Shown here: positions 1 to 64,000 of the stretch, piece by piece
Layout: each line of letters begins with the position of its first letter
Numbering within the stretch: the stretch's first letter is position 1
Source of the DNA: Phytoseiulus persimilis
Lineage: Eukaryota; Arthropoda; Arachnida; Mesostigmata; Phytoseiidae
DNA: 64,000 nucleotides
Direction: 5' to 3'
Assembly (NCBI GenBank): GCA_037576195.1
Contig: CM075102.1
Span: 33,166,745 to 33,230,744 of the forward strand
Notes under the pieces: generated by a model
Told to the model about the DNA's origin: nothing
Seen by the model: only the letters and a program-made list of their open reading frames with translations
Databases searched by the model: none
Program-made: the position numbers and the translations under genes

Positions 1-3000
1 TTGCAAATCATGTTCGGAAGCTGCTTCACCGGCGTCGAAGAGCTGGCCCTGATTGACGCAGTCGGTCGTCGGCGGGTTCAAGTGGTAGAGGTCAGTCGAT
101 CTGATGACTTACGGGTGTCACGGCAGCTGATGTACCAAACGAACGTCAGAACGGAGGGAACTTCATGCCAAAAAAATAACAAGCTGCCGATGGTAGCCTG
201 AAATACGCACCGAGCTAACAAGCGGGTACAGATTGCCGATTAGATCATGGATGGATCAAGGTTCGCCCCGCGGGAAGAATGAACGACGAAGGAATGGACA
301 TATGAGCTGGAGACAGTAACATCGATACAAGAACGGATAAGCAGTCGCCGCTGTCGTGGACGAAACGAATATTGATTCCTCGCATATGATTCACTTTAAC
401 CACGTCGCTCTGCTTCTTGCCTCCGCGAATCGCAGAGAATCAAACAAGACCGCAATCAGCCGCAGGGTCGGCGATCAAAGTAAATATCACGAACCGAAGA
501 CCCCCCCTAAGGCCCGCTCGATGTCTCAATTGGAGAAGAGAACCTATTGATAGCTCAGCCGAAAATTTCATACGAAATCCGCTGCCTCGATCGCCCCAGC
601 CGTCGAGGCTTCGTTCCAAACTCATGGTATCAGCTCGTGCATGAGGTCCGTTGCGTACGCTCCGAGAACAGAGAGATCGGCTTCCAAGCGTGATGGTTTA
701 CAACCGAGTTCCGGCTCAACTCAAACTTTTCAATCCTTCCGCCCACCGCCGAAAATCCTATGATCGATAGCCTTGTATAGGATGTTTTGCAAGAGGGTCA
801 GTCAACAATAATCCCTTCGTCGTTTGTGAGAATGAAATGCTAGCTGTGAAACGAAACCTATGTTCGCCCGACGTACCCGGTAGCAAATATCCCCGCCGGG
901 GAATGGGTTGGTTGCGACTTCATTGTTTGGTTAACACGTTTCCGAACAAGGTTGCGTACTACGCGTCCGCCATGAGCCCGATCGGAGCTGACTTGGGTTG
1001 GTTGAACCGAGGTTCGGCGCCTGATCGTTCTTGTGGTGTCTTGTTTTTCGTGCTCCGAAGAGAGTTCGGTCAACGCTGTTGCTTCGAACATTTCCCCCAT
1101 TCTCGGCTGTGCCGTTCTGTTCTGATGGATGGTCCTTCCTTCTCGTTTGTGCTCGTAATATTTCGTGTCCGATAATGAGATTGTAAAGTTAATTATATTG
1201 CGGATCATGCCGACGCGATGATTCGTGTCAGCGTTATTCTTTCATTTCTGTGTTTTTCTGTCGAACGATTTCCGCGCTCGTTTTCCAAGGGTCTCAGAGG
1301 CTCCGCGGCTCTTCCAAGGCCCAAACGAAACCCGCTCCTGACAACTTGTTTGAGAAGCGTGGACTACCGGCGTTTCTCGCCCGCATCTCGGGTGAGGAAC
1401 AGTATTTGGACGAGAGAAGGCCAGCCCCCCCCCCCCCTTCGTTCATCTGGAGCTGAGGCACGTCCTACATTCCTAGGACTCACAGCTCACCTGAGTCCCG
1501 TTCATCAACAGCACTCTGAATGGAGGGTCGAGCTGACCAAGTATTAGTTCGCGCGAATGCCTCCCACATCAATACGCCAAATCGGATGTCTTTCGAAGAG
1601 TCGTTTCGCGATTCGCGTCTTCGCTTAAATCTTCCCTTTTGCCGTATCGCATTAGTCGAAAAAGCGATTGTGGAACGCATTTGCCAGCTCGGAAGACACG
1701 AGTCGTTTTCTTCGACACCGAGAAGCGTAGTCTTCACCCGTACTGAAATAGACTTCTCGGATTCTTGGAGCTGACAGAGAGGAGTCCGGTGTTACGAACC
1801 TTGCCAACTTGGTTCACTTATCACTCGACGAGCGATCTGAAAGAAAACCGGATATCGAGAGGATCTCTCGAGTGAATCGTTCGCTGCAGAAGGCTGGGTA
1901 CTTCGGGCAGGAATTGAACTACCGTCGTTGCTATAGAATAACGGTGCTCCACCCAGAGTCCACTTGGTTCTGTTTTCCCCGGCCATTAATCCGCTTCCCA
2001 GCGCTTACTGTCGTTACCTCGAACCACATCTTATCCAGCGATCTCCGCTGATAGGAGAAGTTGCGAGTCTATTCTGGTCGCCAGAAGGTTCCTCGCTGAA
2101 ACCCATGCCCGTTTCCCATTTTCTCATGGCTGCCTCGAAAACACAGAGGAAAACGCCTGTGGTCATTCGAATAACGTCCCGACCGAGACCTCCTTGATGA
2201 TTTAACGATATGTCGCCCAGTTGACACGCCGCCAACTGCCGCGTGATCGATTGGAAGGGATCGCAACAACGCTGAGAGGATCGTTCCCAGCGCAGGGCTA
2301 TAACTTCCTACATGAAAGGAAGTTGAAGAACAAAGCCCTCCATGCGTTTCGGGATTCGGCGACTCACTGATCCCATTGGAATTCTTCCTATTTCCTGGAG
2401 GGTCATCTCCCCCCCATTGCCGGCGAACTAGACGCTCCACGGAGGAGTCGGAACTGTCCGTGTTGACGTGTAAGCTCCAGCTGTCAGTGGTCAGGTCGAT
2501 CTCCGAGACTTTCATGGAGGGGCGAGGGGAGAACAGCGGTCGACGTCGGTCGCATCAAAGGTCGGCCCCTTCGAAGAAATTTGACCTTTTCCCCAGCGCC
2601 AGAAATGAGATTAACAATGTGGCTCATAAATTGTCTCGGCTTCTCAACAATGATTTTTTTGTGTCTGATGTCGCCTCCCGAGAACGAAGTTTTCTCAAGC
2701 AATGCCGCTACACAGCCGGCGACTCAGAGCGAGGGAGACTTCACCTGAGCATCGACAGCAGTCATCGCGGCTGAAGACGCGGTTCCCACAAGACGACGAG
2801 CCAGTGGATTGAGTCATTCCGGTTCGTTGATTTATCATGACGCCCGTCGTAAAGTCATAAACGAGAATTATGTCGTTTATCGCATGAATCGCACTCGATA
2901 CATTTCCCGGAGTTCTGGTCCAGCAAGCGGACCACGAAACGAGGTGAAAATCTGCGGCTGAAATCAAACTGGAACCGAGCTAATCCAGAAAGTGAGTTAG

Positions 3001-5948
3001 TTTCGAATGCCGCCCTCGCTCATTCGGGCTTCGAAAGAATCAACCCGCTCCCCAGACGCAGACGGAAGCTCGTATCTTGAGCGGAAGGGAACGAAGCCGT
3101 AGCAACAAAGAATCCTGACGAGGCTGACTCAAGTCCACTGAAGCTCATTATCATGGCGATCTGATCGCTGATGATGAGGGTGATGGAAATTGCTGCTGCG
3201 GGACCCCTCGGCCCAGTGAGCGGCATAGTTATTTGCATCTCGTTGTCGGCTCCGGGAGCTGAGATGATTAAACAATCTGAGCAGAAGTAGTAGTGGTGGT
3301 AGCTGTGGAGCTGGTTTGCCACCAGCTGGATGAAGGAAAAACACTCGAGACCCACTCGTTCAGCTGTTGGTACACCACAAAAGTCCGATTATCTCGTCGG
3401 CTGCCCTGTCCGTGTTTAATACAACTGCACAATGTCTACCCACAATAGTGGCGCTAAGTGCGATTCGGGAATTATTCCTTGATGGCAAGAAAGGTTGCCC
3501 GGCTCGCTTTGTTGGCTCATGGGAAATTTCGCGTGCGCGAAATTCTGGCTGAGGCCAAATCACTCCTGGTCGTCAGGCTCGGAACAAGACAGCTTGGCCT
3601 TGCCATCCAACTGACACTGTCACGATCGAATCGGAGAAATCATGCGCTGGACTTATCAGTTGAATCACCCGAGTCAAAAGGTCGGGTCCACGTTTTCGTG
3701 TCAGAGGAACTCGTCTCGGGACATGACAGCTCTCGACGCTGTTTTGTTTATTCTCTCATTTTCGATCACTTCTCGTGTACCATTTGCCTCGATGTGGAAC
3801 GTTCCCGAAGCAATTTTGCTCCAGAGGACTTTGAGGTGGGTTTCGAGATCATCTCTGAGACGGAAAACGTACTCCCCGATTCAGAGCTCCTTATTTCCTC
3901 GTCGGTCACCGATTCTCGCAATCGCAGCCTGTGCGGGCGGTCGCGTTGATCTGGCAAACTTCAATCTTCCTATGTCGGCGTTCCCTTCCGACTATATTCC
4001 CCTTCCTCCAGTGACTTTCAATGAATCGCATGGGAAAATATTCAAACTGGTAAACAGTCACACGACGAAGGAAGGTAAGAGTGGTAAAGAATTCAGGAAC
4101 ATTTCAATTTTCTCACGGACGCGCATAGTTCTCACGCAAATTGTCAGCACTCGCCTGAAATGCTCCTCTATCTCAGCGATGACTTGATTGTACGAGTTCT
4201 CTCTCAACATCTCTCAATCTATGTGCGCGTTTGTGAGTGAGTAGCACTTCCTTTCTTCTGTCAGACCTCCAGTTTGTCTGTTCATATGTGTGTGCGTGTG
4301 AGTGGGAGGTTCTGTTGGCAGTGCTTGAAAAAATTCTCATGCGGAACCCGCTGATGCCGCTGACGGGATATCAGAGCAAAGAGAGCGTCGGTGCTCGGCG
4401 ATATGTGTGGTCGTATTGATTACCGCACGTCGCGGTATTTGTTGAGGGGATTATGACATTGTCATTAGGGATTGTGAGTTGTTTCGTTCGTTCTCGATCG
4501 AGAAGAATCGTCGTCGATCGGGCGAGGAACGAACGCCGTAGAGATCCTCGTCGACATTGGCGCCGACGACGAATCGCCTCTCTTCTGTTTGATCTATCAT
4601 GATCGAAGGTCACCATCAATATCGCATTACAACAATCGTTTTCGCTGCTAATGCCTCCGCTCATTTCGTTATTATGGCAAATGTCATCGCGGTGATGTTG
4701 CGTTATTTGTGAGCTTGCGTTCCGCGTCGCTCGTTTTCCCGCGGGCAGCCGTATCTGAAACGTTGACGTTGAACGGACGGACGCAGAGATCGACTGAGCG
4801 AGGAAGTCAGCAGTAGTTCTGTCGGGGCTTGAGTCGCACAACGTTGAGGAAGTCCCGGTGCCATCATCATCCGTCGACTGACCGGGCAGCTATTCCCATA
4901 CGTCGATTATACTTTGTCGACAAATCGACGCCGGGGAGATGCGAAGATTCGCTCATCGAGCGAGGGACGCTCAGTTCGATGCGAAAGTTGGAGCGATGGT
5001 GACCGATCGCTGCAGGCTTGCGGGACAGGAACAAACGCACATTTTTTCGGGGGAGGGTATGTTCGTTGCGAACAATCACATTGTTACCCCGGTTCAATCG
5101 CCGACGAGCTGGCGAAGTCCACGAGAATTTCGACATTGAAGAGCGGAAACGAGCTCCAGACGACGCATATCGCACTTTCATGGGTCCACTAGAAGCCGAA
5201 ATTAGTTGGACACTGCCCGGAGCTTTCTGCCCGATGCGCGATTTTGATGATTTCCAATTCGGTTTGCTCTTCAAAGCGGGAGCTGTAGTGCGCGAGCGGA
5301 GCGGGAGCCGTGCGGGTCAAGAACAGGGGCCGCGATCGGCCGTTCGTGATGAGATGAAGCCTCCGTCCGCTTCGACGAACACGACGTCGGGAAGGCAGCC
5401 CGCCAGTGTAACAGCCGTCAGCGGACATGACTCCGAATCGTTCTTCGTCGTCTTCCTTCTTCTTTTCGTTCGATATTAAATTATCGTCGTTGGATTGAGT
5501 GTCTTTTCGAGAAGTTTGCTCGCTTCTCTCGCTGCCAAACGAAGTGGTCAGCGACCAGGAACCAGCGATCATGTATTCGATGCCGAGCACATCTTTTCGG
5601 TGGATCTTTTCAGTGGCGGCGCGCGCGACAGACGAATCGGGAGATCGTGTTTTGCACATCAGAATTCGCACGCCGAAATCACCGAATTGGATACAGTGCC
5701 GGTTTTGCCTCTCGCTCGTTTGCTCGGGCTTCAGCGCGAAAAGTCATGAATGAAAATAGCGTCGTCCGAACTCACTGAGTTTCGGCTGGATATATTTGTT
5801 TCCATTTCTTTTCGACATCAGCGCGTCCTCCGGGTCAATCAGTCGATCGATCAAACGAGCGATACGATCGAATCACCATTCGTTTGTTCGTCCCCCACAT
5901 CGATCAACCTGATCTCTCACTTAAATATTCGACACGGCATTGTTGCAG
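1..5948. other. No recognisable gene; region upstream of the prickle exons
   Basis: Only short open frames on both strands and no family that I recognise. The prickle exon at 5949 begins inside the PET domain, so at least one upstream prickle exon must exist, in this stretch or left of the window. The segment 4440-4860 is rich in CG dinucleotides and could be promoter or 5' UTR. A frame at 4939 starting with ATG runs into a donor-like GTATGT near 5058, but I could not link it to the PET exon. A run of 13 C lies at 1425-1437. Confidence 0.5.
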
Positions 5949-8900
5949 GTTCATCTGTATTTCTCGACGCTGCCGGAAGACAAGATCCCGTACGTGAATT
6001 CGATCGGAGAAAAGTATCGCATAAAGCAACTGCTGCATCAACTTCCCCCTCACGACTCGGAAGCTCGCTACTGTAACAGCCTTTCGGAAGAGGAGATACG
6101 AGAACTCAGATTGTTCTCCTCGCAGAGGAAGCGCGAAGCCCTCGGCAGGGGAACAGTCCGCCAGTTGCCCGTGTCTACTCACGTGCAGGTTGTTTGCGCA
6201 TGTGTAAGTTGCCGCCCCTCCCATCTGGTGTCCGAACACCTCATTCACGATCGATCGATCGATCGAGAGGATCCTGGAAATCGAATAACGCACGATTCTC
6301 ATCCGAACCCCTTCTTCCAGTGCAACGAGTACCTCTCCGGAGGAGACATGTGCGTGTTCGCTTCGCGCGCTGGGCCGAACATCGGTTGGCATCCGTCGTG
6401 TTTCACGTGTACTGTATGCAAAGAACTCCTCGTCGATCTGATCTATTTCCTGAAGGAGGGGGCCCTGTTCTGCGGTCGACATCACGCCGAAAGCTTGAAA
6501 CCTCGCTGCAGTGCGTGCGACGAGATCATTCTCGCCGACGAATGCACTGAGGCAGAAGGTTTGGCGTGGCACATGAAACACTTCTGTTGCTATGAATGCG
6601 AAAAGCAACTGGGCGGTCAACGCTACATAATGAGGGACAGTCGTCCTTTCTGTCTCGCGTGTTTTGACGCCATTTTTGCCGGTAAGTCACTGTGCGACAT
6701 CGGCTCACATCTCGGCGTCAGAATTCATGGAACACGCCATGAAAGCCCCGTCAATCGAAGTGTCTGATCTCCGATCTAAAGTGAGTCCGGTTGCTTGCAG
6801 AGTTTTGCGACACTTGCGGAGAACCCGTCGGTGTCGACCAGGGTCAGATGTCCCACGAAGGACAACACTGGCACGCGACTGAACAGTGCTTCAGATGCTC
6901 CAGCTGTAGAACATCCCTCTTGGGCAGACCGTTCCTGCCCAAGAAGGGCCTCATCTACTGCTCTTTGGAGTGTAGTCGAAGTACGTATACAGATCGGCGC
7001 CCTCGCAGCCCCTACCAGACACGCTTCCGAACATTATAAATGCCAAACCCGGCTCCTCGATGAGTTCACTTCCTCTAAAATGGATGCTCTCTCTCTCTCT
7101 CAATTTGCAGGCAGTTCAAGCAATCGAGCTCAACGATCGAACTCTGTGAAGAATTCTGCTCGTCAGAACTCTTCCACAGAGAACGCCATGGTGGTTTCTC
7201 AACAGAACTCGCCTCAACAAGAAACGATGTCCATGGTCCCATCCCATGCGATGTTCCCATCGAAACAAGGAGCCTTCTCTCCTCTGGCCAACAGTTCTTC
7301 CGACAACGTGCATTCACGTCCCGCTCTGGACAGGAACTATTCCCCCATGTCGAACCACAGCGAGTCGCTCAGAAATTTCGGGGCAAACTTCTCACCCAAT
7401 ACATCTTCGGAGAAGAGTTTCGCATCACAGCAAATGACATCCACCACGAATGGGCTGCAAAGGCCGGGCCCCCCTCCGTACAACGTTGCAGCATACAACT
7501 CTAACGGACTCCCGCTGCCGATGGGCCGGCTGTCGAACCATATGCGAGGGTCTCAAGGCAACGTCGCCCACAGTCCTCAGCATAAGGTTCCTCAACAGCA
7601 GCTGCCGGCCCAAAACGGCTTGTCGCCGATGATCCGTCAACCGCCCGGACTCCCGAGGGATGTCTCCCTGCCGAACGGCAAGAATTCTCCTGGTGTTCAA
7701 CCACAACGACTTCTTGGCGACGTCAGCAGCGGTTCGATATCTCCAGCCGTGCGGAATTCTCCCGCACAAGGTCGACGGGAACTCCAGAGACCTCAACAAC
7801 CGGCGGTGGCAGGACTTCAGACCGGCAACGGAATTCAGAACGGCAATCGTTCCCTGTCGCCGACTCTGCCACGACGGGAGGGAGGATCACCCGGTCTGGG
7901 AAGGCGCTCGTTGACAGATCTGTCCTCGAACAGTTTACCACGACCCTCCCGTGATGGCACGAGCTCGCTCGCGGGAACTCCGACGAAATACAAGTCCGTG
8001 TACGGTGGCAGCCATGCTCCAACAGCTGGAGGATCACCTCAACGGAAGCACATGGCCGATTTCTCGCTGCCAGAAGTCAACTTCGGAGCGAAACAGAAGA
8101 CGAGGTTGACTCGTGAGGGCTCGCTGAATGAACATTACGCGAACCTTCAACGCAGCGGATCCGTGAACGCTCTCCCTGAGGTCGAGCACAGCAACGCCAT
8201 GATAAAGCGACGGCCGTCTGAGCAGTACCAGAGTGGCACGTTGCCGAGGAACTTCAGCAGTGGGCCGATCCTCAACGACAGTAATCTGTACAGTAACTTC
8301 CCTGCGCCCCAAGAGCTCTACATCAACGCATCGCAGATGCTCAACGGCGCGCATATGCAACTAAACCAAAGTCAAGAAATCTACAGCAATCCACAGGAGT
8401 TTCAGCAGGCCGCAGACCTGACCTATGACAACGTTCCGAGTGTACGCAGTATCATGTATAAGAATGGCAAGCAGGAAGAGATGATGCACGAGGAGCACGA
8501 TATGGCGATGTCAGCGTCTCAATCCATGACGCCCACCACGCGGCGGCGAGAACCTCTGGATATGAGCGACATCTGCTTGAAAGATCTGTTGGCTGGAAGC
8601 GATCAAGTGTTCGTCGAGGTCGTGCAGGAAATTCAGAACGGACCTTCGGTGAGTCGGACGAGCCCGAGTCAGCAATTCGAGCCAGACACATACCCGCTCC
8701 CTGAGTCGATCTAGTCGTAGTTGAGTCGAGCTCTAACGTTCCACTTCATTTCAGCTCCATCGGACAAGTCTCCAAGCAGCATCCGCTGGCCCGGGATCTA
8801 TGCGGCAGAACTTCTCTCTGCCCTTGATGAACCCTCACAGACCGTCGGCTCATCCACCAGACACACTAGAGCTTGAATCACCGATGACTCCGCAGCAACT

Positions 8901-9609
8901 GCCAAGCCCCCCCATATTGAAGTCGATTGGAGCTCCGAGCGGAATCCTGCAGCGGCAGGTCACCACCAGAGCTGAGGTCCATGCGCAGAACGACTTCGAA
9001 CACGAGGAGCGACGATCCTTGCGACGAGAATCGAAATCGAAAGTGCGATTCGATCCTAGTCTCGGACACCCCAACTCAGATGAAGAGCAGAAGTCCGCGT
9101 CAAGGAACACTTCACGCAAACACCGTAGAAGACACTCGAGAAGGTCCTCTAGTTCGGACTCGGACGGCGAAAGCGATCGACCGGAAAACAAGAAGCCTTC
9201 GGTTGCGTCTCCTACGACCTCTTCATCCGGCAAGAAGCACAGCTCTTCCAGGCATCGCAGTCGATCGGAAGATCGCTGTGACGGCGGCGAATCTTCCAAA
9301 GAAAGGCGATCCCGAAAGAGCTCGAGGAGCTCATCGAACGGCCGTTCGCGGAGCGGGTCATCTTCACACCATCGAAGTCGCAGCTCCTCGAAATCGCGGA
9401 GAGACCGCGACGACAGCAGCTGTTCGACATGCGACAGCACCGACTCGACTTCAAGCACTGAGGATGAGGCCGAAATTTATCGGCTGCCCGAACGCCGGGA
9501 TTTCGGTGGCGTACGAATCAATTACGTGCAGAGTAATACTCTAGCCGTAGCGAGACAGAAGGCTGTAGCAGCCCAACGTGCACAGAACAAAAACTGCCTC
9601 GTGCAGTGA
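5949..9609 (+). CDS. Prickle-like planar cell polarity protein (PET + three LIM domains), 5' incomplete
   Basis: Five exons join in phase: 5949-6203, 6321-6681, 6801-6980, 7111-8648, 8755-9609, giving 1062 residues without the N terminus. Introns are 106-130 bp with GT/AG ends. Residues 1 to about 75 are the C-terminal part of the PET domain, including the conserved motif [22 protein letters not shown]1 starts at Cys83; its CxxC pair is rebuilt across the first intron. LIM2 starts at Cys148 and LIM3 at Cys208. A long Ser/Gln/Asn-rich tail and an Arg/Ser-rich block (about 890-1010) follow. The last four residues, CLVQ, form a CaaX prenylation box, as in other Prickle proteins. In flies and vertebrates Prickle is a cytoplasmic, membrane-associated core polarity protein acting with Van Gogh. 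Family identity is firm. The start of the gene is missing: the first exon shown opens after a TTGCAG acceptor. Confidence 0.93.
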
Positions 9610-10030
9610 GAGAGGGTTGTGAAACTGTACAATGTCAACCAAATATTCGAAATATATGTTTTGACTTCGAAAACATCCGTACGATTCATAGCAAGCTCCT
9701 CAGTGGCCAAAGCGGGCAAGCAGCAGCAGCTCTACTGTCTTCTACAGCGGAGACTCGTGCAATACACATCTAACTACATGCCAAATGTCTTGTGCTCCTG
9801 GAGGCTGCGGCGCTCGCATGTAAAGGAATAAGATCACGAGATACCGATGTATAGGTTTCACCATTTCAAGGCGGCTTGTGCAGAAGTCTCCGCTTCAGTA
9901 TTGGTCATCTCATACAATTTTGTACATCACATCATCTGTAGAGAGCGGCATGAACATCCATAGGAACAGCTAGTTGGTATTCGCATATGATGAGATCCGA
10001 TATCGATATGAATCTAAATATATATATGTA

Positions 10031-10036
10031 AATAAA
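10031..10036 (+). terminator. Poly(A) signal of prickle
   Basis: AATAAA lies 422 bp after the prickle stop codon, followed by a GU-rich stretch (TGTGCTCC about 15 bp on). No other canonical signal was seen in this 3' UTR. Confidence 0.6.
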
Positions 10037-10206
10037 TACTCAGAGGGAGTGTGCTCCACAAGAACTACACCTCGTCCTTCTTAGAAAACGAACCATTGTC
10101 AAATCATGGTGGAATTTTAAGTTATACTTGGTACAACTTCTCCACCGTCAGATATAGCTGCATCTATCGCTGAAAAGATTGCAAAGCGTGTATTCTACAG
10201 GCGACG

Positions 10207-10557
10207 ATGATTTATTCGCTAACAATGAGATCAATGACGGGCAGGCTGCAGAGAGGAATGCCGGGAAACGATGGACTAGTAAAAATTCTTCTTTGGTGTC
10301 AGGAACACGACGGATCTTTTGGCTTGGAAGTCAAACTTCTTACATCGCGGTTCAATGATCCGGAGACTCATCGGATCATGGAGAGCTCAAATAATCTCTC
10401 TATCATTGGGTTTAAGATGGTTCTGCAAGAGTCCGCTCATGTACACGGATGTGAAGAGGTTTTGGGGGAGAAAACAGCTTCGGAGATGAGACGGCAAGAG
10501 CGAATTCGCGCGTTGATCAGTGCTGAGAAACGAAAGCTGAAACGTAGATCGAAATAA
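10207..10557 (+). CDS. Possible small protein, 116 aa, unknown
   Basis: ATG-initiated frame of 116 codons in the gap between prickle and the homeobox gene. The product looks protein-like: a mixed central part and a strongly basic C terminus (RRQERIRALISAEKRKLKRR). I do not recognise a family. An acceptor-like TTCTACAG lies just before the ATG, so an upstream exon is possible. It converges on the homeobox gene: its stop lies 38 bp from that gene's stop on the other strand, and no forward poly(A) signal was seen in between. It could be a chance frame. Confidence 0.35.
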   Translation: MIYSLTMRSMTGRLQRGMPGNDGLVKILLWCQEHDGSFGLEVKLLTSRFNDPETHRIMESSNNLSIIGFKMVLQESAHVHGCEEVLGEKTASEMRRQERIRALISAEKRKLKRRSK

Positions 10558-10591
10558 GAATCTCAGATTCTCTTGGAGTTCCCGTTGCGGG

Positions 10592-17036
<6,445 letters not shown>

Positions 17037-17521
17037 CCGCTGTAACGCCACTCTGACACTTAGGCCGCTGCTACTGTTGTTGTCGCTGTAACTGCAGCTG
17101 GTTGAGAGTCAGAGCACCGGCCCGTCGTTGTTGCAGTCGCCGGAGCAATCACCTCAAAGTGAAATCAATCAACAAATAATCACCCATGAAGACTCCAGTG
17201 AGGCCTGGAGCTCGCTGAGGACAACTTCGCCCGCCTCCCATTGGCTGGAGCAGGCTCCGCCTCGAGGCCGCGAGGTCTGGTTGGTTGAACGAACCTCGTT
17301 TGAAGTGCCGAAGGTAAGGCCCAATTACGAACAGCTTCCCTCGCATTCCAGTAATTGGCAGACGATTGTTGCCAAAGAGAGATGATTGGCAACAAAGAAT
17401 CGTACAATGTTCTCGCATTCGGATCCATCACGAAAATAATACGCGCTCTTAGTCGTTGAGTTGGCAGCACCTACTTCGGTGAGGAATAGAATACATTGGG
17501 AAGATTTGAGATATTCCGTCC

Positions 17522-17860
17522 CTAGTCTTCGTCTCGGTCGACCTCGATAGGATCCAGCCGCACGAAATTTCGCCGAATCAACCTCGTCCACGAGCGCTTA
17601 TCGGTATTCAGGTAGATACTGTAGGATGACAATCTTTCTGGCTCTTGAACGAGGAACGGCTCGCCGTGCGGAAGAAGTTTGAGTGAATGTCTCCGTTCGA
17701 TTGGATTTTTCACAGCTCGTACTCCGCTGCATATCACTTACCAGTGACACCGGGAGGCCTCTCGAAAGCGCCGCGGAAATCCTGCCCCAGTGAGAAACTC
17801 TGGGCCCGAAATTTGGTTCGCTTCGATCAAGCATCGGCGGGAGCTGACCAGTGAGGACGA
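17522..17860 (-). CDS. Possible 3' exon(s) of an unidentified minus-strand gene
   Basis: A 64-codon frame from 17715 to the stop at 17522 reads like protein (NPIERRHSLKLLPHGEPFLV and a DRDED end). A second protein-like frame lies immediately upstream (to 17742) and ends at a strong donor, GTAAGTGA. Joining the two across a 26-nt interval restores phase, but 26 nt is far below the other introns here, so the true acceptor may be elsewhere. No family recognised. Confidence 0.3.
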
Positions 17861-18337
17861 ACCACAGCTCGATAGTTGGCGACATTGGATGGCTCCTCGA
17901 TGCAAGTTTGCGCCCCGCTGGGTAGTCTTCACCTGCTCGCTCGCGAAGAGGACGTCTTGATTCTCGTGTGATGTGATATGGAGATTCCTGGTTATGCAAA
18001 CGCGATGAGTTGACCCATCGCTGGTACCGGGAGTTCATAGCGAAAAATAATCACTGCAAGCGTATTCGAAAAGTTGTCGCCGAGGCCAGAGCCAGCTGGA
18101 CGTGAACCTTCAAGGTGAAGGCCGTAAGTACATAGTTTTGTCCGATTCGTTCCTCGATCACGGCACGCGAACTGTCCTATCAGTGAGAAATTTCGAGTGG
18201 ATCTGCAGTGCCTCGCATTACGAGCTTCGTATGCATTCGATGACGGATTCAATTTCCTCATGTGCTCGATTCAGTTGCCGCTCGGAAACAACGGCGCTGA
18301 TGCCCGAGGTCAATGAACTCACTTGCGGGCATATTTG

Positions 18338-18842
18338 TCACTTACGACGAATCATTTGCGGATCGTGAGGAAACAGCGACATCTTGCTTATTATCCCCTC
18401 GATTTCATGGAGGGTTCTCTCCACGCCCCTTCCACGGCTTCGGGTATCGGTAGTGCCGGCTGCACCCTGGATTGCCATCACAACAGATAGCGGCATTGGG
18501 TCGCGTACATCGAAAATGGCCACGGTCTGTTTTTGCTGATTCTGGGGACAAGAAGAATTTAGCTGCCTTCAAGATGGAGACGATTCAATCGATGAACGAC
18601 GATTCGCTCGCGCCTTTATGCCGTTCCATGCAAATCTCTTGAGTTGGTGAAGCTCGTCGCATATTGCAAAGAATGCACAATGTTTCCTCTATGCATGGTC
18701 GCCTGCGGCATGAATCTCAATTGTAAAACTTTTGTCTCGTGGACACTTTTACCGCGACAACGCAGCCACGAACAGGAGCTTTCGAATAGGTAAATGAGTG
18801 CTCCTCGTTCTGTTCTGAGGCAACGACGAAAATAGAGTTCAT
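18338..18842 (-). CDS. Hypothetical small protein, two or three exons, unknown
   Basis: An ATG at 18842 opens 30 codons to a donor at 18752 (GTAAAA). A strong acceptor (pyrimidine tract plus CCCCAG) at 18543 opens a second exon in the same phase. That exon either stops at 18338 (97 aa in all) or leaves at GTAAGTGA (18345), where the in-frame TGA is part of the donor-like sequence. A further 33 protein-like codons lie in phase 24 nt later (18321-18218). Residues such as TVAIFDVRDPMPLSVVMAIQ look like real protein, but I do not recognise the family. Another donor-like GTAAGT near 19013 follows an ATG and may belong to a 5' exon. Confidence 0.35.
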
Positions 18843-20156
18843 GATCGACTGGCCTCTGACAGTCGTCCAATTAAGAGATCAGCCCTGCTCATTCGAGAGA
18901 TCGGTTTTGTTTTTGCCCAAGTGAAGAGAGCTCGGCCCCCGGCGGAACGTGCCTAAGTGGCATCGCGCACTTCATAGAAAAGACGTCGGCTCGGTTCGGC
19001 GGTACTTACCTCGTTTTTCACTTGGCTGCTCCATCGAGGAGTCAGACCCACTTTCTACTATTTTTTGTGAGCCAACACCGCATCCGATTCACTCCTGAAG
19101 CCTTCTCCGTCTTTCGAGAATCTAGCTCCGAATTCCCGAATGCGCAGGTTGTCATCGCATGGCTTGCTAACCGTTTTCAGTTGTTTTTGTGCCATGTTCG
19201 AGAGCCCCACTGTTCTCGGATATTTAAATCGTCGTCGAATGGGGCTTTAAATGAGGTTTAGCGCCTCGACATGAGCCGAGGATGCCCTGAGCACTGTGGG
19301 ATGGTGAGAAAGTCGACAGGTCTGCAAGCCAGAACCCAACGGGAGCATTGCAGCGCTCTGTGTCGAACTCAGTCGGATACTTCACTCGTCCAGATGTCAA
19401 CCGAACCCTTGGCAACGAGGATTCTTACATCAGCAACTTCGGCAACGTCTGTTTTCTAGCTCTGGCATCGAATTCACACCATGCGAATCTGGACTCTCGC
19501 CAACGTACTCAGCTCCCATCAGGGAGCAGCTACCAGATCCCTTCTTTTCTATTGAAAATTACGGGAATATCAGCTTCAGTGGAAAACGAATTCTCACGTT
19601 GGAAAGCTGCGCTCGAAAAACATCATATTTATTCAAGTTGAAGTGAATGTCTACAGTCGCTAACCTCGGCTTCAAAGACTGAGTTGAACCCAAAATGATC
19701 TGCATTACGGATCGGCTTAAGATAACATGGGTTGAGCACTTGGATGGGGCTCCAGGCCCGAGTACGTTTGACACACAATGCTAATGGGTCCGCATGTTCA
19801 ACATACAATCGGCGAGACTCGAAGTTCATTCAGCAAAACAATGTGCGAAGTGCCAGGAAGAGTTTCCCATGACGTTGGCACATGCATCGAGGGAGGGGGG
19901 ACTGTTACAAGTTGTCTCAGCTTCACGAAAACTCAGGATTCTTTCCTTCCTTCGAAGAAAAGAAGGCTGGTCATGGACGGAGTGCACGAGCACGAAATAC
20001 ATCACAATCGTTAGAACAGATCGCTCTTCATACACAAGCTGCTTCTATAAATACGGAGAGGGGTTCTCCAAATATGATTTGCCCTCGGAAAATTGGGAGC
20101 AGCGGTAATATTCTCCTTGTCTGTTGTTATAACTCATCATAAGGAGGAAATCAAGG
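18843..20156. other. No clear gene between the hypothetical gene and the chitin-binding gene
   Basis: Short frames on both strands; no exon chain or repeat recognised. It would contain the 3' UTR of the chitin-binding gene (minus strand, left of 20157), for which I saw no canonical AATAAA close by. Confidence 0.4.
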
Positions 20157-22395
20157 TCAACAACGTGTGACCATGTGAGCGGGAAGGCAGCAGAGGTGAT
20201 TGCGATCGAACAGTTCGCCTTCACCGCAATACCTCATGCGAGCCTGATAACCGACACACTGCCAGAATCGGCGACAATCCCTGCTGTCTGCGAACTCTCC
20301 GTATTGAGCAGGGCATTGGAAGTTTGATTGGTGAGCTTTCGGGTCTGCAAGTTCATAGGAACGTCAGCTTGTATGAGAGTATCATGGCGTCTCCTGCCCG
20401 TTCAAGGACCGATTCGGGTTTCGGTATGAAATGACGCAGCCTCCTACCTGGGATCGGGATCGGTCTTGGCTCTGGTTCGGGCTCCGGTTGAGGTTCGGGC
20501 TCCGGGAACGGTCCCGGCATCGGCTCGGGATACGGTCTTGGGTGAGGTCTGGGATAAGGTCTCGGCCTAGGGTCAGGATAGGGTCCTGGTTGAGGCTGAG
20601 GGAGCGGTTCAGGGAACGGTTCCGGAGCGGGTTGTGGATGTGGCTCGGGAAAAGGCTCTGGGGCCGGACGGGGATACGGCTCGGGAGCGGGACGGGGGTA
20701 CGGCTCGGGAGCGGGACGCGGATACGGCTCAGGAGCAGGATGAGGATAAGGTTCAGGAGCAGGATGAGGATAGGGTTCAGGAGCTGGCCGAGGATAGGGT
20801 TCAGGAGCTGGCCGAGGATAGGGTTCAGGAGCCGGCCGAGGATAGGGTTCAGGAGCCGGCCGAGGATAGGGTTCAGGTGCCAGCCGAGGATAGGGTTCAG
20901 GAGCGGGTTGAGGATAGGGCTCAGGCACCGGTCGCGGGTAGGGTTCAGGACCCGGACGAGGATAAGGCTCAGAACCGGGGCGAGGATGGGGCTCAGGGTC
21001 GGGAGATACTCGAGGTAGCGGTTCAGGATGAGGATGCTGCATTGGTCGAGGCGGATACACGCCGTTATAGGTTGGCGGTGATCCTTGGTTCTTGTAGTGA
21101 TTCGGAACTTCAAGCTTGTTGTCTTCCGGAAAAACCACGTGACCTCTGCAAACGAGCAAAAGTTAATGGACGTAACTCCCAGAGGGATCGAGCCTTATCG
21201 TCACTGAGGACTCACGGAGTTGGGAACAAGTGCCTCATTGGCGGCATGTCTATGCAAGGCATCGAGTTCACGAGCATCCCACACGGCTGCATCACGTGAC
21301 AAGGAAGAGGGATGCGATGCATGAGGCAACAGGTCATAAACCCCATGCACTGTCCGTACGATGTGGGATGAGCGCATTGTCCTTCAACGTAGTAATCTCT
21401 CCTAGCTGACTTCGAACTGAAAACGAGCAGGCATCCCTTATGTTATGATTGATTTGGTCCTGATGAACTTATGCTCATGAAACTAGACACTCCCATGGCA
21501 TTCGGTACCTGGCTTGTGTCAAACTGTGGGGAGGCAAAGCGTTGCCACTTCCGGTCGTTATAACCGGTAAAGGATCGAATCGCGTGGGTCGAGGTGGCGC
21601 TGTGGGAACTACCTGAAGGTGGGCGTCTACCGTTACATTGCGGGATTGTTCTGCAACGGAGAAAGAATGCGACTTGCTTCATTCACTCTCCTCACGCTCC
21701 GGGCATTGATGGACTTCATCGAATTTTGGTGCCTGAGAGACACGTTTCAGTGAAGAGCCGAAAGACAGAGATCGTTGAATCTGGAAGGCTTCTTCTAAAT
21801 CTATCTCAATTGATTCTCTCTGCGAGGACGGAATCACTCCGCGGCACTCCTTTAGATCATCGCGTTTCGAAATTGCGGCCCGAGAGTTGTCCTATGACGG
21901 CGATCGCATGCAGCAACGGATTGACTACAAAAACACTTGATTTCCGTTCAAAATGCAAAACACTCGAACCTCATCCCAAGAAACGCTCAGAGGCCGATGA
22001 TTCGCTCTATCTGCAACGAACAACGGAGGCAACAGGGGACTCCCGCAGAGATCAAACATGCTAGATAGAGTGTAGGAATTGGGGCTCAGGTGCTAAACGC
22101 TCCCACCAGCTTGCATCGGGTCAATCAAGGAAACTCCATCATCGTCTTAGATGTTTTGATTTGTGGCGGTCAAACCCCTGAGGGCTTTTGACCCACTTTT
22201 CAGATCGGGGCGAACGACAACTACTTGGTCCGGTTCAAAGGGGAAGATAATAATCCTGCTGTACGCACCGAACTTGTTTCTGATCGAATCCACATCCCTC
22301 CGATTAAGGGACTCAGCGGCCTCCGCGGAGGACACTGCAATGAGGAGAGCCACGACCACAGTGCACCAACACTTTCGCCGACCTATCCGCGCCAT
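20157..22395 (-). CDS. Secreted chitin-binding protein with Pro-Glu-Pro-Tyr repeats, 5 exons, 470 aa
   Basis: Minus-strand exons 22395-22197, 21650-21509, 21401-21216, 21145-20448 and 20344-20157 join in phase at every junction (199+142+186+698+188 nt = 471 codons). Residues 1-26 form a signal peptide with the hydrophobic core [14 protein letters not shown]. Residues 114-175 are a cysteine-rich segment (CMGFMTCC and five further Cys). Residues about 200-400 are a low-complexity repeat built on PEPYPRPA. Residues 417-470 are a chitin-binding type 2 (CBM14/peritrophin-A-like) domain ([20 protein letters not shown]) ending at Cys470. The protein is therefore probably extracellular, in cuticle, gut lining or a secreted matrix. 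The first intron (546 bp) could hide another exon of a length divisible by three. The open frames on the opposite strand across the repeat are by-products of its composition. Confidence 0.88.
20448..21000 (-). repeat. Coding minisatellite of about 24 bp (PEPYPRPA repeat)
   Basis: Within exon 4 of the chitin-binding gene a 24-bp unit, coding for the octapeptide PEPYPRPA and variants (Arg to His, Gln or Leu), is repeated about a dozen times. It then grades into looser PEP/PQP repeats. Several adjacent units are identical at the DNA level, so the array is probably expanding or being homogenised. Confidence 0.85.
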
Positions 22396-22437
22396 CTCCA
22401 CATGAATTGTGTTCTTCGTTCAAGGAGTCAATCCGCT

Positions 22438-22443
22438 TTTAAA
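22438..22443 (-). promoter_or_regulatory. TATA-like element of the chitin-binding gene
   Basis: TTTAAA lies 43 bp upstream of the ATG at 22395 on the minus strand, at a spacing expected for a TATA box with a very short leader. Based on position and sequence only. Confidence 0.4.
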
Positions 22444-22444
22444 G

Positions 22445-25400
22445 AGAAGTGAAAGTGACACCTCAAGTGGGTGGTGTCTGTCAGCCACCGAAAACTTTTG
22501 AAAGGGTGAACGCTCCGATCCTCGATCGGTGGTGCTGTTCCAAGTCTGAAATAATTTCGGAGCTCAGGAACGCTGACGCTGGATGCACGAAGAGATGCCG
22601 CAAGTATGAAGAGCGCTCCGGCGATTATTCCGGGAGTCTGTTTGCATAATTTCTCAAGATAATGAGAACGTCTCAAATTATTCCGCCGAGATCGGCCTCA
22701 GATCGGAGCGAGAATGAGCTTTGCGGGTTCCACCTGGCGTATGATGGTATTTCCTGAATATCAGGCCAGATATCCTGGAGGGGCGACTCAGGTGGAGGCT
22801 TGGGAGCGATCTCGAGCGATATGGTGTCAAGTCGCAGTACGCTTTCCCAAGAGACTTCTGCGGGGCAGCCCGGGTGAGAACGGGCGAAGACAGTCGGCGA
22901 GACAAATATTTGACAAATCCCATATTGTTAAAGTAGCTTCGATGAGGTAACCCTGCCAACAGTGGCATCCGCTTACGACCCGAAGCCGGAGCCCTTTGAC
23001 GCTAAACTATGGCTCTAGGTGCCAACGTCTTCCGGCCTCTTACTTTTTACTGTGTGTGCAGTAGCTCCGCCCGTCGTATCGGCCTCATGATGACGCAACA
23101 ATCTTCGCTCAACTTACATTGTCACAAGTGGAACTCCAGAAATCCACGCAGTTCACCTCCCCCCGAATTCTACTCGTGTATGTTCAGATTCCAACTTCTT
23201 CCAAAAATATTCGAGCAGTCCTGCATAGGACCGCGCGCTGGCTGCTGATCTGGAGCCCAACATGAATGGCATTGATCGATTCCACATTTACAACTCGGGT
23301 AGCGATTCAATCGTGGAGTCTATGATCCCTCGGACCGAGTCACGAGTTTCGGATTGCCCACCACCGTGTGATTACTCAAGGAAGATGATCGCTCAACGTC
23401 AGCCTAATTTGCCTGGCGTTGAATGGTTTGGAGAGTCCTGCGTCACAGTGATGAGTGCGCTTTCAGTACAGTTTAACTGAACGCCTACAACCGGGGATAT
23501 TTTTAGAGCGAAATACTCTTGTCGACCGGGAACTCAAGCTAAGGGTGGCAGCTTTGGATGGCGATCTTCCGACATCCGAACCATGAGGTCAACCAAGCTC
23601 GATTCGATAGGATGGAGACGGTAGTTGAACGGGATTAGATTCTGGGGAGAGGTGTGATCGCAAAGGCTTTTATTTTACCTATAAAAAACTCCTCGACGCC
23701 AGTCGCTCTCGAGTTAGAGAAGAGCGATGACTCACTACTTGCGCGATTTCTGGAAATACATTGCGGCAGAGAAACACATCTCTACAATTTCTTGAATCCT
23801 TCTCAGGGTCAATTGTCAAAAAAGCGAAAATTCCCTCCGGGTCTGACCTCATCTCAACGAATCGATGCTCCTACTGATTTTGGCGGGCGGATTCTCATAG
23901 GAAGACTGACGGAACAAAACAGCTATACGGAAAACTACACTCAATTCGCGCCCGATTCGGTATGGACCTGGCGTGATCAGCAATTCGAAGAATACAGACG
24001 AAAAACCGTGGATTTTTCTGGAACAGTGGTGGTTCCAGTACGGGTTTCCCTTTCGGTGATCCATAAAAGGTAACAGGAACTGAATCACCGAGGTGTAATG
24101 AGAAGCGGCCACGGTCTCCATCTCACCGTTTTGCTCCGCTGGCAAGACTTCAACGATTCCTGTTATGAAAAATGACAGCCGAGTGTATTTAGAAGCCTAA
24201 GTGAGTTCTAATTTCCGGCGTCTCGAACCGCCATCAACCCCGGTGCGGGCATCGTTGGCAGTGCATGTCATCTTGCGAAAGAGCGATTCGTCTTCCGAGC
24301 GACGACATGTAAACTGACGCTGTCTTCGAAGTGTTTCACGCCGATGAAGGACGTGAGAGGAACTACCGGAACAATTTGTGGACTGTTGCGCCGCATCTTA
24401 ATACGAGATTTGTGAAGAGTTTCGAGAGTACGAATGACATGTTCGCCTTGCTGTCTCATTGATTTTTGGACCAAGCCCATTTTTCTCTCAAGGTCGCGGT
24501 CTATTCGACTGTCACAAAGTGTTCGCTTCGTAGGAGCTATGAGCTCTCCGAGCATTTACTCGAATTCGGACCGAAGCCCACTGTGTGAGTTCCCGGCAGT
24601 GAGCGACGCAATTTTCTTTCCGCATTTCCATTGATCGACTTCTTCCCATGAACTCTCGTTCCGTTCGACGTTGTGCGGTAGAACTCCTATTATTTCAACC
24701 TTTTTCCGCATCGATTAGTTGGTATAACCTAGGTTTCGCTGCATGCCCTGTTTGTTGAGATTCAAGACTTCAGGGTCTCCTGTCGTTATTTGCTCTTGTC
24801 AGAATAAACGCACACTATTCGACAGAGCTAGTTGCGAGGGTCGTTCAAGTCATGAGCGCCATGTTCCAAAACCAGTCATATGGCAATGAGATCACGCTTC
24901 ATGAACCAGTCTACCCAGTACGCAGCTCACGATGTCACCCAGGCTCTCGCTAGCGGAAATCGCTCCGTAGAGGCCTGGCGTATGCGCCAGAACCAGCAAA
25001 GCGAGAGAGAGGTTTCGTACTTTCCCTGTCTGTGCTCACAGATCGTGACCTTCTCTGGAATTCCCAAGAGCTTCCAGACAGTGGAAGTTTACTCCGAGAA
25101 AAACGGCTACGAGAATTCCGCAAGGTGACATCGCGACGCGGTACGACGAGAAGAATCGGGCGCATTAAACTCGTCAACACCTCCCCCTTGGCTCTGGCCA
25201 CAGCGAAGAATTCGGAAGCTTGTTTGTATCGGTGATCATGCCGCAAACATCCTGACAACTAAAGGCTCTCAACTGGAGACAGATTCTTCATCAACGACAT
25301 GCTCATGGAAATCATCGCGCACTCTCCCCGCAGCTCGCTCGGTGCTCGTTCTCCGTGACCGAGAAAGCGATATACCCGATCAGAAGGCGTCCATATTCGG

Positions 25401-25680
25401 ACGGTATTCAGAGGCACTGCTTGGCAAGTGAACTCTCAAGCGAGTGATCTAGATCCTATCTGCTGCTCAAGCACTTGTTACTGCCACACGGAACCCATGC
25501 TTTCCGGAGATGCATCGCGACGAAACTTCCTCCTGACAGCCTGCAGTGGTGATTCCTCATTGATGTTGAGGTTTGATCCGGCCCATTGCGAAGCGTCTTC
25601 GGTTCACGTCAGCTCGGGTCGGCCGGCCCTATTTTTGGCATAGATGAATACATCGTCGAATCAGCAGCAGAAGCGTCGAT
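22445..25680. other. About 3.2 kb without a recognisable gene
   Basis: Many short frames (the longest, 139 codons at 23654, begins with GTG, not ATG) and no family match, exon chain or repeat that I can support. Confidence 0.45.
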
Positions 25681-27625
<1,945 letters not shown>

Positions 27626-27760
27626 GAAGTTGGATTCCATCATCACGACCAGGCGTCGACGAAGAGCTTGAGAGGAAAATACAGCACCAATTCTTTCCAT
27701 ATTTCAACAACAACAACATGTCACCGAAAACAGGAAAAACTGATCACAACAACATCGAAG

Positions 27761-27766
27761 AATAAA
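27761..27766 (+). terminator. Poly(A) signal of actin
   Basis: AATAAA occurs 136 bp after the actin stop codon in an A-rich 3' UTR. Confidence 0.6.
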
Positions 27767-27769
27767 ACA

Positions 27770-28941
27770 AAGTTGCAATTCTTTATACACGACTGTTTCG
27801 ACTTTTCGCTGCGGTTGAATGAGCTTGCGCGACCCGCCTGTCCTCCCAGTTTCTTCATTCGATACATTTACATTGAAAAACTCCTCGCCTCCGAATCAGA
27901 GCTAACTCAAGGTCCGGTTGAGTTGGTTCATTCATGCCGCTAGCCCTGCCTAAACTCGGGAGGCTCGGGAATAAGCCGAGTCCCCGAAACCACACAGCTC
28001 TCGCGTGTCGATTCTATTCTGAGAAGAGGTCCAAAGTCGCGGGATATCCCGCAGTGATATAACAGAACAATTCTACTCGGATTCATAACTGTCAGCAATT
28101 TTAAATCGAGAGCTAGAGGACAGGGCATCCGGCCAGCTCGTGAGCGATAATAACATTGATATAACACATTCCTTCGTATTGTTTCAGCGTCCTCGCATTT
28201 CTGCTAGACAAAGCGCACATCGGGGTCGTTGAAACCCGGAACCAGGCTCGCGCAGATCTCGGCGCCGCTCTCTCAGTCAGACTCTTCCCTAGACCCACTC
28301 CTAGCGCATCTCAGCAGAAGACAAACCCGTTTGCCTATCGATGCAGTCGTGGAACGTTCAAAGTTGTTTGCATCTGAGAAGCCTTCTGAGAAACACGGTC
28401 TCCGATAGAAGCAGCAGGCCCCTACAGAGGCACGAGACCTTATTGAGAAGGAAGCCGAAAGATTGGGCGTTTTCGATCTGGCGATCCTCGATGATCAACG
28501 CGCCCAGGGTTCCGTTTGAGCTCATCGCTCGAGGCCGTATCAACTCGCTGAAGAACTCGCTCTGTCTGAAAAACAAACTACTCATCCCGGATGCGGAGGC
28601 GTCGAGTCTCGAAGCGAATCACTGTTCGCTCGTACTCGTTGTGTACAGCAGCGTCATCGAGCTCCACACCGTGTCGGGCTTCGACCGATGAAAGCTCCAT
28701 GACGGACAATGCTCCTCACAGATCTGTGACGCGATCAATGGAGCCTGGGAGTTCAGGTGTTTTTGGAGATTATCCCTTCAGGGCGGAAGACCAATCCCAG
28801 GTGGAATAATGCCGAAAAATTACCGGAACCTCCAGGCTCTAGCGATCAATGGACGCGGCGATCTGAACTCACGAGTCAAGTAGCTTTCGATCTATGTCTA
28901 TCCCTGTAGCACCTTGATGATGCTCGAACGGGTAGGGATAC
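27770..28941. other. Downstream of actin; weak coding signal at 28400-28690
   Basis: Nothing recognised. Two protein-like stretches lie on the plus strand: EARDLIEKEAERLGVFDLAI (about 28425-28485) and, in another frame, a run ending at 28691. No supported splice joins them, and they may be chance. Confidence 0.35.
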
Positions 28942-31674
28942 GTTGGGATTAGGGGTCGCAAAAATCCACGAGTCCAGGTGAGGGCGCAAGATCTCGGTCA
29001 CGGGTTCGAGTCCTAAAATCTCTGATTCTGAGCTAGTACGATCGGGAACGGAGGCTGACTTTCGTTTGAGAATCACTGACTGGAGGGATGATTCCGCGAC
29101 CAGTCTGACCATACTTCGCCAAACATGGAGGGGTGATTCCGAGACCAATCTGACCATTACTTTCCAAGTCTGGAGGGGTGATTCCGAGACCAATGTGACA
29201 ATTACTTTCAAACTCTAAAGGGGTGATTCCGGAACCGATCTGACCATTACTTTTTAACTCTGGAAGGGTGATTCCGGAACAAATCTGACCATTACTTTTC
29301 AACTCTGGAAGGGTGATTCCGAGACCAATCTGACCATTACTTTCCAACTCTGGAGGGGTGATTCTGAGACCAATCCGACCATTACTTTCCAACTCTGGAG
29401 GGGTGATTCCGAGACCAATCCGACCATTACTTTTCAACTCAGGAAGGGTGATCCCGAGACCAATCTGACCATCACTTTCCAAGTCTGGAGGGGTGATTCC
29501 GAGACCAATCTGACCATTACTTTCCAACTCTGGAGGGGTGATTCCGAGACCAATCCGACCATTACTTTTCAACTCTGGAGGGGTGATTCCGAGACCAATC
29601 CGACCATTACTTTTCAACTCTGGAAGGGTGATTCCGAGACGAATCTGACCATTACTTTCCAACTCTGGAGGGTTGATTCCGAGACCAATCTGACCATTAC
29701 TTTTCAACTCTGGAAGGGTGATTCCGAGACCAATCTGACCATTCCTTTCCAACTCCGGAAGGGTGATTCCGAGACCAATCTGACCATTACTTTCCAACTC
29801 TGGAGGGTTGATTCCGAGACCAATCCGACCATTACTTTTCAACTCCGGAAGGGTGATTCCGAGACCAATCTGACCATTACTTTCCAACTCTGGAGGGGTG
29901 ATTCCGAGACCAATCCGACCACTACTTTTCAACTCTGGAAGGGTGATTCCGAAACCAATGTGACCATTACTTTCCAACTCTGGAAGGGTGATTCCGGAAT
30001 CAATCTGACCATTACTTTTCAACTCTGGAAGGGTGATTCCGGAACCAATCTGACCATTACTTTTCAACTCTGGAAGGGTGATCCCGAGACCAATGTGACC
30101 ATTACTTTCCAACTCTGGAAGGGTGATTCCGGAATCAATCTGACCATTACTTTTCAACTCTGGAAGGGTGATTCCGGAATCAATCTGACCATTACTTTCC
30201 AACTCTGGAGGGTTGATTCCGAGACCAATCTGACCATTACTTTTCAACTCTGGAAGGGTGATTCCGAGACCAATCTGACCATTCCTTTCCAACTCTGGAA
30301 GGGTGATTCCGAGACCAATCTGACCATTACTTTCCAACTCTGGAGGGTTGATTCCGAGACCAATCCGACCATTACTTTTCAACTCCGGAAGGGTGATTCC
30401 GAGACCAATCTGACCATTACTTTCCAACTCTGGAGGGGTGATTCCGAGACCAATCCGACCACTACTTTTCAACTCTGGAAGGGTGATTCCGAGACCAATG
30501 TGACCATTACTTTCCAACTCTGGAAGGGTGATTCCGGAATCAATCTGACCATTACTTTTCAACTCTGGAAGGGTGATTCCGGAACCAATCTGACCATTAC
30601 TTTTCAACTCTGGAAGGGTGATCCCGAGACCAATGTGACCATTACTTTCCAACTCTGGAAGGGTGATTCCGGAATCAATCTGACCATTACTTTCCAACTC
30701 TGGAAGGGTGATTCCGGAATCAATCTGACCATTACTTTCCAACTCTGGAGGGTTGATTCCGAGACCAATCTGACCATTACTTTTCAACTCTGGAAGGGTG
30801 ATTCCGAGACCAATCTGACCATTCCTTTCCAACTCTGGAAGGGTGATTCCGAGACCAATCTGACCATTACTTTCCAACTCTGGAGGGTTGATTCCGAGAC
30901 CAATCCGACCATTACTTTTCAACTCCGGAAGGGTGATTCCGAGACCAATCTGACCATTACTTTCCAACTCTGGAGGGGTGATTCCGAGACCAATCCGACC
31001 ACTACTTTTCAACTCTGGAAGGGTGATTCCGAGACCAATGTGACCATTACTTTCCAACTCTGGAAGGGTGATTCCGGAATCAATCTGACCATTACTTTTC
31101 AACTCTGGAAAGGTGATTCCGGAACCAATCTGACCATTACTTTTCAACTCTGGAAGGGTGATCCCGAGACCAATGTGACCATTACTTTCCAACTCTGGAA
31201 GGGTGATTCCGGAATCAATCTGACCATTACTTTTCAACTCTGGAAGGGTGATTCCGGAACCAATCTGACCATTACTTTTCAACTCTGGAAGGGTGATTCC
31301 GAGACCAATCTGACCATTCCTTTCCAACTCTGGAGGGGTGATTCCGAGACCAATCCGACCATCACTTTTCAACTCCGGAAGGGTGATTCCGAGACCAATC
31401 TGACCATTACTTTCCAACTCTGGAGGGGTGATTCCGAGACCAATCCGACCACTACTTTTCAACTCTGGAAGGGTGATTCCGAGACCAATGTGACCATTAC
31501 TTTCCAACTCTGGAAGGGTGATTCCGGAATCAATCTGACCATTACTTTTCAATTCTGGAGGGGTGATTCCGAGACCAATCTGGCCATTAGTTTCCAAGTC
31601 CGGAGGCAGTCCGGACTCGTCGGACTCGTTGGACTCGCGAGTCCGAGTCCGAGTCTTCGACCCCTAGTTGGGAT
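28942..31674. mobile_element. Non-autonomous hAT-type element with 8-bp target duplications, filled with a satellite
   Basis: The direct repeat GTTGGGAT at 28942-28949 and 31667-31674 is a perfect 8-bp target site duplication. Just inside, TAGGGGTCG (28950-28958) and its reverse complement (31658-31666) form the inverted termini. An 8-bp duplication and a TAGGGG end are hallmarks of the hAT superfamily. The element proper is 2717 bp. There is no transposase: apart from about 120 bp at the left and 60 bp at the right, the interior is a 45-bp tandem array. The right end also carries inverted GACTCG/CGAGTC motifs. Confidence 0.85.
29074..31603. repeat. 45-bp satellite array in 540-bp higher-order units
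   Basis: About 56 copies of a 45-bp unit (consensus core GGTGATTCCGAGACCAATCT). Variants recur every 12 units: the blocks at 29941, 30481 and 31021 are almost identical, as are 29701, 30241 and 30781, giving a 540-bp higher-order repeat present at least three times. Because 45 is divisible by three and the unit lacks stops in several frames, long frames stay open on both strands (minus 31597-29033, 854 codons, 15-residue repeat NGQIGLGITLPELKS; plus 29960-31735, 591 codons). I do not regard these as genes. Confidence 0.92.
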
Positions 31675-32496
31675 CACTCCGAGTCAAGGAACCTATACCG
31701 ACAAACTGGGGCCCAGGATTTCGACTGGGGACTGACTGGAATACTTCAGAAAAGGGCTACCATTGGAGAATTTCAACGATATCGAGTTTCCGAAAGCCGA
31801 CACCGTGGAGAGGGCCTCGCTTGCCCTTGGCCACAATTGACCCATACATCCGTACACTCTGCTGTTATCTCTGCGCCAATGTATCGTGATAGAACTACGT
31901 ATTCGGGACGCAGGAAGTTTACGGGAAAAACTTCGTCCCCTCCTCTCACCATAATCGGGAAGATGCTCACCTTTAAGTCATCGCAGCAACTGTTTGGAGA
32001 TTAGTAGATTGATCGGATCTCAATTTTCTGTGCTTTTTCTTGCAACGAGATCCCTCTCAACTGCTCAGCGCCCACGGAGTGACTTAGAAATGAGGGAGTG
32101 TTCTCCTATAGCAATATTCTCTCTTTGACCTTGAGTTGCGAACGACAACTCACGTCAATAGATGCAGCTGAAACGGGTAGCTTGAATCTGTACGTGAATA
32201 TCTTCATTCCCCATTCCTTTGATCGACGAGATTCAGTATTCGGAAGAAATCTGATGCGCATTCGCTGACGACGAACTTCATACGGATCTGGCACCAACTA
32301 CACGTCTCTGCTCTAGGGCTCTAACGAGAGCCGGTTACTATATTTGCTTCAAGCTCAAACTGGGATCGGCGGATGGTGTTGGCCTTCACGAGAAACTGGG
32401 ATTAACGGGCTGGGACAGGTTTGAGAAACTTCGGTTCACAGTGTGTCACATATTTCGTTATTATTTGTTTGCGATACAGCGATACGTGGTATTCGG
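31675..32496. other. Left flank of the palindrome; nothing recognised
   Basis: Short frames only. This unique sequence is not repeated at the other palindrome edge. Confidence 0.5.
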
Positions 32497-32599
32497 ATCA
32501 ATACGGTACCGTATCTATTAATCGCCCATAGATGTTACAAACAGAATCTCATCTCGCTGATAATATATACAATAAGAGAAGGCCACAATAAACTCAACG

Positions 32600-32605
32600 T
32601 TTAAT
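32600..32605 (-). terminator. Likely poly(A) signal of the left FMO gene
   Basis: ATTAAA on the minus strand, 42 bp beyond the FMO stop codon at 32647. It is the common AATAAA variant; the same sequence follows the right FMO copy. Confidence 0.45.
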
Positions 32606-32646
32606 GGAGGATCCTTTGTGCGCAATTCCGTCTACACGCCGCAGAC

Positions 32647-35600
32647 CTATATCACCATCGTGAAAGCCATGATGACGAGGAATATCAAAGAAAAGAATGC
32701 ATGGAGTAACATCTTGATGCCCTCGACGAGCCAGTGACCGCGTTTGCCTTTAGCGATCGGCACTTTCCTTGTTTGCAAAGCGCCGACGATTCGTTCCTCA
32801 GCGGTCAGGAGGGTTTCGCGCGCTTTCGGCCATCTTCCCGGACCTTCGAGACGGTATTGATATGGGAGGAGAGGTCCGAACATGAGAGTAGACCAGAGGG
32901 TTGGGTCCGACACAAACAACTTGAACATGTTCGGTCTGACTCCAAGCTCGTCGGCCATCTCGTCCATATAAGGCATCCAGTCGACCTCAATTGTGTTGCG
33001 AGGTCCCTCGAAGTATCGACTTCTCACATTCCTTTTGTAAGCTTCAATGCTTTTGTTCATGACGTTCTTCGAAGGCAGAGTTTGCTTTCCTGCGAAGATT
33101 CGAGCTACCCATCGCGACTGGATTTCAGAGATCGGCATCAGTGGTCCGATGGGCTGAGCCATGCCTATGAAAGCGAGGGTGGGGTGGTTCGGGTCGAAAA
33201 CCATTTTGTAGAGGTCGATCTTGTTGTCTCGACAAGAGACGAGCTGGAAAGTCATCGAGCAATTAGAATTTCTCGGATACGACCAACCATGGTCTCCTCC
33301 CACAAAATCTTAGTGATTGAGTCTCTGACCGATGGCGTCACTAACGTTTTCGTCGAAGAACGGGAAACTGATTCTGTATCCAGTGGCCATGATGACGTCA
33401 TCCATTGGAGTGGATTTGGTTTCTCCTTCGAAAACAATTCCGTCCTCGGTGAAGCGTTTGATGTTGCCCTTGACAATGATAGTGCCGCTGAGGATACGGT
33501 TTGGTAGGGCGTCGTTCACCATGACGTGCTGAGCGAAGATTCTGCAACCCGATCGGGAAAAAAATTGTGGTTAATCATTGTCGAGGAGGGGGCTCTATGT
33601 GGAACTCGACCGACTATCTGGGCGTCAGCGCTCTCGAATAATCACCTGTGAGTGGGTTTCAGGTTGTAAACTTCGTGATCGAAACGGGTCTGGATTTTCT
33701 GTTCACAGAACCAGCACAGGATCTTGTACGGCAGCAGGGAGAAGAAAATGTTTCCCAGGCGTGTCATCACGCTGATGTCGAAAGGTCTTCCATGTTTGCC
33801 AACTCTGTGAATAACCCATGCTCCACGGCGAGTCGAAAGATAGACCTGTTCGGAGGATGTGAATTCAGTTGGAGAGGGAATTTCTGCAGATTTTGAAGCC
33901 TCGAAGTCAATTCAAGGAATTGCATCGGGCGAAGTTTCTCGACCAGGCTGCATCGAGGGCCAAATTTCTATCCGGATAACCCGCGTGTGATTTCCAGTTC
34001 TAATCGGGCTTCCGGTCGTGATCCATGAGGGCGTCGGACGAAGCATTGTTTAGGAGAGCCAAGCGCCACGCGATGAGGAGAGTAATAGATTCGGCCCCTC
34101 CCGCTCGGAGTTTTCCTCTCTTCGTGGCTTTTCGGAAGGTCTCTGCCAGGCCGAGACTCTCTGTGACTGCAGAACACGAGTAATGAAGACTGATATCGGA
34201 ACGATGACTGGATCCCGTTCAGCGTACCGATCGGTTACGCATTGAGAAAGTGAACGATCTTGAGCGAATGTACCGTATAATGCCTGGGAACACGTGGCTC
34301 GACGTTCGCCGGCTTGGCAGCAGCATGCCATCTGTTGCCAAGGACCAGAGCTGTGCGCCGCGCCGGAGATCCGCCGGCGAGCAGCGCCGCCGAGGTCGGG
34401 ATGGCCCCGCCAGCCGCCGTGCGCCCGAGCGCGGCGCCGGCGGCCTACCTTGTGATTGAGCCCCACAAGTAGGGGTGGCTCTCGGTCTCGGATGCTTGCG
34501 ACTAGTCGCAAGTATCCATGAGTCCGAGTCTGCGGCCCCTAGCCATAAGTCTCAAATCATGGTCTCAGTAACGGAACGCAATTAGAAAAACACAAGAACC
34601 TTCGATCAGCGAACCAATGAATCGGCTCCGTCTGTGTGCATGTTGCGGCGTCATTGCCGCCAGCACGATACATCTTAAGACTCTTCTCACCACAGTGAAT
34701 CGGAGTCGAACTGAACTATCGGAGGTCGTCTACGATCACGTGCTTCCCATGCGTATCGATGGACAGATCGGTTGTGCTCGAAATTCGATCCAAACGGCTT
34801 TCAATCGATACATCCGACTGTCTCGAAGATTTGAAAATTGTATCCACCCACAGAATTGACGATCCACGTTTCGCTTCGAATTTCAGTTCATCTTCCCCAT
34901 CGCGAAAAGATTGAAAAGTTTTGAAGCTCCCGTCGGCTCATTCCAAGTCTGCGAGTGAATTGATCACAGCGTAACGCGACATTCACGTCGCGGACTCTCT
35001 CTCCTGTCACTGGAGAGTTTAAGCTCCCGCCGTTTCCGTATGAACAAGCGTGTAGAAAGGTCGATGTGCGGAGCAAAACTGTCGGTGTGTCCAGAGTCCA
35101 GAGCGATGTCGAGTTCCGTCCTGCAGTGAAACAAAAGGTCGGCAAGAGGACGCCAACTTCCCAGGATTGCGAGGTCTGTTTTGCGAGACCTGCGGTTCTG
35201 TTCCCCCGATTCGATTCATAATCTCCGAGAAATGAATTCTCTGCAGAAAGTGAAATGCAATGAGCGTGTCCTTTCTGCAGGATATCCAAGCGCCGATATT
35301 TGGTTCGTTTTCGCGCAAATAGTTCAGTGAAAACTCGTTGGTGGCTTGGTTTGAAACTTCCTGACGCTTTCTGTAACGGGGGAGACCGCGCTACTGGTCG
35401 GAACGATGTCGAGCCGAGTCGAGAACTGCTCCATGACTCTGCATAAGTTGGACACCGTGAAGTATCCATCCAAGGTGAGATGACATGGGATCAGAAAATC
35501 TTGCCGGCCGATTGTGGAGAAATTAATGCTATTCTCGAAATTGTATGAGGAGGCTCCAACTGTCGATAATTCTAAGAGATTCCCTGCAACGAGAGCGAGA

Positions 35601-38600
35601 GGAGAGGCGACACTGCTCGCGCTACGTGTGTGTGTGTAATGTGTCGCCGTCGGGAGAGAACTATGATAAAAATCTTGTAGAGAGTCGTTACACGAGTGAC
35701 GAGCGGGCGTCTTCGAAACCAGGCCTTTCCGCACGTGGAGTTACGAGTCGGTCGAGAGGAATTTTCGATTCACAGAACGTCCATGAGCGAACAAGCCGCT
35801 TAACGTTCTCTTCACCAACAATGAATCAAACAATCCAGGTCTGGCGGATCTTCGGACGATTGACGCTTCCTTCAGGTTCCGTGGGCGAGCCGAAAAAAGT
35901 TTTTTGTAAGCTCTGTCTTGAACCATCGAAAACTCTATGTGGCTACGGTGACAGCACTGGAACCGAAACTCTCCTCCACCACATCGCCCGTAAACATCCA
36001 GGTGAAGTTTCGGGAGGTAAAAAATCGAGAACATTGTTAGATTCTTGGAAGAAATTTGTCACAAACGACGTCGAATCGCATTCCGGTGAATCTGCTCGGG
36101 CTCGAAAATTCAGTCTCGCGAGGGACTTGGCCTTGTGGATAAGCGAGGACATCCTGCCTTTCTCTTCCGTTGAGGGCTCAGGAATGAAAAGATTTTTCGT
36201 TCGCAAAAAAAATTTTGACCAGCGAATCGGAAATCCCTGTCCGCAGCACGGTTTCAAGAGGAGCCCTTGATGACGCTTACGATCACCTCAAAAGAATCAT
36301 CGTTGGAAAACTCCCGAAACCGGGACGTTTCCATATCTCTACCGATACCTGGACAGACAGATATCGACACCTCCCGTACATCACTGTGGTTCTCCACTAC
36401 TTGGACGAAAACTTCACCTTGACGTGCATACCCCTCAAAACAGACCATTTCCCCGGACCTCATACGGGACCCAACATCCTTGAGGAAATTATTTCTACTT
36501 TGGAACAGTTTAAGCTGAACAAAGAACTTATGTTCACCGTTATATCGGATTCAGCGAGGAATATGATACGCGCATTCAAAGACTACATGCACATCCGCTG
36601 CGCGGACCATCGGATCCATCGGGCTTTGACAGCCGATTTTTACGGAACCCCCATCGGCATGAGAGTTCTCGAGTTGCGATCCAGACTCATGAAAGTTTAT
36701 CGTCATCTCATCTATAGAAAAAACCGCTTGTCAGTCGAATTGCGAAAGAAAAAGCGCAGGAAGTCTTCTTGGACCAACTGAAAAAAGCCGATGAAATCGA
36801 GAATTCTGGATCTCAGTATCTCACAGTACGTCATAATTCGTCACAGATCGGGAATGCGGACGATCGATTAGTAGATCTCTGCGTGAATGACAACTCGCTT
36901 CAAGGGTATGACTCGAAAGGACTCAAAGCTGATGTAGCAACTCGATGGGCGTCTGTGTGTCGACTTTTCGAGTCCGCAGCCAATTCATATGAGGTTTTCA
37001 ACGAAGTCCTATTGAAGATCGGCTCTTACGAACATCTGCTGGATCCAAGAGAAGTTGATGAAATTCGCATTACTGCGAAACAGTATCGGGTATGTTGCAT
37101 CTGCTGCAAGCAGTAAGTGCACCTTCCGAGATGCTGCTGGACTCACTTAAATTTTCTAATCTCGAACAGAATCAGTCCAGGTATGCTAATTACCTCCAGG
37201 GCCAGTGATTCTGGGTTGCTGAATGTCCTGTCATTTCACAATTTCAGGCAATTCTTGATCTCATGATGGTCTTGCAATCCTCGGCGAAACCATCGATCAA
37301 CATGGTCGTTCTCGGGGTGATAGATATCGAGGCAAATCTTCTGAAGTTCGAAGATGAGTTCTCTTCGGAAACGAGAGATACGGGCATGAAATTCAATCGA
37401 GAACTTGCTCAGCAACTCCGGCAGTGTGTGAGCGGCCGTATGCGCCCATTTCACAGGGTGGAACTTTTCGGACCACTCTTAGATCCAGAGATGAAGCAAA
37501 TCCCGAAAATCAGGGCTGAGGTCCCGGGTGGAGACGTCATCAAGTTCTTACTCGATGCCATTTACGAGTACACTACCATTGAGGAGTCCGACGACGACAT
37601 CGCAATTGTTCCTGAGTCGCCGATCAAGAAGCAAAGGTCGTCGTTGATAAACAAATACACCGCACGTTCCCATGACACCGAGACCGTGTCCAGCGAAGTC
37701 GCCCGGTATCTTGCATTGCCAGTGAAACTCAGTGAAATGTGCAACGCAGACGAGGCAGACAAAGTTCTGCAATGGTGGTCAAGGAATGCAACAATTTTCC
37801 CAAGGGTATCGGAACTAGTGCGTATTGTGCTTCCCATTCCGGCGACGTCAGCAGAGCCAGAAAGAAGATTCTCGTCAGCCGGGAACGTTTTGCGCGAAAA
37901 GCGATGCTCAATGGACCCTTCCACAATGTCCAAAACCCTGTTCATTCACGATAACAGAAAATTCCTGTAGATACCACTTTTTGCTTCTGGTGATTTGAAA
38001 GTTGCCGTGGAAAATGGCTGGTTCCTGCCGGGAAATGAGTTCCAGCAGGGAAATCTTCCGTTCCGTTACCAGGTCCGCAACTGTCAAGCCAGATTCTTTT
38101 CTCATGAGGAACCCATTCTCCTCACAAATGCATTTCGAAATGTCTGAGAGCGCTGGAAAAGATCCTGGAGCTCGGGGAACGGGTCCCTCATGAAAAAAAA
38201 TCTGGTTTGACAGTTGCAGACCTGGTGACAGAACGGAAGATTTCCTCGCTGGAACTCATTTCCTGGCACGTACCAGCCATTTACCACCGCAACTTTCGAA
38301 TCATCAGAAGCAAAAAGTGGAGGGTGATGGAACAGGTGGTCGGATACCGGAGTAACCCAGGCTGGATACCAGCCCATTTTCTAGACTACAGAGACGTTGG
38401 CAACATTTTCAAAAAAATCCGGTTTTATAGTTGTAGACCTGGTACTTGACACTCATTGTAGAGAATAATATACAACTTGTGATCGCCCTATTAAGATGTT
38501 CCTAATTTTAAATCTGGAATTGATATATTGCACGTTGAGTCTGAAGTACTCAATAGGACGGAAGAAATTGAAACATGACTTTTGTGAATTATCTCGCTTG

Positions 38601-40842
38601 AGTACAGGCACTTCTCGCGCCGAACAGGCTGAATTCCACTAGCCACTGCCTGTGAGCAGGAATCTGCGGCGCGCCGGGCCAGTTTTCTCCGCCGCGGGGC
38701 GCCGCGGGGCGCCGCGGGGCGCCGCGGGGCGCCGCGGCGATCGTCGCCGCCGCCTTTCTTTCCGTCCGGCGCCGCCGCCGTCAAAATCCTCACGGCGCAC
38801 AACTCTGCCAAGGACAGCCATTTGCAATGCGTACAGAATTTCTTTCTGATCTACCTTGCTCTTCTGACGGACGCTTTCTGTTCTCCCATCATCGGATCCC
38901 ATTAAATGAATCAGCTCCGATTTTTTCTGGCCGGGGAAGCTCGGAAGCTTCAACGATCTCTGATTTTCGGCGCAAGAACTACGCTGTGCAGGACGCCCGC
39001 ACCGGATCAAAATTCTGACGGAAACAAACTGACCTGGTCCGCAATGGCGCTGAGTTCAACGGCTGCGTCGCCGCCAGAGTTTCCTACGCCAACGACACAG
39101 ACTTGACGATTCTCGAAGCCTGCCGGGCGGCGGTAGTCGTGGGTGTGGATGACGCGTCCCTTGAACTTCTCCTGATCAGGGAACTTCGGCATCAGAGGGA
39201 ATGTATGATGTCCTGCAACGGATTCCGAACTCAGACGCGAAAACTAAGGAATGCGGGCGACGAGTGGGTGATAGGATTCAAGGATTAGAGAAAGCGATGA
39301 ATCACGTGAACAAATGAAGTCTCCGATCGCAATCCACGCACCAGTGCAAACCATGACACCGTCGTAAACATCTTCGGAGATCTCTCCATCATCCAAGTTC
39401 TTGACCTTGACCTCCCAACGGTGAGTCTCAGCGTAGTCGTCGGTGGGCTTCACCGACAAGACTTCGTGGCGGAGCTTGATGTAGTTCCGCATTCCGTACT
39501 TCTCAGCGTACATGTCCAAGTATTGGATCATTTTGGAGTTGTGCATGAAGTTCGGGAACTCGGTTGGGGGTGGGAAGTCGCTATAATAGAGAAAAGTAAC
39601 GTTTTTGAGCTTTCAGAACTCGATTCTCGCTCTAAGAAATCCTGGGCGCGCGCACGGAGTCACACCTCCCAATGTTGGTGAGCCACAAACGTCATTGGCA
39701 AGAATCGCAAACCAAATCGCGACATCAAAGACTTCAGCAGGTGACAGAGATTCACCGACCAAATTCAGCGGAAAGAAGATGCTCCGGGGACTCGACGCCT
39801 GAGCCATGAATGTATTCCCGAACGCAAGAACAAAATATGGAGGCCTACGCGTTGTCATAAATTTTCCCGCGCAATGTCACCCATCCTCAAGTCAGCGCGA
39901 AGCGTATGATTTATTGCTACGGAACTTGCCGCGCGATCGCGATGCAGGCAGAACGGTCCTCACTTTCGCACAAGAGATTCTTCCATTGGTAGCCCTTTCA
40001 ACGGTTCTCGAATGCAAATCGAAACGGAAAGCGAGGGACTGCAAGCATTGCAACGATATATCATTGCCTCGATAATTGGTTTCTGGTCGGTTACGTAACA
40101 CGGAAGTAAGTGAGGCCGCTAAATGGCGCGCGAGATCAAAGTCAAGCACAGAAAGTCGCAGCCGCTCACAGTGCGCAATTATGAGCAGGACGCTTTTCGC
40201 TAGAGACCTCTCGGAATCGGAGAGGCCTGGTTTGGAGTCTGTAATGCAGCAAATCCTGTTCACGACAGTGTGGAACAAAGACGGGGGAAATTTGATTTTC
40301 GTCCACAGAAAATGCCAAACTGATCGGCAGGACCGACTTTGGAGCCCAAAACCCGGCACTGATGTTCCGAGTCAGCGTTTCAGCAAATACGCTCATGAGT
40401 GACCTGATTGCAGGAGTCAGATGCTGATATCCTTCAAATCGATAAGATAGCCCTGATATGAGCAAGACGACCTCGCCTCTTTGTTGACACGCTCGTCTTT
40501 AATCGCGTTCTCGGTAAGGGACGAGTATTTAGGTTCCAATCTCGTTCCGCTTTGCAGTTCAGTTTCGATTGTTCAGGTAAGGGCCATGAAAACTTGAGAC
40601 CCGAGAATATTGTCGTGAGAATGAGCTTACCTGAAGGCAGAAATTTCTTTCGATGAATTGATAATGGTGCTCTTCATGACGCCTCCCTTCGCCTCTTCTG
40701 GGTGGTCACTGTATCTCCAGAGTCCTCCAGTGTCGGAAGTGCGCTCGAAGCAAACGACATCCAGACCTTCCTCGACACAAGCTTTAATGGCCGTCATCCC
40801 AGACGCTCCACCGCCTAGAACTGCCACTTTCGGAGCTGGCAT
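32647..40842 (-). CDS. Flavin-containing monooxygenase, intact copy, 6 exons, 540 aa
   Basis: Minus-strand exons 40842-40631, 39580-39342, 39212-39034, 33845-33646, 33541-33346 and 33243-32647 join in phase (212+239+179+200+196+597 nt = 541 codons). FMOs oxygenate soft nucleophiles (N, S) using FAD and NADPH. The FAD motif GGGASG is at residues 10-15, the FMO signature FKGRVIHTHDY at 167-177, the NADPH motif GVGNSG at 192-197 and ATGY at 329-332. The last ~21 residues are a hydrophobic anchor (FFSLIFLVIMAFTMVI), as in microsomal FMOs. Length matches the family (about 530-560). Introns 1, 2, 4 and 5 are 1050, 129, 104 and 102 bp; intron 3 is 5.2 kb and holds a hAT copy in antisense, a hairpin and minisatellites. 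A second, damaged copy lies in the other palindrome arm. Confidence 0.93.
34470..34541. mobile_element. 72-bp MITE (hAT-like), left arm
   Basis: The termini are inverted and start TAGGGG like the 2.7-kb element at 28950. The centre is the perfect palindrome ACTTGCGACTAGTCGCAAGT apart from one end base. Flanks CCCACAAG and GCCATAAG agree at 6 of 8 positions, consistent with a decayed 8-bp duplication. The copy in the other arm is at 56149-56220. Confidence 0.6.
35821..37970 (+). mobile_element. hAT transposase copy, left arm
   Basis: From the ATG at 35821 the product begins with a BED-type zinc finger (CKLC, then HHIARKH). It continues with the hAT catalytic-region block STDTWTDRYRHLPYITVVLH and the CADHRIHR block, and ends with the dimerisation domain (WWSRNATIFPRVSELVRIVL, then PATSAEPERRFSSAGNVL). 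The coding line changes frame at about 36240 and 36775, and a GTATGT...TTCAG interval near 37091-37248 may be a natural intron, so this copy is probably not functional as it stands. It lies antisense to FMO within intron 3. Terminal repeats were not located. Confidence 0.85.
37975..38319. repeat. Fold-back hairpin, left arm
   Basis: Two ~135-bp inverted arms (about 37975-38118 and 38184-38319), roughly 88% identical by eye, are separated by about 65 bp. Both arms begin CACTTTTTGCTTCTG at their outer ends. It starts 5 bp after the hAT transposase stop codon. Transcribed, it would form a long imperfect hairpin. It could be a foldback element or part of the hAT 3' end. Confidence 0.75.
38691..38738. 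repeat. GC-rich 10-bp minisatellite, left arm
   Basis: Nearly five copies of GCCGCGGGGC in FMO intron 3, close to exon 3. The right arm has the complementary array at about 51890-51940 with a different copy number. Confidence 0.85.
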
Positions 40843-43139
40843 GGCTGAAAACAAAGCTTCTGTTAGAAATTCGTTCCGTGATTATAAGAAACTCTCCCTG
40901 GCTCTGAAAGCAAGCTCACAACGACTTTGGGACACATTTGAACGTTTTCGAAACGTCCACCGAACTTGTGAAGAGTTTTTGCGTGCAGCAGTCAGTTTGG
41001 CCTCTGAGACGTCCTCGAAGAGTCCTCGAGAACCTCCGCGCTCTCATCTAGAATTTCCTGAGCAGCTTCGATCATATCTTCAGCGCTTCTCGCTCATCGC
41101 TCGGATCGCTTGCAGAGAAATCGTCTGCCTTATTTCAATTTTCTGGGTTAACTGGATTCGGTCGCCCGCCACGTCCGCAGGAAGCAACCCAATTCTGTTC
41201 CGTTGGCGAAGATTTATTCCGAGCAGCAGTGGGTCAAGCCGGGTTCAAAATGTCCTTGGATACAGACGAGATTACGGACGAAGCGTACTATACAAGTGAT
41301 CACCCGACTTCCTGGCGAAAGGGGAGAGGAACCGGTTCCGGCGGGGAACTTTCGCTTCCATTTGAAGGAGGAAATTTCCGGCGAAGCCACGGCGTATGAA
41401 AAAAAGGGAAACGCTTCCGCGACTTCGTCGTACCGTTAGGTCAATGGGAGGAAAAGCACATCTGCGTATTGGGGAACGGGAGATGTGAGAGTCTCGCTTG
41501 AAGACTTCGGCGTTCCGATGCCAACGACCGGGCCCCGTTTTGGGTCACCCAGAATCGGAATCTCTCCACAACCAGAACTTCTGACGGCCCAGAGAACCGG
41601 AGCAAGCAGAAAATAGTTTGCGCGTGGATCGTCGATTCCAGTTCGCATTCTGTGCCTGCGACAACACAGTCCATGATTCCTACTAATCAAACAACCACAG
41701 TAGGATTAGGCCAGCTGTGACATTCAACTCGGGATGACTACCGAAACGACCGACTGTGAGAAGTCGACGAAGCGATTCTGCTCTTCCCCGTGGGCAAAAC
41801 TATCTGTTCTGCGTCCCAACTGATATTTTCCTCCTAAAATCCGCGGAAGATTACATACTTGAGTACGTAGTCTCAGAAAGGGAGCAGACACTCCGAATAT
41901 TCCTCGACATCGTGGCTCACAATCCGACTCAAACAAAGAATATGATTCATCTAAACCATTCCCAGCTTGATTCACAGGCTGGTGATGGTGACGGAGCTCA
42001 ACGCGCAGTGCAGTCACCTGCAGTGCAAGCAGTCACGGCCTGCATTCGAACTTCACTTGACACGAGGCAGAGCACACGTGAAGTTGGATTTCGTGAACAC
42101 GCCGATAAAACTCATCTCCCGAGGCCTCCAACTCACCTTAAGATGGCTCGCTGTTGCGTATCCTCAAAAAAGCAAATCTCCAAGAGTCGAACGTCCGTAT
42201 TATCGAAGATCAGCACAACATCTATAGCTCACGGCCGTAATCGGCTCCCTCAGCTTGACTGGACTGCGCCGCGTAGCTATTATATGAGCCTCCTTTCCCC
42301 GCTCGCCTGTGGAATCGCGGCGCAACCCTCGCAGAACGCCCGTCCGACGATCTCGGTGTTACGGCTTTAAGTTCCGGCCCCGTCCGGCTTTCCTTACCCA
42401 CAAACTAGCTGAATCGCGGCTTCACCGAGAAGCATCGACGTGAATTCGGCCCGGGGTATTCTGCTGATGGCACTTAGGCTTGGCACCGATCAGACTTCTG
42501 GCTGGGGTCCTCGAATCCTTCGGGGAATGCCTGGAAAGTCTTCTGCGCATGACTCAAATGTTCTGTCATCGATTACAAGACGCGGAAAAGGCTGTCTGAC
42601 AGACTGAGCGGCTATGCTATGCAAAGAGTCCGTCCGAGCGCTGAGGTTGATGAGGCATTCAACGATGACGCAGTTCTTGGCTCAATGAGCTCATTATCCC
42701 GATGAAAATACACAAATGGCAACTGAAGTGGAGTGGCTGGCGTGCGGACGGAAACCGCGCCAAGATTTTGTTCTATAAAATCGCTACTCCGATAAGACTG
42801 AGACGTTAGGCCAAACACGATTTGAAAACAGAGAGATAAATACTCGGACCTTGAGTTTTATTGAGTTCGTCAACGAATTCAGGCATGGTCGCAAGTTACC
42901 GACCTCCGTGAGTCTTCTCGGAATTCGATTCTTAACTGCTGAATCGGAGCTTTACAGGTGCTTCGTCCATTAACTAGGGCGCCGCTGATTGTTCCTATTT
43001 TCTGATGAGTGTCTCTGAGACATGCGTGGATTCTAATCTCAGTTTCTGCAGACGCTGGCTCACCGGAGTGCGAACGCAGCGGCGAACGCACGAGAAGAAT
43101 CTCAACGAATTCCGAAACACATTCACACTCCGTCGAGCT
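40843..43139. other. Upstream of the left FMO; nothing recognised
   Basis: Open frames here (for example 41756-42370) match no family I know. The region is the likely FMO promoter plus unknown sequence, and is duplicated at 47460-49789. Confidence 0.4.
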
Positions 43140-46100
43140 CCTCTTCTCGGTCTGTAGCGGGTCGGGTACCAGTTACCCGAATCCCAGTTACCTGAATCCC
43201 AGTTACCCGAATCCAGATTACCCTCTCTCACCGCTAAATCCTCATGCGCCGAACTCCATGTCCGATTCGCGCGCCGACAGAACTTCGGAAGTTCAAGTCA
43301 GCCAATACTGCCTCTCCCTCAAGGATGACGTTACCCAAGAGTTCCAGTCTCCTATCCCGATTGAAGTTCACGATATTTCTAGTAGGTCTCCGTGGAGACG
43401 TCCTTCACAAAGGGCCTAACCTCTGACTACCGCTGATTTATTAGCGTGTTTTATACTTATTGGCAGCCCTGGCTGCGAGCTCGGAAAAATCAACTTAAAC
43501 CACTGATATCTGATTAACGGGGTACCGGATCGGGCTCCCAGTTGCACGACTGGACTCGCCAGACTCTCTGGATGCCGACACTCCGCCCCGCAGGGCTAAG
43601 TCCCTGCGGGGCGCCCCCAAGTCCCTGCTCGGGAAGGTAGGAGAATTAAACCGATCCGGCCACGTGGTGACGAGCTACCGGCACTTGAGTATTGGCGTGG
43701 TAAAAATTGGATGTTTTCACTAAAATTGCCTAGCTGACTAGTTCTTCTTGTTGATATTTTCGACGAGGCTCGGTGACCTTCGTCGAAAGAGTCAACGGAA
43801 GTTTTCCCTAATTTTTTTTCCGTTTTCGAGATATACTCGAAAAACGGGCTTTTCAGGGGTTTTGTGTGGGACTCGATCCCCAGGAACTCACCGGCGTGTG
43901 TCACTCTGCCTGGTTCCTTCTTGGACTTTGCCCGACCTGGGACTAACTTCAGCTCTCGATATTACCAGTTTTTTAACAACTTCTAGTTCAACTACTCGAA
44001 CTCACTCCGTTCAGCGCGTGGCCTACTGTTGGAGTGACTTGGTCTTTGCAGGGCGTCTGCGCGCAAGTTTTTTAGAGGGTGAGGTCGGTCCGGCGGCGGC
44101 GCTAGGTTTAGCGGGAACTAGAGTGTCTGCATCCGCCGAAGAGCCTAACCTAACCCAGCACTGTACTTCACTGCACGAACACGGCTTTGAATAATCTCTT
44201 TGGATATCTCTTTCAGTCAGTTCCTATGCTTCTCCTAGGGATCCGTCGTGACTCTGGACCTAGACTCTAGAGCGTGAGGATTTGGCGGTGAGAGAGGGTA
44301 ATTTGGAGTCGGGTAACTGGGATTCGGGTAACTGGGATAGGAAGGCTCGTCACCACGTGGCCGGATCGGTTTAATTCTCCTACCTTCCCGAGCAGGGACT
44401 TGGGAGCGCCCCGCGGGGCTAAGACCCTGGTAAATCGGGGTCGATAAATTCAAAAATCACATTTTCAAGCCCCTAGGGGCATTATTCCGAAAAGTCACCT
44501 TGACAAGGTCAAACGGAGGTTACACCGGTTTCCGGACCTAGGCGGACTGGCGAGTCCAGTCGTGCAACTGGGAGCCCGATCCGGTACCCCGTTGATCAGA
44601 TATCAGTGGTTTAAGTTGATTCTTCCGAGCTCGCAGCCAGGGCTGCCAATAAGTACAAAACACGCTAATAAATCAGCGGTAGTCAGAGGTTAGGCTCTTT
44701 GTGAAGGACGTCTCCACGGAGACCTACTAGAAATATCGTGAACTTCAATCGGGATAGGAGACTGGAACTCTTGGGTAACGTCATCCTTGAGGGAGAGGCA
44801 GTATTGGCTGACTTGAACTTCCGAAGTTCTGTCGGCGCGCGAATCGGACATGGAGTTCAGCGCATGAGGATTTAGCGGTGAGGTAGGGTAATATGGATTC
44901 GGGTAACTGGGATTCGGGTAACTGGGATTCAGGTAACTGGGATTCGGGTAACGGGTACCCGACCGTGACGAGCTACCGGCACTTGAGTATTGGCGTGGTA
45001 AAAATTGGATTTTTTTACTAAAATTGCCTAGCTGACTAGTTCTTTTTGTTGATATTTTCGACGAGGCTCGGTGACCTTCGTCGAAAGAGTCAACGAAAGT
45101 TTTCCCTAATTTTTTTCCGTTTTCGAGATATACTCGAAAAACGGGCTCTTCAGGGGTTTTGTGTGGGACTCGATCCCCAGGAACTCACCGGCGTGTGTCA
45201 CTCTGCCTGGTTCCTTCTTGGACTTTGCCCGACCTGGGACTAACTTCAGCTCTCGATGTTACCAGTTTTTTAACAACTTCTAGTTTAACTACTCGAACTC
45301 ACTCCGTTCAGCGCGTGGCCTACCGTTGGAGTGACTTGGTCTTTGCAGGGCGTCTGCGCGCAAGTTTTTCAGAGGGTGAGGTCGGTCCGGCGGCGCTGCT
45401 AGGTTTAGCGGGAACTAGAGTGTCTGCATCCGCCAAAGAGCCTAACCTAACCCAGCACTGTACTTCACTGCACGAACACGACTTTGAATAATCTCTTTGG
45501 ATATCTCTTTCAGTCAGTTCCTATGCTTCTCCTAGGGATCCGTCGTGACTCTAGACCTAGACTCTAGAGCATGAGGATTTGGCGGTGAGAGAGGGTAATT
45601 TGGAGTCGGGTAACTGGGATTCGGGTAACTGGGATAGGACGGCTCGTCACCACGTGGCCGGATCGGTTTAATTCTCCTACCTTCCCGAGCAGGGACTTGG
45701 GGGCGCCCCGCAGGACCAAGTCCCTGGTAAATCGGGGTCGATAAATTCAAAAATCACATTTTCAAGACCCTAGGGGCATTATTTCGAAAAGTCACCTTGA
45801 CCAGGTCAAACGGAGGTTACACCGGTTTCCGGACCTAGGCGGACTGGCGAGTCCAGTCGTGCAACTGGGAGCCCGATCCGGTACCCCGTTAATCAGATAT
45901 CAGTGGTTTAAGTTGATTCTTCCGAGCTCGCAGCCAGGGCTGCCAATAAGTATAAAACACGCTAATAAATCAGCGGTAGTCAGAGGTTAGGCTCTTTGTG
46001 AAGGACGTCTCCACGGAGACCTACTAGAAATATCGTGAACTTCAATCGGGATAGGAGACTGGAACTCTTGGGTAACGTCATCCTTGAGGGAGAGGCAGTA

Positions 46101-47460
46101 TTGGCTGACTTGAACTTCCGAAGTTCTGTCGGCGCGCGAATCGGACATGGAGTTCAGCGCATGAGGATTTAGCGGTGAGGTGGGGTAATTTGGGTTCGAG
46201 TAACTGGGATTCGGGTAACTGGTACCCGACCGTGACGAGCTACCGGCACTTGAGTATTGGCGTGGTAAAAATTGGATTTTTTTACTAAAATTGCCTAGCT
46301 GACTAGTTCTTTTTGTTGATATTTTCGACGAGGCTCGGTGACCTTCGTCGAAAGAGTCAACGGAAGTTTTCCCTAATTTTTTTTCCGTTTTCGAGATATA
46401 CTCGAAAAACGGGCTTTTCAGGGGTTTTGTGTGGGACTCGATCCCCAGGAACTCACCGGCGTGTGTCACTCTGCCTGGTTCCTTCTTGGACTTTGCCCGA
46501 CCTGGGACTAACTTCAGCTCTCGATGTTACCAGTTTTTTAACAACTTCTAGTTTAACTACTCGAACTCACTCCGTTCAGCGCGTGGCCTACCGTTGGAGT
46601 GACTTGGTCTTTGCAGGGCGTCTGCGCGCGAAGTTGTTAAAAAACTGGTAATATCGAGAGCTGAAGTTAGTCCCAGGTCGGGCAAAGTCCAAGAAGGAAC
46701 CAGGCAGAGTGGCACACGCCGGTGAGTTCCTGGGGATCGAGTCCCACACAAAACCCCTGAAAAGCCCGTTTTTCGAGAATATCTCGAAAACGGAAAAAAA
46801 AAAAAATTAGGGAAAACTTCCGTTGACTCTTTCGACGAAGGTCACCGAGCCTCGTCGAAAATATCAACAAAAAGAACTAGTCAGCTAGGCAATTTTAGTA
46901 AAAAAATCCAATTTTTACCACGCCAATACTCAAGTGCCGGTAGCTCGTCACCACGTGGCCGGATCGGTTTAATTCTCCTACCTTCCCGAGCGGGACTTGG
47001 GGGCGCCCCGCAGGGACTTAGTCCCTGCGGGGCGGAGTGTCTGCATCCAGAGAGTCTGGCGAGTCCAGTCGTGCAACTGGGAGCCCGATCCGGTACCCCG
47101 TTAATCAGATATCAGTGGTTTAAGTTGATTTTTCCGAGCTCGCAGCCAGGGCTGCCAATAAGTATAAAACACGCTAATAAATCAGCGGTAGTCAGAGGTT
47201 AGGCTCTTTGTGAAGGACGTCTCCACGGAGACCTACTAGAAATATCGTGAACTTCAATCGGGATAGGAGACTGGAACTCTTGGGTAACGTCATCCTTGAG
47301 GGAGAGGCAGTATTGGCTGACTTGAACTTCCGAAGTTCTGTCGGCGCGCGAATCGGACATGGAGTTCGGCGCATGAGGATTTAGGTGAGAGAGAGGGTAA
47401 TCTGGATTCGGGTAACTGGGATTCAGGTAACTGGGATTCGGGTAACTGGTACCCGACCCG
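43140..47460. repeat. Central array: ~1.28-kb tandem units at the palindrome axis
   Basis: The unit recurs at 43748, 45046 and 46313 (spacing 1298 and 1267 bp) in the same orientation, then once inverted (46630-47460). Each unit contains short blocks of a 15-bp minisatellite (ATTCGGGTAACTGGG; blocks near 43160, 44296, 44893, 45598, 46195 and 47397). Each also has the short palindromic segment TCGAGATATACTCGA, and some have a GCCCCGCAGGG...CCCTGCGGGGC hairpin. No coding family recognised. The spacer of the palindrome is 43984-46629. Confidence 0.85.
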
Positions 47461-49789
47461 CTACAGACCGAGAAGAGGAGCTCGACGGAGTGTGAATGTG
47501 TTTCGGAATTCTGAGATTCTTCTCGTGCGTTCGCCGCTGCGTTCGCACTCCGGTGAGCCAGCGTCTGCAGAAACTGAGATTAGAATCCACGCATGTCTCA
47601 GAGACACTCATCAGAAAATAGGAACAATTCACGGAGACAATCAGCGGCGCCCTAGTTAATGGACGAAGCACCTGTAAAGCTCCGATTCAGCAGTTAAGAA
47701 TCGAATTCCGAGAAGACTCACGGAGGTCGGTAACTTGCGACCATGCCTGAATTCGTTGACGAACTCAATAAAACTCAAGGTCCGAGTATTTATCTCTCTG
47801 TTTTCAAATCGTGTTTGGCCTAACGTCTCAGTCTTATCGGAGTAGCGATTTTATAGAACAAAATCTTGGCGCGGTTTCCGTCCGCACGCCAGCCACTCCA
47901 CTCAGTTGCCATTTGTGTATTTCATCGGGATAATGAGCTCATTGAGCCAAGAACTGCGTCATCGTTGAATGCCTCATCAACCTCAGCGCTCGGACGGACT
48001 CTTTGCATAGCATAGCCGCTCAGTCTGTCAGACAGCCTTTTCCGCGTCTTGTAATCGATGACAGAACATTTGAGTCATGCGCAGAAGACTTTCCAGGCAT
48101 TCCCCGAAGGATTCGAGGACCCCAGCCAGAAGTCTGATCGGTGCCAAGCCTAAGTGCCATCAGCAGAATACCCCGGGCCGAATTCACGTCGATGCTTCTC
48201 GGTGAAGTCGCGATTCAGCTAGTTTGTGGGTAAGGAAAGCCGGACGGGGCCGGAACTTAAAGCCGTAACACCGAGATCGTCGGACGGGCGTTCTGCGAGG
48301 GTTGCGCCGCGATTCCACAGGCGAGCGGGGAAAGGAGGCTCATATAATAGCTACGCGGCGCAGTCCAGTCAAGCTGAGGGAGCCGATTACGGCCGTGAGC
48401 TATAGATGTTGTGCTGATCTTCGATAATACGGACGTTCGACTCTTGGAGATTTGCTTTTTTGAGGATACGCAACAGCGAGCCATCTTAAGGTGAGTTGGA
48501 GGCCTCGGGAGATGAGTTTTATCGGCGTGTTCACGAAATCCAACTTCACGTGTGCTCTGCCTCGTGTCAAGTGAAATTCGAATGCAGGCCGTGACTGCTT
48601 GCACTGCAGGTGACTGCACTGCGCGTTGAGCTCCGTCACCATCACCAGCCTGTGAATCAAGCTGGGAATGGTTTAGATGAATCATATTCTTTGTTTGAGT
48701 CGGATTGTGAGCCACGATGTCGAGGAATATTCGGAGTGTCTGCTCCCTTTCTGAGACTACGTACTCAAGTATGTAATCTTCCGCGATTTTTTAGGAAAAT
48801 ATCAGTTGGGACGCAGAACAGATAGTTTTGCCCACGGGGAAGAGCAGAATCGCTTCGTCGACTTCTCACAGTCGGTCGTTTCGGTAGTCATCCCGAGTTG
48901 AATGTCACAGCTGGCCTAATCCTACTGTGGTTGTTTGATTAGTAGGAATCATGGACTGTGTGTTGTCGCAGGCACAGAATGCGAACTGGAATCGACGATC
49001 CACGCGCAAACTATTTTCTGCTTGCTCCGGTTCTCTGGGCCGTCAGAAGTTCTGGTTGTGGAGAGATTCCGATTCTGGGTGACCCAAAACGGGGCCCGGT
49101 CGTTGGCATCGGAACGCCGAAGTCTTCAAGCGAGACTCTCACATCTCCCGTTCCCCAATACGCAGATGTGCTTTTCCTCCCATTGACCTAACGGTACGAC
49201 GAAGTCGCGGAAGCGTTTCCCTTTTTTTCATACGCCGTGGCTTCGCCGGAAATTTCCTCCTTCAAATGGAAGCGAAAGTTCCCCGCCGGAACGGGTTCCT
49301 CTCCCCTTTCGCCAGGAAGTCGGGTGATCACTTGTATAGTACGCTTCGTCCGTAATCTCGTCTGTATCCAAGGACATTTTGAACCCGGCTTGACCCACTG
49401 CTGCTCGGAATAAATCTTCGCCAACGGAACAGAATTGGGTTGCTTCCTGCGGACGTGGCGGGCGACCGAATCCAGTTAACCCAGAAAATTGAAATAAGGC
49501 AGACGATTTCTCTGCAAGCGATCCGAGCGATGAGCGAGAAGCGCTGAAGATATGATCGAAGCTGCTCAGGAAATTCTAGATGAGAGCGCGGAGGTTCTCG
49601 AGGACTCTTCGAGGACGTCTCAGAGGCCAAACTGACTGCTGCACGCAAAAAAAATCTTCACAAGTTCGGTGGACGTTTCGAAAACGTTCAAATGTGTCCC
49701 CAAAGTCGTTGTGAGCTTGCTTTCAGAGCCAGGGAGAGTTTCTTATATAATCACGGAACGAATTTCTAACAGAAGCTTTGTTTTCAGCC
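47461..49789. other. Upstream of the right FMO copy; nothing recognised
   Basis: Inverted duplicate of 40843-43139; no gene recognised. Confidence 0.4.
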
Positions 49790-51889
49790 ATGCCAGCTCC
49801 GAAAGTGGCAGTTCTAGGCGGTGGAGCGTCTGGGATGACGGCCATTAAAGCTTGTGTCGAGGAAGGTCTGGATGTCGTTTGCTTCGAGCACTTCCGACAC
49901 TGGAGGACTCTGGAGATACAGTGACCACCCAGAAGAGGCGAAGGGAGGCGTCATGAAGAGCACCATTATCAATTCATCGAAAGAAATTTCTGCCTTCAGG
50001 TAAGCTCATTCTCACGACAATATTCTCGGGTCTCAAGTTTTCATGGCCCTTACCTGAACAATCGAAACTGAACTGCAAAGCGGAACGAGATTGGAACCTA
50101 AATACTCGTCCCTTACCGAGAACGCGATTAAAGACGAGCGTGTCAACAAAGAGGCGAGGTCGTCTTGCTCATATCAGGGCTATCTTATCGATTTGAAGGA
50201 TATCAGCATCTGACTCCTGCAATCAGGTCACTCATGAGCGTATTTGCTGAAACGCTGACTCGGAACATCAGTGCCGGGTTTTGGGCTCCAAAGTCGGTCC
50301 TGCCGATCAGTTTGGCATTTTCTGTGGACGAAAATCAAATTTCCCCCGTCTTTGTTCCACACTGTCGTGAACAGGATTTGCTGCATTACAGACTCCAAAC
50401 CAGGCCTCTCCGATTCCGAGAGGTCTCTAGCGAAAAGCGTCCTGCTCATAATTGCGCACTGTGAGCGGCTGCGACTTTCTGTGCTTGACTTTGATCTCGC
50501 GCGCCATTTAGCGGCCTCACTTACTTCCGTGTTACGTAACCGACCAGAAACCAATTATCGAGGCAATGATATATCGTTGCAATGCTTGCAGTCCCTCGCT
50601 TTCCGTTTCGATTTGCATTCGAGAACCGTTGAAAGGGCTACCAATGGAAGAATCTCTTGTGCGAAAGTGAGGACCGTTCTGCCTGCATCGCGATCGCGCG
50701 GCAAGTTCCGTAGCAATAAATCATACGCTTCGCGCTGACTTGAGGATGGGTGACATTGCGCGGGAAAATTTATGACAACGCGTAGGCCTCCATATTTTGT
50801 TCTTGCGTTCGGGAATACATTCATGGCTCAGGCGTCGAGTCCCCGGAGCATCTTCTTTCCGCTGAATTTGGTCGGTGAATCTCTGTCACCTGCTGAAGTC
50901 TTTGATGTCGCGATTTGGTTTGCGATTCTTGCCAATGACGTTTGTGGCTCACCAACATTGGGAGGTGTGACTCCGTGCGCGCGCCCAGGATTTCTTAGAG
51001 CGAGAATCGAGTTCTGAAAGCTCAAAAACGTTACTTTTCTCTATTATAGCGACTTCCCACCCCCAACCGAGTTCCCGAACTTCATGCACAACTCCAAATG
51101 ATCCAATACTTGGACATGTACGCTGAGAAGTACGGAATGCGGAACTACATCAAGCTCCGCCACGAAGTCTTGTCGGTGAAGCCCACCGACGACTACGCTG
51201 AGACTCACCGTTGGGAGGTCAAGGTCAAGAACTTGGATGATGGAGAGATCTCCGAAGATGTTTACGACGGTGTCATGGTTTGCACTGGTGCGTGGATTGC
51301 GATCGGAGACTTCATTTGTTCACGTGATTCATCGCTTTCTCTAATCCTTGAATCCTATCACCCACTCGTCGCCCGCATTCCTTAGTTTTCGCGTCTGAGT
51401 TCGGAATCCGTTGCAGGACATCATACATTCCCTCTGATGCCGAAGTTCCCTGATCAGGAGAAGTTCAAGGGACGCGTCATCCACACCCACGACTACCGCC
51501 GCCCGGCAGGCTTCGAGAATCGTCAAGTCTGTGTCGTTGGCGTAGGAAACTCTGGCGGCGACGCAGCCGTTGAACTCAGCGCCATTGCGGACCAGGTCAG
51601 TTTGTTTCCGTCAGAATTTTGATCCGGTGCGGGCGTCCTGCACAGCGTAGTTCTTGCGCCGAAAATCAGAGATCGTTGAAGCTTCCGAGCTTCCCCGGCC
51701 AGAAAAAATCGGAGCTGATTCATTTAATGGGATCCGATGATGGGAGAACAGAAAGCGTCCGTCAGAAGAGCAAGGTAGATCAGAAAGAAATTCTGTACGC
51801 ATTGCAAATGGCTGTCCTTGGCAGAGTTGTGCGCCGTGAGGATTTTGACGGCGGCGGCGCCGGACGGAAAGAAAGGCGGCGGCGACGAT

Positions 51890-51940
51890 CGCCGCGGCGC
51901 CCCGCGGCGCCCCGCGGCGCCCCGCGGCGCCCCGCGGCGG
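51890..51940. repeat. GC-rich 10-bp minisatellite, right arm
   Basis: Copies of GCCCCGCGGC, the complement of the left-arm array, with fewer full units. Confidence 0.8.
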
Positions 51941-52310
51941 AGAAAAAACTGGCCCGGCGCGCCGCAGATTCCTGCTCACAGGCAGTGGCTAGTGGAATTC
52001 AGCCTGTTCGGCGCGAGAAGTGCCTGTACTCAAGCGAGATAATTCACAAAAGTCATGTTTCAATTTCTTCCGTCCTATTGAGTACTTCAGACTCAACGTG
52101 CAATATATCAATTCCAGATTTAAAATTAGGAACATCTTAATAGGGCGATCACAAGTTGTATATTATTCTCTACAATGAGTGTCAAGTACCAGGTCTACAA
52201 CTATAAACCGGATTTTTTTGAAAATGTTGCCAACGTCTCTGTAGTCTAGAAAATGGGCTGGTATCCAGCCTGGGTTACTCCGGTATCCGACCACCTGTTC
52301 CATCACCCTC

Positions 52311-52659
52311 CACTTTTTGCTTCTGATGATTCGAAAGTTGCGGTGGTAAATGGCTGGTACGTGCCAGGAAATGAGTTCCAGCGAGGAAATCTTCCGTTCT
52401 GTCTGTCACCAGGTCTGCAACTGTCAAACCAGATTTTTTTTCATGAGGGACCCGTTCCCCGAGCTCCAGGATCTTTTCCAGCGCTCTCAGACATTTCGAA
52501 ATGCATTTGTGAGGAGAATGGGTTCCTCATGAGAAAAGAATCTGGCTTGACAGTTGCGGACCTGGTAACGGAACGGAAGATTTCCCTGCTGGAACTCATT
52601 TCCCGCAGGAACCAGCCATTTTCCACGGCAACTTTCAAATCACCAGAAGCAAAAAGTGG
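52311..52659. repeat. Fold-back hairpin, right arm
   Basis: Inverted duplicate of the hairpin at 37975-38319, with the same two arms and loop and small indels. Confidence 0.75.
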
Positions 52660-52662
52660 TAT

Positions 52663-54869
52663 CTACAGGAATTTTCTGTTATCGTGAATGAACAGGGTTT
52701 TGGACATTGTGGAAGGGTCCATTGAGCATCGCTTTTCGCGCAAAACGTTCCCGGCTGACGAGAATCTTCTTTCTGGCTCTGCTGACGTCGCCGGAATGGA
52801 AAGCACAATACGCACTAGTTCCGATACCCTTGGGAAAATTGTTGCATTCCTTGACCACCATTGCAGAACTTTGTCTGCCTCGTCTGCGTTGCACATTTCA
52901 CTGAGTTCACTGGCAATGCAAGATACCGGGCGACTTCGCTGGACACGGTCTCGGTGTCATGGGAACGTGCGGTGTATTTTTTATCAACGACGACCTTTGC
53001 TTCTTGATCGGCGACTCAGGAACAATTGCGATGTCGTCGTCGGACTCCTCAATGGTAGTGTACTCGTAAATGGCATCGAGTAAGAACTTGATGACGTCTC
53101 CACCCGGGACCCAGCCCTGATTTTCGGGGGATTTGCTTCATCTCTGGATCTAAGAGTGCTCCGAGAAGTTCCACCCTGTGAAATGGGCGCATACGGCCGC
53201 TCACACACTGCCGGAGTTGCTGAGCAAGTTCTCGATTGAATTTCATGCCCGTATCTCTCGTTTCCGAAGAGAACTCATCTTCGAACTTCAGAAGATTTGC
53301 CTCGATATCTATCACCCCGAGAACGACCATGTTGATCGATGGTTTCGCCGAGGATTGCAAGACCATCATGAGATCAAGAATTTACCTGAAATTGTGAAAT
53401 GACAGGACATTCAGCAACCCAGAGTCACTAGCCCTGGAGGTAATTAGCACACCTGGACTGATTCTGTTCGAGATTAGAAAATTTAAATGAGTGAGTCCAG
53501 CAGCATCTCGGAAGGTGCTCTTACTGCTTGCAGCAGATGCAACATACCCGATACTGTTTCGCAGTAATGCGAATTTCATCAACTTCTCTTGGATCCAGCA
53601 GATGTTCGTAAGAGCCGATCTTCAATAGGACTTCGTTCAAAACCTCATATGAATTGGCTGCGGACTCGAAGAGTCGACACACAGACGCCCATCGAGTTGC
53701 TACATCAGCGCAGAGTCTTTCGACGAATCCCCTTGAAGCGTCCGCAGATCTTCCGATTCCCGATCTGACGAATTATGACGTACTGTGAGATACTGAGATC
53801 CAGAAAGGGATCGGAATGCGAACATTGAACATCCGTCATGAATTATAGTTTCCGGAGAGAACCAACAAGAAGATCCGAAACAGCTTACTTGCTCGATTTC
53901 ATCGGCTTTTTTCAGTTGGTCCAAGAAGACTTCCTGCGCTTTTTTCTTTCGCAATTCGACTGACAAGCGTTTTTTTGTATAGATGAGATGACGATAAACT
54001 TTCATGAGTCTGGATCGCAACTCGAGAACTCTCATGCCGATGGGGGTTCCGTAAAAATCGGCTGTCAAAGCCCGATGGATCCGATGGTCCGCGCAGCGGA
54101 TGTGCATGTAGTCTTTGAATGCGCGTATCATATTAATCGCTGATCCGATATAACGGTGAACATAAGTTCTTTCTTCAGCTTAAACTCTTCCAAAGTAGAA
54201 ATAATTTCCTCAAGGATGTTGGGTCCCGTATGAGGTCCGGGGAATGGTCTGTTTTGAGGGGTATGCACGTCAAGGTGAAGTTTTCGTCCAAGTAGTGGAG
54301 AACCACAGTGATGTACGGGAGGTGTCGATATCTGTCTGTCCAGGTATCGGTAGAGATATGGAAACGTCCCTGTTTCGGAAGTTTTCTCAACGATGATTCC
54401 TTTGAGGTGATCGTGAGCGTCATCAAGGGCTCCTCTTGAAACCGTGCTGCGGACAGGGATTTCCGATTCGTGGTCACAATTTTTTTTGCGAACGAAAAAT
54501 ATTTTCATTCCTGAGCCCTCAACGAAAGAGGAAGGCAGGAGGTCCTCGCTTATCCACAAGGCCAACCCTCGCGAGACTGAATTTTCGAGCCCGAGCAGAT
54601 TCACCGGAATGCGATTCGACGTCGTTTGTGACAGATTTCTTCCAAGAATCTGACAATGTTCTCGATTTTTACCTCCCGAAACTTCACCTGGATGTTTACG
54701 GGCGATGTGGTGGAGGAGAGTTTCGGTTCCAGTGCTGTCACCGTAGCCACATAGAGTTTTCGATGGTTCAAGACAGAGCTTACAAAAAACTTTTTTTCGG
54801 CTCGCCCACGGAACCTGAAGGAAGCGTCAATCGTCCGAAGATCCGCCAGACCTGGATTGTTTGATTCAT
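52663..54869 (-). mobile_element. hAT transposase copy, right arm
   Basis: Minus-strand duplicate of the left-arm hAT gene, from the ATG at 54869 to the stop at 52663. It has the same BED finger, central blocks and dimerisation domain, but more frame breaks. It retains an 84-bp stretch (GAGCAA|GTAAGC...) that looks like an intron and is missing in the left copy. Confidence 0.85.
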
Positions 54870-56148
54870 TGTTGGTGAAGAGAACGTTAAGCGGCTTGTT
54901 CGCTCATGGACGTTCTGTGAATCGAAAATTCCTCTCGACCGACTCGTAACTCCACGTGCGGAAAGGCCTTTTTCGAAGAGCGCCCGCTCGTCACTCGTGT
55001 AACGACTCTCTACAAGATTTTTATCATAGTTCTCTCCCGACGGCGACACATTACACACCGTACGTAGCGCGAGCAGTGTCGCCTCTCCTCTCGCTCTCGT
55101 TGCAGGGAATCTCTTAGAATTATCGACAGTTGGAGCCTCCTCATACAATTTCGAGAATAGCATTTTCTCCACAATCGGCCGCAAGATTTTCTGATCCCAT
55201 GTCATCTCACCTTGGATGGATACTTCACGGCGTCCAACTTATGCAGAGTCACGGAGCAGTTCTCGACTCGGCTCGACATCGTTCCGACCAGTAGCGCGGT
55301 CTCCCCCGTTACAGAAAGCGTCAGGAAGTTTCAAACCAAGCCACCAACGAGTTTTCACTGAACTATTCGCGCGAAAACCAACCTAATATCGGCGCTTGGA
55401 TACCCTGCAAAAAGGACACGCTCATTGCATTTCACTTTTTGCAGAGAATCCATTTCTCGGAGATTATGAATCGAATCGGGGGAACAGAACTGCAGGTCTC
55501 GCAAAACAGACCTCGCAATCCTGGGAAGTTGGCGTCCTCTTGCCGACCTTTTGTTTCACTGCAGGACGGAACTCGACATCGTCTCTGGACTCTGGACACA
55601 CCGACAGTTTTGCTCCGCACATCGACCTTTCTACACGCTTTTTCATACGGAAACGGCGGGAGCTTAAACACTCCCAGTGACAGGAGAGAGAGTCCGCGAC
55701 GTGGATGTCGCGTAACGCTGTGATCAATTCACTCGCATACTCGGAGTGAGCCGACGGGAGCTTCAAAACTTTTCAATCTTTTCGCGATGGGGAAGACGAA
55801 CTGAAATTCGAAGCGAAACGTGGATCGTCAATTCTGTGGGTGGATACAATTTTCGAAATCTTCGAGACAGTCGGATGTATCGATTGAAAGCCGTTTGGAT
55901 CGAATTTCGAGCACAACCGATCTGTCCATCGATACGCATGGGAAGCACGTGATCGTAGACGACCTCCGATAGTTCAGTTCGACTCCGATTCACTGTGGTG
56001 AGAAGAGTCTTAAGATGTATCGTGCTGGCGGCAATGACGCCGCAACATGCACACAGACGGAGCCGATTCATTGGTTCGCTGATCGAAGGTTCTTGTGTTT
56101 TTCTAATTGCGTTCCGTTACTGAGACCATGATTCGAGAGACTTATGGC

Positions 56149-56220
56149 TAGGGGCCGCAGACTCGGACTCATGGATACTTGCGACTAGTCGCAAGCATCC
56201 GAGACCGAGAGCCACCCCTA
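56149..56220. mobile_element. 72-bp MITE (hAT-like), right arm
   Basis: Inverted duplicate of 34470-34541, including the central palindromic segment. Confidence 0.6.
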
Positions 56221-58242
56221 CTTGTGGGGCTCAATCACAAGGTAGGCCGCCGGCGCCGCGCTCGGGCGCACGGCGGCTGGCGGGGCCATCCCGACCTCGG
56301 CGGCGCTGCTCGCCGGCGGATCTCCGGCGCGGCGCACAGCTCTGGTCCTTGGCAACAGATGGCATGCTGCTGCCAAGCCGGCGAACGTCGAGCCACGTGT
56401 TCCCAGGCATTATACGGTACATTCGCTCAAGATCGTTCACTTTCTCAATGCGTAACCGATCGGTACGCTGAACGGGATCCAGTCATCGTTCCGATATCAG
56501 TCTTCATTACTCGTGTTCTGCAGTCACAGAGAGTCTCGGCCTGGCAGAGACCTTCCGAAAAGCCACGAAGAGAGGAAAACTCCGAGGGGCCGAATCTATT
56601 ACTCTCCTCATCGCGTGGCGCTTGGCTCTCCTAAACAATGCTTCGTCCGACGCCCTCATGGATCACGACCGGAAGCCCGATTAGAACTGGAAATCACACG
56701 GGTTATCCGGATAGAAATTTGGCCCTCGATGCAGCCTGGTCGAGAAACTTCGCCCGATGCAATTCCTTGAATTGACTTCGAGGCTTCAAAATCTGCAGAA
56801 ATTCCCTCTCCAACTGAATTCACATCCTCCGAACAGGTCTATCTTTCGACTCGCCGTGGAGCATGGGTTATTCACAGAGTTGGCAAACATGGAAGACCTT
56901 TCGACATCAGCGTGATGACACGCCTGGGAAAACATTTTCTTCTCCCTGCTGCCGTACAAGATCCTGTGCTGGTTCTGTGAACAGAAAATCCAGACCCGTT
57001 TCGATCACGAAGTTTACAACCTGAAACCCACTCACAGGTGATTATTCGAGAGCGCTGACGCCCAGATAGTCGGTCGAGTTCCACATAGAGCCCCCTCCTC
57101 GACAATGATTAACCACAATTTTTTTCCCGATCGGGTTGCAGAATCTTCGCTCAGCACGTCATGGTGAACGACGCCCTACCAAACCGTATCCTCAGCGGCA
57201 CTATCATTGTCAAGGGCAACATCAAACGCTTCACCGAGGACGGAATTGTTTTCGAAGGAGAAACCAAATCCACTCCAATGGATGACGTCATCATGGCCAC
57301 TGGATACAGAATCAGTTTCCCGTTCTTCGACGAAAACGTTAGTGACGCCATCGGTCAGAGACTCAATCACTAAGATTTTGTGGGAGGAGACCATGGTTGG
57401 TCGTATCCGAGAAATTCTAATTGCTCGATGACTTTCCAGCTCGTCTCTTGTCGAGACAACAAGATCGACCTCTACAAAATGGTTTTCGACCCGAACCACC
57501 CCACCCTCGCTTTCATAGGCATGGCTCAGCCCATCGGACCACTGATGCCGATCTCTGAAATCCAGTCGCGATGGGTAGCTCGAATCTTCGCAGGAAAGCA
57601 AACTGCCTTCGAAGAACGTCATGAACAAAAGCATTGAAGCTTACAAAAGGAATGTGAGAAGTCGATACTTCGAGGGACCTCGCAACACAATTGAGGTCGA
57701 CTGGATGCCTTATATGGACGAGATGGCCGACGAGCTTGGAGTCAGACCGAACATGTTCAAGTTGTTTGTGTCGGACCCAACCCTCTGGTCTACTCTCATG
57801 TTCGGACCTCTCCTCCCATATCAATACCGTCTCGAAGGTCCGGGAAGATGGCCGAAAGCGCGCGAAACCCTCCTGACCGCTGAGGAACGAATCGTCGGCG
57901 CTTTGCAAACAAGGAAAGTGCCGATCGCTAAAGGCAAACGCGGTCACTGGCTCGTCGAGGGCATCAAGATGTTACTCCATGCATTCTTTTCTTTGATATT
58001 CCTCGTCATCATGGCTTTCACGATGGTGATATAGGTCTGCGGCGTGTAGACGGAATTGCGCACAAAGGATCCTCCATTAAACGTTGAGTTTATTGTGGCC
58101 TTCTCTTATTGTATATATTATCAGCGAGATGAGATTCTGTTTGTAACATCTATGGGCGATTAATAGATACGGTACCGTATTGATTTCGCGAAGACTGGTC
58201 CGAGGAATGCAGTCTCATGAACGGACAAAACTTCTCTTGCAG

Positions 58243-58686
58243 AGTTACTATCTTCTTGGCCAGTCTCAGGACATGTTGCCAAGTATTCCTTTCGGCAGAG
58301 AGTTGATCTACGCGATAAGTTGTGGTTTCATGCTGTTCAGTGGCGTGCTCGAACCCCACCATCTTCGGGGCTCGTATCTGCGATTCCTGAACAACATCAC
58401 CGGAGAAGCGTGAGTTCACAAGCGGAATCGGATTCAAATCCTGGTCCGGTCGCTACATCTTCCCTTGCCCATCTGCAACCACCAGTTACGCTCCGTTTCA
58501 TGGATTAGAGTCGTGATGATTCAGTTTAAACGAAACCTTCGCTCCAGGGTCTCCAAAGTGAACCGTCACCCGGTAGCCGTTCTCGGGTTCAACTCGACTC
58601 AAAGCTGGCCGGATTACTTCCCTTACGACATAGATCTTACAAAAGTATCGAGATGTTTCCTCGAACAAGTTGTCGTGTGGAGTTGA
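58243..58686 (+). CDS. TMEM135-like protein, last two exons only
   Basis: Exon 58243-58409 and exon 58509-58686 (99-bp GT/AG intron) join in phase and end at a stop. The product contains PSIPFGRELIYAISCGFMLF and LEPHHLRGSYLRFLNNITGE. These match the C-terminal membrane segment and the TLRPSYWKFLL block of TMEM135/PMP52, a multi-pass protein of peroxisomes and mitochondria. The following NRHPVAVLG stretch aligns with the family's tail. The first exon starts at a TTGCAG acceptor only 57 bp from the palindrome edge, and the N-terminal ~80% of the gene is not next to it. The gene is either broken by the rearrangement or continues elsewhere in the true genome. Confidence 0.75.
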
Positions 58687-58874
58687 TCAAAACGCCCAGA
58701 GAGTTCACACGATGCTCCTCAATCGATGAAATTATTGCTTCGGCTAGCGATTCTGTATCAAGGTGCCTTCCGGTCGATTGAGCTTGATGAGATTGAAATG
58801 AATATGTGATCTTGTGAGTTTTTGTTCGGTGACATATTTCCAATTCTAATGTATGACTACAGAGTTATCTTCTC

Positions 58875-58880
58875 AATAAA
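58875..58880 (+). terminator. Poly(A) signal downstream of TMEM135 exons
   Basis: AATAAA 188 bp after the TMEM135 stop codon, with a T-rich stretch after it. Confidence 0.5.
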
Positions 58881-59061
58881 GTCGAAGTTTTTCCTACCAA
58901 ATCTATACTCAATTGACCTCCGGTGAGGATCTCAAAGTTTTAAGCTCCGATGTATGACTACCGTGAAGGACAGCAGAGAGGTCTCGCATGTTGGCCGCCA
59001 AGTGTATTGTTTCTTTTGAGAAAGGTGCCTGATAATGAACTGAGAGCGGGTTCGAGTCCCT

Positions 59062-59352
59062 AGATATCCGAGAGCACCCCCGCTCGCTAGCCGGGTGGCA
59101 TAAACCAACACTGGGTGCCACGCTAAGCTAGCAATCGCGGGACAGAAATTTCTTATGTGGTAAAAAGAGGATTTAATTCATATCAGAATTGAATCTGAAG
59201 CATCTTAAGACCCAAGCCCACCGCCCGCAATGGGATTTGCGAGGCGATAGGGAGTGTTACTGAAGCAATACTTAATGTGATTCCGGGACACTCCTGAGGA
59301 CTGGCTGAGAGGTTCAGCCGAAAAACAAAAAAAAAAAAAGATATCCGAGAGC
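59062..59352 (+). mobile_element. Poly(A)-tailed retroposon with 14-bp target duplications
   Basis: AGATATCCGAGAGC occurs at 59062-59075 and again at 59339-59352. The 263 bp in between end in an A-rich tail (AAAAAC followed by A13). This is the mark of LINE-type target-primed insertion. The body has no open frame of note and no tRNA-like A and B boxes, so it may be a SINE of another origin or a retropseudogene of a small RNA. Confidence 0.75.
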
Positions 59353-61398
59353 GGCTGGTGCCAACTTCATTGAACCGAATGGACGTTATCCCTCCACGCA
59401 TCCAATACTTTTGTGACCAGGAACGAAGACTTTGGAAGGTATCTCTTCCTTGAGCGCAGTGAGCCTGATACGTATAAGAATCTTTGCGAAGGTTCCCATG
59501 CAAACATATCTTTCATGCAGCCAGAATCTCTAACAACCCAAAAAGTTATTTTGTGTGAGCGGACGATGTTCATCCCAAATCGGCTTCAGCAGATCGAGCA
59601 CTCAGTTCTTAGAATCATCAAAGGGAGTGCTAAACTAGGGACAACCTTTGTAGGGCGGCTTACGGCAGAGTTTCAGGTTCCTGAAGCACAAACAACCCGA
59701 TACCTCAATACGTCGACGGTGAGGTCTGATAACAAAGGTGATCCCATATCTGTTGAGGCATTTAATCATCTGATTCCATTCGCTCTCATAGAGAAGAATT
59801 CGAGATATAATGATTTCAGTTCCAGAAAGAATCTTGGGGCTCATTCTGGTCCGGTTGGGTTCTGATCCGAAACGAGACGATTCCAAAGTCGCGGCCCTCC
59901 GTTCAAATCGTGAACATGCAGTCACCGCACCCGGGCACGTACACAATGTTCCCAGCTAGGAAATCGAATCACAGGCGGTCCGTGACTCTCGCCTCGTGGA
60001 CTACGTGGCGAGGTGAGCCAGGGTGGATCCAATCAGTTGGGCAGCTCGAAGAGTGAGCTGGTCTCCGATTGAGACTGCTCGTTGAGTCAGCTACCCGAAG
60101 GGGGTGTCTGCCAGAGTACTCTCTGTTCTCTGCCGAAACTTGCGTGGGATCCACGATCCTAGGGACAGAAGCGGTCCGAATGCGTTCGTATCGAGCAGGC
60201 TCGGTGCCGAGAATCGGTAGCGAGACGAAAGCCCAGATGAAGTGGTTCGATCGCGCAAGTGGTCCATATCTCAGCTTTCATCTCACGGGGAAGTCGCGCT
60301 GCACCGATCTTGGAGGAGTCGTAAACGGAAACTCCCGTAGCCGCTCGAGAATACGTCCTCGTTCTCAGTCGCCTGATTGACAGCCGGCCATGACATGGAG
60401 AAGACGCCTCGAGACGGCTCCGCATTCCGATGCGCGGAAGCCACGCGTTCAAAAGCTGCGATTTTCTGCGGTCGTTCACCCGCGAAACTTCGCAGTTCCG
60501 CAGCCGCGGCAGAAGCCGTTGCAAGGTCTGCTCGTAATGGGATAGAAACGGTGGTCTAAACTGCGGAATCCGGGCGACGGAATCGGACAAAAAATAATAC
60601 ACGCGCCAATAATGATGCAGTGATCCGATTGAGGTCCCTTCCTAACAATGTAAACGTCCGTGATTCCACAATCATTCCTTCAACTGCGTTCGCGCGAATA
60701 TTCTCCACGAAAACTGCAAAGCCTCTTCATCTTCGTCCCCTTGGTGAAATGCATATGGATTTCATTCGTTGTCAACACTCCGAGAAGGTGAGCTCATGGA
60801 TCTGTTCGGCAGAAAAACTGCGCGAAGAGAAAGCGTTCGCTCGAAACTATCATGTTCTCTCACAGTCGCTTCCTCGCGTCGTTATTCTGGAAGAACCGAA
60901 GCGAGACACGAGCGATGACCGAGTTCATCTTCCCAGACTTGGAAGACAATCTTGATCTCGGGCTCGTCTGTTCAGCCTCGAACGTCTAGGCGGGCTTTGT
61001 TCTTAGGCTACAGCCACACGAGTGCTGCTGATTCGAATTTCTGTCGGTCGCAGTGGTCAAGGATGCGCCTTGAGGACGTCTTCGTGCCCCGTTGAACTGA
61101 TTCGCATGCTCCGTGGCCGGGAAGACGAGGCCGCGCCAGGTTGGCCCACTGCTTGTGAGATCCGGTCTTGTCAACTACGGAAGCCGGAATCGAGTGGAGC
61201 GTTCGGCCTGTCCACCGAAAGGAAACGAAGCAAGCCGAATTTCCTCAATGATGATTCATTCGGCCTGATCCAAAGAAATTGAATTGCGGGCGATCGTTCA
61301 TGAGCTGCGAGAGACTCGAAATCCCGGAATAACGTCGAACTTAGAACGGAGGCATGGAATGAAGTATTTGTTCCGAGAATGTTTTTCCTCTTTCATGC
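59353..61398. other. About 2 kb without a recognised gene
   Basis: A 150-codon frame at 59413-59865 begins with GTG and matches nothing I know; other frames are shorter or overlap in opposite strands. Confidence 0.4.
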
Positions 61399-61606
61399 TT
61401 AATGTACTCGCTTCTTAGCAAGCTTCCCAGCCGGAACGCTCGTTTTTTTCAGCCCAACGACCTTCCAAGTTGGGACTAGTGATGATTCCGACAAGAGCTT
61501 GTCAGGAAGTCGCGTGTTTTCTGACTTCACGTGCCGTGTCGCTCGCTTTGAAATCAAGTTCTCATCACTGACAGAGCTCACAGCTCTCTTACGATAACTC
61601 GATCAT
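61399..61606 (-). CDS. Possible 60-aa basic protein
   Basis: The frame from 61567 to the stop at 61399 reads like protein (LVPTWKVVGLKKTS, ending KLAKKRVH). It has no ATG of its own near the start. Joining the short ATG frame at 61606-61593 across 25 nt with GTAAGA...TCAG ends restores phase and gives 60 aa. Alternatively the upstream exon lies elsewhere. The gene would be divergent from the secreted-protein gene at 61789. Confidence 0.3.
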
Positions 61607-61751
61607 CGAGCCGGAGCTTCCAGCTCTCAGATTTTATTTGGGATGTCCGGTGAACTTCGGGATTGGTCTAGTTTTTCGGCGCCTGATACTTTGACGGTGA
61701 TGAAAGACCGATTGTCAGGATTCTCGCTTGACGTTTGGATGGAATCGGGTC

Positions 61752-61758
61752 TATATAT
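61752..61758 (+). promoter_or_regulatory. TATA box of the small secreted-protein gene
   Basis: TATATAT 31 bp before the ATG at 61789. With a normal TATA-to-start distance, the mRNA leader would be only a few nucleotides long. Confidence 0.5.
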
Positions 61759-61788
61759 TCCGATTATAAGTGTGCGGGGACAGTAAAT

Positions 61789-62375
61789 ATGAGAGTGGTT
61801 GCTGTGTTTGTTGTTCTCTGTGTAGCGGGAACCCTCGCTTACGATGATCTCAAATGCTTGAATCATTATCTCAAGGACTTCATCAAACACAACGCTGCGG
61901 AGCGTGTGCAAGAGCTGTTGCATGAATACAGAGGTAGAACTCTCGGTTTCACCGAGAAAATTAGGAAGCAATTCGAGCAAGCCGAAGTAGCCGTGCAACA
62001 CTGCTTCGAACACATCAACGAGAGAGTTGACTCTGAAATGGCGGTCGTCGCCAGGCTGATGGAGAACGAATCTCTTCGCCACTTTCTGTCTGCCAAGTTC
62101 ATTGCAGTCGTGATGGAGGTTGGTCTATTCTTATAGCCGGAGATGTTATCGCCGAACTTTTTTATAATTTATTCAAATACTCTCAGATTTGTGACGACAA
62201 GAATCCACAGATATTCGCCGACGACGAACTGCGGAGAGCTTGCCAAGAGCTGGGGAAAGCCAGGGAGGTCCGCGAGAACGACGACGCTCGATACTTGATG
62301 GGGATGTTAGCCGATCGCATGGAAACAATTGGATCGGAGGAGGCTCAAATCATTCTGCAGAAGTGCGGCCTATGA
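61789..62375 (+). CDS. Small secreted helical protein, 2 exons, 172 aa
   Basis: Exons 61789-62118 and 62187-62375 (68-bp intron, phase 0) give 172 residues. Residues 1-17 are a signal peptide (VVAVFVVLCVAGTLA). The mature part is charged and predicted helical by eye, with Cys at 23, 72, 112, 129 and 170. The odd number suggests either one free Cys or disulfide-linked dimers. I recognise no family; small secreted cysteine-containing helical proteins are common in arthropods as salivary, haemolymph or antimicrobial factors, but nothing here fixes a role. Confidence 0.8.
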
Positions 62376-64000
62376 AATCATGTCAAATGAAAGAGTATGT
62401 TCTCTGGATCAATTTTTGGAGAGTATGCTTTCTCTTGATCACACTGCCGATGGATTTACGTCGAGTCACGGCACCAAGAGGAAATTGCGTCCTCAAAGTT
62501 TTTTTTATAAGGTAACACCTGAGCCAAGGGTTTTGTGGATCTATGGTGACTCAAGTCCCATGGCGGAAATTGCCTGCTCTAGAATCCATCGGAAGATTCG
62601 GACGCGTACCGTTGGCCCATCGAGACTATGCTTCCGCTTCGTTCAACAACACCGTCGAATCAATATCTAGTTGCGCAGCGATCATGCGGCCGGAGTCCAC
62701 ACTTCGTCTGCGACGCTGGCTGACCGGGACCGCGTTTCCGTTGAGCGCATTCTGGCCCTGAAAGCATTCGGCTTGAGTTTGTGACAGTTCTTGCACACGA
62801 CCCTGGTCAAGTTCAGAATTCCGATATGGGTGGCTACCGGAACACTCGTCTTGAATTATCGTTGGAAGACCGTATGCCTTGAATTATTCACGTGATATCG
62901 CCAATATGCTCGATGTAAGCAGTTATCCGACAGAAAACCAAACATGTCGACCGAAAAGAATCTGTCACGTCAGCCAATTAGAAGTCTGGTTCGCCAACAT
63001 GTGAGCTGATTGGACCTCGAGCTTCTGGGACTACTGGCTGAGAAGCAGCAAACGGTTTTTGAACGGCATTTCCCGGTTTTCGAAGATCTCGGAAGTCAAG
63101 GTTCAGCTCGGGGGCCGGAACATGGCTTCCGAAATGGCCACAGAGAGTCACGTGACGATTGGGCGAGAATACCGAAACCATATCGGACCCAAACAATTCG
63201 ATCGTGGAAGCGATCATTAATCGCACTATTAGCATCGTTCGTTCACGCGGCGGACAAGTTGTCAACGTTCTTCTGTTGTTCTTTCTGCATCTCGCTCCAA
63301 ATCATCTATATGGTCATTCGGGGTGAGGGCCTTTCGAGAGTTCGCAATTCATACTGGGATCTGACCCCCGATCCCTCAGAAGAAAAGAAATGACAGTCCT
63401 TGACGATTTTCTCGGGCGAACCAAGGTGATCGGGAATGAATCCTGCTGTTAGGGCAGAAGCCGAACGCCCGAAGAAGCGAACTCACAAGAACGCCCGAAG
63501 AGCAGTATGTCGTCAGACAGGTGGCTTGTGTCCGTGTCACCTGGAGCGGAGGACCGGACTGAAAAACGACAAGGATTATGACAGTGCGTCTTCTCGTTCC
63601 ACGCTCCAGAGGATCAGTGACTCATTCCATTCATCGTAGGGAAGAATGTGAAACTCACTATTCCTGTGCAAGCAACTGTCTGTCTCTGGGGACAATATAC
63701 GCACTCACTCTGAAAGAGAAAGTCACGGAGTAAGAAAAAGCTCGAGCCATGCTAGATTTTGGGCTTCCGCGCGCTGCTTGAGTAGTGATCGATACCCATT
63801 GCCGCACAGCCTCTGATTTGAACCGCTGAGGGCACTGATCGGCGGTCATCGGTGAACCAACGTAGAGCCAGCTTGCAGGATGGTGCGTTTCGTCGGTCTA
63901 ATGCCGTTGTTCGGATGCCGACCGTGAACTTGGCCTTCCAGCGAGAACTTCTGGGATCGCCTTCCGGACGATTTTTCTGCTCCATCGCTCACGTGCTCGT
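62376..64000. other. No recognised gene to the window end
   Basis: Several short frames; the one at 63436-63639 (67 codons, ATG) is basic and may be chance. No exon chain with consistent phase was found. Confidence 0.4.

Follow-up and report, generated by a model that had tools for sequence, protein, structure and literature searches.

Organization of the locus

The window, the whole 64,000-nucleotide stretch of Phytoseiulus persimilis DNA that was analysed (contig C2:33166745-33230744), belongs to a 181-Mb assembly of 127 contigs, four of which are large (54.7, 52.0, 38.9 and 28.1 Mb), and its GC content is about 51%. It carries a flavin monooxygenase (FMO) gene with a hAT transposon in one of its introns, an inverted copy of both, and between them an array of a foldback-type element (Table 1). 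The comparisons took in 150 kb of sequence surrounding the window, and 50 kb surrounding the matches on contigs C1 and C3. Positions are relative to the window, and outside it a position is that on contig C2 minus 33166744.

Table 1. Features of the palindrome and of the sequence around it
Feature	Position	Strand	Remarks
45-bp tandem array, ~56 copies	29080-31604		Left of arm A
Arm A	32497-43983	+	Blastn of the window against itself
FMO gene, arm A, six exon blocks	32647-40839	-	PF00743 in 6/6 blocks; frames open
Exon blocks of the arm A gene	40681-40839, 39330-39599, 39030-39232, 33660-33890, 33340-33560, 32647-33240	-	Edges approximate, set by eye
hAT in the FMO intron of arm A	34346-38807	+	Between 8-bp CCAAGGAC repeats; PF05699
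Array of ~1.2-kb foldback-type element	43159-46629	+	One full, one composite and one cut composite unit
Orientation switch	46620-46640		Forward up to element position ~909-918, then reverse from 829
Arm B, inverted copy of arm A	46630-58184	-	Blastn of the window against itself
FMO gene, arm B	49790-58034 (approximate)	+	Frame broken in exon blocks 1, 2, 4 and 6
hAT in arm B	51822-56344 (approximate)	-	84 bp absent from A; many small indels
Stretch R	58185-69784 (window holds 58185-64000)		Single-copy except short dispersed repeats
Segment F	69785-72118		Left of the element array of copy C
Copy C, inverted copy of A without hAT	72133-80822		Followed by a 45-bp array, as found left of A
Block D	96846-102168		Repeats F and the element array; no FMO arm

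The two arms are each about 11.5 kb long and 98.4% alike, which bears out, in the same place, the palindrome with 11.5-kb arms that an earlier sequence-only reading had claimed. The inverted alignment falls into two parts: 32497-36801 against 58184-53892 (98.36% identity, 39 mismatches, 21 gap openings) and 36804-43983 against 53805-46630 (98.38%, 35 mismatches, 30 gap openings). An inverted repeat of this length and similarity far exceeds chance. The spacer (43984-46629) is not mirrored from end to end, and its 2,646 bp agree with the 2.6 kb of the earlier reading; the tandem units assigned to it there are not plain ones and form an array of the foldback-type element, with a switch of orientation at about 46630. 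A perfect 14-bp palindrome, ATACGGTACCGTAT, is found at 32501-32514 and 58167-58180, only a few bases in from where each arm ends on its outer side, the latter copy being where arm B meets stretch R.

The array comprises a full element (43159-44338), a composite unit (44345-45635) and a cut composite unit (45642 to about 46629), and parts of it are present in both orientations. The element also occurs alone, at contig C3:13862736-13863948, beside an 8-bp direct repeat. Its ends consist of 15-bp units in inverted orientation, and we liken it to Foldback (FB-like) DNA elements. The resemblance lies in the inverted ends made of short tandem units and in the 8-bp direct repeat flanking the solo copy; the difference is that the inverted ends match over only about 82 bp here. 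On contig C1 (8601991-8606710) there are two tandem 2,361-bp foldback-type units that are 100% identical and may be either very recent or a duplicate made in assembly.

The FMO copies and their neighbourhood

Together, the six exon blocks of the arm A gene cover positions 3-527 of the 532 in the PF00743 profile. The hAT, 4.46 kb long, sits between exons 3 and 4; its C-terminal dimerisation domain (PF05699) was found at 37209-37967 (E = 4.2e-17), and CCAAGGAC, on both sides of it, is its target-site duplication. A single CCAAGGAC marks the empty site in copy C.

An independent six-frame search of the whole genome with PF00743 (27 of 27 candidates scored) yielded six matches in A, six in C and, in B, eight shorter pieces. 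The same search detected further FMO loci, namely one match on contig C3 at 15.1 Mb and six on contig C2 at 31.95 Mb. In both A and C, the exon 1 and exon 4 matches each contain one stop codon, which we place at the exon edge since the frames of the exons are open. Comparison of A with C over the 1,678 bases of the exon blocks shows 16 substitutions and no indels, and all six frames are open in both. The exons of the two arms had been described as nearly identical, and this holds for substitutions, of which there are none between A and B over the same bases of A; it fails for indels, which break the frame in four of the six blocks of B. Exactly three places in the genome, all on contig C2, matched the FMO part of the arm, and the remainder of the arm gave the same result (3 of 3 candidates scored in either search); neither search found hidden copies on unplaced contigs.

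The third copy, C, and the partial block D lie 8-38 kb past the end of the window; as assembled, the palindrome is thus part of a cluster of A, B, C and partial D. Stretch R abuts the outer end of arm B abruptly. Segment F follows the element array in C and in D, but not in A, and the 45-bp array at copy C extends over about 15 kb (81729-96765). In the genome, duplicated FMO genes form a local cluster, together with arrays of the foldback-type element and of the 45-bp unit. Local gene duplication is a common fate of detoxification genes such as FMO, and the near-identical copies close together, along with the two other FMO loci, fit this pattern. The copies here differ from it in being inverted and accompanied by element arrays, as far as the assembly goes.

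Differences between the arms

Differences among A, B and C were polarised in a three-way alignment, in which 6,558 sites were counted, all outside the hAT (32500-34335 and 38820-43560). Private indels and substitutions number 14 and 7 in B, 1 and 4 in A, and 2 and 86 in C, arm B accounting for 14 of the 17 private indels. Those of B are mostly gains or losses of one or two bases in very short repeats, and all seven of its substitutions adjoin indels (at 40975, 41835-41841 and 43230-43233). The sole private indel of A is a 13-bp gap. The contrast between indels and substitutions is strong for B versus C (Fisher p = 7.5e-11) and not significant for B versus A (p = 0.13), because A has so few changes; the split of 14 indels to 1 between B and A has a two-sided binomial probability of 0.001. 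Equal real copies would share leftover errors, and a 14-to-1 split is therefore unlikely for them. Many indels without a lone substitution would hardly suit real decay, and would suit an under-corrected consensus.

The transposons of the arms had been said to differ by substitutions and an 84-bp indel, and the alignment of A and B confirms both and adds a 24-bp gap with surrounding changes; the substitutions number in the dozens. The 84 bases are present in B and missing from A after A36803, and most of them also occur in a related hAT copy on contig C1. When the hAT is polarised against this copy over 3,776 columns, A is singled out at 35 sites and B at 20, of which 11 fall in one complex 250-bp bin; polarised sites in the first ~750 bases, where the contig C1 copy is poorly aligned, are weak. 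Private indels in the hAT, counted by hand from the alignment list, number about 24 in B versus 4 in A.

Over the first 0.8 kb of the foldback-type element, 12 substitutions and no indels are private to A, and 3 and 2 are private to B. The last array unit of A shows three clustered private indels versus one substitution, and given these indels the error-like signal may lack a sharp start at the join of the arms. The private differences of A sit mainly in repeated DNA, and those between A and B cluster in the hAT and the foldback-type element; mis-assembly or mis-polishing of repeats could also cause them. Mis-polishing of the element in A from other known units is not a full explanation: when element positions 512-1190 were compared, with the columns read by eye, nine alleles of the first unit of A were absent from 12 other units, and its alleles at 680 and 746 were common to the later units of A and to D1. 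The unit on contig C1, which was misaligned (320 apparent private substitutions and 11 indels), was left out of the unit comparison.

Junctions of the inverted segment

The sequence is continuous, with no N, at both the A/B and the B/R junctions, and a 25-base sequence over the orientation switch occurs once in the genome. At the switch, the unit mirrored by arm B is the full element that opens the array and not the last unit. We took inverted microhomology of 2-8 bp as the criterion for a fold-back switch; AAGTT is common to both templates here, although an additional G interrupts it in the joined sequence, which strictly leaves 0 bp. Arm B is more than A read backwards, because the hAT differs and because four substitutions and the 13-bp gap are unique to A. 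For this reason a simple fold-back of one molecule, such as a read turned on itself, is disfavoured.

The far end of the segment has a seam. Block D breaks off at a single N (102169), some 25 bp away from the point in the element at which arm B starts. Its last 24 bases repeat the initial 24 of arm B apart from one difference, and the first 22 match throughout. The 346 bp after this N (102170-102515) are 100% identical to the end of an unplaced contig (C68:1-346), and a 63-N gap follows the N after 1.48 kb. The 9.6 kb of contig C68 next to the overlap are single-copy but for one dispersed repeat and have no full-length match elsewhere in the assembly (40 of 133 candidate matches scored). Contig C68 is exactly 125,000 bases long, and 16 of 20 other sampled contigs are also multiples of 25,000; presumably these are pieces cut by the Hi-C scaffolding software.

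With the segment 46630-102168 reversed, the array of A could continue into that of D, the two overlapping by about 105 identical bp, and from there into F, an order also seen in copy C. The head-to-tail order that results is suggestive only. Identity of the last array unit of A with D was considered as proof of continuity and is not diagnostic, the second unit of A being identical over the same ~105 bp. A published account describes wrong orientations and misplaced debris in Hi-C scaffolded assemblies (PMC10659057). The present case resembles these errors in having unplaced pieces in 25-kb steps, one of which overlaps a placed contig, and a seam within a repeat array; it differs in that the A/B junction has no N.

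Origin of the palindrome

The copies, the indels of arm B and the seam after block D can be read directly from the assembled sequence. The earlier reading had left the origin of the palindrome between a real inverted duplication with some gene conversion and two haplotypes joined head to head by assembly. The indels of B, its broken frame and the far-end seam give a head-to-head join made by assembly the better support. We consider it somewhat more probable than its rivals combined that the palindrome is an assembly product, that is, an extra or wrongly oriented copy on top of a real FMO duplication, and favour this because of the imbalance of errors, the seam and the simpler head-to-tail order. 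Arm B would then be a second, weakly supported representation of an A-type copy or, alternatively, a tandem copy in a segment that was inserted in reverse. The error would have arisen in the element array, where long stretches are alike, partly in both directions. On this basis we infer that the A/B join is absent from the DNA of the animal. Arm B may be the other haplotype, the same locus twice, or a misoriented tandem copy. A similar picture, the asymmetry excepted, would arise from a real second copy if polishing drew its reads to A. The differences in the hAT, and the four substitutions and 13-bp gap private to A outside it, count against an assembly product, as do the N-free junctions and the fitting spacer.

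Those last two features belong to the chief alternative, a serious rival though we rate it as clearly less probable: a real inverted duplication, in which a break in the element array was followed by fold-back on inverted short homology, the FMO arm was recopied in reverse and F was lost. F, which comes after the array in C and D, is missing from A, as this requires, and the differences in the hAT and at the 13-bp gap show two different molecules or lineages. The common AAGTT would be the homology used, although the extra G interrupts the match, and since B mirrors the first full element rather than the last unit, the switch must skip 2.6 kb. The indels of B would be explained if the arm were left unpolished because its short reads mapped to A, but the 14-to-1 imbalance then requires a technical cause of its own, and the seam at the far end of the segment also stands against a real fold-back.

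In human fold-back inverted duplications the short, single-copy and unmirrored spacer measures about 0.8-70 kb (Hermetz et al. 2014, PMC3907307), and the 2,646 bp found here are inside this range, so that the anatomy by itself would allow a real event. Those cases are also alike in their inverted arms, kilobase-size unmirrored spacer, a few shared letters at the switch and repeats at the edges. The present locus, seen in assembled sequence, differs from them in the error-like indels of one arm and in its imperfect microhomology.

If the palindrome is real, which we think less likely than not, the foldback-type array may have seeded a fold-back duplication of FMO, and arm B would be either freshly formed or already a pseudogene. 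The array would in that case serve repeatedly as the origin from which a detoxification-type gene is amplified, in the one orientation and in the other. It is very improbable that A and B are real paralogues kept alike by arm-to-arm gene conversion, a process known from the palindromes of sex chromosomes: the absence of A-B substitutions at ~32.5-34.5 and ~37.9-40.9 kb versus the diverged middle could be a conversion mosaic, but the private substitutions of A (35 in the hAT, 12 in 0.8 kb of the foldback-type element and 3 in the ~6.1 kb outside both) lie mostly in multi-copy DNA, recent origin with mis-assembly of repeats suffices, and conversion is superfluous outside the repeats, where A and B are almost identical.

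Taken at face value, the palindrome would be read as a hot spot of amplification and gene conversion, and the annotation would gain a third FMO gene, a broken one. With an assembly product as the favoured reading, the comparison also offers a way to spot a suspect arm from its letters: polarise the differences against a third copy and weigh indels against substitutions. The FMO cluster and its element arrays may still be relevant to detoxification, though the copy number of the cluster needs measuring.

Reading frames left of the cluster

Long open frames run through the 45-bp array left of arm A (29033-31735; 876 aa on the minus strand and 825 aa on the plus strand). Open frames on both strands are to be expected with a unit length divisible by three, and we see no evidence that they would be coding. 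Another repeat, of 24 bp, forms a 269-aa frame at 20353-21162, and its only Pfam match is below the curated cut-off. A 402-aa open frame on the plus strand (26417-27625), also left of the cluster, reads as what we take to be a complete actin.
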